A stretch of 64,000 nt of DNA from Clavaria fumosa (lineage: Eukaryota > Basidiomycota > Agaricomycetes > Agaricales > Clavariaceae), in the NCBI GenBank assembly GCA_951802425.1, contig OX637794.1, positions 4,402,001-4,466,000 on the forward strand, written 5' to 3'. Position numbers and translations under genes: made by a program. Below the pieces are notes generated by a model, which worked only from the letters and a program-made list of their open reading frames with translations, searched no databases and was not told the origin of the DNA. Positions within the stretch are counted from its first letter, which is position 1. Every line of letters starts with the position of its first letter. This document shows, one piece after another, positions 1-64,000 of this stretch.

Positions 1-2
1 CT

Positions 3-1742
3 CCAGAAGATAAGGCATTAAGAACTGCATTGGTTAATATGAGATATGGTGCCTGTACACCAGAGGACATTAAATTTTTGAGATCAAGGATTGCTTGAAT
101 GCAGCCTGGGCAGCCCAAAGTATCATCAAAGTACTTCAGGAATGTGGCAATAACATGTGGAATTCATACCCAAAAAGACATGATTAATCAGCTTGGATGT
201 CAAAGATTTGCAGATGAAACAGGCCAAAAGCTCACCAATTTTTACTCCATTGATAGATGGGCTCAAGATTCTGATCAAATCAACAGAAGAAAAGGAAAGG
301 CAACATCATCTTCTAGACTCAGACATACATCCAATGAGATTAACTTTGATGATCAGCTGGAAATCTAGAAAGTCTGCCCTGGAGCAACTGCGCATTTTCC
401 AGGCAAGTTATCTCTTTGCATAGGCATGCCTATCATGGTTAGAAATAATGATGCCACAGAACTTTGCATCACAAAGGGCCAGGAAGGATTTGTAGCTGGT
501 TGGCAATCAACAGTGGGTCCACATGGCAAACAAGTGCTTGACACTCTATTTATCAAGCTAGATAATCCCCTTTTGACTGTCAACATCTCTGGATTACCTG
601 AAAATGTGGTTCCAATTGTGAAAAGCAAGAAAACAATTCAATGCACTTTTCCAAGTGACTTGAGAGCATCTATTGAGAGACAACAAGTCTGGGCACTTCC
701 AAACTTTGCAATGACTGCCCATGCTTCTCAGGGAAAGACCAGACCATACAATGTTGTCCATCTGAACAGTTGCAGCAATCATATGGCATATTACACTGCA
801 TTGTCTCACAGTGCTAGTGCAGGAGGTACCATAATCATACAAGGGTTTGACCCTAGAGTGATTAGAAAAGGTTGCTCTGGCTATCTCAGACAGGAATTTA
901 GAGAACTAGAACTTCTTGGTGAGATTACCGGACTCAGGTATGAAGAAAGGCTTCCTGAACAAATTCAGGGTAGCACAAGAAGTGCAATTCTTCAGTTGTT
1001 TCAACAGTGGAAAGGTGCAGACTATGTTCCAGCCAAAATGGATGGGCTACTCAGATGGTCAGCTAAGGATCCCCTTGTATTAGACTCAGCAATAGATAGT
1101 CCATGGCAGATCATAGACAAGCACAAAGGCAGCACTGGATCACCTTTGAGGAAGGACAACACATCATATGTACCTGCAAAAGGTAGTCAGGCTTTGAAGA
1201 GACAACAAATGCATGTTTTTGATGATGTTGATGATGATTCAACTTCTAAAAAGCAAAAGATATCTGCATCATCATCTGCTATAAATAATATTGAAGGGCC
1301 AACTGGGCTGATTTGGGATGGAGATAACTATAGCTGTGCATATGACTCACTCCTTGTGATTTTATATCATATTTGGACTAAGGATCCTAAAGCCTGGTCA
1401 AGACACTTTAGAAACTTTGGAAATCACTACCTTACTGCTCTGGATAGAGGATTCAAACAGCATCTGGAGGGTTCAGTGTCTCTTGAAAAAGTCAGGGATG
1501 ATATTAGATTTGCACTTCATTCTGCAGATCCAATAGCTTATCCCACTGGCCCCAGAGGTGCAAGTGTCAGCAGATTGGCCTTTGACATGCTCAAAACTAA
1601 TGATGTTGTTGCATCTTCTCAAATTGTTTGTTCTAATTGCACTTATGGTGACAATCGGCAATTCCACGCATGGTACACAATTCCAACGGGCTCCGCACGC
1701 CTCGCTGTTGTTTGGCCGATGTTGGGGAACCTTGGGAAATGA
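3..1742 (+). pseudogene. Helitron helicase, C-terminal part, broken
   Basis: C-terminal end of the Rep/helicase protein of a fungal Helitron, a rolling-circle DNA transposon. One frame (codons starting at base 3) runs to the stop at 1740-1742. Recognisable Pif1-type segments are FPGKLSLCIGMPIMVRNND and the helicase motif TAHASQGKT near 715-741, followed by a motif VI-like YTALSHSAS. Two in-frame stops break it: TGA at 96-98 and TAG at 366-368. The TAG lies where relatives have Trp. After the helicase comes an acidic, Ser-rich linker and a block DGDNYSCAYDSLLVILYHIW (about 1319-1378) that resembles the cysteine box of a deubiquitinase-like peptidase often fused to Helitron proteins in mushrooms. 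In motif VI the Arg expected after LS is His, so helicase activity is doubtful. The 5' part lies outside the window. Helitron assignment is confident; the peptidase reading is inferred from one motif. Confidence 0.88.
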
Positions 1743-2252
1743 GTGGAGTCAGTTTAGGACTTGCAGGGTGGCCTCTAGACGAGCTAGTGAGGACCCCTCA
1801 ACAATATTAGGCTTTGGGGTCTGGATATGGTGGCTGAAACATGTTTCTGGGCAATTTCTTGGTATTTGTTTTATAACTTCTTCTTTGTAGACTTTCTTTA
1901 GTACTATCCCACTTTAGATACTTACTTACTATATAATCTTCGAAGCTGTAGTAGATACTACAGCATATGACATAAACTCGATTACCTGCTTATGCACAAG
2001 GATTGCTGTTGAGAGCCACCTTAAGTACTTGACTGGGCGTCACATAGCAGCCACTCTCTTGTGTGGTCTCCAGGTCAAGTCGTCTCCTTGTATCATCCCA
2101 CCATCTCCCATCCTCTCCTGCTGCACCCTCACCCCTTCCCATTGGCATGGCCTGTGTGCAGAATTCCTGCCCACCATCGGAATTGCTGCTACGCCCCTCC
2201 CCACTGTTGTTTACACTTGTATTTGGGTGGAATTGACCTACTCTTGACAGGT
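1743..2252. other. Spacer between Helitron relic and gypsy-1 gag
   Basis: No gene that I can name. A second frame is open from about 1558 to 1890 and overlaps the end of the Helitron frame, but I recognise no domain in it. The Helitron 3' hairpin and CTRR end were not found with confidence. The 5' LTR of gypsy-1 should lie here if it exists. I find no match to the 3' LTR start at 9511, so it is probably lost. Confidence 0.4.
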
Positions 2253-3541
2253 ATGCTGAAGGGTGTGCCACCTGCACTTTCACCAACAAGTGTACACAGA
2301 CGCAACCCTCTGAATGTTTCATTGCCATCACTGGTCACTGAGCCGAATACCTCATTGATACTGCCACCCGATCCATTGTGGACTGGAAGCCATGTTCCTC
2401 TGTCCCCTATCCCACCATTCCTAGCCGATGCTCCCAGATCCCCCCTAACATTCCCACAACCACAGTCACCCCAACCAACATCCCCAACCTTCTTGCAGCA
2501 AGAATACTCGCTGCCCAACACTGCACTACTATTGACCTATCACAGCCCGAACCTGTCAACCCATTCATCAACCCCAAAGATGTCGAATCCCCAAGCCCAA
2601 GCTCCATCTCATCAATCCAACTATATGACCTCAACACCAACACTGAGTAGTGGCCTTACAGTCAAGGATTTCTTGGGAGACAAAATGATGTACCGAACCT
2701 TCAAATGCCAGTTCACCCTTCTCTTTGCATGTGAGCCAGAGAGATATGAGACACATGCCAAAAAAATATACTTTGTGCTCAATAAGATGAGCCTTGGATA
2801 TGCAGAAGAATGGCCAATGCCTGTGTCGATTGAATCCTGGAGAACAACAACCCAGGAGATTGGAGTGATTTTGTCTATGATTTAGATGAAGAATCTCTTG
2901 ACACTGCTGACAAAACCCGGGCCCTTGCCAACCTCCAGAACTCCGCCAAAGTGGAAAGACAGCCTGAGAATTCTTTACTGAGTTCGACCACCTCTGCCAC
3001 AAAGTGCACCTCAGTATCCAGCACCATGAGGCGGTGCTAATTGAATACCTCAAAAACAGCCTCAAGCAGCTGCTGGTTGAGAAAATATACAACAGCAACA
3101 CCCTCCCAGACTCCTACCTTGGATGGAAAAGTAAAGCCATCCGTATGGACAACTTCTGGCAGGAGTTCAAGTCCCTCCGCAAAGCTCGTGCACCTGCACC
3201 CCCTCCTCATACTGCCCTGGTCCCGCCCCGAGCACCAGTCGGACCGACACCCGCCCCGAACCCTGATGCAATGATCATAGACCAAACACGACCTAAACCC
3301 ACAGAGATACAGTGCTACAACTGCTGAGGGCTTGGTCACATCTCCAAGAACTGCCCACTCCTGCCCACTTGATGCACCCAGCAGGTCCGAGGAGTCATCT
3401 CTCTCCCTGCTCTGATTGCCCCCACTCTCAGACACAATGAGAAAGACCACAGCAACGAACTAGAATCGGCCCGGGCTGAGATTGCCAGGTTGAGGGACTT
3501 ATTCAAGGTTAGAGACAAACAAATTGCAGATTTTGGCAACA
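2253..3541 (+). pseudogene. gypsy-1 gag, frameshifted and with stops
   Basis: Capsid and nucleocapsid relic of a chromodomain Ty3/gypsy element. An ATG at 2253 opens a Pro/Ser/Thr-rich N-terminus. It is followed by a capsid-like segment (KDFLGDKMMYRTFKCQFTLL, about 2664-2723) and, in another frame, a DWSDFVYDLDEESLDTADKT stretch. A retroviral zinc knuckle starts at about 3313: CYNC, then TGA at 3325-3327, then GLGHISKNC. This is a C-x2-C-x4-H-x4-C finger interrupted by the stop, where relatives have Arg. At least one frameshift near 2850 is needed. Weakly conserved coding continues to a stop at about 3550. No intact protease (D-S/T-G) is visible between gag and the reverse transcriptase. Confidence 0.75.
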
Positions 3542-3548
3542 GCGAAGA

Positions 3549-4949
3549 TTGAGTTCAGCATCTTTGCTGAGGAAAAGTTATGTACCTTCCCATAACCATG
3601 TGCACAATAAACAGGTCCTGGTGACCCCTTCTCCACCCCCTAGACTGAACCAGGGAAAAGAGAAGATCAAAGCCAACCCAGAGAAACCCTGTTTGGAGAT
3701 ACCCGTAGTAATGGAAAACCCAAGCAATGGAAGAAGACACTGGATACTGGAAGGCTGGATCAGTGAGAATCTAGCTAGTGGAAGGATATGGCCCTCGAAC
3801 TCCCCCTGGGCGGCCCCATTGTTTTTTAAACAAGAAGGAAAGAAACTCTGGCCAATAATTGACTACTGGAACCTTAATGCCGTTACCAGAAAAGATGTGC
3901 ACCCCCTACCATTAATATGAGACATACTGGATGCCCTTAGTGGAAAAAAGGTGTTCTCCAAAGTGGACATAGTACAAGGATTCAACAACATCTGTATCTG
4001 CGAAGGCGACGAGTGGAAGACAGCCTTCATCTGTCCAAAGGGGCAGTTTGAGTACACAAAAATGGGCTTCGGTCTAACCAATGCCCCAGCCTTGTTCCAA
4101 AGATTCATGAATGCAATCCTAGCCAAGGAACTCAACACTGGACACGTACACGTCTACATTGATGATATACTCATCCACGCTCTGGATCTGGAAACCCACC
4201 ATAAGATCACATGCACTGTATTGAGGAAGCTAGCGGAAAATTCCCTTTGCCTGCAACTGGAGAAATGCCAGTTCCAGAAGACTGAAGTAGAATTCCTTGG
4301 ACACTACATCCGGCACAACCATATCGAGAAGTCAGAGAGACTGTGTGCCGGGATCAGGGAATGGCCAAGACCAAAGTGCAAGAGAGACGTCCAAAGGTTT
4401 CTCGGCTTCCTCAATTACTTCCATTGCCACATCCCGGACTTCGCCACAACCGCCATGCCTCTGCACCGCCTCACTGGAAACAAGGATTGGGAGTGGGGTA
4501 TGCCAGAACAGGAGGCCTTCGACCGACTAATCCAACAGCTGCTACTGGGACGAAAGACCATAGTCCCTCATGACTCCAGTGAGTGGAAGATCAAGACTGA
4601 TGCCTCAAACATTGCGATTGGTGGGATACTATACCAGCAGCAGGAAGACACCACCTGGGCGATGGTAGACTGTTTCTCCAAAGGATTGAACAAAGCGGAG
4701 AGGAACTATGATGCCTATGATAAGGAGCTCCTGGCCATGGTCTGCACTCTCGAAACCTGGCCTCAATACTTGATAGGAACCCAAACGCCCTTCCAAGTAT
4801 GGACTGACTATGCCAACTTGGGATATTTCAGGAAACCCAACCCCCTGAATGGACAGCAGAACCGTTGGAGGGCCCTGCTTTCGCTCTACAACTTCGAAAT
4901 CAAGCACAAGCCCGGTAAAACCAACACCGCTGCCGATGTGCTCTCCTGA
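3549..4949 (+). pseudogene. gypsy-1 reverse transcriptase and RNase H, with a stop
   Basis: Central pol region. The reverse transcriptase has ASGRIWPSNSPWAAPLFFKQ, then IIDYWNLNAV, then a TGA at 3918-3920 in the LPLI-x-DIL block. After it come FSKVD, GFGLTNAPALFQRFMN and the catalytic box YIDDIL (about 4156-4173). RNase H follows with KTDASNIAIGGILY and AERNYDAYDKELLAMV. The frame then closes at the TGA at 4947-4949 after KPGKTNTAADVLS, where relatives continue with SRRPD (again an Arg or Ser-Arg position). The protease domain normally upstream is missing. This is a dead copy in the same orientation as its gag. Confidence 0.88.
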
Positions 4950-5282
4950 CATCCCAATCATGAAGGGGGAGAGAACGAGACCATCACCCCCCTCCTACCA
5001 GACGTCCTCTTCAAAACAACCACACAATCCACCCTCCTGGAACAAGTTTGGAAGGCCCAGGACGACACCCCACACAGACCCATGATCATCAAAGAAAAGG
5101 ACAAACACAAGTACTACTGACACAAGATCTGGGTACCCCCTACATTGGTTGAAGAAGTACTGTTTCTGCATCATGACGCCTCCTCCGCTGGACACCCTGG
5201 TATGAGAAAAACTGCAGAGAACATCTGAAAAAATTTCAACTGGCCAGGACTCAATAGCAACATCTGTGCCTGTTGCCAGGAC
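4950..5282 (+). pseudogene. gypsy-1 integrase zinc-binding domain
   Basis: Continuation of gypsy-1 pol in frame after the stop at 4947. It encodes the integrase HHCC zinc domain: LHHDASSAGHPGMRKTAENI, then FNWPGLNSNICACCQD, giving His, His, Cys, Cys in order. In-frame TGA codons lie at 5118-5120 and 5226-5228. Similarity ends abruptly after the Cys-Cys pair (about 5282). The next expected residues (QQNKMDCMGEKPALHPFPA) appear 3.1 kb downstream at about 8399, so the domain was cut by an insertion. Confidence 0.75.
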
Positions 5283-5577
5283 CCACCCATTTTTCCTTAC
5301 CTGAATCGACCCTACCAGCACCTATGGACCTCCTGACACTCCCCTGTAACCTCACGGACTGCCCCATATGCCTCTGACAATCACCATCCTCTTCTGGAAG
5401 CCTCTCCAACCTTCCCCAACTGCCCATGACATCCCACCATACTCGCGACCATGATACCATACTCACGCAACTCCTTGCAAACCAACCCTATGCATACTCT
5501 CTGCCCAAACCCCTTATATCGACGTGCAACACACAGTTGCACAATCTCTTTACTCAGCATGTGACCCAACATGCACC

Positions 5578-5690
5578 ACTACTAGCACTACCAGTGTCAC
5601 TGGCACTACCAGCATCACCGGCACTACCAACACTATCAGTGCTACCAGTACCACTGGCACTACAACACCACCAGCACTACCAGCGTTACT
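5578..5690. repeat. ACTACCAG-type minisatellite
   Basis: Imperfect tandem repetition of a CACTACCAGYRYCACYGG-like unit of about 12-18 bases (cactaccagtgtcactgg, cactaccagcatcaccgg, cactaccaacactatcag and so on). It opens a frame of about 110 codons rich in Ala, Leu and Pro that is an artefact of the repeat. Confidence 0.75.
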
Positions 5691-6150
5691 CACATGACCC
5701 CCCACCCAAGGTCACCTGCATCACTAGCATTACTCATGTGACCCACCTCACAACACTGCAACCTTAACACTCAAATGCACCACCAGCAGTCAGCTGCATA
5801 TACATTTCAAATTATGCTCCCCTTCTTGTCCCCAGTAACCTATAACTACATTAGATATGATCCAAAGATCCCCCCATAGCTATAGTTACTTATATGATTA
5901 TTTAACTAGGTCACAACCCATGACAGGTCATCTTCGCAACCTTACTTATGCATTCCTAACCCCTTGTGACCTTAGTAGAACATGTGCCTAGTCACTTTAC
6001 AACTAAACATACTCTGTACTACTATAGTCCCATTGCCTGGCAACCTCTGTACTTCTCCCAATTAGTTATACTCTCTGTACACACATATATAAGTCACCCA
6101 TGTACATACAGTATGGTAGACTTGATATTGGTTTAAGCTTGAGGCTATTA

Positions 6151-6210
6151 AGAGAAAAGCAGAATGGTCTTGGTGACCTTGACAACACCAAGACCATTCT
6201 GCTTTTCTCT
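6151..6210. repeat. Perfect 25-base hairpin
   Basis: Arms 6151-6175 and 6186-6210 are exact reverse complements, with a 10-base loop (ACCTTGACAA). The left arm begins AGAGAAAAGCAGAATGG. It lies about 60 bases after a TATA-like ATATATAAG (about 6085) in otherwise noncoding DNA. No U-tract or flanking short repeat shows whether it is a transcribed structure or the residue of an inverted insertion. Confidence 0.85.
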
Positions 6211-6309
6211 AAATTTGTCCTCTGCACTTGTACAACTTGCACACCTAAGTATTTCCTTCTTTTGTCTTAGTACTGATTCCTTGAACCCCACAGGTTCTCC
6301 TGTCAGTTG

Positions 6310-6505
6310 GCAAAGTCATTGCCTTCACTGACACATTTCCCGACACTGTCGCAACCATCCATGACCTTCTTGACAACATCTCTTTCCCCCATCTTGTCTA
6401 TTTCCTTCTTTATGCTTTGTTGGTTGACTTCATGACCTTCTCAGTGATATCAGTTTCTCCCAACTCATCTATTTTCCTTTCTATGCTTCGTAAGTTGACT
6501 TTGCG
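6310..6505. repeat. Degenerate 65-70-base minisatellite, left part
   Basis: Loose tandem units containing CGACCTTCTYAGTGACATC, CTCCCAACTTGTCTATTTCC and TTCTMYRCTTYGTNGGTTGAC. The same units resume after the palindrome (8088-8250), so the palindrome and its direct copy interrupt one repeat array. Confidence 0.6.
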
Positions 6506-7001
6506 CACCACATCCTGTAGCTTTGATATATCATATGCACCAAATTGATGCATTTGAGTGATGAACAATTAGCATCAATTGGTGCATGCACCTGATGTAT
6601 CACTTTGGAGCATCTGATGCATTACCTCCTCATTGGGTGTGGATGGTACATCTGATATATCATGATGCCAGATGATGCATCTGCCATAGCCATAGACAGT
6701 GAATGTATCATACATACATAATGTTGATGTATCAGCATGTCAGCATCTGATATATTGTTGAAGCTGTTCTGGAAATTTGGCCATCTGATATAACATGGAC
6801 ATTCAATACATCACTACCAATGCTTATCCAAAAATGAATAAAAAAGCGAATTTATTATCATCAAACTTAAACTTATTACTGTATTACAGTAATGACTAAT
6901 ATTAAATCTATTTCTATTTAAATTCTATTTATTCACGCTCTATCACAAGTCCCAAAGTTGGGAGAAAGTGGGGGGGGAAGCAGGGCAAGTTGCTGTATTT
7001 A
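6506..7001. repeat. Direct copy of the palindrome arm
   Basis: This 496-base segment starts CACCACATCCTGTAGCTTTG and is repeated almost exactly from 7002 in the same orientation. It ends at GCAAGTTGCTGTATTTA, just before the point where the second copy continues into the palindrome centre. It therefore lacks the inner 40 or so bases of the arm. Confidence 0.85.
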
Positions 7002-8083
7002 CACCACATCCTGTAGCTTTGATATATCATATGCACCAAATTGATGCATTTGAGTGATGAACAATTAGCATCAATTGGTGCATGCACCTGATGTATCACT
7101 TTGGAGCATCTGATGCATTACCTCCTCATTGGGTGTGGATGGTACATCTGATATATCATGATGCCAGATGATGCATCTGCCATAGCCATAGACAGTGAAT
7201 GTATCATACATACATAATGTTGATGTATCAGCATGTCAGCATCTGATATATTGTTGAAGCTGTTCTGGAAATTTGGCCATCTGATATAACATGGACATTC
7301 AATACATCACTACCAATGCTTATCCAAAAATGAATAAAAAAGCGAATTTATTATCATCAAACTTAAACTTATTACTGTATTACAGTAATGACTAATATTA
7401 AATCTATTTCTATTTAAATTCTATTTATTCACGCTCTATCACAAGTCCCAAAGTTGGGAGAAAGTGGGGGGGGAAGCAGGGCAAGTTGCTGTATTTATAT
7501 GCCGCACTTTGTGGCTGTGCAAAGTCGTGACATGGTAACACCTAATCAACGTTACCATGTCACGCGTTTGCACAGCCACAAAGCGTGGCATATAAATACA
7601 GCAACTTGCCCTGCTTCCCCCCCCACTTTCTCCCAACTTTGGGACTTGTGATAGAGCGTGAATAAATAGAATTTAAATAGAAATAGATTTAATATTAGTC
7701 ATTACTGTAATACAGTAATAAGTTTAAGTTTGATGATAATAAATTCGCTTTTTTATTCATTTTTGGATAAGCATTGGTAGTGATGTATTGAATGTCCATG
7801 TTATATCAGATGTGCCAAATTTCCAGAACAGCTTCAACAATACATCAGATGCTGACATGCTGATACATCAACATTATGTATGCATGATACATTCACTGTC
7901 TATGGCTATGGCAGATGCATCATCTGGCATCATGATATATCAGATGTACCATCCACACTCAATGAGGAGGTAATGCATCAGATGCTCCAAAGTGATACAT
8001 CAGGTGCATGCACCAATTGATGCTAATTGTTCATCACTCAAATGCATCAATTTGGTGCATATGATACATCAAAACTACAGGAT
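7002..8083. repeat. 1.08 kb foldback palindrome, MITE-like
   Basis: Left arm 7002-7539, spacer 7540-7550 (ACCTAATCAAC) and right arm 7551-8083 form a near-perfect inverted repeat. The arm ends read CATCCTGTAGCTTTGATATA on the left and, inverted, ATCCTGTAGTTTTGATGTAT on the right. It has no coding capacity beyond mirror-image short frames. It is rich in near-palindromic TGATRYATCA octamer-like motifs and contains a TTACTGTATTACAGTAA palindrome. Differences between the arms near the centre involve CpG positions. It is best read as a foldback or MITE-like nonautonomous transposon inserted into the minisatellite. Confidence 0.85.
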
Positions 8084-8087
8084 CGCC

Positions 8088-8250
8088 TGCTTTGCGACCT
8101 TGTCATTGTTGTCAATGACATCTCCTTTCTTTCAAACTTGTCTTTTTCCCTCTCTACACTTTGTCTACCGACCTCGCAACCTTTCCAGTGACATCTCCCC
8201 TCTCCCAACTTGTCTTTCTCCATTCTTACACTTCATCAGACATCTTCACG
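8088..8250. repeat. Degenerate 65-70-base minisatellite, right part
   Basis: Resumption of the units seen at 6310-6505 (GCGACCTTGTCATTG, CAATGACATCTCC, CAAACTTGTCTTTTTCCC, CTCTACACTTTGTC and repeats of this order). Confidence 0.6.
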
Positions 8251-8398
8251 ACCTTCTGGGACTGAGTATTCTCAATTATATTTGACAGTTGATTGGTCTT
8301 AGCAAGTTCACAGGATCAGTCACCAACAAATTGAGCTACAGTGCTACTTACAAGATGGGACAGGCCCTAACACCTGTATACAATGGTGTTGGCACTGC

Positions 8399-9499
8399 TA
8401 GCAGAACAAGATGGACTGTATGGGAGAAAAACCAGCTCTACACCCCTTTCCTGCCCCTCTGCAACCCTGGGATGAGATTAGTTGGGATATAGTCGGCCCA
8501 CTCAACCCTTCGGAAGGGTATGATGGTGTGTTGGTGATTCAAGACCATGCCACATGCTCAAGTCTACTGGAACCTATAAGTATGGACCTTACAAGTGAAG
8601 GTGCAGCGCAGATATTTCTACGGAGGGTCTATGCGAACCATGGTCTACCATCCAGAGTTACAAGTGACTGAGGGTCAAACTTTGTAGGTAAGTTTCTCCG
8701 GAATGTGTATGGACAGCTGGGTGTGAGAACTAACCCCAGCACCGCCTATCACCCCCAAACCGACAGCCTCACTGAACAAGAGGTCTTCACGCTCCTCAAG
8801 CATGTTTGCAGCGAAATGCCCGAACAATGGGTGCTCTGGCTATCCATCACTGAGTTTGCCCTCAACAACCAGGCCTATGGGTCATCAAATGTTACACCTT
8901 TCCTCCTCGACTATGCCTGTTACCCTGTAGCACTCCCCGATCTGAGACTCCCCCACTCCAACAACCCCACTGCTACTGACTTCCTACAAAAGGCTTACAA
9001 GATGCGAGAGAAGATGAAGAAGCTGATAGGAGTGGCCAACCAAACCATGGGGGATAGAGGCGGCTATGTAAGCGACTGGAAGGAAGGAACGCTGGTATGG
9101 TTGGATATGCAGAACCTGGTGCTAGAAGACCTTTGAAAGAAACTCATGCTCAAGCAAGTCAGGCTGTTTAAAATTATAGGGAAGCGTGGAGCGGCGGCAT
9201 ACGAGCTCGAACTACTGCAACACTGGCGCATCCACCCCGTCTTCCATGAATCACTGCTCACGCCGGCTACTTTCAGCCCTGATCACCCTGAATGACCTGA
9301 AAGCTTGGAAGTAGATGGAGAGCTGCAGTATGAGGTGGACTTTGTCCATGTGAAAAGAAAACATGGGAGGCAAGTACAGTACCTGGTATGTTGGAAGGGT
9401 TATCCTTCGGAGGATGACACCTGGAAGCCAGCCAAGAATCTCACAAAGGCACCCAAGGCGATCAAGGATTTTGAGATTGCTTTGGAGAAGCAATCTTGA
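8399..9499 (+). pseudogene. gypsy-1 integrase core and chromodomain
   Basis: Second half of the gypsy-1 integrase. QNKMDCMGEKPALHPFPAPL leads into the catalytic core: SWDIVGPL with the first Asp, then RVTSD-stop-GSNFVGKF with the second Asp, and NPSTAYHPQTDSLTEQ with the catalytic Glu. The TGA at 8669-8671 stands where the family has Arg (SDRGSNF). A further stop lies at 9134-9136. The C-terminus (9305-9499) is a chromodomain, LQYEVDFVHVKRKHG then YLVCWKGYPSEDDTWKPAKN, with the aromatic residues that usually bind methylated histone tails. A polypurine tract, GAGAGGGAGGTTA, precedes the LTR at 9511. Confidence 0.88.
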
Positions 9500-9510
9500 G
9501 AGGGAGGTTA

Positions 9511-9857
9511 TGTTACAGTACATGGTCAGATGACTGAGATAAGCCCTCATGTGACTCATCCAGGGAAACCGACACATGGTAACTGCCCTCGCAACCTTGT
9601 CTGTCTTCCCGATCTGTTCCCGGCTGCCCTGCTTCCTTCACGACCTTGTCTTCCATTGCCAGTACTGTCTCCTTAGCAAGACATTCCTACTGCAACCTTG
9701 TAGCCCTTGGATACTTGATACCAACTTGATACTTTGTAAGTCGAATACCATAGTAACGGTCTTTACTTAAATACAGGGCTACTGGAGAAGCCTGTCCTCC
9801 AGACTTGTTATTCAAATACCACTCATAGTCTTCCCCTGCCCAGCTAGCCTGCCCAGG
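9511..9857 (+). mobile_element. gypsy-1 3' LTR, first part, split by gypsy-2
   Basis: Starts TGTTACAGTACATGG directly after the polypurine tract. It is interrupted at 9858 by gypsy-2. The sequence after gypsy-2 and its target duplication (19033-19057) ends ACATGTGAGATGTAACA, whose TGTAACA is the inverted counterpart of the TGTTACA start. This gives an LTR of about 370 bases. No second LTR copy exists in the window to confirm it. Confidence 0.55.
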
Positions 9858-11652
9858 TGTCAGGCTTGTGACAGCAAAACCCCTTTGGTGTGCAAGGGTA
9901 GAGCGAAGGGTCTGTTCAGTTTCTAATGCTAGTCGATAGTCCTGGCGGACTTGTCTCTCGATATGCAGGGAATACTCCTGCAGTAGTCGAAGTGTCTGGT
10001 AATAAGTCTGGGGATTGGCTCGGAGTAGTTGGTCCTTTATCCAAGTCCTCATGTACCTTTGGTAATACTCGAACCGATAGAGGTTCTGCTCAATCGATGG
10101 GTGACTGGTGAAACTCTCAGGAGGGATGACTTGCAACCTTAAAGGTGGGAAGACGAATCCTTCCAGTGCGAAGTTCTCAGCAGCGACGTTTGCTGTCAGA
10201 CTTAGTTGAGGTCTCTCAAGTAAGTGTATAGACGAAAAGATCGAAGCTAGGGTACATGTGGGCTGGTCCCAGGTCTTATATACTCTAGCTATGGGCTGTA
10301 CATGATGTATGAGTCATTGATTAAATATCGGAATCTGATAGATGATCAGGAAAGCTGCGTGCTTGCACTGGAATGATGAGTCTGAGCAGTGTCGATCTTT
10401 GTTGGGATCCTCGTGATGATGATGTCATCAGCGATCGGATAGGGTCCCCACTTCGATGCATTACATCATGGTCGGCTGCGTCTGATCTTGTTGGGGATAT
10501 GATCAGAGGATCAGATGATCTGTGATCGAGTTGTTCTGAGTCATGATTACTTGATCGATCAGTGTGATGCAGTGATCGAGTGAAACTGATCTTTGATCAG
10601 AGATCTTCTGATGGGTGATCGTGTCTGGTGGATAGGGGTTTGTCCAATCGAGGTCGAGATCAGCCCGTGGCGGTTATTGGATAAAAAGACGGTCTTCCTC
10701 CTTTTGCCGTCTCTTCAGAGTCTGCCTGCTATGTGTTTCCAAGGCCACCACGTCGTCGAGTTCTTCCACAGCTCTTCCCTCTTCGCTCCCCGCACTGGGA
10801 TCAAGCTCTCCTGCAATACCTTCCATTGGTGGGTTCAACTCGTCCCTGCCAATGCGGACCTCTATTGGGTCCTCGACCGATGCTTCGCCTGTGGGGATCC
10901 CTCCCACCTTGTCAAGGATTGCTCCTTGACTCAAGGTCCCTACCGACGTATCTGTGACCTTCTCGAGGACCCTCATGGTGAGTTAGCCGAGCTGCTTCTC
11001 TCTGTCTCCAGTAAGTCTGATTCTTTATAGATTGGGACTGGGCTCCTCCCTGTCCTCCCTCACCAACTGTTTGGGCCACCACCCCTTGGGGTGACCAAGG
11101 TACCTGGTACCAAGGTGGGCAGGATTGGGCTGAGATCGGTTCTGGTCCTGTACACCCGGCTTACCGTCCCCAGGTCCAGATCTCCAACCTCTGGATACCC
11201 CGTTGGTGGCGCCTCCTCCGTCGCCCTCCCTTCCTACCGTTGACCTCCCCCCCGCCTATTCCTCCCTCCCGTCTCCTACTCTGGACAACGGAGGTTCTCT
11301 TGGCGCTGTGCAAGATCTGCGAGAGGCTGCCCTGGAGGCGGGAATCTGGGATGGTCAGTTTGCCTCCCATCCCTTGAGGGTAGCTCTTGGGTTCGTGGGT
11401 GAGTCTGACTTCTCAGACTCTTCAGATGAGTTGTGGGAAGAGGAGTCTTGGAAGTCTGAGTATGGCACCTCGGGCTCCTCCCTTGATGAAGAGGGGTCTT
11501 GGCTTTCTTTCGTGTAGATAAGTATTGTACTTATCTTGCGATAAAATATATAGTTGGGGTTTAGCCCCTTGTTCGCCTGATTTGCACAGTGTTTCTTAAG
11601 TTAAAGGATTGAAATTTGCTGGCCTGATAGTACGGACGGCGCTTTCATGACA
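9858..11652 (-). repeat. gypsy-2 3' LTR (1795 bases)
   Basis: Copy of 17233-19027 with few substitutions and no net length change. In the retroelement (minus) direction it has a TATA box, AGAGTATATAAGACC, at about 10272-10286. Upstream of that (10330-10660) is a region with about 17 GATC tetranucleotides. An antisense zinc-knuckle gene (10611-11517, plus strand) lies inside it. Confidence 0.95.
10611..11517 (+). CDS. Zinc-knuckle protein encoded antisense within the LTR, left copy
   Basis: Spliced gene on the strand opposite to gypsy-2 gag-pol. The first frame runs from an ATG at 10611 (an alternative start is 10731) to about 11010. It contains the knuckle CFACGDPSHLVKDC (C-x2-C-x4-H-x4-C) followed by ICDLLEDPHGEL. 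A short intron-like gtaagt...ttatag (11011-11030) joins to a Trp/Pro-rich part (WDWAPP..., WATTPWGDQGTWYQGGQDWAE). The frame from 11203 to 11517 encodes a Pro-rich then acidic, Ser-rich tail. I cannot decide which of two overlapping downstream frames is used. The same protein layout recurs at about 51.0-51.5 kb in diverged DNA, so protein-level conservation supports a real gene. A nucleic-acid-binding role is inferred from the knuckle alone. Confidence 0.55.
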
Positions 11653-11664
11653 CGACCCTCTCTC
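11653..11664 (-). promoter_or_regulatory. gypsy-2 polypurine tract
   Basis: On the minus strand GGAGAGAGGGTCG immediately precedes the 3' LTR start TGTCATGAAAG. This purine run is the expected primer for plus-strand DNA synthesis. Confidence 0.75.
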
Positions 11665-14600
11665 CTAAGCTTCACCGGAGATTTTCGAGGATGAACCACG
11701 GGCCTTCCTCTTCTTTGCAGTCATCCAGATGAACTCTGGATGGGTGTCATGAAAGTGCCTGATTGCTTCTTCTGCGTGTCCCAATTCTTTTTCCGGCTTC
11801 CACATGTCTTCATTTGGTCCATACCCTTCCCATCCGACTAGGTATTGTTTCTGACTCCGCCATAGTTGTCCATCTTTGATCTCTCCAATCTCATATTCCT
11901 CCTCTCCCTCCACTTCCACTGGTGGTGATGGGGGTTCTATTCGTCCTGGAATCATTGATTCTTTGTATGGATATAGTAGGGAGATGTGGAACACTGGGTG
12001 GACCTGAATCGAGGCTGGTAGTTCCAATTTGTAGTTGACGTCAGAGAGAACTTCAATGATCTCAAATGGCCCTAGTCGTCGATCGGCCAGTGTCTTGCTG
12101 GGGGCTGTAGTGGTGATATTTCTGGCATCTAACCACACCTTCTGTCCTAGTTTAAATGGTGATTCTTTCTGACGGTCCTTGTCGTAGTACCACGCCATTT
12201 GTTCCTGAGACAGCTTCATAGCTGCTCTCAGTTCGTCCTGTACCTGATGGAGATGGCTGATCACTTCCTCCGCCTTGGGCACCCCTGTATCCTTTCCTGT
12301 GTCAAATGTCATCCTTGGATGATACCCTCTCGCAGCATAGAAGGGAGATTGCTTAGTGGTGGTTCTAACGTTGTTGTTGTAGGCGAATTCTGCCATTGGC
12401 AGGTAGTGGCTCCAGTCATTCTGTCGATAGTGACAGAAGAGTCGTAAATATTGCTTCAAGGTCTGATTGATTCGCTCGGTCTGTCCATCTGTCTGTGGGT
12501 GGTATGCAGTGGAATAGGCCCCCTGTACGCCTAATTTCTTGAACACTCCTCTCATCAGCTTGGATGTGAATTGTGTTCCTCAGTCCGAGATCATCTTTTC
12601 TGGGACTCCATGCAGCTTCCAGACATGTTGTAAATACAAGTCAATGGTCTCTTCTGTGTCGATGTCTGACTTGACTGGAATGAAATGTGCTTCCTTGGTT
12701 AGATGGTCCACTACCACCCAAATTCCATCGTATCCTGCCGACTTAGGTAATCCCATGATGAAGTCATTGGTGGCCACCTGCCAAGGTTGTTCTGCTGGTG
12801 GAATGGGTCGAAGTTCCCCTCTGGGCTTCTGCGCCCAGTTCTTCTTCCGATTGCAGGTGTCGCAGGTTTCTACATAATGCTTGATGTACCTGGTCATCCC
12901 TGGCCACCAGTAGTTTCGGGAAATAAGTTCCATTGTTTTGTAGACCCCCGGATGGCCTACTTCCAGTGAGTCATGGTGTAGTTTAACCAGATCTCTTCGT
13001 ATCCCTGGGTTGTCTGGTACGCATACCTTCCCCTGGAAGAGTAGCAGTCCGTCTTCCAGGTTCCAATCTTCCAGTCCTTTTCGCAGCTGCCTTGGTCCCA
13101 TCTTCAGGAGTTTCATTGCTTCCATTACCTCAGGGTCATATTCTACTTCCTTCCTAATTCGTTTCCGAATAGGGTGATCCTGGAGGCTCGAAGCATGTCC
13201 TCTCTTCATGGCACAGATCCTAATCCTTTCTGGTTGTAGCACTTCTGGGGAGTTCAGCTGTAGGACCTGCCATCCCTGGTTGTCTGGGGTTTCTGGCTTA
13301 TGGTCGGGTCTCCATGATAGTTTGTCTGGCTTCCCTCCCAGTCGTCCAGGTCGATGCTTGATCTCATAATCAAATCGTGTCAGGAATAAACCCCACCTCG
13401 CCTGTCTCTGGGTGAGTGTCTGTGCTCCTCCAAAGTACTGTAAGTTCTGATGGTCGGACAGAATGGTTACCCTGTGTCGTGCCCCCTCTAAGTAGTGTCG
13501 CCACTGCTTAAGAGCCAGAATGATAGCCAGTAACTCCTTGTCGTAAATCTGATAGTTTCTTTCAGCAGCGTTCATTGCTTTTGACATGAAGGCTATCGGG
13601 TGCACATTCCCATCCTCTCCCTTCTGTGACAGTACTGCTCCGACTGCAAAGTCTGAAGCATCACACTCCACTACATAAGGCTCTTCTGGATTTGGGATGA
13701 TCAGGACAGGGGCATCCTTGAATTTATCCTTGTACTGTCTGAATGCTTGTCTTTGTTCCTCTCCCCATTCAAAGACTTTCCCTTTCTTCAACAGACTAGT
13801 CAAAGGTCTGACCTGTTCAGAGTACCCCTTGATAAACCTTCGGTAGAAGTTGCCAAACCCCAAGACTTCTTGTATCCCTTTCACAGTTGTTGGTTCTGGC
13901 CAGTCCATGATCGCCTGTACCTTTGCTGGATCCATTCTGATTTGATTGTGTGAAATCAAAAATCCTAAGTATTCTGTCTCTCCACAGAAGAACTTGCACT
14001 TTTCTGGTTTACAGAATAGGTCATTCTCCTGTAGTCGTCGAAGCACCTCCAGGACTGTTGTCACATGCTCTTCTCTCGTTTCTGAGAATATCAGGATGTC
14101 GTCCAGGTATACCACCACATTGGCCATATCTTTGAATATGTCATGCATCATCCGCTGGAAGGTTGCCGGAGCGTTACACAGTCCGAATCCCATAACCTCT
14201 GGCTCATACAATCCTTCCTCAGTCACGAAGGCGGCCTTGTACTGGTCTCCATCCCTTACTCGGACGTTATTGTATCCCCACCGTAGATCTAAGGCTGTGA
14301 AGTAATAGGCTAGGGCCAGTTTGTCGAGCAAGGTTTGAGTCAAGGGTAGTGGGAACCGATCCTTGATGGTAATCGCATTCAGCTTCCTATAATCGACCAC
14401 TAACCTCAGGCTGCCATCCTTCTTCTTGATGAAGAACACTGGTGAGGCTGCTGGTGACCCTGGTCCTTCTGATTCCCTGATGTACCCCTTGGCTAAGTTC
14501 TCGTCCAAGTACTCCATCAGGGCTTCTCTTTCTTTCGGGGACATGGCGTACTTCTTGGAGTTAGGTAAGGGAGCTCCTTCCTCCAAGTTTATTGCGTGGT

Positions 14601-15309
14601 CCCATGGTTTCCTCTCGGGAAGTCGTTCTGATGCCTTTTGTTCAAACACCTTCTTGTACCTTCGAAACTCCTTGGGTACCATTTCTTCGAACCTTCGCAC
14701 CTTCTCTTGTTGAAGTACCTGCTCTGCTATTTGCTGTGACTTGGTAAACCCTGCGGCAATTTGCATGATCCTTTCTGTATCCGTAACTTCGAATACTTGG
14801 TCTCCCTCCTCGGGTTGGTTGTCTTCATTGGGTTCTTCTTCTTCTCCCTCTAGACATTCAGTGATGTCTTCGAATTCCTTCATCAGCCTCTGAAGGGTGT
14901 CCTTTGCATTTATTCCTCCAAAGTTCATTGTTACTGGGGTATAGCGCTTCCCTTTCTCTTTTGTGCAGCTCACCGGGCACTCGGAGAATGTGAACTTCCC
15001 TGTTCTCCAATCTATGGTTGGGTTGTGTTTCCTCAACCAGTCGATTCCTATGATGACGTCTTCGACCCCTATATCTGCTATCAATAGGTTCTCCTTTGAT
15101 TCATGCCCTTGTGCCTTCAGGGTTGCCCTTACTTGATGGGTGATTTTCCCGATCTGGTTAGGGGTCCCGTCAATATTAGTCAGGGAAATTGCCTTTCTGA
15201 GGTGTTGTTGCCTGAATCGCTTGGCCAATCTTGGGGATATGAATAGACTTGAGGCCCCACTGTCCACCAGTGCCCTTACCTTAGTATTTATTCTCTCAGT
15301 CTCCAGCAT
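11665..15309 (-). pseudogene. gypsy-2 pol polyprotein, one internal stop
   Basis: Reads from 15309 (ATG) down to 11665. Aspartic protease: ALVDSGASSLFISP, catalytic DSG. Reverse transcriptase: VVDYRKLNAITIKDRFPLPL, FTALDLRWGYNNVRV, GFGLCNAPATFQRMM, catalytic VVYLDDIL. RNase H: VECDASDFAVGAVLSQ and YDKELLAII. Integrase: HHDSLEVGHPGV and CDTCNRKK zinc finger, core TNDFIMGLP, SD-stop-GTQFTS and YHPQTDGQTERINQ, giving the D, D, E triad. Chromodomain: YEIGEIKDG then YLVGWEGYGPNEDMWKPEKE. The only break is a TGA at plus-strand 12580-12582, in the place of the near-invariant Arg of SDRGTQ. The protein is about 1210 residues, normal for a Ty3 pol. Its frame differs from gag, so a frameshift or separate initiation is expected. 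Confidence 0.93.
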
Positions 15310-15476
15310 GATGTCAAGATAAATATGGTCATCATTGGGGACTGATCAAATAAATACAGGTGCAGACTCTGGGGTACTATAGGTCGAAGAGTTTGTGGGT
15401 TCTCTCTTCAACCTTCCTGAAAATCCTCTTCTTTCTTGGTTTCTTGGTTTTCTGTTCCTCGGATTTGCATTCTCTG

Positions 15477-16748
15477 TCATTGAGGACATTCACGAGCAAG
15501 GTGTCCTTTCTGATCACAAATAAAACATGTTCCTTCTTTGAGTCGTCTCATCCGTTCTGCCGGGGCGAGTCTTGAGGCTTTGATTGCTACTCTGTTCATG
15601 TCTCCCCTAGCTGTCTCTCCTTTGAAGGGTTGTCTGGGCATCTTCCAGACTGGTCCCCTTTCTCTGATTCTCGTTAGGATACCTTGTTCATATTGGATGG
15701 CCACTCCAAGCAGTCCGGACACCGTCTCTGGTCTCTCGACATGCACCAGGAGATCCTTGATTGCTGGTTTCAATCCATGATAGAACATCTCTCCTAAGGT
15801 GATTTCATTGTATCCACTCGGTACTGACCATCTGGTGAACATGGCGTGGTACTCAGATACTGTCTTCTCCTGTTTGAGTTCCCTGAGTTTTGCCCTGGCC
15901 ATCTGTGGTTCATTGATGGGGCCCCAGAGTTTGGCGGCTTCTCCGAGGAGCGCGTTCCAATCATTGAGGAAGGGATGTTGCTGCGGGGTCCCTATTGTTG
16001 TCAATAATCCATAGGCCCAAGTCTTCACTACAGGTCCTTCAAACCATCGCAGGAACTGTAGGCACCTCGCTTCGTCCTGACCTGCTCCAAAGTAGAATGG
16101 GTATGCTGCGAAATATAGGTATGCCTGCACCACGAATGGTCCCCAGTTCTCTCGTTCTCCATCAAATGGGACGGGGGGTGTTGGCTTTGGTGGTTTAGGT
16201 ATTCCTATCCTTTCTGGCATTCCGATCATTCCTGGGTATCCCCCTCCTGGTGGGCCTCCCCCTGGTGGGCCTCCCCCTGGTGGGCCTCCACTTGGTGGTT
16301 CCCTCCCTGGCGGTCTCCTCCCAAAAGGTTCGCTCCCGGAAGGGTCCCTCCCTGGTGGTTTGCTTCCGGTCCCTCTTGGTAAGGTGAAGGGGTTATACTC
16401 TGCTGCAGGTGCGGTGCCTTCCTTCACTCCTTCGAAGGGATCTGTTGACATGGTGACCCTTCCTTTGCCCTTGGGTGCTGGTGTTGGTGTTGTCGGTTCC
16501 TGCTTGGGTATAAAGTATTCTCGTTCTGCACTCACGGAGGTCTCCACCTCTGGTAGTCCCATCCTTGCCCTATATCTGGCTTCTTCTTCCCTGTGTGCAG
16601 CCATTTCGGCCTCGAACTCCCTTTCTCTTCTAAAGATGTCTTCTTCCAATCCTGATGCCATGACTGAAGTCTGTCTTTCTGCTGTATAGGCCGTGGCAAT
16701 CTTTGCCCCTCCCTTGCTCCCTGGAATATCTTCTTTAATGGAGCTCAT
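15477..16748 (-). CDS. gypsy-2 gag (capsid-nucleocapsid)
   Basis: 423 codons. N-terminal region is Glu-rich (FRREREFEAEMAAHREEEAR). It is followed by a Pro/Gly-rich linker with tandem GGGPP repeats, then the capsid (PFDGERENWGPFVVQAYLYF, FLRWFEGPVVKTWAYGLL, AKLRELKQEKTVSEYHAMF, EMFYHGLKPAIKDLL), and a C-terminal zinc knuckle CFICDQKGHLAREC. This is the standard layout for the structural protein of a Ty3/gypsy particle. The ATG at 16748 overlaps the end of the upstream frame by 14 bases, which suggests coupled translation or alternative frames. Confidence 0.92.
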   Translation of the reverse strand: MSSIKEDIPGSKGGAKIATAYTAERQTSVMASGLEEDIFRREREFEAEMAAHREEEARYRARMGLPEVETSVSAEREYFIPKQEPTTPTPAPKGKGRVTMSTDPFEGVKEGTAPAAEYNPFTLPRGTGSKPPGRDPSGSEPFGRRPPGREPPSGGPPGGGPPGGGPPGGGYPGMIGMPERIGIPKPPKPTPPVPFDGERENWGPFVVQAYLYFAAYPFYFGAGQDEARCLQFLRWFEGPVVKTWAYGLLTTIGTPQQHPFLNDWNALLGEAAKLWGPINEPQMARAKLRELKQEKTVSEYHAMFTRWSVPSGYNEITLGEMFYHGLKPAIKDLLVHVERPETVSGLLGVAIQYEQGILTRIRERGPVWKMPRQPFKGETARGDMNRVAIKASRLAPAERMRRLKEGTCFICDQKGHLARECPQ

Positions 16749-17085
16749 CGGTATGACTTCTTCTTTCGTGCGGGTTCCTGCAAATGATCTCTATGATCCT
16801 TCCTTCCGGGTTACACTTGATCTGTACTTCTGCTCTGAGTGCGTCAAGCCAGGTGATTGGGTACCCTAGGTTGGCGTAGTCTCGGTGTTTAAACTCGAGT
16901 GTGGGTACAAATGAGATGACTGGATTTCTTTCTCGCTCTGCTATCCCTTCCTGGGCAGCGTATAATACTTGCAGGTTCTGATGTGCGGTTCTCCTCTGAA
17001 TGGTTCTGGGGGGTATTACTCTCCCTAAAGGTCGTGTCCACAACACTGCGGCGTCTAAGACTCGTCCCACTACGTTCTGTTCCAA
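16735..17085 (-). CDS. gypsy-2 upstream frame of unknown function
   Basis: About 116 codons in front of gag. It continues, without a stop in some frames, from coding-like sequence that begins inside the LTR (YRFEYYQRYMRTWIKDQLLR, YSLHIERQVRQDYRLALE). It has no domain I recognise. Position and charge pattern suggest a gag N-terminal extension or a small accessory protein. In that case gag translation may begin inside the LTR, which would be unusual. Confidence 0.5.
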   Translation of the reverse strand: MEQNVVGRVLDAAVLWTRPLGRVIPPRTIQRRTAHQNLQVLYAAQEGIAERERNPVISFVPTLEFKHRDYANLGYPITWLDALRAEVQIKCNPEGRIIEIICRNPHERRSHTDELH

Positions 17086-17232
17086 ATTGGTAACAGAGAT
17101 ATCTGAATCGTCTGGGTCAACGTGTCTTCTTCTTCTTCGAGGTAATCTCTCTCATCTTTCTTCAGAGGTGTCTGTGGTTTCCCAATCCGGTTCTCTCTCT
17201 CACTCTAGGCTTACTGAAGAGCTTCGATCTTG

Positions 17233-19027
17233 TGTCGGGCTTGTGACAGCAAAACCCCTTTGGTGTGCAAGGGTAGAGCAAAGGGTCTGTTCAGTTTCTA
17301 ATGCTAGTCGATAGTCCTGGCGGACTTGTCTCTCGATATGCAGGGAATACTCCTGCAGTAGTCGAAGTGTCTGGTAATAAGTCTGGGGATTGGCTCAGAG
17401 TAGTCGGTCCTTTATCCAAGTCCTCGTGTACCTTTGGTAATACTCGAACTGATAGAGGTTCTGCTCAATCGATGGGTGACTGGTGAAACTCTCGGGAGGG
17501 ATGACTTGCGACCTTAAAGGTGGGAAGACGAATCCTTCCAGTGCGAAGTTCTCAGCAGCGACGTTTGCTGTCAGACTTAGTTGAGGTCTCTCAAGTAAGT
17601 GTATAGACGAAAAGATCGAAGCTAGGGTACATGTGGGCTGGTCCCAGGTCTTATATACTCTAGCTATGGGCTGTACATGATGTATGAGTCATTGATTAAA
17701 TATCGGAATCTGATAGATGATCAGGAAAGCTGCGTGCTTGCACTGGAATGATGAGTCTGAGCAGTGTCGATCTTTGTTGGGATCCTCGTGATGATGATGT
17801 CATCAGCGATCAGATAGGGTCCCCACTTCGATGCATTACATCATGGTCGGCTGCGTCTGATCTTGTTGGGGATATGATCGGAGGATCAGATGATCTGTGA
17901 TTGAGTTGTTCTGAGTCATGATTACTTGATCGATCAGTGTGATGCAGTGATCGAGTGAAACTGATCTTTGATCAGAGATCTTCTGAGGGGTGATTGTGTC
18001 TGGTGGATAGGGGTTTGTCCAATCGAGGTCGAGATCAGCCCGTGGCAGTTATTGGATAAAAAGACGGTCTTCCTCCTTTCGCCGTCTCTTCAGAGTCTGC
18101 CTGCTATGTGTTTCCAAGGCCACCACGTCGTCGAGTTCTTCCACAGCTCTTCCCTCTTCGCTCCCTGCACTGGGATCAAGCTCTCCTGCAATACCTTCCA
18201 TTGGTGGGTTCAACTCATCCCTGCCAATGCGGACCTCTATTGGGTCCTCGACCGATGCTTCGCCTGTGGGGATCCCTCCCACCTTGTCAAGGATTGCTCC
18301 TTGACTCAAGGTCCCTACCGACGTATCTGTGACCTTCTCGAGGACCCTCATGGTGAGTTAGCCGAGCTGCTTCTCTCTGTCTCCAGTAAGTCTGATTCTT
18401 TATAGATTGGGACTGGGCTCCTCCCCGTCCTCCCTTGCCAACTGTTTGGGCCACCACCCCTTGGGGTGACCAAGGTACCTGGTACCAAGGTGGGCAGGAT
18501 TGGGCTGAGATCGGTTCTGGTCCTGTACACCCGGCTTACCGTCCCCAGGTCCAGATCTCCAACCTCTGGATACCCCGTTGGTGGCGCCTCCTCCATCGCC
18601 CTCCCTTCCTACTGTTGACCTCCCCCCCGCCTATTCCTCCCTCCCGTCTCCTACTCTGGACGACGGAGGTTCTCTTGGCGCTGTGCAAGATCTGCGAGAG
18701 GCTGCCCTGGAGGCAGGAATCTGGGATGGTCAGTTTGCCTCCCATCCCTTGAGGGTAGCTCTTGGGTTCGTCAGTGAGTCTGACTTCTCAGACTCTTCAG
18801 ATGAGTTGTGGGAAGAGGAGTCTTGGGGGTCTGAGTATGGCACCTTGGGCTCCTCCCTTGATGAAGAGGGGTCTTGGCTTTCTTTCGTGTAGATAAGTAT
18901 TGTACTTATCTTGCAATAAAATATATAGTTGGGGTTTAGCCCTTTGTTCGCCTGATTTGCACAGTGTTTCTTAAGTTAAAGGATTGAAATTTGCTGGCCT
19001 GATAGTACGGACGGCGCTTTCATGACA
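17233..19027 (-). repeat. gypsy-2 5' LTR (1795 bases)
   Basis: Upstream LTR for the minus-strand element and partner of 9858-11652. TATA box in retroelement direction at about 17647-17661. The GATC-rich block repeats at 17705-18035. After its inner end (17232 downwards) the leader reads CAAGATCGAAGCTCTTC. I could not match this to a specific tRNA primer-binding site. Confidence 0.95.
18106..18892 (+). CDS. Zinc-knuckle protein encoded antisense within the LTR, right copy
   Basis: Second copy of the LTR-internal gene. It has the same knuckle CFACGDPSHLVKDC (about 18255-18296), the same intron-like gtaagt...ttatag (18386-18405) and the same Pro-rich and acidic tail ending at 18892. The distal ATG at 10611 of the other copy is AGG here, so the start at about 18106 (MCFQGHHVVEFF) is more likely for both. 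Few substitutions separate the copies, as expected for the two LTRs of a young element. Confidence 0.55.
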
Positions 19028-19032
19028 CCAGG

Positions 19033-19057
19033 ACCACCTGACATGTGAGATGTAACA
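19033..19057 (+). mobile_element. Probable end of the gypsy-1 3' LTR
   Basis: Short remainder after the gypsy-2 target duplication, ending GATGTAACA. It pairs with the TGTTACA start at 9511. 19058-19165 shows nothing recognisable. Confidence 0.45.
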
Positions 19058-19165
19058 CCCTCTCTCCTCTGGTGACAACAACGATGGTGGTGGCACCCTC
19101 AGGGAAGGTCCATCAGGTGCATCCTCTCCCTTTTTGTTCATATTGTTTTCATTTTTTATTATTTA

Positions 19166-19692
19166 CAGAGTGATGGTGAGGGCACAATGGTGGAGGCAGC
19201 AACAGCCATGGCAGCAGCAGTGGTGGTAGCAAAGCAACAGTGGTGGCAGTGGTGGCAGCAACATCGATGGCAGCAGCAGCAGCAGCAATGTTGATGGTGG
19301 TGGCAACAGTAGCAACATTGACAGCAGCAGCAGCAATGGCAGCAATGGAGCAACAGCAGTGGCAGCAGTGGCAGCAATGGCAGTGGCAGCAGCAACAGTG
19401 GTGGTGGCAGCAATGGAGCAACAGCAGCAACAGCAGCAGCAGCAGCAGCAAAGCAATGGTGGTGGCAGCAGCAACAGCAGCAACAGCAACAGCAATGGTG
19501 GCAGCAACAGCAGCAGTGGCAACAGCAATGGTGGCAGCAACAGCAGTGGTGGCAGCAGCAATGGCAGCAACAACAGCAGCAGCAGCAGTGGCAGCAGCAG
19601 CAATGGCAGTAGAGCAATAGCAGCAGCAACAGCAGAGCAATAGCAGCAATGGCAGCAGTGGTGGTGGAGCAATAGCAGCAGCAGCAGTGGCT
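19166..19692. repeat. CAG/GTG-type imperfect trinucleotide microsatellite
   Basis: About 530 bases of CAG, CAA, TGG and ATGG triplets (GCAGCAGCAACAGTGG-like). All three frames on both strands are open for 90-190 codons (poly-Ala, poly-Gln/Gly/Ser, poly-Leu/Cys), which is the usual artefact of such repeats. 19693-20044 holds nothing I recognise. Confidence 0.9.
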
Positions 19693-20044
19693 CCTTATAT
19701 GTTCTTATGTGTACTTGACTGTACTTCATTAAGAACATTGTCTTAATTGATTAATAATAAGTTGAGTCTAATTTGAGGATTAAGATCATTGAAGTTTGGC
19801 CAAGTTCTGGTCAAGAATGTTTTATGTTTCCTGATGTGTTTACTGTAAGAGAGGTTTCAGTCAGATCCAGTAGCTGTAAGGCTACTTTCAGCTCTTAATT
19901 ATACTTGATACCTCTTGGTCTGCCAGATGCTAAGAATCATTAAGGCCTGCCAAGATTATTAAGATGTATCTAAGACAAATCTGGAAAATTGGATTGTCTT
20001 AGACTAAGACAGTCTCATCTTAGTCCAACTTGTCTTAAATCCAA

Positions 20045-20479
20045 CTTACTGTCATTTTCACGAAAGCTTATGAATCACAAAACACATGACTTTCTGCACT
20101 CTGATATTGGCTTCACAATATCTTGACAATGACTGAAGCAATTTGCATAAAAAATCATCACACAGATCAGCACTACCCTGTAAAATTAGAGTGACATAGA
20201 AATTTGATTGTTTTTTACTGTCTTTTTCAGGAAACCTTATAAACCATAAAACACATGACTATTCTGTGGTCAGATGTTGGCACTGCAATATCTCAACAAC
20301 AACAATCAAATTTCTATGTTGCTCTAATTGTATGGGGTAGTGCTGATCTGTGCAATGATTTTGCACTATTTTTTATGAAAATTGCTTCAGTCATTGTCAA
20401 GATATTGTGAAGCCAATATCAGAGTGCAGAAAGTCATGTGTTTTGTGATTTATAAGCTTTTGTGAAAATGACAGTAAGA
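20045..20479. repeat. 435-base foldback repeat (MITE-like)
   Basis: Left arm from 20045 (CTTACTGTCATTTTCAC) to about 20213 and right arm from about 20306 to 20479 are inverted copies at roughly 90% identity. The loop holds a third, more diverged, partial copy of the arm (ACTGTCTTTTTCAGGAAACC). Ends are CTTACTGTCATTTTCAC and its complement. Noncoding. The flanks are rich in CTTAGAC/GTCTTAAG motifs. Confidence 0.8.
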
Positions 20480-20496
20480 CAGGTCTAAGACTGCCT

Positions 20497-20580
20497 AAGT
20501 CACTTCACACTTTTCCTGATGTTGCACTTTGGCTTGCCAAGTCACTTCACACTTTTCCTGATGTTGCACTTTGGCTTGCC
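20497..20580. repeat. Exact 42-base tandem duplication
   Basis: Two adjacent copies (20497-20538 and 20539-20580) starting AAGTCACTTCACACTTTTCC. 20581-21332 contains no gene I can support. Confidence 0.85.
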
Positions 20581-21332
20581 GAGTTCAGCATCATCACTTT
20601 CATGAGATGAGGGGGGCTCTTGAGCTCATGCTGTCTTCTTGACCTCTCGTTTTACCATCATATGGTAACAGCAGGGCACAGAAGTAAGAAATTTTATTAG
20701 GGGCACTCTAGCTAGGTACCAAATCACACAAAGAATTGAAGCACATTTCAAGGTTGAAGTGGCTCTTGGACCACTTCACTGCTTCAGCAATGATTTGAAC
20801 TTTTGGCATTTCAGGCAAATGTAGATCACTCCCTGAATTGTTTGCTAAATTGTCATTGAAATGTTGACTCTGACTGTCCTTATTATTTCTGGCCATGTAC
20901 AAATTCAGTTTGCTGATAACAATGTGAATATTGATAAAATATTTTTCAACTCTTTTACCATGCCCTCCAGCTCATCATTGCCTGCAGAATGAGTATAATA
21001 TCATGGAAATCCAAGGAGAATTGGATGAGAAATTGCCATTTGAAAATTTCCATGAACTTTCTCAAAATTCAACCAAATCACTCCATTCTTTTTGCAAGGC
21101 TCTAGAGCTCCTTTTTTCATGAAGAATGGGTATTTTCATTGATATCTTGAGAATTGATAGAGTAATGACTAAACTACTTTTAGGTGAAAAAAAGTGCATT
21201 GTGCCACAGTCTCCAAATATTTGCAAACAGCTGTAATAGTAGTGCTGCGGCTTTGCCACAATTGCAACTCCGCTAACCTTGATCTCGATTCTCATATGTC
21301 TCAAGAGATCCAGTTCTCAGACCGACCCTCCA

Positions 21333-24300
21333 ATGGCTGGACCCTCTCGAAAGCGTCTGGAGACGACTCTGGAAGAAGTGCCGGAGACGACTCTGGAAGA
21401 AGTGCCTAATGACCTCGATGATACCGCCCACACCCGCCAAGACAAGTCAGTGCTTGATTTTGTCGAATCCACGGGGAGTTGGGAGACCTTCAACAAAAGA
21501 GATGCTATCGTTCTTCTCGGACAGATTGTATCAGTCTCCGAAGGGAAACTCGACCCGAAGTTTGAAAAATTCGCCGAAGCGATGGCGCTGCTCCAGGAGC
21601 ATCCGAAATTAATGGAGCAGCTGGAGGACGCATGGAACGCTAGAACGTTCAGGGATATACGAAACTTGAGTGCGATATCCGCAGTTCAAAGAATACTAGA
21701 TAATATCTGACGCATACACAGAGATTCTACGCCTATCAACGGGCAACACCATTTCCAGAGAAGCCATTGGCGTTCCAGTAGAATATAGTAAGTCGTCATG
21801 TCTTCGGTGGTCTATTTCCGCGTTCATATACCATTCCCTGCACTAGAGGACGGTAAGTTTGTCGATGGTCTGTTAGGCGCTCATTCACCGATGCTGTGTT
21901 ATTCAGCTGTTATCAGCGCCTGGAAATCAAGTTACATCGGCCAATCTCACAAAGCCTTACTCAGAGCGGTGGACGATGTCCATACTTTGGATGAAAAATC
22001 CAACTATGCCAAGATTCTCACGATCACCCAATCTTCGGGAATGGGGAAATCCAAAACGGTGGATGCAATTGCAAAGGAGCGGATACTTCTCCCATTGTGC
22101 ATCCGTGAAGATCTTGGCGCTGACTCCTTTGGTACGAGACATTGACTACACACGGATCAGTTCGCTGACATCCGAGAATTTAGCATATCCTCCGCCAGAT
22201 ACTGTGGTTCGCAACTTTCTCCTTGGAGCCCCAAGCACAGATATGGGGGAAGAGTGCAAACGCTACTTGAGATCATTCCTGTGTTCTCTTTTCGACGAAG
22301 TACGATGCTTGGTCGAAACATTCAAAGGGGCCAAAGGGGCCGAAGGGGCCGAAGGGACCAAAGGGGCCGAAGGGGCCGAAGGGACCAAAGGGGCCGAAGG
22401 GGCCGAAGGGACCAAAGGGGTCGAAGGGACCGATGGGGCATATTCAACAGTGGCGAATAAATTCTACGAATTTTTTGGGCACCAGGAGGAGCGAAATTTA
22501 TTCTATGCAAGGGTTATCAAGAAGACGTATGGCAAAGTTGCTACTCCGGCGCAGACTTGGGAAGCGTTCGGGCTCACTCTGAACGCCCTAAAGACGTATT
22601 GCACTGATTGGCCACCCGAGACATCTTGCCCTCTCATAATTTCGATGGACGAGGTGCATACCCTTTTCACTGCACGCACCGAGGACCCTCAGGGTTCCTA
22701 TACACTATATTCACGGTTGAAGTCTGTATTGAGTGAGTTGGTCAACTATCCCTTTTGTGTGGTCTTTCTTTCCACCGTGAGCAGCGTCAGTAAACTTGCT
22801 CCATCAAAGGCGGTTGCAGATTCTCTGCGGGAAAAATCCGAAGATCGTGCTCTTCCAGCCCCGTTCACAGAGCTTCCCTTCGACGTCCATATCATTGAAG
22901 ATCCCCTTATTCCTGGGAAGGAAACTCTAGCTTCTGTTGGTTCGTTTAGATTTGCTGCAAGGTTTGGGCGTCCCCTGTACGTCCATTCTAACTTTGGAGA
23001 GTCATGACATCCTCACCTTGATATTCTAGGTTTCATGCAATATTTACATCTCGCCTGAGTGAGGGAAAGGAATCTTTGGAGCAAATTGGTCTTGAACTGA
23101 TGCGCGTCGCGCGAATGAAGCTCTCTGGACGGGATAAACTCGTGGCACCTTCTATCCTGGATGCGTCATCCATCGCTATTCTGTCAGCCCGACTTCTTCT
23201 TGACCTTTCTCCCACCGCTTCAATGGCGAGAAAATACGAAGAAGATCAAGTTCGCTCTCATATGCGAATTCTATACTCTGTTAGTCAAGACCGGGAGACA
23301 ATTGTGTCTGGATCATCCCCTGAGCCAGTCATTGCTGAGGCATCTGCTCAACTGATGCATTCTTCCGTTGACGTCCATGGTAGCAGGGTGCCGTACATGA
23401 ATGTATGGGATCTCCTTGTGGAGTTCGTCGACAGGGGGTTGCTACCTCAGGGTACCATCGGAGAGCTGCTGGGTCGTGCTTTGAGCATTTTCGCAATGGA
23501 TCGCGCTATCGAAAGCACGCCAGATAAACGGGAACTCAAGTATCAGACGCCTGTGAAAGTCGTGGATTACTACAAAGCGCTCCTCACCGATGAAGCCTGG
23601 AAAGTTGTGAGGAACTCTGTACCTGCCAACCACTCAAACCTCACGCGGGAATACGCATCAAGGCCGTTCGAAAAAGCGTTTGCGGATGCCTACTTCCATT
23701 TTTCTCATTATGGCAAAGCAAATGATGAGACGCCAATACAAGATTGCTACGGTTGGGCCGCTTGGCTCCGAGGGACAGCAATTGTCTGGCAATTAAACCA
23801 GATGCGAACCGACCGTGCAATTCCCATCATCTTTTATGAACCGGATCACGGAATCTCCGCACAATTGACATCAATGGCATTGGAGCAGGATAAGACAAGC
23901 CCATCGGAAGACCCTGAAACCGTTGCGATCCAATCTGCTGAGATCCTTGGTGTATTCACGCAAGGCCAGAATTTGCCATATATTGCCGTGGTCCATTGCT
24001 ATGGTGTAACCAAAAATCAAGGTGTACGCGCGCTTGGCCCAACCCGTGAACTCCGAGGAAAAGAACATTGCGAAGCCGCCCCACGCTACCAGATTGATTT
24101 TCGGGGGCTGGCTGCATACAGAGGTCTCAATAAACAAATGAAGGCTGATATTCATAGGATGATTGAAGGCACAAAAAATGCGTTGTTCACCCACCACCCT
24201 CGGCAAGAGTGTCTTGATTTAGTTCATCAGATGTTACCCTTGCTGAATGGACATGCGTCAGCAACAGCGTGGTTTGGTGGGTTGGGAGCATCAGTGTCAG

Positions 24301-24386
24301 GAAATGGACAAGGACAACCATCGCAAGGTAGGGGCCAGAAAGAGCGGAGGCGGGAACGGAAGGGGAAGGGAAAAGCGAAGAATTAA
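21333..24386 (+). CDS. P-loop NTPase-like protein of a mushroom-specific expanded family
   Basis: Multi-exon gene. Likely start at 21333 (MAGPSRKR), stop at 24384-24386. Introns with clean GT-AG ends are 21788-21846, 22132-22183 and 22977-23029. An unresolved junction, intron or frameshift, lies near 21710. The N-terminal helical region carries a duplicated ETTLEEVP motif. A Walker A-like ITQSSGMGKSKTVD lies at about 22022-22063, followed after the second intron by AYPPPDTVVRNFLLGAP. Next comes a collagen-like insert of GAEGAEGTK repeats (22324-22440, 27-base units), then Walker B-like PLIISMDEVHTLF (about 22630-22668). The C-terminus ends in a Lys/Arg-rich tail (ERRRERKGKGKAKN) that could serve nuclear import. 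I recognise the layout as one found in many copies in Agaricomycetes, but I know no established function. A diverged, broken paralogue lies just downstream. Confidence 0.75.
22324..22440 (+). repeat. In-frame 27-base minisatellite (GAEGAEGTK)
   Basis: Tandem GGGGCCGAAGGGGCCGAAGG-type units encode a Gly-x-x repeat inside the P-loop gene. It sits between the ATPase core segments, so copy number can change loop length without breaking the frame. Confidence 0.9.
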
Positions 24387-24414
24387 ATGTGCACTCCCAT
24401 GAATTTTTATTATA

Positions 24415-26070
24415 GCTGTTGAATGCGACAGAAGTGTATTTCGTCTGACTGGATGGCAACACCAATGCTTTCGAAATGGTGTGCACAAATTGGGCATGCT
24501 GCTGATGTGTGGGTATGTTCTTGCCCTTGTTCATTCTCAAAGCTAACAAATCAGCCAAGGTGAACCTGCTGACCCTTTGAAAATGTATGAGGGTATGGCC
24601 TTTGGTTCCACAGCCTCCCAGTGACCCCATGAAATCTCCATATAATCATTCTATTAGCATTATTCAATCCTCAGGTATGGGCAAATCACACCTCATAGAT
24701 TGTTAGGATGGCTTACCTAAGCCATCCCAAAAAACAGGAGTTGTGGAGAAACTAGAGAAGATAGTTGGAAGGTCACATGACCTGTGGTGGAGGATTACAT
24801 AATTGAGAGATCACATGACTTGGGCTTGGGCATGTCATGTGATCTGAGAGGTCCGAGCATGGGAACACTGGCAAATGCCAAAGCTCTCACTATATATACT
24901 ACGTTGTTTCCATTTTTGTACTCTTTTCCCCTTATCTTAGTATTGTCATCATGACCTTACCCCTAAGTTGTGTGAGACCCAGTCTGATATAGATAACCTT
25001 GATCACTTAGTGTACCCTCCTGCCAATGATTGCATCTGGGACTTCTTCCATAAACCTAACTATTGAGAGCCAAATGATGACAGCCTGATTGAGAGAAGAT
25101 ATAAGGCCTTTTTTGCAGCACTCTTCCTATGTGCTGCCAGCAAGCTTCAGGTCATGCTCAACCAAACGCAACACTCAGAAGGCTCAATTGCCAGGTGTTG
25201 GCACAACTACCTAGCTTTGGGCGCCACCAAATGGAGAGTAGGTGCAGTGCGAAGCAAATTCTATCAGAAGGTCATAGATGTTGTGGAGAAGGTGTGTGCC
25301 AGTTGCCAGAATGTTGCATTTATCTAATACATCAGTAGCTTTGCACAGCTTCAGAGGTTGTTGGTGTGCATGTTTTGTTTCACACATTTTGCTGTATACT
25401 GAATGCTCGATGCAGACTCGGTGCTGGCAGATGCTGCTAAATTGTTTGTGAAGTCCTTGCACAATGCTTTGGCATCATCCAAGCATTCCTTCAATTCTGC
25501 ATGTTTGAAGGAACCTGTTTTGTTTTTCATGTACTTTGATGAAGCACACATGTTGACAATGCCAGAAGCAAAACCAGATCAAGCTCCACTGTGGAGTAGG
25601 TGCCATTTGCTTGGATGTGTCTTGGCCAAGATGAACGATTTGCCATTCTTTACTGTCTTCCTTTCAATGAACTCCTAGCTTGGTGCATTCACTCCTTCAA
25701 AATCCAACCATCCAACCCTCTGTGATTGGGATAGGGTTATGTTGCATGCCCCATTTATGGAGCTACCATTTGACACATTTGCATCCAACTCCTTTGCCAT
25801 GTTGCTTAAAGCATGTCCATCTGGGGTAACACTTTACAACATCTGCACACTTGAATATATCATGAAATTTGGCCATCCTCTGTGAGTTCCATCCTTGTCC
25901 ATCATGTCTCCATCCCTGATTGGTGTCAGTTGGGTGTCTCTCTATACTTGCAGCACTGGTGAGGTTAAATCAGAAATGATTGATCTCATGAAGGTGAAGC
26001 TTTCCTGCACATCAGGAAAACGTGAAATCATCTTGACTCATCTTGACCCTGTGATCAAGAAGAATCAAGA
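24415..26070 (+). pseudogene. Broken paralogue of the P-loop NTPase-like gene
   Basis: Fragments in three frames match the gene at 21333-24386 in order. IIQSSGMGK (Walker A) lies just before the solo LTR at 24701. After the LTR come VYPPANDCIWDFFHKPNY and SLIERRYKAFFAALFL. FFMYFDEAHMLTMPEA (Walker B) is at about 25523-25570. LPFFTVFLSMNS and FMELPFDTFAS follow, then KFGHPL near 25866. Many stops and frameshifts show it is dead. It diverges strongly from its neighbour, so this is an old duplication. The LTR inserted close to the Walker A segment. Confidence 0.75.
24701..24989. mobile_element. Solo LTR of the gypsy-3 family
   Basis: 289 bases aligning end to end with the gypsy-3 LTRs (start TGTTAGGATGGCTTACC, end AGACCCAGTCTGATA). 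It carries the diagnostic GGTCACATGACC palindrome and TTTTCCCCTTATCTTAG. It is flanked by the direct repeat TAGAT (24696-24700 and 24990-24994). It is more diverged than the gypsy-3 pair, mostly by C-to-T and G-to-A changes, and it splits the P-loop pseudogene. It independently confirms that this LTR family ends in ...GATA rather than the usual ...CA. Confidence 0.95.
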
Positions 26071-26370
26071 CTCAGTAGAGTCAAGAAGAATCAAGACTCA
26101 GTAGAGTCAAGAAACTGTGTCTTGAATAAAGGCGATCCATTTTCTTGACTCTCCATACTTTTTCTTGACTCTCCCCACTTTCTCTTAACCAGTACTTTAT
26201 GTCTTGACTCTGAGTGACTGTTTTGGATGATTTCTCTCACTTGACTGAATAAAAAGTTCTCTTGACTTGAGAATCAATCCTGACCAAATCAATCTCCTTG
26301 ATTTGAGGGTCACTCTCTTGATTCAATACAGGGTTTTCTTGACTCAAGGATCACTCTCTTGACTGGATCA
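26030..26370. repeat. TCTTGACTC-rich repeat with a 25-base tandem unit
   Basis: Contains an exact tandem pair of AAGAATCAAGACTCAGTAGAGTC (about 26060-26110). Many scattered TCTTGACTC and its complement follow. No gene. 26371-26673 holds nothing I can name. Confidence 0.65.
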
Positions 26371-26673
26371 ATGTAGGATTTCATTAATAGCATGAAATTA
26401 ATGGGGGAACACATTCGACACCATGACCATCCTGATCCCTCTATATTTGTCAAACACCTGCTCAACTATAACAAGTGTCAGAGTGCACATAATGCTTGAC
26501 CCAAGCACACAAACCACACTCCGCATGAGAATGAACAAGATAATCCTACAATAAGTCTTGCTCCAATCATCAACTTTGCGGGGCAGATGGGGATGTGAGC
26601 GGCCAGGTGTGCTGTCTCGGGCTCAGCGAGGGTGCAGCAGAAGTGCATGTGCAGGCGGGGGGGAGAAAGACAT

Positions 26674-26941
26674 AGCGAGAAGCGTCGACACAATCGAGGC
26701 GTGGATCTGATCCTGCTTGGACGAGCGCACTGGCGCCAGGCCATCTATCTCGTCGAAGAAGATGATCGATGGTTGACAGTTCTTGGCTTCTTCGAACAGT
26801 AAGCATAGCTGGCGTTCGACTTCTCCGACCCATTTGGAGAGACAGTCTGCCCCCTTATGCATAAAGAAGGCTGGGGTATACATCAGCGAGGCACAGAATC
26901 AGATGCAATCAGACATACATATGCCTTTATCCCCTGTCCTA
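26674..26941 (-). pseudogene. YTA7: Yta7/ATAD2-like AAA ATPase gene fragment, downstream half
   Basis: On the minus strand, an exon (26870-26674) encodes FFMHKGADCLSKWVGEVE, then IIFFDEIDGLAPVRSS (Walker B DEID) and KQDQIHASIVSTLLA. This is the first AAA domain of Yta7/ATAD2, a nuclear chaperone acting on histone H3-H4. It is preceded by a 48-base intron (26918-26871, gtatgt...ccccag). Before that is the end of an upstream exon (26939-26919, encoding TGDKGI). Joined across the transposon to 62711-62776 it gives the continuous stretch from the P-loop through GISFFM. Later exons are missing, so this is a captured or truncated copy, not the working host gene. Confidence 0.85.
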
Positions 26942-27211
26942 AGATTGGTGTCAAACAGATGCCACCTATGTCACATGATAAAATGTGACAAATTACTATT
27001 TCTCGAACTAGCTATTTGGAATGCATTTTTGCTGAATTTGGAAACCATGGCATTGTGAAAATTTAAGGTTTGCACAATGCCATGGTTTTATATTTCTTTT
27101 CCGGGCAAAAGAGCAAACAGAGATATAGTCCCGAAAATTTCCCTGCCAAAAAAATTGAAACGGAGTTTTAAATAAGGTAATAGTAACTTAGCGCAATCAC
27201 ATTGAGTCAGT

Positions 27212-28717
27212 ATGCCGAAACGAAAACAAAACTGTCATCTCCAGAACCTTGGAGGGTACGCAAAAAAGTCTCAGAACAAGGAAAATGTGCCACCTATTCA
27301 GTCATTATTCGAAAACTCAACTGCCATAAATTCATGGCTAGAACAATGCAACGAGATAGTTTCACCAGCAAGAAAAGTTGTGCATATGATCCAACCACTT
27401 CAGCAATCAAAAGCGACGGAGTCTTTAACTACATGGATGACGGAACCTGATGAAATCGATCCAACATGCGACAATATTGAAGAGAAGGGGGTGGATTTTG
27501 AGGAAGAAATATTTCAGGTTGACAACGAAGACACTCACGAAAAAGAGCCTGAATACCAAGAGACGAATGAGTGGAAGGCACGAGAGTATAGTGCAGACTA
27601 CTTGCGACGTTTGCCACCTTCGGTGCAAGATGCATTGGCGGCAAAAAAAGACCTGGATGCAATTCCACATCCCAAGCGCAACATGGGCTATGGCCACAAA
27701 GACCCGCAGTTGGACTCGCTTCTGAGGCACCAACTTGAGCTGATACGATCATTCTTGGGTATCTACACTGATTCAACCCAAGGGAAACCATGGAATCAAT
27801 CTTCTGCAGATGCTGTGCGAATTTTCGGTACTGGACGAAGTGTTCGAAAAAGTGGATATGGGCTGAGCGAAAGCTGCGTCAGTGGACAAGAGACTTCATT
27901 CGAGACAGAGAGGACTTACCATTTGACAACTATGGCAATGGCAACACATCAGCAATTGAGGATGAAGATTTGTGTCAAGAACTACTCATGCAGTTGCAGG
28001 GAATTGGAAAGTATGTGAGGGCAATGGATGTGCTTGAATACATGAACCGAGATGAGGTGAAGGAGACTTACGGACTTGTCAATGGGATCTCCCTCAAAAC
28101 AGCACAGAGATGGATGTACCGGCTTAGTTACCGCTGGCAGAAGACACCGAAGGGTCAGTATGTCGATGGTCATGAAAGAGCTGATGTTGTTGCCTACCGT
28201 CAGAGAGTGTTTATTCCAGCATGGACTGAACTTCAGCCTTGTATGCGGATATGGGACGAAGGGAACCTCACAGTGGAACAACAAACCTCAACCGCAGGAC
28301 AACGAGTCATTGTTTGGCATCATGACGAAAGCATCTTCTACTCCAATGATCGTTGCCAAATCCGCTGGGTCCACAAGTCAGAGAATGCAATACCACAACC
28401 CAAAGGAGAGGGAGCCTCACTAATGGTCGCTGATTTTGTTTCAGCTGACTATGGCTGGCTGGCATCACCGGATGGGAAGGAGCAAGCACGTGTACTCTTC
28501 AAGCCAGGAAAAAGTTGTGATGGATACTTTGACTGCGAGGATATCATCAAGCAGGCTGGAACTGCCATGGACATAATCAAAAAATACTTCCCAGACGACG
28601 AACACATCTTCATTTTTGACAATGCAACCACACACACAAAGCGAGCAGACGATGCTCTCAGTGCTCGGAAAATGCCAAAAAACACTCCACAACCTGGAAA
28701 AAACTGGGGCATCAGTG
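27212..28717 (+). pseudogene. DDE transposase of the Tc1/mariner-like element, N-terminal part
   Basis: Starts ATGCCGAAACGAAAAC at 27212. The Lys-rich N-terminus and acidic linker are followed by a helical, DNA-binding-like region (LRRLPPSVQDALAAKKDLDA; ISLKTAQRWMYRLSYRWQKT). The frame shifts once near 27850, between IFGTG and WAERKLRQW. The DDE domain begins with VIVWHHDESIFYSND (first Asp at 28324-28326). It continues through PKGEGASLMVADFVSADYGW and the second Asp in HIFIFDNATTHTKRADDALS (28618-28620). The frame is cut at 28717 by the gypsy-3 LTR, inside WGISV. The family is very common in mushroom genomes. Confidence 0.92.
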
Positions 28718-29008
28718 TGTTAGGATCGCTTATGTAAGCCATCCCAAAGTGCAGTTGTGGAGAAACTGGGGAGGGTTGTTGGAAGGTCACATGACCTGTG
28801 GCTGGGTCGGATTATGTAATCATGTAAGGTCACATGACCTGGGGCCTGGGCGCATCACGTGATCCGAGGGTCCGAGCGTGGGAACGCCAGCAAGTGCCGA
28901 AGCGTTCGCTATAAGTACTTTCGCTTTTCCTTTTTTGTACTCTTTTCCCCTTATCTTAGTATTGTCGTCACGACCTTACGCTTATGTTGTGTGAGACCCA
29001 GTCTGATA
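28718..29008 (+). repeat. gypsy-3 5' LTR
   Basis: Starts TGTTAGGATCGCTTATG and ends GTCTGATA. Contains two perfect GGTCACATGACC palindromes (28785-28796 and 28828-28839), ATCACGTGAT (28854-28863) and a TATA-like GCTATAAGTAC (about 28909-28919). These E-box type palindromes are candidate binding sites for basic helix-loop-helix factors. Confidence 0.95.
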
Positions 29009-30415
29009 TAATACTAAGATCCGCCTGTCCACCCTAGCCCCATGTCCTAACCCGGCTAGCCTGGACCCTTAATTTCAAACTGTGACATGTTGTCACAGCT
29101 CAGCCCCTATCATCCTCTTCTCCTTTACCCTGCCCGCGGTGTGTAACAGAACCATGCAAAATTTTTACTGTGTGTAGATACATGTGACCAGACCAGGAGG
29201 AAGTCAACTGTGACCCTCCCCAAGTGATACCGAGTGCCCAAGGCCCGGAACTTTGTTTTACAGCTACGTACCAGTGAATCGTGTAGTGTACAGGGCAAGG
29301 AAAGGCCCCTACATAGTCTTTCTGCAGTTTCCTGGTCCAGTGGACAGGGCCCTTGCTCTGTGACCATTGTCAGAAGGGCGCACGGTGTTAAGATCTGATT
29401 CTTTGCTTCAAAGCAGGAGTGGGAGGGGTAGTGTAGAGGAGACCAAAAAGGAGGGTGGCAAAGGCGAAGCCGGAGCGGAGCGGAGTCCGGTCGGAGTCCG
29501 GATCGGAGTTGCGCAAGGACTTCTCCTCTACACAAAGGAGAAAGAACTAGAAGGAGGTCAAAGGGTTGGGGACTATGGCCTCAACTTATGGGTTGTGCCA
29601 CCGCGTGTATACGTGTCCCAATTTAACCTTGCTGGTACTTTGCTTTCCAGGACAAGGAAGGATGAAGTCCAAAGGGAAATTGCCCGGAGTCCGTCGGAGT
29701 CCGCCGGAGCTTTGCGGAACTTGTCGGGACTGTCGAGAACAGTGAGGACGAAGTCCCTTAACACACAGACCAAGTGACAAGGACCAGAAATAACATTAAT
29801 ATTCGAACTGAGGATCATGGAGATACATGGGGGCTTATATGCTACTAGGGTAGGGCATAGGGCAGACTGTGAAACATGAATATATCAAATATCTACAATA
29901 ATTTCACCTGAGGAGTGAGAAAGGCATAGATGATACATGTAAGGCAAAGAATAAGTTCCCATGGGTAGTGGGCATCATCCCAATGGTTACTAACCATGGA
30001 CTAGCACCAAGGAACATGCTAGAAACAAAGTCCATTTGGTCCGAAGGACCGATATCGAAGTCCGACAAAAGTCCGGACCGGAGTTTCGGACCCCGGAGCG
30101 GAGACAGAGCAGAATTGGAGCGGGGGTGCCGGAGTTGGAGCGGAGATACATCGGAGATGTATTGGAGGTAATTGCAGGTGTTTCGGAGGTGGCTGGGTAA
30201 CTGGATAGGGCCGTGACACACGGGCAACTCATTAGGAGTTGTGGAGCGACCACCTGGGACACCATTTGGGCCCCACGCTACCAATAGTTTCATAGAATAA
30301 GAGTTCTATAGGTACATAAGTACACAGAAGAGCAGCCTAAGAGGACAGGACTGTTAAGAGATCGAAGAAATCCTGAGTGCCAAAGGCCCGGAATTTTATT
30401 TTACAGTGCTACAGA
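29009..30415 (+). other. gypsy-3 leader with GGAGTCCG-rich segments
   Basis: Noncoding stretch between LTR and gag. A 34-base motif, GAGTGCC(C)AAGGCCCGGAA then TTTTACAG, occurs at about 29229-29262 and again at 30376-30406 just before gag, as if about 1.14 kb was inserted or duplicated between them. The interval carries clusters of GGAGTCCG and CGGAGCGGAG (29468-29510, 29685-29712, 30060-30165) and a 12-base inverted repeat GTGTAGAGGAGA (29431-29442, complement at 29522-29533). Open frames here are artefacts of the GGAG repeats. Confidence 0.6.
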
Positions 30416-31453
30416 ATGCTGGACCTAGCTGTTGCCCCCTTTGATGGGCAGAAAAGGAACTTCCGTACGTTCCTCTGATCCCTTCACCTCCTGTTTATGG
30501 CGAACCTGACTGTCTATGCTGTGGACCTGGTGAAGGTCCTTTTTGCTCTGAGCAAAATTACTGGAGAAGGATTTGCTGCAGAGTGGGCGAATATGAAGGC
30601 AGAAGAGATCCTGGGTAGTGGCAAGGCCAGAACCTGGGCAGAGTTTGTGGAGGAGATGAAGTGTGCATTCGATGACCTGAATGACCATGCGACTGCCCTT
30701 GCCGATATTGCAGGGCTGAAACAGGGTGCCATGACAGCACCAGAGTTCTTCGCAAAATTCGAGACGCTGTTCCGATGGGTGAAGTTGAGTGCAGAGAAGG
30801 ACTCAGGAATCCTAGTCCATTGGCTGGAGTTGAACCTGAGTAGGAGGTTGGTGGAGAGAATCTATGGTGTCTCCCCGATGCCAGAGACATATGGAGAATG
30901 GAAGGTGCTGGCTGAGAGGCTTGATGCCCAGCAAAGGCGACTGGATGGGATACTCACGGAACGGACACCGCGACCCACCGCGACCCTACCACGACCTGCC
31001 GTGACCGTTTCGCAACCTCTTGTGACCCCTCTGCTGTGTACTCCAGATGTGGCCATGGCCCGAGGATGGGCCCCTGCTGATGAGAGATGTTGTTTCCGAT
31101 GCCACCAGACTGGCCATGCTGTCCGTTTCTGCCCCCTGCCTGATACGCATCTGCAGGTCCCAAGGGCCCAAACCCAGGCAGCACCATGTGCCCCCCAAAT
31201 GGCGGAGGGATATGAGAAAGAGATTGCATGGCTCCAAGCCTGCATAGAGCTGTGTGAGAGAGAGAGGAGGACTCCCACTGGGGAGAAGAAGTGTGCCAGC
31301 CCCCTTTCCATCCCTGTGCCTGCTGCAAGTATACCCCGATATACTATCTTGCAGCGGAGACATACCCGAATTGGGGCTGAGGTGAAGGAGGAAGTGAGAC
31401 TGGCAGAGCGCCTAACCAGAGTGCGGCCAGAAGTGCGGAAACATGTGCCATGA
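30416..31453 (+). pseudogene. gypsy-3 gag, interrupted by TGA codons
   Basis: ATG at 30416 (MLDLAVAPFDGQKRNFRTFL), then TGA at 30476-30478 at a position where relatives have Arg. Capsid follows: ANLTVYAVDLVKVLFALSKI, GFAAEWANMKAEEIL, LKQGAMTAPEFFAKFETLF, WLELNLSRRLVERIYGV. The C-terminal zinc knuckle is CFRCHQTGHAVRFC (about 31091-31132). The frame closes at 31451-31453 with TGA (HVP-stop-ELAIQVHLEA), again where Arg fits, and the coding continues toward the protease. Start at 30416 is chosen because the conserved capsid block begins upstream of the next ATG at 30497. Confidence 0.88.
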
Positions 31454-31522
31454 GAGCTAGCCATCCAGGTGCACTTGGAGGCTTTCAGCACTGGCAAAGG
31501 GACCACAATGAAGGCCCTTGTC
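31454..31522 (+). pseudogene. gypsy-3 gag-protease junction, left side of KDZ insertion
   Basis: Reads ELAIQVHLEAFSTGKGTTMK and then ALV, the approach to the aspartic protease active site. The DSG triplet itself lies on the other side of the KDZ element (from 58312), so the transposon entered two codons or less before the catalytic Asp. The base run CTTGT occurs on both sides (31517-31521 and 58307-58311). Confidence 0.85.
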
Positions 31523-32812
31523 GCACCCCCTTCAGCACACCCACCCCCTATCCAAAAGGCCTAGCCGATTTTGACTGATGCCCTTTTTATGGGCCCAGCC
31601 AATCGTCGGCCGAGATATAGCTTTATAGGCTTGGCCAATCAACTTGATATACCAAAATCCTGCCAGGCATACAGGGATCCCATGGTAATGATGATACCCT
31701 TTCAAAAGGGCTGGCCAACACCCATTTTAGGAACCAGTGTAAAGGGTCTGAAGCACCCTATTCAAACATTTCTCTCACTTACATGACAAATTAGATCAAA
31801 AAGCTGGGGATAAAGCATATGCACAAGATTAGGAAGCAAAGATCAGATGTGCTATTTGATAGACATGTAAATTACAAGGTCATCTGCATCATTTGAGACT
31901 CCTTATCATCTGAGACTCCTCCATGACAACTTAACATAGTTGGGTGAGATGAAAACAAATATGCCTTCCAATAGGTCTTCAAAGGGTAGAAGCAAATGTA
32001 CCAATCGAATATGCAATGGTGCCATTATAAACTAGAGTGAAATGTGGTTGTCAACTGAGTCAGGATATTCTTTGGAAAAGGATGGGCCTTAATATCCTTT
32101 CTGAAGAGTATTCAAATCCACTTTGAATACGTGTTCTAAAGGAGAATGTATTGTTATTGTTCAAATATTCTTGCAATGTAGAAGTTGTGCATGTGAGTCT
32201 GTTATCACACCTTGTGATTATATCATTCTGTGGCTGTGCCCGGGATCCCGGGTGTGACAGTCACACTGTGACCAACTCTGCATAAGAGTATTCAAATCCA
32301 CTTTGAATATGTGTTCTAAAGAAGAGGAGAATGTATTAGAATTGTTCAGGATGAGCCTTTGTACATAAAAATGATCCATTGTGGTCTAGAATTAAATTGA
32401 GGAAGTGATGCAAGGCAGTATATAATCTGATATTCCTTATAAAGAGACAAACCATTATAAAAGGACCCACATATGTGGTTCAATGGGGCACACTCCACCT
32501 TCAACAATCCAGTGGGAATAATGAAGGAGGATATTATTATCAGATATTGCTTATAAAGGTATGAATCTTCTGAACAACATGATGCATCTAATAACAAGAC
32601 TCAAATATGCTTTCTGATAGGCACAGGTTCTTCAATGATCTAATGCAAAGCTGACTGATTCAGGAAGTGGATCATTATCTGAAATTCCTTAGAAAGGGCC
32701 AAACTATAGGCACCACAAAAGGACAGATTGCAAAGAATTATTAGGACCTAGTGAGACATCATGCAGATTGATATGCACTACAAATGACTGTCACCAGTGT
32801 CAAGGATGATTT

Positions 32813-34921
32813 TCAGTGCTTCACCCTTGGTCGCAGTACCTGCTTCTTGGCATCCATGGAAGCCCTCTCTCTAGCCCTGGTCCTATATTGCTTAGACCTC
32901 TCCTCCTCCTCTTCATCATGGTATACCCTTTTCCTCTTGGGCAAGCTGGACCCTGCCTCCTTGTGGATCTGAACTGCCATATGAGCAACAAGGCCATGAA
33001 CATCTCTATGCACACCCACATCATCCCACATCCCTTGTTCTCCTGTCCAAAATTCCATTATCTGTACTGTATTTATGCTGGACTGGAAAATTCTCACCTG
33101 GATGTTGCCTGTCATGGTCACCTTCTAACCCATTCCCCTCAATACCATCACCCCTTTGCATATCCACCTGCTTGCTCAGACAGGATTCTTCTGCATCACT
33201 ATCAGGGGGAACAGAAGCCTCAACCCTATCATCATTATCCCCGTCATAGATGCACCCCGAATCACTGTCTGACTCATCTGAGCCAATGTCCCCACTATGT
33301 GCATTTCAAATGTGCATTGATGATGATGATGATGATGATAATGATGATATGAGAACACTCACTCAGTACTGATATGGACAGGCTGGACCTCTCATTCTTT
33401 CCCCTTCTTGAGGGAGAGCCTCTTCACCTCTTTGTCAGATGACAATGATGGCTCTTGTTCAGGTTGCTGGTGATAGTTGACTAGATGCCTTGATGGCTTC
33501 CCTCTCTGGTGCTGTGGGAGAACATATTGAAACTGTAATATTTTCTGGCCCAAAGTCTGTCGGTGATGCAGGAAATCACAGAGCCTTCTGACATCGACAT
33601 ATTGCATTTTTGAAGGCTCGCAAATTTGCATTCTCTCTGGAAGGTATTCATGAGGAATAAACTTGTGTGGAGCATCAGCTATCAGTTGCCAAGGGACAGC
33701 AACCTTCTTGTTTTTTGTTGTATTGCCTACATGTTGGAAGTAACTTGTCAGACTTGGACTATTGAGCAAGACAGACTCACGATAAGTGATAGTAAAAAAT
33801 GACTGCAAAATTTCTTTGAGTTGTGCGAGTGGTAGGTTGAGTTCCAAAGGAAGAATGGGCCATCCCTGATGATCTGTTAGCAAATCCCATGGCACACTAA
33901 TATCTCTTCCTTTCCTTGATAGCATCTCCTCTTCATCAACAAAAGGCTTCCTTTGTAACTCATCTGAAATCCTGTCAGTACTTCCCCAACCTTGGCTTCA
34001 CATCATTTTCTCACCATTCCATGTCTCAGCCAAATATTTATCCCACTCCTCCCACACCTCACAACCAACTTTGTGAAATTGTACCTTGAACCCACTAGTC
34101 ACAGGTCCAGGGGTCTGAATCCTGGAGCATGTATACAGAGAATTAATCTGATGGACCAGTGGGCATGCAATTGAGACTCACTTTGCCTTCTTTATATTCC
34201 CTTTCTCATCTTGCCAGCCAGTCAACATAAATAATTCAACACCCATCTGCTCCTTTGCAAAACGGGCAAACTTCAGGGCCTCATGCATAAATTTGCGAGA
34301 AGCCAATCTCCAAGCAACATTTCAGCCATTCTACTGGTTGAGAAAGGTAAATTAAAATACTCACTCTCTCTGCACAGGAACTGGGACAGGCTCCCTATTC
34401 CATTTCTCCACCAACCCCATGTATTTCTGATGCTCCTCTTGTGTTAGCTCTTGACAAATCTCAGTCCTAGCATGACGATATGAGCTGAGGGAACTGGACT
34501 GATCCCCTCTCAGCATTTGACAACTCCTGGGCCCTGGCATTGATAATCCCCTTCTTGCACTGCTCCACAACACACTGGAGGGTCCACCTCTGTCGTTTGC
34601 TGAACTGAAGGCCTTGGTTGCCATCATCTTCTGAACCAGAAGACTCCTCCCCTCCACTGACAGCCCTGCAGTTATTGTGGAGCCAATTGCGAATTTTCTA
34701 TGAACAGACAAACATCAAATCAACTCAGGAGACACATAAAATGCATAGGTTACGGTGCTAAGATCCTCTGGGACACATTTGTTGTCCTGCTCAGCTGAAT
34801 CCTTGATTTTCGCTTTGATTTGCTTGACAATTTCGAGGCGGTCTTTTGAGTTTGCCTGTCTGTAGGCTACAAGACTTTCTGTGAGTATTTTGGTATACTC
34901 TGGGGTCGTCCACCGTGTCAT
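32813..34921 (-). CDS. KDZ-associated protein of unknown function, left copy
   Basis: Multi-exon gene reading outward in the left inverted repeat. Start ATG at 34921 (MTRWTTPEYTKILTESLVAY). Recognisable blocks: RWTLQCVVEQCKKGI, EICQELTQEEHQKYMGLVEKW, MGVELFMLTGWQDEKGN, VPWDLLTDHQGWPILP, LNLPLAQLKEILQSFFTITY, VPWQLIADAPHKFIPHEYLP then MQICEPSKM. An acidic and basic tail ends at 32813. The pattern (a WTT N-terminus, a CAREV-like middle and an IPxEYLP block) is one I associate with proteins found next to KDZ transposases in mushroom genomes; no function is established. Introns are about 50-60 bases. A +1 shift near 34490 may be an unresolved splice or a lesion shared by both copies. Confidence 0.75.
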
Positions 34922-34999
34922 TTTCTTTGCTAGCCTAACTGATAAAGCAGTGGCGTTGTTGGGAAGCGAGAAGTGGTGTGTCACGTGAGAAAATAACTT

Positions 35000-35100
35000 G
35001 GCTCACGTGAGTCACTTGTCACACATTGTGACTGTGACTTGCTGAGGCTGTGCCTGGGACCCCTGGTGTGACAGTCACTATGTGACCGTAACTCTCCATA
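35000..35100. promoter_or_regulatory. Subterminal repeat beside left inverted-repeat gene
   Basis: Contains CTCACGTGAG, TCACACATTGTGAC, GGCTGTGCCTGGGACCC and GTGTGACAGTCAC, a diverged copy of the repeat also found near 32230-32275, 39643-39700, 53931-53980, 54240-54300, 54736-54830 and 57545-57630. It lies just upstream of the ATG at 34921. Candidate promoter element or transposase-binding site. Confidence 0.55.
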
Positions 35101-35315
35101 ACAATATGCAAAATGTCCTTTGAGTATGTGAGCCTTGTGTATTTTTTTAATGTACGAAATTCCACAGCAGTCACATCTCACAGCCATTACGAACTGTTAG
35201 TTTCTTTCAAAAAAAGTAAATGCATATATACATCAAGCAAGGGTTCCGATGACTCAGTCGGTGCTTCCTAGTACATGTGCTCTATTCTATGTCTAATCAA
35301 AATCAATGGCTAGGG

Positions 35316-38300
35316 TCAGGCATTGAAACCGCGCCTCTGTCTCACACGGACCATCGATTCCATGTCTGAATTATCTGTTGTATTGATTAGAAAATCTGCT
35401 GCGTCTAGATGAAAGTATATAATGAAACACATACCATCATGCGGAGAGAGGGGCCTCTTAGAACGTATTGTCCCCAACTCAGAACGGTCATCTCCTGCAT
35501 CACTGTCCTCTTGCTCTTCTTCAGAGACCTGTTCATAAATTGGATCATCCAGCAAATCTTCCAGCTCCGTCCAAACCTGAGTATTGTCGCGGGGAAATAT
35601 GTGGAAGTCAGGGCCATCCCAGGAGAACCAATTACCAGCACTGGTATCGTCATGGAGCAACTTCTGGAAGGCATCCAGAAGGTCTTGCCAGTCTTTCCGA
35701 AGGTGCTCAAGCACTGCTGCAATCACCTGCTGTGCAGTGATTGTGAGTGGTGCCTTTTTCTCCCACCTTTTCATGTAAGAACAAAGTGCTGCGCCAAACT
35801 GGATGAGCAATTTGTAGAAGAGATATGATGGGTTCACCCCTTGACCACCAATCTCAAGAATGTATCATTCGATGAACCAGCTCTGGAAGATGCGGTATCG
35901 CCACATCGCAACATTTTGCTCTTCAAGTATTTCAGGTGGTGGTTTCCTCCCATGTGACTTGAGGCCAAGGGCTATCACAAATTCAAGCATGTTCCCCACC
36001 ATGATAATATCGAGGAGTCCATGTCTTGTTGTGACATCGGGGATGTGGGCAAGTGCCTCACCAAATGCTAAAACAATTATCAGATGACATACATAATGAT
36101 GGAGAGATTCTACCATATTTGGATTTCCCCGTGACATAGTGCTCAACCCAGACCGCCATCATCTTGCACAAGTATGTGGTTGTCGATTGGTGCTCTTGAT
36201 TGGTGATTATCGGGTTGAGCACAAACATATGCAGGGCTGAAGCACAGCTGCGAGCTATCGTGGATGCGGAATAAAAGTGCCGGCCGTAAACAATCGTCGG
36301 CTCTGGGCTAAGCACAAAATGGAGTGTGCCAGGACGCATGAAACTGTAGGATTGTCAGTAAATATTGCACGTGATAATTATTGCAACTCACAAAATATCT
36401 CCTGTCTTCAGGTGTATAGCCTCCGCACATAAAAATTCTTTTCCAGTGCTACAATCACCCCAACTGAGGGGGAAGGCATGCGTCGAAAAGATATTGCCGC
36501 GATAGTCGTAGTCTTCTGCATCTGTACGGCGGCGCATCACCACCCACCACTTTGACCCTGACATGACAGTCGAAACAACTGCAAGGCCAACATCATCAAT
36601 ATGGGGCATGCTGATGGTCCCACCAGTGGCTGCAATGCCCCAGATCAGGTCGTCTTTGTCAGGTTGGTTTGCGAAGCCATCCATCTTTTGGGTTTGGTGG
36701 CGTGCCCACTCATGAGTTGCAAAAGCGCTGATTTAGTTATTGTTTCAGTTGTCATGTGTCAGAGCAACAAATGGGACATGCCTGAATCGAGGTGGTGGAG
36801 GGAGGCTGAGGCTTCCCATCGGGAAGTCAAGGCAATTCAAAATCCATTGTTTTGTAACATCACGTGTTGACTCCAGCAAATCGTGGAGTGTCCCAGTGCG
36901 GAGCAGATTTGCATCAGAGTGCTTTCGCATCTCTGCAACTATAGAAGCTGACTTAGATGAATCAACTTGAAAAATATTTTAGACTCACCTTGGAACACAC
37001 ATTCCTGATGTAGAGGAGCCAACGTCGATAATCCCTCCTCATCAAAGTCGAGGGTTGAAATTGGCATATTCGTAATAAGAATATGTTGACAACGGAACAC
37101 CTCTTGAATTTCCAGACTAGTCATCTTCATGAACTCAGTCCAGGTTGTGACGAATATCACAGACGCATCTGGATGGAATGTTCGCGACCTGGCAGTTGGA
37201 AGACGATGCTTAGGGACCTGATTGACATATTCCTCTTCGACCATTTCTATTATGTCCGTTAGGACAGGATACTCGCGGAATGCCTGCTTTATTTTGAGAG
37301 ATATCCATGAAAAACAGTGTTAAACGTACTGAATCTGAAGTCGTGAAATGCTCATAGATGGTTGGCTCAGTATCAGGATTTGCATCATACATTTTGACTT
37401 TGATGGAGTGATTCTCCATCTGCATTGTGTGAATTAAAATATTACGCAGTAGTTGAGATTTTGCTTACCTTGGGGAGGGGTAAAGAGGAGAGCTCCTCCA
37501 CTTTCTCTACGTGCTAAATAAAACAATTCAATCAGCATTTGTTGGGGTGTCAATATAAGTCATACCTTGACCATCAGGTCAATGATACTCCGAATTGGCT
37601 TCAAGGCAGCCTTTCTACCCTGGTGGATGGGTCCAGGTGGCTTTGTCTTGCCTTGGCCCACATGTGTATCCTGTGTTGCCTTTCCTTTCCCTTTCCTTGT
37701 CACAGCTTCCTCATCGGGGATCAACTCGTCATCCTTATTCTCCTGGTCTGATTCATGCCGGAGTCTCTTTGCTGCCCTTCGCATTGGACGATGAACCTCG
37801 TGTTTCAGTGGCTTCTCCAATGCACCTTCAGCTTCTTCAGCGTCTTGAGTGTCTGAGAGCTCCTGCTGGTCGTATTCGAGCATGGGGAAAATTGGTGTTT
37901 GCTCAATCAGACCTGCTTCATGAGCAGAAGTGACGCCCTGGGGATCTGCTTCCAGAGCAGGAATGATGTCTTCGACATGCTCCGGGGGACCAGCTTCAGG
38001 AGCAATGATGGGCTCTGCTTCTTCTTCGATGGAACATGGTTCGGGAGCTGTGATGACACGTTGGACTTGCCCTTTCTTTGCAGTCAGTTTCATTCAGGGA
38101 TGAAAAGATCAAAATAACATACGGGATGGAGAATACCAATCCATCTGAATTTCTGGCCCCTTGAACTGCACCTGAAGGTCTTGAAACTCTGTAAGGAAGC
38201 CATTCAGGGCCGCTGATGAGTCGCCGGTGATGCTTGTTTGCATCAGAGCTCTCCACAGTGCTTTCTCCGTCAATCCCAAAAACGCAGGCTTTTCGTTACC

Positions 38301-39574
38301 CAAGTACATTGCAGTCTATATTGCCTGTTTCGTAAACACAATCTGACATAAAAATGAGGCACTCACCGATACCTAGAAACTTTGTCGCAGTTGTGACTGG
38401 TCAAATGCCCTTGTTGTCAGGGCAAAAAGGGGACTGACAGAGAGGCAGTAGTGGAAGAGTCTGCACACATGCTTGAAGAGCATCGGGCCAAGACGTGGAT
38501 CTGTGAGCCTTGAGACAAGGCTGGAAGACAGAGGAAGACCCTCGCTTTCTAATTGTCTGTGTGAAAAAACTTAGTTGGAAATTTGGATAAGGCAAACTAT
38601 GTTGCTCTCACTCATTTAAAATATTGACCCAGTCCTGGGTCGACTCAGCAAAACCTGTGGCATTATTCTGAGAGAATGTTAGTTATAATTCCCAACAAAA
38701 AAATTGCTGGACACAAACCAAGCCAAACCAAGTGATGGCAAATGCCATCATCTCAAAGTTTAGAAGTACAGACTTGACCTGGATGTCTCGCATTCGTTCC
38801 AGGCCCCCACCAAGGAACTTTACAGCTTTGATCAGTTGTTCCTGCTTTGGCGAAGGGTGTGCAGGAAGGGAGGTGCCAAAATACACCGCAGAATTCGTCA
38901 ATGGATCCATGGCTTGAAAGCTTTGAGACCCCTGTGCTTTTTCAATGGGCTTGAGCCAATCCTTAATGGTACCAATATACTATGAAAGATAAGAAACTTG
39001 GAATAAGGGAAAGAAATTTAACGCACATCGCTAAACTTCTTGGGCATCTTAGGCAATTCAGATCAAGGCGTTAGCTGGGATGGAGGAGCCTCAACAATCG
39101 AAAATGCCAAGCGGTCCAAAAGGGCATGACGAAAAACGAAATGAGCAGCGCTCATGAGAGCCGATGTGTCGTGTTTCTCCCATTTCTCTCTGCTAACCAA
39201 GTGACTGTATGATGCCCGGAAGTATTCGTTGACTGCTCTTTCCTTCTTCAGTGCCGTGCTTCCAGGTCCAAAACGATCCAAAGACTGAGCGATCGACTAG
39301 ACGATTAGCTTTGATAAGCAAATAATCCTAAGTTTATAAGTTTGAATTGAACCTTGCAGAGGGAAACTTGCTCCTCTCCTAAGTTGTGGTGCTGTCCCAG
39401 CCAAGTAGCAATGTTGCTTTCCAGAAGTCCAGGCTTCATGATGATGTCGGTCAACCAAGGATAGTTTTGGAAAACAGCACTCGTGCGGACTGTTTGGGGA
39501 TCGAAGATGGTGAGCAATGCTGAAGTCGACATTTTGCTTGTCAAGGAAGAGGATTTGTTCATCGAAGTAGACAT
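35316..39574 (-). CDS. JmjC-like 2-oxoglutarate dioxygenase carried by KDZ element
   Basis: Multi-exon gene, ATG at 39574 (MSTSMNKSSSLTSKMS), stop at 35316-35318 after VRQRRGFNA. The N-terminal half has helical repeats (FSIVEAPPSQL, MDPLTNSAVYFGTSLP, LLNFEMMAFAITWFG), then a Glu/Pro-rich and basic linker (38093-37560) with KRLRHESDQENKDDE. The catalytic part reads WILNCLDFPMGSLSLPPPPR, GIAATGGTISMPHIDDVGLA and GSKWWVVMRRR, then MRPGTLHFVLSPEPTIVYGR. The HxD pair is His at 36601-36603 and Asp at 36595-36597; the distal His is at 36319-36321. This is the iron-binding triad of a JmjC/cupin fold. The C-terminus is helical and acidic. A TGA at 39063-39065 (Arg expected) and ambiguous stops near 36740 suggest partial decay. 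The substrate, a histone or other protein, is unknown. Confidence 0.72.
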
Positions 39575-39642
39575 TGAAAGTGTGGTTTGGGAGTGAGTTC
39601 AAGTAACAAGGATTCAAGTACTAAAGAAGGATGAAATTGACG

Positions 39643-39700
39643 GTGGCAGTGCCCGGGATCCCCACTGTTACATGTCACACCTGTTACACTGTCACGAGCC
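39643..39700. promoter_or_regulatory. Subterminal-type repeat upstream of the JmjC gene
   Basis: GGCAGTGCCCGGGATCCCCACTGTTACATGTCACACC and related bases, a diverged copy of the CCCGGGATCC/GTCACAC repeat. It is 70-125 bases upstream of the ATG at 39574. 39701-39830 shows nothing else. Confidence 0.5.
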
Positions 39701-39829
39701 TCTGCTCTTGTGCTTCTGCTTGAAATCTGAATGTAGCACAATCCGGGTGGTCTCCCTCTAATGACATGGAAGTGTATGAGCACAGAAGGCTCCAAAATGA
39801 AAGGAAAGGTAACATGAGAAAAATAATGT

Positions 39830-40667
39830 CATTTGTAGTACAATTTTCAGCGATATCAGCACTAGGCGTCCCCGCTGGATGACACCTTCCTGTCCTTGGA
39901 GACTTCCTCCACCTCCTGACCACCGCCATCCCCTGTTGCGTTACATCACTCCCATCTCATCACTCCCTGCCCTGCCGCCACCCCTGATTGGTCTGCTTCA
40001 TCATGTGTCTGATGGGGCAGGGAACGGCCTGCTCCCTGCCCCGCCATGGTCCCCGCCCTGCCATGCTCCTCATCTGCCACACTCCCTGCCCGGTCGCGCT
40101 CCCCGCCCTGCTGCCACCCTCGATCTGTCATGCATCACCGCCGTGCTGCTGCCCCTGCTCCCTCCTCCCTGCTGCCACCTCTGTTCCTCCATGCCTTGCT
40201 ACCGTCCCTGATCCCTGACCCGCTTCACATCCTGACCTGCTTGTCGCCAACCAATTCTGTGACCTGCTCGTCGCCCACCCATTCCCCGCCCTGCTGCCAC
40301 CCCGGTTCCACATTCCACACCCTGCTGCCATTCCCTGCCCTGCTGCTCCTACTGCCACTCTCCGCCCAGCCGCTCCTTGCCCAATGGCCCCAGTCCCTGC
40401 CATTGGTCTATGACCACTGTTGGGGGCTTGGGCCATTATCACTGCATGCTGCAGCGCCACCGCTGCCGCCGCCGTCCTCGTCGTCCTTGCTGGCCGTGCC
40501 AATGCTGCTGCTGCTGCGCCGCTGCCACCGTCGTCATTGCTGGCCATGCAGCCGTCACGATCGTCACTATTGATGGCCGCTGCTGTCGTCGTCGTTGTCG
40601 TCGCTGGCCACGTAGCCATCATTGTTGCTGCTGCTGCCGCTGCCGCAATGGCCCCAGTCCCTGACAT
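39830..40667. repeat. GC-rich CTGCC/CCGCC low-complexity tract
   Basis: Long run of CCCTGCCCTGCTGCCACC- and GCTGCTGCCGCC-type imperfect repeats. It includes a first copy of the TGACCACTGTTGGGGGC motif at about 40410-40437. Every frame is open for long stretches on both strands because of triplet periodicity; I accept none as a gene. Confidence 0.75.
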
Positions 40668-41860
40668 TGGTCTATGACCACTGTTGGGGGCTTGGGCCAT
40701 TTCTGCTGCATGCTGCTGTGCCGCCGCCGCTGCCGCTGTCGTCATCGCTGGCCGCTGCTGCTGCCGCCGTTGTCGTCGTCACTGGCCATGCAGCCGCCGC
40801 CGCCACCACTGTCATCACCGCCGTTGTTGCTGGCCATGCAACCATCGTTGTCGTTGTCGTTGATGCTGCCGCTGTGGTTGCCGTGAGGCTGAAAGAGTAG
40901 CAAGGGGAGAAGGGGGATGGGATAACAACGCACCATTGCTGACATGAGGTGGGGAGTGGGCAGTAAGGCGGGGTTGGTGTAGGCAGAGTACAGGGTGCAC
41001 CAGATGGCATATGCAGGGCCCAGGCAGTGTGGATGGAACGCGGGGTGCGCCAGGTGTTGTGGATGGAGTGCAGGGTGTGCTAAGCGGTGTGGGCAGGGTG
41101 CAGGGTGCACTAAGCGGCAGAAGCAGGGCACTGGGTGCACTGGAATTAGCAGAGCAGAGAGCGGGTGGTTGAGAAGCGGGTCAGACGTGGCAGAGCGAGG
41201 AGCGAGCAGGTGAGGCATGGCAGGAGTGAGCAGGGCAGTGAGAAGGCAACACGTGATTGTGTAATTTATTGAGATCATGTGACATATCAATATAAACAAA
41301 CAGAGCCAAATGTTGAATCGCCTTATATATAAAACAAACAAACAAAAGATGGTCGCACCATCTTTTGTCTTCCACTCCATCACCTCGCTCTCGTCCGCCT
41401 CATCACTCTCGTCCGCCTCGTCGCTCTTGTCCGCCTTTTTTCCCCTGTCTACCCGCCCACCGAGCCTCCTGCCACGCCGCCTGGGACATCTATTTTATGG
41501 TTCATGATGGACAGGGACAGCATTCTCTGTGTGGCAACTGCAGTGCCGCACAGGGAATGCTGCCCTTGTCTGTCATCAGGTGTCTCTTAGCTTGACACCT
41601 GCAGAGGTGCGTGTATTCCAATGCGACTCATTATTGGTCAATGTGGTGCTTGTTGATGTGGTTTTTCAGAATTTTATGTGAAGAGGGTGGCCGTATGGGC
41701 CTTTTGGTTTGGTGGCGGCTTAGATGCGAGCCGGCCCCAACCAACCCTCATTCATACCCACCTGGGGTGGCCAATTGGGCCAAGGATGTGAGTGTCGTCT
41801 ATTATGCAGACGACCTCCCCCAACCCCTCATCATTGTAAGTGATTTTGCCTTGCTTGTGC

Positions 41861-42010
41861 TCATACCCTGGGGTTGCCATATGGGCTCCGAGATGGACTG
41901 CTAGCCGCCATGTGGTTAGCGTCCTCTCACCCCACTCATACCTTGGGGTTGCCGTATGGGCTCCGGGATGGACTGCTAGCCGCCATGTGGTTAGCGTCCT
42001 CCCACCCCAG
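41861..42010. repeat. 75-base tandem duplication
   Basis: Two adjacent units (41861-41935 and 41936-42010) share TGGGGTTGCC, GGATGGACTGCTAGCCGCC and ATGTGGTTAGCGTCCTC. Noncoding. Confidence 0.85.
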
Positions 42011-42328
42011 TTTCTTACAGATTCCCTCTCTTATGGACAACAATCAGTAAGTCCGTTTTTTTTATCTACTCGAGACTGGGGGGAACTCTTGCTTCAGCGA
42101 AGTGGGGCACTGCTTAGATTGCAGTGCCCTCTTTGCAATGAAGCATATATTGCGATGCGAATGGCTAGTCGGAGGTGGATTTGGCCACCCATCCTCTGAC
42201 GTAAATGCCTGACATGGTTTTCTTTTTGATACGTTTTACACTAGACTTGTAAATTATTTGTACTTGACGCTTTTTTTGAAATGAAGATGATATAAAGAAA
42301 TCATACTGTAACTTATGCAGTTTTGCAG

Positions 42329-42346
42329 CCCTAACCCTAACCCTAA
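42329..42346. repeat. Interstitial telomere-like repeat (CCCTAA)x3
   Basis: Three exact CCCTAA units inside the KDZ core, flanked by unrelated sequence on both sides. Too short to be a chromosome end. It may be a repair scar or a simple coincidence. Confidence 0.9.
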
Positions 42347-42507
42347 GCAGGGCTAGTGGCTTCGAAGCCATGCACCCTCTGCTGTCATCACACATCCTGT
42401 GAAGGGAGTGTTTTTCATCAGTTTACGCCATTTGTATGTGGCGGCAATGACAGTGGTGGCGGCTGCGGCAGCAGCATGCGGCAGCAATGGCCCAAGCCCC
42501 CAACAGT

Positions 42508-42519
42508 GGTCACATGACC
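42508..42519. promoter_or_regulatory. GGTCACATGACC palindrome 33 bases before the H3-mimic ATG
   Basis: Perfect 12-base palindrome identical to the two in each gypsy-3 LTR. The TET/JBP gene has a related GTCATGTGACC at about 45162-45172. E-box core CACATG. Candidate bHLH-type site. Confidence 0.5.
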
Positions 42520-42551
42520 CTCACTCTCTCTTAGTGCTTATCCCCCTCGCA

Positions 42552-44129
42552 ATGGCTCGAAACAAACAAACAGCACAGAGAAGTACCAGCGGTCGCGCTC
42601 TCCACATTGTCCCAGGGTCAGCTGTATCCACAAGAACGACAGCTACTTCTACAGCGCTGGTTAGACCAGAATTTGCTAGTGAGGGTGAAAATGTGAGTAT
42701 TCGCCTTTGCTCTGAGCACTGGTACAAAACAATAAACTTTTTCCACAGTTCTGCTACATGTGCCTTAATGGTGGTTTTCTTTTTGTCTGTGATTACTGTG
42801 CTCGGGTGCTATGCACAAAATGCCTCACTGTCCCGACTTCAATCGACACCGAACACCTCAAGTTCATGTGTCTCACCTGCCATGCTCGGTCTTTCAAAGG
42901 ACCCACCCTCAGCCCATATTATGTGAGCATTGATTTACTTATTCTGTTTCATTCTCTTATCTTTGCATTGTAGGGGTTCTATTTGACAAAGGGCCTCGAC
43001 ATCATCGACGGGAAGCCCGACACGGCAAGATTGTGACCAGCGTTTGCACAACCTCTCAAGGTAGTAGGCAATTTTCAAATGACTGCAAATTCTCATGTCA
43101 GCAACAAGGGACTACTTGTCTTGCACTTTCTCCTCAAAGGAATGGATCATGCTGGAATGCCGGCAAGACTTCTCACCGACTATATGCGGTCGTATCTTGG
43201 AGATGAGGCGTTGCAGTATGAAGAGGTTGTGTTCGATCTTGCCAATGACATCCTTATCAATTTGCATGCAGAGTACATGAAGAGCTTGGTGCATAAGATT
43301 CAGTATGAGCTTTCTGTTTCATATCATATTGTACTAACCATTTTCACAGAAATAAACATCCCCGTGTCGTAATTTTTATTACGAATCATTCTCATGATGA
43401 CACTGGCGACCTCTTTCTTTTACCTGGGTTATGCACCCAGGTCAAACCCGTGAGTTTGTTTACAATGCATCTGCCTCCAGCTAATTTGAAGCCTTAGTTT
43501 CTCGATGTCCTCCTCCCACCTGCCCACTTGACATTCCTCAAAGGGGCAGAGGTCACATTGTGGATGATGTCCTGTGGAACATTAGTCAAGAACTTCCGTA
43601 GTTATTCAGAGCTAGCAGAGGCAACCAAGCGGTAAGACAATAACTAGCACTCTCAATTTGCTAATTAATCAAAATTTCCAGCCTTTTGATTTCGGATGTC
43701 ATCGCATTCACAGCCGCTGAGCTGCAACCTTGCCTTACGGCAGGGTTTGTAGTTGGCTATGCCCAGCAAGTTCTGGTGGAGGGATTCCCTCTGGAGGACT
43801 GTCTCCGGAGGCTCCTACCTGCGACATCAGCAATTTGTCGCCACACCGACATTGTCCATCTCCAGGCAAGAGAGGGACAAATACGTGGTGCTCATTATAT
43901 GTGGGTTCACCCTGAGCTTCGCCCTTGGGGAAATCAGCTCCCAGTGCAGTGCAAGGCTTGTGGCTGCATCTGCTCCTGGGTCTCATCTACTGGTAATGCT
44001 GGGGCGAGAATATTTGCTTGTCGAAATCCGCGGTGCACCAACAAACTTATCTTCAATGCACCTGAGGAGAAAGTATGGCTGGGAGGCAAAATTTTTGGAG
44101 GGCGCTGGCTAATTATAAATCAACAGTAG
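42552..44129 (+). CDS. Zinc-finger protein with histone H3-tail-like N-terminus
   Basis: ATG at 42552. Exon 1 is 42552-42692 and introns are 42693-42748 (gtgagt...cacag) and about 42921-42973. The first residues, MARNKQTAQRSTSGRAL, follow the histone H3 tail residue by residue: Ala1, Arg2, Lys4, Gln5, Thr6, Ala7, Ser10, Thr11, Gly13 and Ala15 are kept, Lys9 is Arg and Arg8 is Gln. Exon 2 is a PHD-like zinc finger: FCYMCLNGGFLFVCDYCARV, LCTKCLTVP, FMCLTCH. Further conserved blocks: SNKGLLVLHFLLKGMDHAGM, YEEVVFDLAND, VVIFITNHSHDDTGDLF, ISDVIAFTAAELQPCLTAGF, HPELRPWGNQLPVQC, KACGCICSW, and FACRNPRCTN (second Cys cluster). One in-frame TGA at 43034-43036 (Arg expected) probably inactivates this copy. 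I recall similar proteins beside other mushroom KDZ transposons; function unknown. Mimicry of H3 is inferred. Confidence 0.8.
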
Positions 44130-44183
44130 TGTAAAGCATCTGTTCATTCATGTATGAAGGAACATGGATATCTGACCTAACCG

Positions 44184-45139
44184 CCTGACCCACACTAAAT
44201 GATGGCAATATAACCTACAAACCCATGCCACATACCTCTGTCCCCAATTCATCCTTTATCTCATAAATATGTACCATACATACAACCGTGTCTTTGTCTT
44301 TGCCAATGTTGCAGTATATAAATGCTGATTCAATGGCCCAATCATCAATTAATGAGGTGTACATGAGGGCCGATCAAGAGACATCATTGGGCAAATGTGT
44401 AGGCCCAGCCTGAAAAATGTATTACCTGCGAAGACTGCATGTTGGCCGAATTGTAAATTTGTAGTAATGAACATATAGGCCTACATAACTGTGGCTAATA
44501 CATTGCTCAATGGCCCATTCATCAATTAATGAGGCATATATCAGGGCCAACATAAAGGCCTAGATGACACTGGCTCTCACATTGCCTTGTTACCAGCTAC
44601 TCTGATTGAACTTCTCTAAATGACTATCCTCTGCCATCAATGCTGTACTGTGTGCCTGTCATAAGATAGCATCACAATATATGAAAATACCTCACAAGCC
44701 CGAATGCCTCTGCGGAGACACGATCCCAACAACTCCAGCGACGAGATACATAGACCATATATTCCATAATTGCCGAGCATACGACGAACACCGACACATA
44801 CTATCAGAAGTGCATCGCGACCACTCTCTGCCAATTCCGCTCAGCGGTACCAAAGGACTACTCGCCATCGCGAAATTCTTATGAATCTCCGGAGTATTCA
44901 CCTCAACCGGAGAGCCGCTCAAACCCCCTATCCCATCAGAACTACCCGGCCTTAACCTCTTCGATACTGCATCATACCCAACAAACCCGCCTGACCCACA
45001 CTAAATGATGGCAATATAACCTACAAACCCATGCCACATACCTCTGTCCCCAATTCATCCTTTATCTCATAAATATGTACCATACGTACAACCGCATCTT
45101 TGTCTTTGCCAATGTTGCAGTATATAAATGCTGATTCAA
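44184..45139 (+). mobile_element. Two truncated LINE tails, about 148-base direct repeat
   Basis: A 148-base segment (44184-44332, starting CCTGACCCACACTAAATGATG) recurs at 44989-45139. Between them, 44681-44950 encodes ECLCGDTIPTTPATRYIDHI, FHNCRAYDEHRHIL and LSGTKGLLAIAKFL, then TGA and ISGVFTST. This is the C-terminal zinc-knuckle tail (C-x-C...H...C) of fungal non-LTR retrotransposon pol. The repeated 148 bases are most simply the 3' UTR of the same LINE, so two 5'-truncated insertions lie in tandem. An A-rich run (about 45141-45156) follows the second. The interval also repeats TGGCCCAATCATCAATTAAT (44334 and 44514). Confidence 0.65.
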
Positions 45140-45222
45140 AAGAAGAATAGAAAAAAAAGGAGTCATGTGACCTTGTTGACTGTCAAACCCCCTAACATAG
45201 ATTTGTGAATTCAGCTCATCCA

Positions 45223-46702
45223 ATGGCCAAAAGGAAGCATCAAGAGACTGACTTATCTGGCTCAAACAAGAGGACCAATTATGCTCCTTGTGATGCGTAT
45301 GTATCGTCTAACTGAGCTGAGTTGATGTCTAATGCCCACCCAAGGCCATCTACTTTGAAAGGCACCATGTGGAGCCTCTTATGCACTATGATACGCAAGC
45401 ACATAACTCATAAAATGCAAAAGCCACTCAAGACAAGGCAAGTCATCAATTTTTAATCCTGTTAAGCCAGCTAAAATTGAAGGAAGGTTGAAAATTTGGG
45501 GCGAACTTGAGGAATTGAGAGTTGCCATGGATTCCAGCAACGAGAGTAATGCTGACGACCAACCTGTGACTCAAGAAGAACTACAACGTGTAGTTCTAAC
45601 TGTGGCCTATGCCCTCTTCAACCCAAGTGCGTTAGCTTAAATGACTTGCAACAATCAGCTGAACACTTTGACCATTCAGTTCAAACGGAATGGGACATAG
45701 ATCGGTTTGCAGACAGTGTGAAACATATCAATCTCATAGCCAAACGCAGCAATAATTTCGATGCAGCCTTGGTGAAATTCAGCAAGTATTTCAAGCAGCC
45801 TCAAGACCTCGGTGTTCAAGAGGAACCCTGCACAATAATTGATAAGCACGGTTGTATCTTGCTGTGGGCTCTGCCTGGAATTCTTTCTAGTGCTAGAGTG
45901 GTGAGATAAGGCAATCAAATTTGAACCATATTTTCTAACCAATTTACAGGAGCAGTACAACAGAGGGTGTGAGCACATTAGCAAGCATCTGGACAGAGAC
46001 TTGCCAAGTAATGCTGGGCATACTACGGGATTTGTCGAACCTGAAGGCGGAGGTCGTTTTGGTGCCGGAATCAAGTCCTTCTCTCCTGGCTGGTTTATGC
46101 AAGGCCAGCAACAGGTAATGCTGTCACATAACTACCTTGTTTTACTGTCTCAATGTCAACAGCTCAGTGATAAACTGCATGCTTCGACCAGCTTGCAGAC
46201 TGCATATGGTTCCTCCTTCATTCAAGGAATCGCACATGCAGAGAAGCTGTGCAATTCAATTATGGCCTTGGTCGCACCAGAACAATATGACTTTGGGAGC
46301 TCAGCCATTGACCAAGTGCAATCTGGGGTGGCAATGGCAAAAACATACAAGAATGTGCAGCTTTGGCCCTCAATCTTTATGGCAATGGAAGTCATCGTGA
46401 ACAGGAAGACTCCTGCACATCGCGACAAGGGAGGCTGCCTGGCTCACTACAATCTTTTGGTTAGTGCTGGAACTCACAAGCAGGCATACATGACACTCCA
46501 GGAACTTGGTGGTCAATTTGCCTACAATCCTGGAACTGTCCTTGTATTTGTGGGTAAAGTTTTTCTGCATGAAGTGATGGATTGGGAGGGTGGCGAACAA
46601 TTGTGCATTGCTCATTTCATGAAAGATTCTGTTCATGACCGTCTACAGATACCACGACCAACTTACCCAACTCAAAATACGTACATGCAATTGTTGACCT
46701 AG
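45223..46702 (+). CDS. TET/JBP-family DNA dioxygenase carried by KDZ element
   Basis: ATG at 45223 (MAKRKHQETDLSGSNKRT). Introns include 45297-45344 and 46115-46162 (48 bases each); one or two further junctions near 45440 and 45625 are unresolved. The catalytic domain is in the last exon: WPSIFMAMEVIVNRKTPAHR, HRDKGG, FAYNPGTVLVFVGKVFLHEV and CIAHFMKDSVHDRL. Iron ligands are His 46418-46420, Asp 46424-46426 and His 46568-46570. TET/JBP enzymes oxidise 5-methylcytosine or thymine in DNA using 2-oxoglutarate, and fungal KDZ elements are known to carry them. Ten residues after the distal His, where these oxygenases use Arg to hold 2-oxoglutarate, this protein has Gln (46598-46600, CAA). That may abolish activity. 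It converges with the KDZ transposase gene, about 110 bases apart. Confidence 0.85.
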
Positions 46703-46814
46703 GTACATTTATATAGAAACTGGTCACTTCATCACTGTTGCTGAACTCCAGGAAAAGAGCTTCTGTCTGGGTGAAATTGCAGTGCTTTGTATCCCCACAA
46801 TTGATGTGGCTAGC

Positions 46815-49800
46815 TAAGATTTGACTTGTGGTAGACTCCAAATATCACCCCAGGCAGTAGATGCAGCCTCCTTCATCCACTTCCATACCATAGCCTGCTT
46901 CTCAGCATAGCTTCTGTGACCATGCAAGCACTGTGTTTCTGCCCAGACTCTCCTCCTCTCCCATTCCCTTTGTTGGTGTGAATACCATGCCAATGCCCAT
47001 GTCATTTCGTGTCTCACCAATAACATCTCTTCTTCCCACCTGTCATATCGAGCCTTTGCTCTCAGCCAGTTCACCCTCAATACTTATTTCAGTCAGCATA
47101 GAAACATATGAGGAAGCTAACATATCGAAGAACTCACTTTCATTCATCAAAGGGTTCCCGGCATTCCCCCCAGTCCCAATCCTCCAGAACCAGGGTAATG
47201 CATCATTTTGCTGCCCAATCCGGTTTTCCTCTGCCACATCTGTGTTAACTTTCAAGTCCGTGTCTTGGAGAACTTGAAACTTCTCAAGTACATGTGCAGG
47301 TGCTCCCAGGCTTATCAAGGCAGACCTAGCACACTTGTACCTCCCAGTATACTCCTTGATCTTGTCATTCACTTGGAGGAGTTCTGAGCGGCTCCTGGTC
47401 TTGCTTGCCTGGGTTTTGGATTTTCGAATTCGTATCTTGTAAAGCAACGACTTGTGTCTGATTGCCAGTCTGAGCCCTTCAAGTGACTCCTCTGCTTGTA
47501 CCACCTGCAGCTGTATTTCTTGATCCACAAATTTTTCCCACCCATTTTTCAAGCAGAAGTCGTGGCCAAACGTAGAAGGCATCCAAAGCCTGTTCTGTAT
47601 GAAATTCTGCTCGTCCATGTCCAGGTCTTCCACGTCACCATCTTGAGGATCATCCTGTGTTTCTTCTCTAGGTCCAGTGTCTTCTGGCATGGTCTCCTGG
47701 TGTTGGTCATCCCACTCGAAATCTCCCAGAACAGTATAGACTTGTTGGTTGAAATTTTCAATTTTGGATTGAAGTGCATTCTGTTTATCAATAATGCTTT
47801 GCTTCTGAGCTGCTGTGAGTCTCCTCTTCCGGGTTAGGTCAATTGAACATCTGGAGGCTCATTGGCATGTGTGTAGGCTTAGCATCTTGGATGTCACTTA
47901 CTGAATATGTTCCAGATCCATGCCTTGAGTCAGGAATGATGTAATCCCCGAAGGTACTCCATTTTCTTTTTCCCTAGCTGAGAGAGTTAGCCTGATATCT
48001 GCAAGAGTTGGTGCTTCATATTGAAATTTTCAGATTTCTGTCTCTAGTGATGAAGTGAGGAATATCAACTCACTCTTTTCCAGTTGTATATCGTATATTT
48101 TGAGGGCTTCCCCTCGATTTTGCAGAGCAATCTGCTCTAAATTCATCCATTCTTCTCTTGCTTCTGATCCAATCCCTTCATTCAAATCATTGAATGCAAT
48201 CTTGGTTTGTCAAAGACCTTCTGTTGCAGCATTGTACTTCGCCAGGAGGGCCTTCACTAGATTGCATATTCAGTTATCCCAAATTTGCTTAGAAAATTTT
48301 GATACCCACCAATACCCACTGTTTTCTTCCAGTTTGAATCTCGCATGTAGTCGTCTAATATTTCGTGCCAATGTGCCTTGCTCATGGCCCGTATGCTGCT
48401 GGAGACCTTGTTCAGGTTTGACCACAGAGTCTCCAAAATCTCTCCATCTTGTTGGCCAGCACCATGAACAAAGTTCAAGGAGAACAGTGGGAAACAGGAA
48501 CGAATGTGTGCCCCCAAGTGAAATTTACCCACTGCAGGTATGATTGTTGTTGAAGGGTGCACAGACAGATACTGGCTCCCCTGGACCCTCTTGTCGAAAT
48601 TGCGAATCCACTGACAACAGATATCATAGATGACTAAAGTCTCTGTCATCCCTTCTGTCCTATATTTGATAGCTTGGCAAATTGCATAGTCAATGTTGAT
48701 GTGACTGGAAGAAAAAGCAACAAGTATTTGCAACCAAATTCAAATATACAGACATTTTCAGCTCACCGCTTGCCCTTCTGGAAATCAACCACAGAATGTG
48801 GCATGAAACACCCATGCCATGAGCAGGCACATGCCCCTATTCCTGTGGCTTCCAGGTGACTTGAGTGAGCATTTGACTGGCTTATAGCCCTGTGATTTGA
48901 GCATTTTGATTTCTGTTGTAGGAGTGAATCTCAGGTGACCAGTCCAAGTTAGACACCTACATCTCGAATCTCTAAGCCCTCAGAGAGGTGATGTTGATAA
49001 TTCACCTCCTCTACAATATATGCCTCTCCATTTGCTAACCTAACATCTTTCTCTGCTCTTCGCATTTTCAAGTGTTCTGCTGAGAAATTTCCATCAACAA
49101 CCAGGGATCTGCGGAAAAGCCATCTGGCATTTCTTTATCAGGGTTCACATGCATTCAATGAAAACAAGACTTACTGATCTGGTTGACTTTGCCAGTTGTT
49201 AGGAAGATTAATGCCAGGTTGAGGGCAAGCAGGACAAAACAGTGCTAGGTCCCCATTTCCTGTTTTCCTATCCAAGTCATGCCCAAAACCAAATCGTTTT
49301 CTATTTGTCAAGTCTCGCCATTGACGAGATACTCTCATTAGTTCACGGTATCGATCCTAATGCCAGCAGCTTGTCAATACAAATGGAGGGAAAAGGAGAG
49401 GAGGATACTGACTGGTACAGTGTCTGGGAAAGCATTAGAGGTAAATCTCTTTAGTTTGGAGTAAAAGGCGCCTGCTGAGGTTTTACACTCCATAGCCTCA
49501 ATATGGAAGTGACCAAGGACTTCAAATGTGAACACTGTTTGAGGTTTCGTATAGCTGGCAGGAAACAGACGGTGTTGAAGCAGCTGTATATGGTGGGAAG
49601 GAGCATTTGAGCATTGGCAGTAATAGATGCTCCATCGGCACACTCCATTTGAGTGTACAACTAGAAGCAGACTTGCACCTGGCCTATCCAAATTAGGTTC
49701 ATTTCTGGTATCTTGCTCCCATTGATCCTTCTCCCTGTACCCTTCCTCTTTGAATTCTGGACACGGTGAGCCTTGATGCCCTAAGTGAATCGCCAGTCCA

Positions 49801-50200
49801 ACATGTAGGAGATCAGATGGCAGGAAACAAACTCCATTCCAAACATCAATGGAATGGAATGGGATATTGATGTGAGATTTGGCGCAGCATGAGGAGCAAG
49901 TTGCAGGCCGATAGAAACAATCACGGCATCGAAACTTGAAGTTGTTCTGATTGCAGACCTGACAAATTTTGGAAGGGGGTGGAGCTTCTAATTCCAAGAT
50001 TTCCCTCAGGTAAGCTGTTCTTAAAGGAAGCCAATCCTCAAGGAATTCATTCTGAGTCTGAATGTGTACATTTTCAGATACTTCAGCATACAGAGAACAA
50101 CTTGGAGTCCTCACCTTTCCTTGCTTTTTCTTATGTGAAATCTGTTGGACATCAGAATCCAGTATGCACTCAGGGTCACCATCTGCATTAAATGTAAAGG
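46815..50200 (-). pseudogene. KDZ transposase with CxC2 zinc domain
   Basis: Reads from about 50200 down to 46815 in several exons. N-terminal part: VRTPSCSLYAEVSENV, FLEDWLPLRTAYLREILELE. CxC2 cysteine cluster: ICQVCNQNNFKFRCRDCF, ATCSSCCAKSHINIPFH, GVCFLPSDLLHVGLAIHLGH. KDZ core: LALFCPACPQPGINLP, TGIGACACSWHGCFMPHS, VVDFQKGKR, LVIYDICCQWIRNFDKRVQG, IPAVGKFHLGAHIRSCF, FVHGAGQQDGEILETLWSNL. C-terminal helical region: WLRAKARYDRWEEEMLLVRH and GHRSYAEKQAMVWKWMKEA. This is the defining transposase of Kyakuja/Dileera/Zisupton elements. Several in-frame stops (for example near 48890-48960 and 48000) and frame changes indicate inactivation. Upstream exons, if any, are cut off by the LTR-like segment at 50.2-51.5 kb; a possible first exon is 51941-51558. 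Confidence 0.88.
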
Positions 50201-50223
50201 GCAGAGTCTGTTTGGCCTTGCTA

Positions 50224-51528
50224 TGTAACGGGAAGCTGGGCCGAAGGCTCGGAAGTGCTTTCCGTCAGGTGATCAGGTGCCGGGATTAGGTTAGTCCCGA
50301 GTGCCGGAATGAGAGGGTTGAAAGCTGTCTGGTCGAGTGGATCGAACTGGGATATTATTCTGTCGCTGGGTCTCCCGGGGCCTAGGAAAGAGCGAAGCAG
50401 GGTGGCTCTGGCTCTGTACTCAGAGTCGTTGGCTTCGATAACCAGCTGTCTGAGGTTGGCGTAGTTGCTACTTCAGGCCAGGAGGAGAGGGGGTATCTCT
50501 CGTCAGCAGTAGGGAAAGCCAGTGTGATTTCACCAAAGTACGATAAGGTGATAAGGACAAGTGAACAACGCTAAGGGGCTTCCCATGTCACTGCACCCCT
50601 TATATACCTCAGGGGTGCTGCGGGTTCCTGCGGCGCAGTCCATCGTCCGCAGCCCAAGGATGCCATCCATCCACCACGGCGTACTCTTCCGCAAGCCTGC
50701 TCAGTCCGCAGCTGCCTGCTACTGCTCTTCGACGCAGCTGCCCTTGTGGGGCCGCGCAGCCCGCAGCTTGCCGAATGCTGCCCTACACTCTTATCTTGAA
50801 CGTCATCGCCTTTCGCTTATCGGCCCATGTGCTGCTCTGCAGTCTTCCACATGGCACGGCTTATCTCCACATGCTCCTTCACCCGTCATGTGCTCCTGTG
50901 TGACGGTCCTTTCCCACCGCCTCGCTTATCTTCCGGCTCTTATCCGTCCTTTGTAGCATATAAGGAGGGCCTGTACCGCTTCTCTTCCCCCATCCTCTGT
51001 TATGTGCTGGGGCCCTCACAAGCTTAAATTCCTCCCCTCCTCCAATGTCTTCCAACAAGTCGCCCCCCTCGTACTCTCGTGTGCGGCCTTCCACTGGGCC
51101 ATTCAGAGGGGAGCCGACGACCTCCTTATTCTTACCGTTGCCCGACGATGCTACGCTTGCGGCCATCCTGGCCATTTTGTGTCGGGATGCCCTCGAGTCG
51201 TCTGCCCAGGCAACCTTATCTGTGACCTACTCGAGGACCCCCACAGTACCGTCTTTTCTTCCATTTCTCATTCGCTTTGCTGATTTCTTTCTTGTAGAAT
51301 GGGATTGCACTCCCCCTACTCAGTGGACCTCTCCCACCTCCTACTCCGGGTGGAACTCCACTCCTCCGCCCTCGTCCCCTCCGTCAGCCCCTGCGATGGC
51401 TACGGTGGCTCTACCAGACGTTGAGGGCGAGTATGTCCAGGCTGGGGAGTCTCCTTCTCGATCGGTGGACGAGGATAGGCTCTGGGTCTAGTGGTCCAAA
51501 CGTCGAAGTTTCCGTTTGACGTAATACA
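50224..51528. mobile_element. LTR-like segment inside the KDZ transposase gene
   Basis: Differs in composition from its surroundings. It begins TGTAACGGGAAGCTGG and ends GACGTAATACA, giving a TGTA...TACA pair. Contains a TATA-like TTATATACCTC (about 50600) and GCATATAAGGAGG (about 50957). It encodes a zinc-knuckle gene whose protein matches the one embedded in the gypsy-2 LTRs. I could not find a clean target duplication, so the ends are provisional. It probably is a solo LTR of a relative of gypsy-2. Confidence 0.6.
51044..51491 (+). CDS. Zinc-knuckle protein, diverged relative of the gypsy-2 LTR gene
   Basis: First exon from an ATG at about 51044-51045 or an in-frame start near 51002. The knuckle is CYACGHPGHFVSGC followed by ICDLLEDPHSTV, closely matching CFACGDPSHLVKDC and ICDLLEDPHGEL of the LTR gene. 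It also shares LSCAAFHW versus LSCNTFHW upstream. A probable intron ends at tttcttgtag (51297). The second exon has WDCTPPTQWTSPTSYSGW and an acidic tail ending at 51491. Protein similarity exceeds nucleotide similarity, which supports real coding. Role presumably nucleic-acid binding. Confidence 0.55.
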
Positions 51529-51557
51529 TAGTTTCTGGTTTCGGATTGGTTCTTGTA

Positions 51558-51941
51558 TTACTTAGGTGCTTCGATCCCATAAACCAATCCCCAATGGCCA
51601 TCAACAGCGAGGAGCATCTCCTCACTCTTGATTGCCATTGGTACTTTGGTTTTCCTGCCTCTAGTGTTGCGGTTGTCCTTAGTTGTGTTGCCTTCATTGT
51701 AGTTTGCCTTGGTTACATAATCGACTTTGTCATTCTTCCCATGACAGCTATGGGGTGTTTGGGGGAGTAGGGAATCATTGGAGCAGGTCCCAGACCAAAG
51801 CTTGCTATGTAGAACGTTGTATGGTTGAGCAGGTTGCTTGTAGACATTTCGAGACTTCAAAAAGGATTTCTGCAGTCGTTTATTGTAAATTGAAACAAAT
51901 TCAACCTCCTGGGCATGTTCTTTTCGTTTAGTGATTGGCAT
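51558..51941 (-). CDS. Possible first exon of the KDZ transposase gene
   Basis: Frame from ATG at 51941 (MPITKRKEHAQEVEFVSIYN) with basic N-terminus and TRGRKTKVPMAIKSEEML. It lies upstream of the transposase on the same strand and is separated from it by the LTR-like segment. No domain. 51960-52075 upstream contains a duplicated GTGTTGTGTCATGTGATTGG and CAACTTCTATGTTGCAA, resembling the other gene-proximal repeats. Confidence 0.35.
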   Translation of the reverse strand: MPITKRKEHAQEVEFVSIYNKRLQKSFLKSRNVYKQPAQPYNVLHSKLWSGTCSNDSLLPQTPHSCHGKNDKVDYVTKANYNEGNTTKDNRNTRGRKTKVPMAIKSEEMLLAVDGHWGLVYGIEAPK

Positions 51942-52149
51942 GGCGGAGGTTGCAGTGGACAAAGTGTTGTGTCATGTGATTGGGCTGACTGAAAAACTCA
52001 CATATGCAAAGTGTTGTGTCATGTGATTGGGCTGACTGAAAAACTCACATATGCAACTTCTATGTTGCAAAGTGTTAGAGTAATACAAATACAAGATACA
52101 ATAAAATTCCAGTGGCAGTAGAATTACAAGAAGAAAGGCCTGTAAATGG

Positions 52150-53220
52150 CAATCAGACTATCCTTTGTTTTTCATGCTCAAACCAACTCTTCTCTGCAAC
52201 GGTGAGGATCTCTTCTTGTAGCCTTGTCCGAAGCCCACCAATCCTCCAGCACTTCCATGCTCGTTCAATGTCTTGTTGAGACATCAAGGGGTTCTAAGGG
52301 ATGTTGAAATGACATTAGAAGAAGAAAAGAAATATCCAATTACCAGCACCACATCCATTAATCTGTCACCTTCATGCAACCACAGCCTTGCAAAATGGAT
52401 CGCATATATGCCACAATCATCTCCGTTTTTCTGTTTTGGAACCTAAGCAAGAACATATGAAAATATATGAAGCACCCTTTTTTGCACAATTTGCCACAAA
52501 CCTTTGGTTGGATAACCTTTGGGTCCTTGGTGTACTTTAGGCCCTGTTGATGCCCAAGCTCTCGGAAGAGGTCTTGGATTGCCTTTGCGTCTTTGGAATG
52601 CACCCTGTCATGAAAAAAGCTGTCAAGTATGACAATGGTACTGTAAAGATGTTAGTACCAAAAATATCGCAAGAAATGGTACACTCACCATCCCCAGTTA
52701 CCATCTGGCTGATCGACTAGAAAGCAATGGCCTGGGTTTGCCACAATTATGGTAAACCAATGCTTCCTGTAATAGGTATAGCATCCCCATAAATTCCAAC
52801 AAGATATCAGCCACGTACAGTTCCTCGCTGAACCCAGGAATAATCCAGTATCTGCATTTGTGTGCAGATTCTGGAAGCCATGCGATAATATCTCTGGTGC
52901 CATCCTTTCTTCTAATAAATGATCAGCTTTCACCCACATCATTAAGGGGTGAAATTACCTCAGTACTGGAAGGAAATATGTATTTGCGAGCCATATTCCA
53001 GATGCCCCTGTTTCCAATTCTTTGTATGTCTCTCTGTCCACCTTGAGCATTGTTAACAATTGAACATTGGTTGACGTACTGAAGTGCAAAGTTGACAATA
53101 TCTCCTCCTATCCATTGACCAGCCTTGAGTTGGTCAAGTTCAATATCTTTCAATTGAACTGGACCTAGAAGCATATGTGTGCTCCCAACACTACAATGAG
53201 AAAAATATGTCAAATATATT
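52150..53220 (-). CDS. Ulp1-like (C48) cysteine protease carried by KDZ element
   Basis: Multi-exon minus-strand gene. Substrate-pocket region: MLLGPVQLKDIELDQLKAGQ, WIGGDIVNFALQYVN, then FPSSTEVISPLND. Catalytic residues in order: His in YYRKHWFTIIVANP (52760-52762), Asp in CFLVDQPDGNWGW (52712-52714) and Cys in VPKQKNGDDCGIYAIHFARL (Cys codon 52413-52415). This H-D-C order and the Q-x-N-G-x-D-C-G motif are those of Ulp1/SENP proteases that cleave SUMO or related proteins. It is bracketed by the KDZ transposase and the right inverted repeat and reads in the same direction as the transposase. The 5' limit is uncertain and may extend to about 53950. Fidelity of the exon joins was not fully checked. 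Confidence 0.75.
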
Positions 53221-53930
53221 GATTACATGAGGTTATTGATCTACCCTGATGTTGTCCCACCAGATACCCATGCAGCTTCGGATTCCTCAGGTCTTATGAT
53301 ATTGCCAATCATTAATGTTGAAATTTAGCTTTCAAAACAAGCCACATACCTAAGATATTGCCATGTGTCTCCCGGAACGTTAGGCTTGACAGATTGAACA
53401 AACACTTTGTATGTTTGTTGACTCCAGAGACTTGATTCTTGGTCAAAAAGGAGAAATAGTTTTGGAAACAGTACCCGTCCTAGATCCTCTCAGACAGACA
53501 TGGAGCAAGCTTTCAAAAGTACATACCTTTAGTCTTGCCCCAGAACTGTGCTAATTGGGGTTTCAAAGGTTGAACCAGATTGACATGGAGGACCATGACC
53601 ACATGACGCCCTTTCTTATCAGGGTGACTCATCTAATGTCATTAGTAACGCCTATCCTGCAGTTTGGGGAGACTCACTTTACAAGCTGATGAATCCCTTT
53701 CTAAGCGAACTTGTACTTGGGGAAACCCCACACCTGTCAAAGTCATTGCGGCCCTTTCACAACTCAGTGAGGAGATTGAATGGACAAGAACAAAAGTACT
53801 TACATGGCACCCTGGACTTGAAACGAGGCAACCAAGGATTTGGGGTTGCTGGTGTTTCCACCCACACGGACAGCAGCACAAGGAAGGATGATTGGGGCAG
53901 ACATGGTGGATATCGACAAAAGTGTATGCA

Positions 53931-54300
53931 ACAGTCACACTATGTGACATCTGTTATCACAGCATCAGCACAGCCACACTAACTTTATGAGTGGGTAATC
54001 ATTTGGAAAATACAGCGTTGTTCACAACCCCTGTGGACCAGCATGACTATCTGACATTGTCTGGTACCACAATTGTGAGCCATAGTCGTATCACAAATTT
54101 ATGCAAAGATATTCAAGCAAAGGTTCTGCTGACATTAGTCAGCTTTTCCTAGTTTCTACAATAATAGCAATACATTCTCCTCTTACCCAGAACACACATA
54201 TTCAAAGAGCATTTGGATATTCTGATGCCAAGCTATGGTAACAGTGTGAGTCACACCCGTAATCCTGGGCATAGCCACAACAAGTCACAGTCACATCTCC
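53931..54300. promoter_or_regulatory. Two subterminal-type repeats upstream of Ulp1-like gene
   Basis: CAGTCACACTATGTGACATC, then TTATCACAGC, CACAGCCACAC (53931-53980) and GTGAGTCACACCCGTAATCC, GGGCATAGCCACAAC, GTCACAGTCAC (54240-54300). Each is preceded or followed by TTCTACAATAATAGCAATAC and ACACATATTCAAAGAG blocks. They match the subterminal repeats of the inverted repeats. Confidence 0.55.
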
Positions 54301-54643
54301 CAACACACAATTCACACGAGCAAAGCTATGTTATTTGCATCAAAATGTGCCATTGCTTCACTTCAGAAGCAATATCGTATATATATAATGCAGAGAAGGC
54401 TTTGGATCGAGAGGACTGGAGTTCACGCGAGAGACGTAGTGTATTCAGTAGTGTAATAAAGATCACAAGGATAGCACATACCTGGAGTTCACGCGAGAGA
54501 CGTGAAGCTCCAGATACAGCGGTACGAAAAATCCTCAGGGCCCTGAGGCCGCTGCACTGGCAAGCACGTAACCAATAGGAGTTTAAACTAAACGTACTAG
54601 TCCTCTTTCAGATAGACCGTTGGCCGAACCTTCGTCATCACTC
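54301..54643. other. Core spacer before the right inverted repeat
   Basis: Contains a direct repeat CTGGAGTTCACGCGAGAGACGT at about 54417 and 54481. An open frame of about 120 codons spans it, but I see no domain and do not call a gene. Confidence 0.4.
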
Positions 54644-54908
54644 TGGCTGTAAGATGTGACTGCTGTGGAATTTCATACATTAAAAAAATACACAAGGCTC
54701 ACATATTCAAAGGACATTTTGCATATTGTTATGGAGAGTTACGGTCACAGTGTAACTGTCACACCCAGGGTCCCGGGCACAGCCTCAGCAAGTCACAGTT
54801 ACAATGTGTGACAAGTGACTCACGTGAGCCACGTTATTTTCTCACGTGACACACCACTTCTTGCTTCCCAACAACGCCACTGCTTTATCAGTTAGGCTAG
54901 CAAAGAAA

Positions 54909-57017
54909 ATGACATGTTGGACGACCCCAGAGTATACCAAAATACTCACAGAAAGTCTTGTAGCCTACAGACAGGCAAACTCAAAAGACCGCCTCGAAAT
55001 TGTCAAGCAAATCAAAGCGAAAATCAAGGATTCAACTGAGCAGGACAACAAATGTGTCCCAGAGGATCTTAGCACCGTAACCTATGCATTTTATGTGTCT
55101 CCTGAGTTGATTTGATGTTTGTCTGTTCATAGAAAATTCGCAATTGGCTCCACAATAACTGCAGGGCTGTCAGTGGAGGGGAGGAGTCTTCTGGTTCAGA
55201 AGATGATGGCAACCAAGGCCTTCAGTTCAGCAAACGACAGAGGTGGACCCTCCAGTGTGTTGTGGAGCAGTGCAAGAAGGGGATTATCAATGCCAGGGCC
55301 CAGGAGTTGTCAAATGCTGAGAGGGGATCAGTCCAGTTCCCTCAGCTCATATCGTCATGCTAGGACTGAGATTTGTCAAGAGCTAACACAAGAGGAGCAT
55401 CAGAAATACATGGGGTTGGTGGAGAAATGGAATAGGGAGCCTGTCCCAGTTCCTGTGCAGAGAGAGTGAGTATTTTAATTTACCTTTCTCAACCAGTAGA
55501 ATGGCTGAAATGTTGCTTGGAGATTGGCTTCTCGCAAATTTATGCATGAGGCCCTGAAGTTTGCCCGTTTTGCAAAGGAGCAGATGGGTGTTGAATTATT
55601 TATGTTGACTGGCTGGCAAGATGAGAAAGGGAATATAAAGAAGGCAAAGTGAGTCTCAATTGCATGCCCACTGGTCCATCAGATTAATTCTCTGTATACA
55701 TGCTCCAGGATTCAGACCCCTGGACCTGTGACTAGTGGGTTCAAGGTACAATTTCACAAAGTTGGTTGTGAGGTGTGGGAGGAGTGGGATAAATATTTGG
55801 CTGAGACATGGAATGGTGAGAAAATGATGTGAAGCCAAGGTTGGGGAAGTACTGACAGGATTTCAGATGAGTTACAAAGGAAGCCTTTTGTTGATGAAGA
55901 GGAGATGCTATCAAGGAAAGGAAGAGATATTAGTGTGCCATGGGATTTGCTAACAGATCATCAGGGATGGCCCATTCTTCCTTTGGAACTCAACCTACCA
56001 CTCGCACAACTCAAAGAAATTTTGCAGTCATTTTTTACTATCACTTATCGTGAGTCTGTCTTGCTCAATAGTCCAAGTCTGACAAGTTACTTCCAACATG
56101 TAGGCAATACAACAAAAAACAAGAAGGTTGCTGTCCCTTGGCAACTGATAGCTGATGCTCCACACAAGTTTATTCCTCATGAATACCTTCCAGAGAGAAT
56201 GCAAATTTGCGAGCCTTCAAAAATGCAATATGTCGATGTCAGAAGGCTCTGTGATTTCCTGCATCACCGACAGACTTTGGGCCAGAAAATATTACAGTTT
56301 CAATATGTTCTCCCACAGCACCAGAGAGGGAAGCCATCAAGGCATCTAGTCAACTATCACCAGCAACCTGAACAAGAGCCATCATTGTCATCTGACAAAG
56401 AGGTGAAGAGGCTCTCCCTCAAGAAGGGGAAAGAATGAGAGGTCCAGCCTGTCCATATCAGTACTGAGTGAGTGTTCTCATATCATCATTATCATCATCA
56501 TCATCATCATCAATGCACATTTGAAATGCACATAGTGGGGACATTGGCTCAGATGAGTCAGACAGTGATTCGGGGTGCATCTATGACAGGGATAATGATG
56601 ATAGGGTTGAGGCTTCTGTTCCCCCTGATAGTGATGCAGAAGAATCCTGTCTGAGCAAGCAGGTGGATATGCGAAGGGGTGATGGTATTGAGGGGAATGG
56701 GTTAGAAGGTGACCATGACAGGCAACATCCAGGTGAGAATTTTCCAGTCCAGCATAAATACAATACAGATAATGGAATTTTGGACAGGAGAACAAGGGAT
56801 GTGGGATGATGTGGGTGTGCATAGAGATGTTCATGGCCTTGTTGCTCATATGGCAGTTCAGATCCACAAGGAGGCAGGGTCCAGCTTGCCCAAGAGGAAA
56901 AGGGTATACCATGATGAAGAGGAGGAGGAGAGGTCTAAGCAATATAGGACCAGGGCTAGAGAGAGGGCTTCCATGGATGCCAAGAAGCGGGTACTGCGAC
57001 CAAGGGTGAAGCACTGA
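54909..57017 (+). CDS. KDZ-associated protein of unknown function, right copy
   Basis: Second copy, reading outward on the plus strand. Start ATG 54909. First intron 55077-55132 (gtaacc...catag) joins EDLST to KIRNWLHNNC. A later intron near 55649-55708 ends at ctccag before the IQTPGPVTSG block. Long exon 55905-56438 holds the VPWQLIADAP...IPHEYLP region. Final exon ends at 57017 (RARERASMDAKKRVLRPRVKH). It encodes almost the same protein as the left copy, so the element has two doses of this gene, kept alike by repeat-to-repeat conversion or by youth. Confidence 0.75.
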
Positions 57018-57544
57018 AAATCATCCTTGACACTGGTGACAGTCATTTGTAGTGCATATCAATCTGCATGATGTCTCACTAGGTCCTAATAATTCTTTGC
57101 AATCTGTCCTTTTGTGGTGCCTATAGTTTGGCCCTTTCTAAGGAATTTCAGATAATGATCCACTTCCTGAATCAGTCAGCTTTGCATTACATCATTGAAG
57201 AACCTGTGCCTATCAGAAAGCATATTTGAGTCTTGTTATTAGATGCATCATGCTGTTCAGAAGATTCATACCTTTATAAGCAATATCTGATAATAATATC
57301 CTCCTTCATTATTCCCACTAGATTGTTGAAGGTGGAGTGTGCCCCATTGAACCACATATGTGGGTCCTTTTATAATGGTTTGTCTCTTTATAAGGAATAT
57401 CAGATTATATACTGCTTTGCATCACTTCCTCAATTTAATTCTAGACCACAATGGATCATTTTTATGTACAAAGGCTCATCCTGAACAATTCTAATACATT
57501 CTCCTCTTCTTTAGAACACATATTCAAAGTGGATTTGAATACTC

Positions 57545-57640
57545 TTATGCAGAGCTGGTCACAGTGTGACTGTCACACCCGGGATCCCAGGCACAGCCAC
57601 AGAATGATATAATCACAAGGTGTGATAACAGACTCACATG
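57545..57640. promoter_or_regulatory. Outer subterminal repeat of right inverted repeat
   Basis: GGTCACAGTGTGACTGTCAC, CCCGGGATCCCAGG, CACAGCCACAG, TCACAAGGTGTGATA and ACTCACATGCACAACTTC. It is the best preserved copy of the gene-proximal repeat. The mirror copy is at 32185-32275. Likely transposase recognition sequence, by analogy with subterminal repeats of other large transposons. Confidence 0.5.
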
Positions 57641-58307
57641 CACAACTTCTACATTGCAAGAATATTTGAACAATAACAATACATTCTCCTTTAGAACACG
57701 TATTCAAAGTGGATTTGAATACTCTTCAGAAAGGATATTAAGGCCCATCCTTTTCCAAAGAATATCCTGACTCAGTTGACAACCACATTTCACTCTAGTT
57801 TATAATGGCTCCATTGCATATTCGATTGGTACATTTGCTTCTACCCTTTGAAGACCTATTGGAAGGCATATTTGTTTTCATCTCACCCAACTATGTTAAG
57901 TTGTCATGGAGGAGTCTCAGATGATAAGGAGTCTCAAATGATGCAGATGACCTTGTAATTTACATGTCTATCAAATAGCACATCTGATCTTTGCTTCCTA
58001 ATCTTGTGCATATGCTTTATCCCCAGCTTTTTGATCTAATTTGTCATGTAAGTGAGAGAAATGTTTGAATAGGGTGCTTCAGACCCTTTACACTGGTTCC
58101 TAAAATGGTTGTTGGCCAGCCCTTTTGAAAGGGTATCATCATTACCATGGGATCCCTGTATGCCTGGCAGGATTTTGGTATATCAAGTTGATCGGCCAAG
58201 CCTATGAAGCTATATCTCGGCCGACGATCGGCTGGGCCCATAAAAAGGGCATCAGTCAAAATCGGCTAGGCCTTTTGGATAGGGGGTGGGTGTGCTGAAG
58301 GGGGTGC

Positions 58308-61300
58308 TTGTTGACTCAGGGTGCACCAACTGCTTCATGGATTTGGAGTGGGCAAAAGGAGTGGGACTGGAGCCATCTCTCCTGCTGAACCCAATCACCA
58401 TGTATAATGTGGATGGGACACAGAACAGGAATGGAAAGGTCCAGTATGGGATAGAGGTGCTGGTGAGAATTGGTGACCACCAGGAGCGGATCCACTTTCT
58501 GCTGGGAAAGACCCAGTCACACAAGGTCATCCTTGGGCATGACTGGCTCAAGCGGCATAACCCAAATATTGACTGGCAGAAGCCAGAGCTGAGCCTTACC
58601 CGCTGCCCCCCACAGTGTTCCCCATCCCCTCGAGCCCCTGCACCCCTGAAAACGAGTACCCTCGCATCCATGAGTATTCTGGACACCCGTTTCCCCAACT
58701 CTGGCCCTACCCCTGATTGGCCCAGCCACTACCCTTTGGTGTTTAGTGAAGCGAAGTGGGATGAACTTCCCCACTCCCAAGCAGACTTCGATATTAAGAT
58801 CGAGTTCAAAAAGGACCCTGAGCACCTCTCTTCCAAGCTGTATTCTTTGACACGGTGGGAGATGGTGGAGATGAACTGTTGGGTGGATGAGCAGCTTGCT
58901 TCTGGACGAATCTGGCCCTCGAAATCCCCATATGCCAGCCCCTTCTTCTTCAAACATGAGAAGGACAAGCTGCGGCTGATCATCGACTACTAGAGGCTGA
59001 ATGCACACCTGATCAAGGACAAGTACCCCCTCCCCCGCATCTGAGACACAGTGGATGTGCTTAAAGGAGCGTCGATCTACTCTAAGATTGATGCAAAGGG
59101 AGGTTTCCCATCTATGCAGGTCTGGCCCAAGCACCAGCACCGCTGCGCCTTCCTGACACCCCGTGGACTCTTCGAACCAGCTGTCATGTGGTTTGGACTG
59201 CAGAATGCCCCTGCTACCTTCCAACGCTTCATGAATCATGTGTTGAGGGAGGAGATTGCAGGAGGACATGTGAGGGCCTATGTGGATGATGTCATTGTGT
59301 TTGCAGAGGACCTGGCTACACACCGGTACTGGATGGATCGGGTCTTGAGGAAGTTTGGAGAGAATGGGTTGTGTCTCAAACTCAGTAAATGCGAGTTTGA
59401 GAAAAGTGAGATCATCTTCCTGGGGATGAAGATCTCCCACAACAGACTAGAGCATGATCCGGCCAAGGGTGCGGCAGTCTGAGATTGGCCATGTCCTAAG
59501 AATGTGAAGGATGTCCAGAGGTTCAATGGGATGCTGAACTACCTCCGCCGGCACATCCCAAATCTTTCTGCCTGGGCAAAGCCACTCTTCCGGCTGACTG
59601 GGAATGTTCCATGGAAATGGGAGGAGGAGGAGGAAGCAGCCTTCCAAGATCTCTGCCAGGCACTCATATCGGCCCCGGTCTTGGCTCTGCCTCAGGACAA
59701 AGGGAGATGGAAGGTAGAGACAGATGCAAGCAACCTGGCAACTGGTGGAGTGCTCTCGCAGCAGCAGACGGATGGAACCTGGAGAGTTGTTGACTATATC
59801 TCCAAGGCCCTCACTGCAGCTGAGAAGAACTACAATGTGTACGACAAGGAGTTCTTGGCTGTGATTCGGGCACTTCACGAGTGGCGAGCATACCTCATTG
59901 GAGCAGAGGAGACGATCGAGATCTGGACGGACCATGCAAACCTCCAGTACTTCTGGAAGCCCCAGAAGTTGAAGCCGAGGCAGGTTCGTTGGGTTGGAGA
60001 GCTCCAGTGCTTTGACTTTGAGATAAAGTATCGCACTGGCAAATTGAATACAAAGGCAGATGCACTCTCCCGGAGACCGGACTATGAAGAGATGGTGGAG
60101 GAGGATGCACTGGTGCAGGTTTTCCCGGAAACAGAAGTCTGTGTGTCATTCACATCAGAAATGGAGACGCTACTCCAGAAAAATAGCGTGGTACACATAC
60201 AGAAGCCGGAGGAGCTTGATGATGAGTGGACACGAGATCGTGCTGGACTCTGGCGAAAGGGGATAGTCACTTGGGTCCCCCTAGGAGCTCGTGAGGCCGT
60301 TCTCGAGTTTGAGCATGACCTCCCCGCTGCTGGACACCCTGGGCCCTGGAAGTTGAGAGCAGCACTAGTGAAGGGTTATTGGTGGCCAGACATGGTAAAA
60401 GATGCGGATTGGTATGCCCAGGGGTGTGAGACATGCCAGCGGATGAAGCCCGACCGTACCAAGCGTGCTGCCCCACTGCACCCCCATCTGGTGCCCGATG
60501 GTCCCTGGTCAGTGATCTCATGGGACATAGTCGGTCCCCTCCCCCTCTCCCGTGGACATAATGCCATCCTTGTTATTGTCGAAAAATTCACGAAACGGAC
60601 ACTGCTCAAAGCGATCGGGCTTGACCTCACAGGACTTGGAGCGGCGCGTCTCCTCCGGGATCGAGTGTTTCGTGACCATGGAGTCCCTCACAAGGTTTTG
60701 AGTGACCGGGGGTCCCAGTTCATGTCCCGCTTCATGAAGGAGTTCTACTCCATGATCCAGGTAAAGGCAAATCCAAGTACTGCCTTTCATCCGCAGACTG
60801 ATGGACAGACGGAACGGGCGAACCAGGAGATGGAGATCTATCTCCGGGCTTACGTGGACCATCTCCAGGATGACTGGGCTGAATGGTTGTCCACTGCGGA
60901 GTTTGCTCTTAATAATCGTGAGCACTCAGTGACAGGACAGACACCTTTCTTCCTCGATTATGGACGACACCCATGGAATGGGGGGCTCCGGCCACCTTCT
61001 GAGGTGAACCCGGCGGCGGACGAGTGGATGGCAAGGCTCACGGAGTCCCGAAGAGCAGCCAAGGAGGCAATGGAGAAAGCAGTGGCAGCGATGAAGAAGA
61101 GCTACGATAAGGGGAAACGCCCAAGTTGGGAGTACTCTGAGGGAGATCTGGTCTGGCTGGATACTAGAAACTTGAAGATGGACCAGCCCTGTAAAAAGCT
61201 TGACAACAAGAGAGCAGGCCCCTTTGCAGTTGAGGAGAAGGTGGGACCTGCTGGGTATCGCCTCAAGCTCCCTCGGGCCTGGCGCATCCATCGGGTCTTC

Positions 61301-61594
61301 AATGAGTTGCTGTTGACACCATACCACCCCCCTTCCTTCCCTTCTCAGAACCTGCCTCCCCCTCCACCCCCTACGATTGATGATGACCACCTGGAGTATG
61401 ATGTGGAGGCGATCCTTGATGTTAAGAAGGTGGGGCATGGAGTGAGATACCTGGTGAAGTGGTTGGGATACCCTGTAGAGGAGAACACTTGGGAGCCACG
61501 ACGGAACCTCACCAATGTGGCACTGCTTCTCTGGGACTTCTTCCTTGCTCACCCCGACAAGGCCAAGCTAGCTGGTCGGGATGCCCAGCCTTAA
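58308..61594 (+). pseudogene. gypsy-3 pol polyprotein with internal stops
   Basis: Resumes at the protease active site (DSGCTNCFMD, about 58312) and KVILGHDWLKRHNPNIDW. RT: ASGRIWPSKSPYASPFFF, IIDY-TAG(58991)-RLNAHLIKDKYPLPRI-TGA(59042)-DTVDVL, GLQNAPATFQRFMNHVL, catalytic YVDDVI, and TGA at 59480 before DWPCPK. RNase H: ETDASNLATGGVLSQQQT and NVYDKEFLAVI. Integrase: EHDLPAAGHPGPW and CETCQRMKPDR zinc domain, core SWDIVGPLP, LSDRGSQFMS and HPQTDGQTERANQE, an intact D, D, E set in a 696-codon open frame from 59504. Chromodomain at the end: YDVEAILDVKKVG, YLVKWLGYPVEENTWEPRRN. Stop at 61592-61594. Four TGA/TAG stops in RT inactivate it, while RNase H to chromodomain is intact. Confidence 0.93.
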
Positions 61595-61605
61595 GAGGGG
61601 GGTGA
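61595..61605 (+). promoter_or_regulatory. gypsy-3 polypurine tract
   Basis: GAGGGGGGTGA directly precedes the 3' LTR start TGTTAGG, the expected primer for plus-strand synthesis. Confidence 0.8.
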
Positions 61606-61895
61606 TGTTAGGATCGCTTATGTAAGCCATCCCAAAGTGCAGTTGTGGAGAAACTGGGGAGGGTTGTTGGAAGGTCACATGACCTGTGGCTGGGTTGGAT
61701 TATGTAATCATGTAAGGTCACATGACCTGGGGCCTGGGCGCATCACGTGATCCGAGGGTCCGAGCGTGGGAACGCCGGCAAGTGCCGAAGCGTTCGCTAT
61801 AAGTACTTTTGCTTTTCCTTTTTGTACTCTTTTCCCCTTATCTTAGTATTGTCGTCATGACCTTACGCTTAAGTTGTGTGAGACCCAGTCTGATA
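61606..61895 (+). repeat. gypsy-3 3' LTR
   Basis: 290-base partner of 28718-29008 with the same GGTCACATGACC pair, ATCACGTGAT and CTATAAGTAC. It is followed by the CAGTG target copy and then by transposase codons. Confidence 0.95.
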
Positions 61896-61900
61896 CAGTG

Positions 61901-62595
61901 TCACTGAACGTGATTCAAATGGGAACATTCTCTACAATGCAGATGGCAAGCCAAAGAAGGTTATCCGACAAATGGCTGATGCATGTCTTCCAGACGGCAA
62001 CCTACAGCCTCTCTACTTTCCTGAGGGGCACCCACGTGCAGGAATCTTCAAAGGCATGGCCACAATATTGGAGGAATGAGGTCTGATCGAAGAATCATGA
62101 TTGAGAGCGGAATGCAAAGGCTTCAAATGCAAACCTGGGCAAACCCGCTGCTGTGCACGCCGAGTCCTATACAACCAGCCAGATTTCATAAGTGTGAAGT
62201 CCCTCTTGGAAGAAGCCTGTGAAAAGAGAGGGTTTCGTATCCTGTTTCTTCCAAAGTTCCACTGCGAACTCAACTTTCTGGAGCAATGCTGGGGCTACAC
62301 AAAAAGAATCTATCGGAAATATCCACTGTCAACTAAGGAAGAAGCCTTGGAGATGAATGTTCTTTCCGCACTCAACTCAGTCCCCCTTGTTGTGATGAGA
62401 AAGTGAGTGCACTCCTGCACCCTATCAAGCTACATGCTCACATCAGACAGGTTTGCGAGACTATCTTGGAGATTCATTGATGCCTACCCACAGGGCTTAG
62501 ATGGGAAGTGGGCTGCCTGGGCTGCGAAGAAATATCGTAGTCATCGAGTATTGCCAGAAAGTTTGATGGTCGACTTGGATAAAGCGCAACAATGA
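61901..62595 (+). pseudogene. DDE transposase of the Tc1/mariner-like element, C-terminal part
   Basis: Continues the frame that broke at 28717 once gypsy-3 and one CAGTG are removed: WGISV joins TERDSNGNILYNADGKP, then LQPLYFPEGHPRAGIFKG. In-frame TGA codons are at 62077-62079 and 62098-62100, both at family Arg positions. Then come CARRVLYNQPDF and LPKFHCELNFLEQCWG, with the catalytic Glu at 62281-62283. A 48-base intron (62403-62450, gtgagt...acag) precedes FARLSWRFIDAYPQGL and WAAWAAKKYRSHRVLPES. Stop at 62593-62595. Frameshift plus stops make the transposase dead even without gypsy-3. Confidence 0.92.
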
Positions 62596-62710
62596 GCAAA
62601 GTGATGATTTCCGCATATGTTTGGCAGCCTGGCTAAGCAAATATAAGATGTGACTACTAATGTGACCTAAATCATGTGACATAGGTGGCATCTGTTTGAC
62701 ACCAATCTTA

Positions 62711-62776
62711 CAACTGGCAGCCAAGGCCCTTGCCATTAATGTCTTCCCTGTTCTGGGAGGGCCATGGAAAAGCACA
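62711..62776 (-). pseudogene. YTA7: Yta7/ATAD2-like AAA ATPase fragment, upstream half
   Basis: Minus strand: VLFHGPPRTGKTLMARALAA then SC. This is the Walker A P-loop of the first AAA domain. The third P-loop residue, normally Gly (GPPGTGKT), is Arg, so nucleotide binding would fail. The reading frame passes through the TA at the Tc1-like insertion site and continues at 26939. The bases before VLF are triplet repeats with a 3'-splice-like acagcag. Confidence 0.85.
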
Positions 62777-63260
62777 CTGCTGTTGCCACTGTCGCTGCTG
62801 CTGCCACCGCTGTTGCTGCTGTTGCTGCTGCCACCACTGATGTTGCTGCTGCTGCTGATGCCACTGCTGCCACCACTGCTGCCATTGTCCATTGCCCTGT
62901 CAATAGTAAATTTACAACAACAAAAAACAAAACAAAAACAAAAAAAAAGGCAGGGGGGAGGCGCACCTGGTGGTTCCCACCCATCGCCGCTGCTGCTGCT
63001 GCTGCTGATGCTGCCATCGTCCGTTGCCCTGTCAATAGTAAATTTACAACAACAAAAAAAGAAAAGAAAAAAGAAAAAAAAGGCAGGGGGGAGGCACACC
63101 TAGTGGTTCCCACCCATCACCACTGCTGCCACTGCTGCTGATGCTGCCACTGCCATCATCCATTGCCCTGTCAATAGTAAATTTACAACAACAAAAAAGA
63201 AAACAAAAAAGAAAAAAAAGGTGGGCAGGAGGTGCACCTGGTGGTTCCCACCCATCACTG
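62777..63260. repeat. Tandem array of about 125-140-base units with CTG and A-rich parts
   Basis: Three units share TTGCCCTGTCAATAGTAAAT, TTACAACAACAAAAAA, GGCAGGGGGGAGGCGCACCT and GTGGTTCCCACCCATC (starts near 62890, 63018 and 63160), with GCTGCTGCTG tracts between. Frames through it are low-complexity artefacts. Confidence 0.8.
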
Positions 63261-63266
63261 CCATTG

Positions 63267-64000
63267 GATGTGGACCAATCAGATAAAGTGCTAGTGCACA
63301 AAAGTAAAGACCAAACAACATATGTGGGCTATTCATCAGTACATGACTACATATATAGACCAGAGGTGCACAGTGACAAAACACTTTATGAATGGACACA
63401 AATGGCAAAAAAAATCAAGAGACCATTTAAATTTAAACAGGTAAAGGTCAGTGATTCTGATGCTGAAAATGGTGCTCAAGTGGAAACAGCCTTGATGCAA
63501 AAGCTGACACTGTCAGAACCACAAAGTGACTGTGACTATGATGACTCTACCAGTGATGCCTCTGTCTCTGATTTTAATTTTGATAATAATCATTTCCACA
63601 GTGATCATGGTGTAGAGACTAACCCAGGTCAACAATTTTTTAGGGAGCATCCACTTTATGAAACACATGTCATTCAATACAACTCCAGAAAGGATGTCAC
63701 TGTTCCTAATTTTGTGGGTGGATCACTGCCAAGAAGGGACTTTGGGGACAGAGAGTACTACTGCATTACAATGTTGACTTTGTTTAAGCCTTGGAGAAGT
63801 GGCAAAGATTTGAAAAATGAAATTGACACATGTGATGAGACATTTACAAATCATAGCTTCACCACACATCAACTCAAACTCATGGATAATTTCAATATCA
63901 GATATGAGTGCAATGATGCCAGAGATGACTTTTCCACTCAGTTAAAGAAGGGCACAGACATTTTTCCATCATGGTTGACCACCACTGCTGTTGAAAATAT
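63267..64000 (+). CDS. Helitron protein, middle part, runs off the window
   Basis: Open from about 63267 to the window end without a stop (first ATG in frame at 63402). Blocks typical of mushroom Helitron helicases: SVHDYIYRPEVHSDKTLYEW, FFREHPLYETHVIQY, VPNFVGGSLPRRDFGDREYY, ITMLTLFKPWRSGKDLKNE and NFNIRYECNDARDDF. This is the region just before the Pif1 helicase. The N-terminal replication initiator is missing because the frame begins at the tandem repeats, so either a 5' truncation or an intron lies there. It is a different copy from the one at 3-1742, which represents the C-terminus. Confidence 0.85.

Follow-up and report, generated by a model that had tools for sequence, protein, structure and literature searches.

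A 26.8-kb KDZ transposon of Clavaria fumosa with gene-bearing terminal repeats and a recurrent set of putative chromatin-directed genes

A mobile unit of 26.8 kb, with CA..TG ends, 7-bp target duplications and many dispersed copies, lies in the window analyzed here, a 64,000-nt stretch of the Clavaria fumosa genome (assembly GCA_951802425.1, contig OX637794.1, positions 4,402,001 to 4,466,000 of the forward strand). We consider it probable that this unit is a giant TET-bearing DNA transposon of the Kyakuja (KDZ) type, which would be moved by its KDZ transposase and whose other genes would oppose silencing by the host. A search of the genome (48.8 Mb, 17 contigs) with the left arm, in which the best 40 of 199 candidates were scored, gave at least 69 matches. 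These pair into at least 13 two-armed copies on six contigs, with single arms and fragments besides. Seven two-armed copies were read, the window copy (A) and six others (B to G). The features of the window copy, some of them modeled on copies B or D, are as follows.

31517..31523, no strand: left target duplication (7 bp), CTTGTCG
31524-58306: element proper, 26,783 nt, ends 5'-CACCCCC...GGGGGTG-3'
31524..35186, plus strand: left terminal inverted repeat, 3663 nt
32813..34921, minus strand: repeat-borne gene, left copy; about 555 aa in copy B; one stop and a 1-nt insertion in the window copy (copy-B model)
35282..39439, minus strand: JmjC-like gene; 1058 aa in the copy-D model, by which the window copy has three stops
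42552..44129, plus strand: gene for a protein with an H3-tail-like start (MARNKQTAQRSTSGRA), a PHD-type finger, a middle domain with conserved His and Cys, and a C-terminal zinc-ribbon-like part; 441 aa; one stop in the window copy
45223..46702, plus strand: TET/JBP dioxygenase gene; first two model exons uncertain; open in the window copy
46814..51941, minus strand: CxC2-KDZ transposase gene; 934 aa in copy B; broken in the window copy by a 1.5-kb insertion and one stop
50225..51747 (approximate), no strand: insertion inside the first transposase exon, in the window copy only among the seven read
52153..53174, minus strand: Ulp1-like (C48) protease gene; 239 aa; open in the window copy
54644..58306, minus strand: right terminal inverted repeat, 3663 nt; 30 mismatches to the left repeat
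54909..57017, plus strand: repeat-borne gene, right copy (copy-B model); one stop and a 1-nt insertion in the window copy
58307..58313, no strand: right target duplication (7 bp), CTTGTTG, one mismatch to the left copy

The first-pass annotation of this DNA had described two exact repeats of 3664 bases. The arms do pair without a gap over 3664 nt (31523-35186 with 54644-58307), at 99.18% identity; exact identity was rejected because they differ by 30 mismatches. In most of the other full-length arms the match starts only at base 2, so the outermost pair here is put down to chance; it is supplied by the duplicated target (the last base of CTTGTCG on the left, the first of CTTGTTG on the right). 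Arms of this length and identity, common to 13 two-armed copies, are far beyond chance. The ends had also been placed by the gypsy sequence that the element interrupts, and the flanks bear this out: the target is a gypsy gene whose frame reads ALVDSGCTN, and in an uninterrupted gypsy copy adjoining another locus (L029) positions 1287-990 match the left flank and 994-695 the right flank. Both flanks abut there, and that copy is therefore an empty site.

The annotation had further claimed that the element is one bounded unit with a chromatin-directed gene set, and had proposed a search for copies with the same ends and for recurrence of all six gene types between matching inverted repeats. The search yielded the two-armed copies themselves, and protein matches put all six gene types inside the arms of each of the 13, in the order Ulp1, KDZ, TET, H3/PHD, JmjC-like or the reverse. 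The seven read copies are colinear at about 98% identity, and six of them have both the CACCCCC and GGGGGTG ends, the left end of copy G being truncated. Exact 7-bp duplications flank copies B (TGGTTGC), D (GCGCAGT) and E (GGATGCA), and those of copy A match at six of seven bases; no duplication was seen at copies C, F and G, which counts against our preferred explanation. The two arms of one copy are most alike in D and E (0.08% divergence), followed by B (0.16%); the other read copies show 0.63-2.0%, and the low values suggest recent movement.

Two contrary outcomes had been named at the outset, namely copies with only the transposase between these ends and extra genes with boundaries of their own. 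Neither was seen for elements with these ends, as the six gene types stand between the arms in all 13 copies, so that the extra genes are not separate insertions, and the set is also kept in a diverged family described below. Nested insertions do exist, of 1.5 kb in the window copy and of 6.9 kb in copy F, where part of the Ulp1 gene is also deleted, and they are what might speak for a composite of separate nested insertions or for an assembly artefact. We rejected that reading as extremely improbable, given 13 copies on six contigs in different flanks with the same ends and gene order, the target duplications and the empty site.

Three of the genes have clear domain matches. The transposase matched the KDZ profile over nearly its whole length (PF18758, 3.7e-52, positions 2-217 of 217) and the CxC2 profile at 9.1e-28 on the window open reading frame and 4.2e-07 on the spliced copy-B model (PF18803). 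The TET protein matched Tet_JBP (PF12851, 3.3e-17) and two PDB entries, CcTet (7vpn, 2.3e-22) and a 2OGFeDO JBP1/TET oxygenase domain-containing protein (2.6e-22), and is predicted to be of the AG type, that of CcTet and its relatives. The protease matched Peptidase_C48 (PF02902, 4.2e-12) and SENP2 (E 0.0048), and its catalytic His, Asp and Cys were seen by eye. The repeat-borne protein gave nothing significant in protein and domain searches, with no Pfam match above the curated cut-off. No RNA families or tRNAs were found in the window.

The JmjC-like gene had been annotated as a JmjC-like dioxygenase. The HxD...H ligands expected of such a protein are present by eye, as HID and the distal His of TLHFV, in all seven read copies and in the diverged family Z; sequence similarity is not significant, with E values of 0.11 for KDM2A, 0.14 for JmjC_2 (below cut-off) and 0.68 for a two-row profile, and no Pfam match exceeded the curated cut-off. 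Its one database relative is a Dentipellis protein in which, by eye, the metal ligands are apparently missing. This relative and the non-significant similarity count against our preferred explanation.

The gene annotated as an H3-tail-like zinc-finger protein keeps the first part of that description, its H3-like start, and is corrected to a fusion of that start with a PHD-type finger. Exon 1 begins MARNKQTAQRSTSGRA in the window and MARNKQTAQRSTGGRALRIV in copy B, and relatives in diverged elements begin MARTKQTPKKSTGGRALRV (L035), MARTKQTAKTSTGSPSVRI (L033) and MPRTKQSASRSTGAPCVRV (family Z). Across four aligned members R2, K4, Q5, S10 and T11 are invariant, as are the eight Cys of the finger. 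A pure H3K9 decoy was considered and rejected, as position 9 reads R, K, T and R in these members while the other five positions are fixed. A four-member profile matched the PHD fingers of CHD4 (3.6e-10), PHF21A (1.1e-6), ATRX and AIRE (6e-5 for both). Its matches to histone H3 chains were weak, the best, a 25-residue chain, at E 0.012 and the rest at 0.023 or above. The Pfam PHD family matched in one member only, at E 0.023, and the protein had no Pfam match above the curated cut-off; the histone domain PF00125 matched at only six places in the genome, none of them at this gene. The predicted protein thus appears to have an H3-like N-terminus without a histone fold. Its middle domain, with the conserved His and Cys, may resemble a caspase/CHAT-like fold.

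A search with the single protein found no relative among 7781 candidates, and the four-row profile found one ENA protein, P0004, with the same start and finger as family Z. H3-tail/PHD proteins may also occur in other mushroom proteomes. In the frames read, the H3-like start was not visible in the first-listed genes of this type in families X and Z.

Two DNA patterns for such starts were run on the genome, with the reversed sequence as control. They gave 24 and 40 matches, against none in the control each time, at 59 distinct loci. Three were left out of the count: C3:2275108 and C8:1131613 fall on Pfam histone matches, and C3:4222854 starts MARSKQTA, with no Pfam histone match. For 42 of the 56 remaining starts one of 150 listed KDZ loci (out of 185 found) is no more than 10 kb away, and for 48 such a locus is no more than 25 kb away; the corresponding shares for random positions are 6.2% and 14.5%, with some contig sizes approximate. 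Reading was carried on to the PHD finger in just four kinds of start. Conversely, no start lies within 25 kb at 90 of these 150 listed loci, and KDZ elements without the gene set therefore also exist. Many KDZ loci of other lineages lack it.

Co-occurrence extends to the other genes. Within 25 kb of the 39 KDZ loci listed by a transposase search (best 54 of 719 candidates scored), TET was found at 34, the repeat-borne gene at 33, H3/PHD at 30, Ulp1 at 25 and the JmjC-like gene at 20, while for random positions the same gene types lie within that distance in 2.6-7.1% of cases. In family X, JmjC-like and mostly also Ulp1 genes were not detected near KDZ, and they are either absent there or too diverged; this counts against our preferred explanation. 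All six gene types are found in family Z (C9:3012001-3048500, L029-L032), together with a second gene of the H3/PHD kind. A repeat-borne gene stands at each end of it, of which the right one is shortened and adjoins gypsy sequence.

Compared with the window family, family Z shows 64% amino acid identity and a dN/dS of 0.32 for the repeat-borne gene, 56% and 0.22 for Ulp1, 70% and 0.22 for KDZ, and 41% and 0.21 for H3/PHD; identity is 49% for TET and 62% for JmjC, with dS saturated for both. These counts, and those within the family given below, use a gene model in which the HID-motif segment of the JmjC-like gene is treated as intron. The values indicate purifying selection on the six-gene set between diverged families. 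Giant transposons can carry cargo, and the six genes might be captured host genes that ride passively, of no benefit to the element. Ratios within the family are mixed (0.16-1.95 on small counts, with no clear constraint), which would suit passive cargo and counts against our preferred explanation. Selection between families and the repeated association of these genes with KDZ speak against it, and we regard this reading, already disfavored, as improbable.

That KDZ and TET/JBP genes travel together had been noted as known, rightly so: TET+ Kyakuja transposons of Agaricomycetes, with 7-bp duplications and CA..TG ends, are described in the available text of Kojima 2025 (PMC12730594), where escape from methylation is proposed for them. 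The window element resembles them in its KDZ transposase, CcTet-kind TET/JBP gene, 7-bp target duplications and CA..TG ends, and we provisionally assign it to Kyakuja rather than to Zisupton or Dileera because of duplication length, ends and taxon. It differs from what that text describes in its 3.66-kb gene-bearing terminal repeats and four further gene types. Two Laccaria bicolor TET+ Kyakuja families are reported there without terminal inverted repeats, and the repeats of the window element are at odds with the description, which counts against our preferred explanation. The terms Ulp1, JmjC and peptidase do not appear in the main text of that paper.

Other DNA transposons offer partial parallels. 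As covered in the available part of PMC2836005, Ginger1 has Ulp1 and, in one listed case, PHD in its transposase, and Mutator has Ulp1. The window element likewise encodes Ulp1 and PHD domains, but as separate genes, whereas in Ginger1 and Mutator, which belong to other transposase superfamilies, they are part of the transposase; that part of the paper mentions no TET, JmjC-like or H3-tail gene for them. Plant Vandal (MuDR), as mentioned in PMC12730594, shares the transposon-encoded counter-silencing proposed here, but belongs to a different superfamily and uses a different, sequence-specific protein. Teratorn (PMC6431247) differs from the window element in being piggyBac joined to a herpesvirus, 41-182 kb long, with 18-bp terminal inverted repeats and unrelated genes. 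With Iyer et al. 2014 outside the comparison, our literature search found no earlier report of long gene-bearing repeats, of the extra genes or of an H3 mimic, nor of KDZ together with JmjC or of a transposon-encoded JmjC.

The copies show signs of decay. Among differences with two letters, the minor one in one or two of the seven read copies, 465 of 851 are C>T at CpG. The observed/expected CpG ratio ranges over 0.29-0.53 among the copies and falls to 0.19 in the left repeat; the whole window has 0.45. The CpG-to-TpG changes suggest that the copies get methylated even though they carry a TET gene. Outside the element too, CpG is depleted, at 0.29 in the first 6 kb of the window. By the gene models, each of the seven read copies has at least one of the six genes damaged, and in the window copy only TET and Ulp1 are open. 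CpG decay, the lack of a fully intact read copy and the broken window copy speak against a simple story of protection from silencing.

Based on the predicted domains, we propose how the preferred explanation, a giant KDZ transposon with an anti-silencing gene set, might work. The transposase with its CxC2 zinc domain, perhaps together with the repeat-borne protein, would move the unit by its terminal repeats. The TET/JBP protein would oxidize 5-methylcytosine on element DNA, the JmjC-like protein may demethylate a histone or some other protein, and the Ulp1-like protease may strip SUMO from silencing or repair complexes. The H3-tail/PHD protein would present a free H3-like N-terminus (A/P-R-x-K-Q-T/S, with S10-T11 kept and K9 not) that could occupy readers or writers of the H3K4 region, or act as a switch by folding onto the PHD finger of the same protein.

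The accessory genes might instead serve transposition itself. The repeat-borne protein would then bind the ends, Ulp1 would tune repair after excision, the H3/PHD and JmjC-like proteins would steer the choice of chromatin target, and TET would open methylated ends for the transposase. A repeat-borne gene at both ends in the window family and in family Z fits this alternative, as does the role in transposition suggested for the Ulp1 domain of other transposons (available part of PMC2836005). DNA cutting and repair would not readily account by themselves for a TET oxidase together with a JmjC-like protein and an H3-tail start, and we find an exclusive role in transposition rather unlikely; an anti-silencing role of the gene set remains our preferred reading.

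In its most specific form, which we advance tentatively, that reading would describe a group of giant Kyakuja elements with a multi-layer anti-silencing kit, made up of a 5mC oxidase, a deSUMOylase, a demethylase-like protein and a protein that unites an H3 tail mimic with a PHD finger of the H3K4 type. Long gene-bearing repeats would keep two copies of one further factor per element. If true, the finding would include a transposon-encoded histone H3 tail mimic, of which we found no earlier report (Iyer et al. 2014 again outside the comparison), and would extend the known transposon with one TET gene to a transposon with a conserved chromatin-directed gene set. It would also allow tests of which layer of silencing is countered by each gene, and of the reason why dozens of TET genes are retained in mushroom genomes.

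The seven read copies of the 26.8-kb element, comprising the window copy and six others, differ in several respects. A segment of about 0.6 kb, edged by 7-bp repeats, is present in all six other copies and missing from the window copy at 42513. In copy F (L021-L024, stretches of the same genome), the TET gene is interrupted by a 6.9-kb insertion, and the model of this copy contains two open frames, 732 and 1274 aa long. Copy C has no direct target duplication; in its place, the sequences immediately outside both ends form inverted repeats (64 bp, 98.4%).

G000:C1:4638392-4664362 (L012-L014), copy C

Other repeats lie in the window outside the element. The shorter direct pair brackets the gypsy that the element interrupts and probably represents its LTRs; the longer pair is probably also a set of LTRs.

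28715-29008 and 61602-61895, direct repeats, about 295 bp, 97.6% identity
9857-11653 and 17232-19028, direct repeats, 1.8 kb, 98.3%
7008-8083, palindrome, 1.08 kb, 97.4%

In elements of the diverged KDZ families Z and X, a second, diverged H3-tail/PHD gene adjoins the first.

L030 about 12362-13990, second gene, Z locus
L033 about 7900-6000, minus strand, second gene

KDZ matches also occur close to contig ends of this genome (C1:94-138 kb; C4:88 and 4458-4500 kb; C5:43-86 kb; C12:46-95 kb; C14:104 kb), with JmjC-like matches at several of them. These loci may constitute a subtelomeric KDZ family.

A short relative carries the element's tips.

L028 666-9486 (contig C10), nearly perfect palindrome, 8.8 kb

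It shares its 769-nt tips with the full-length element, and an exact 7-bp duplication, CCTCCCA, flanks it. None of the six element proteins matched within it at E 0.01. It is probably a non-autonomous derivative, mobilised in trans.
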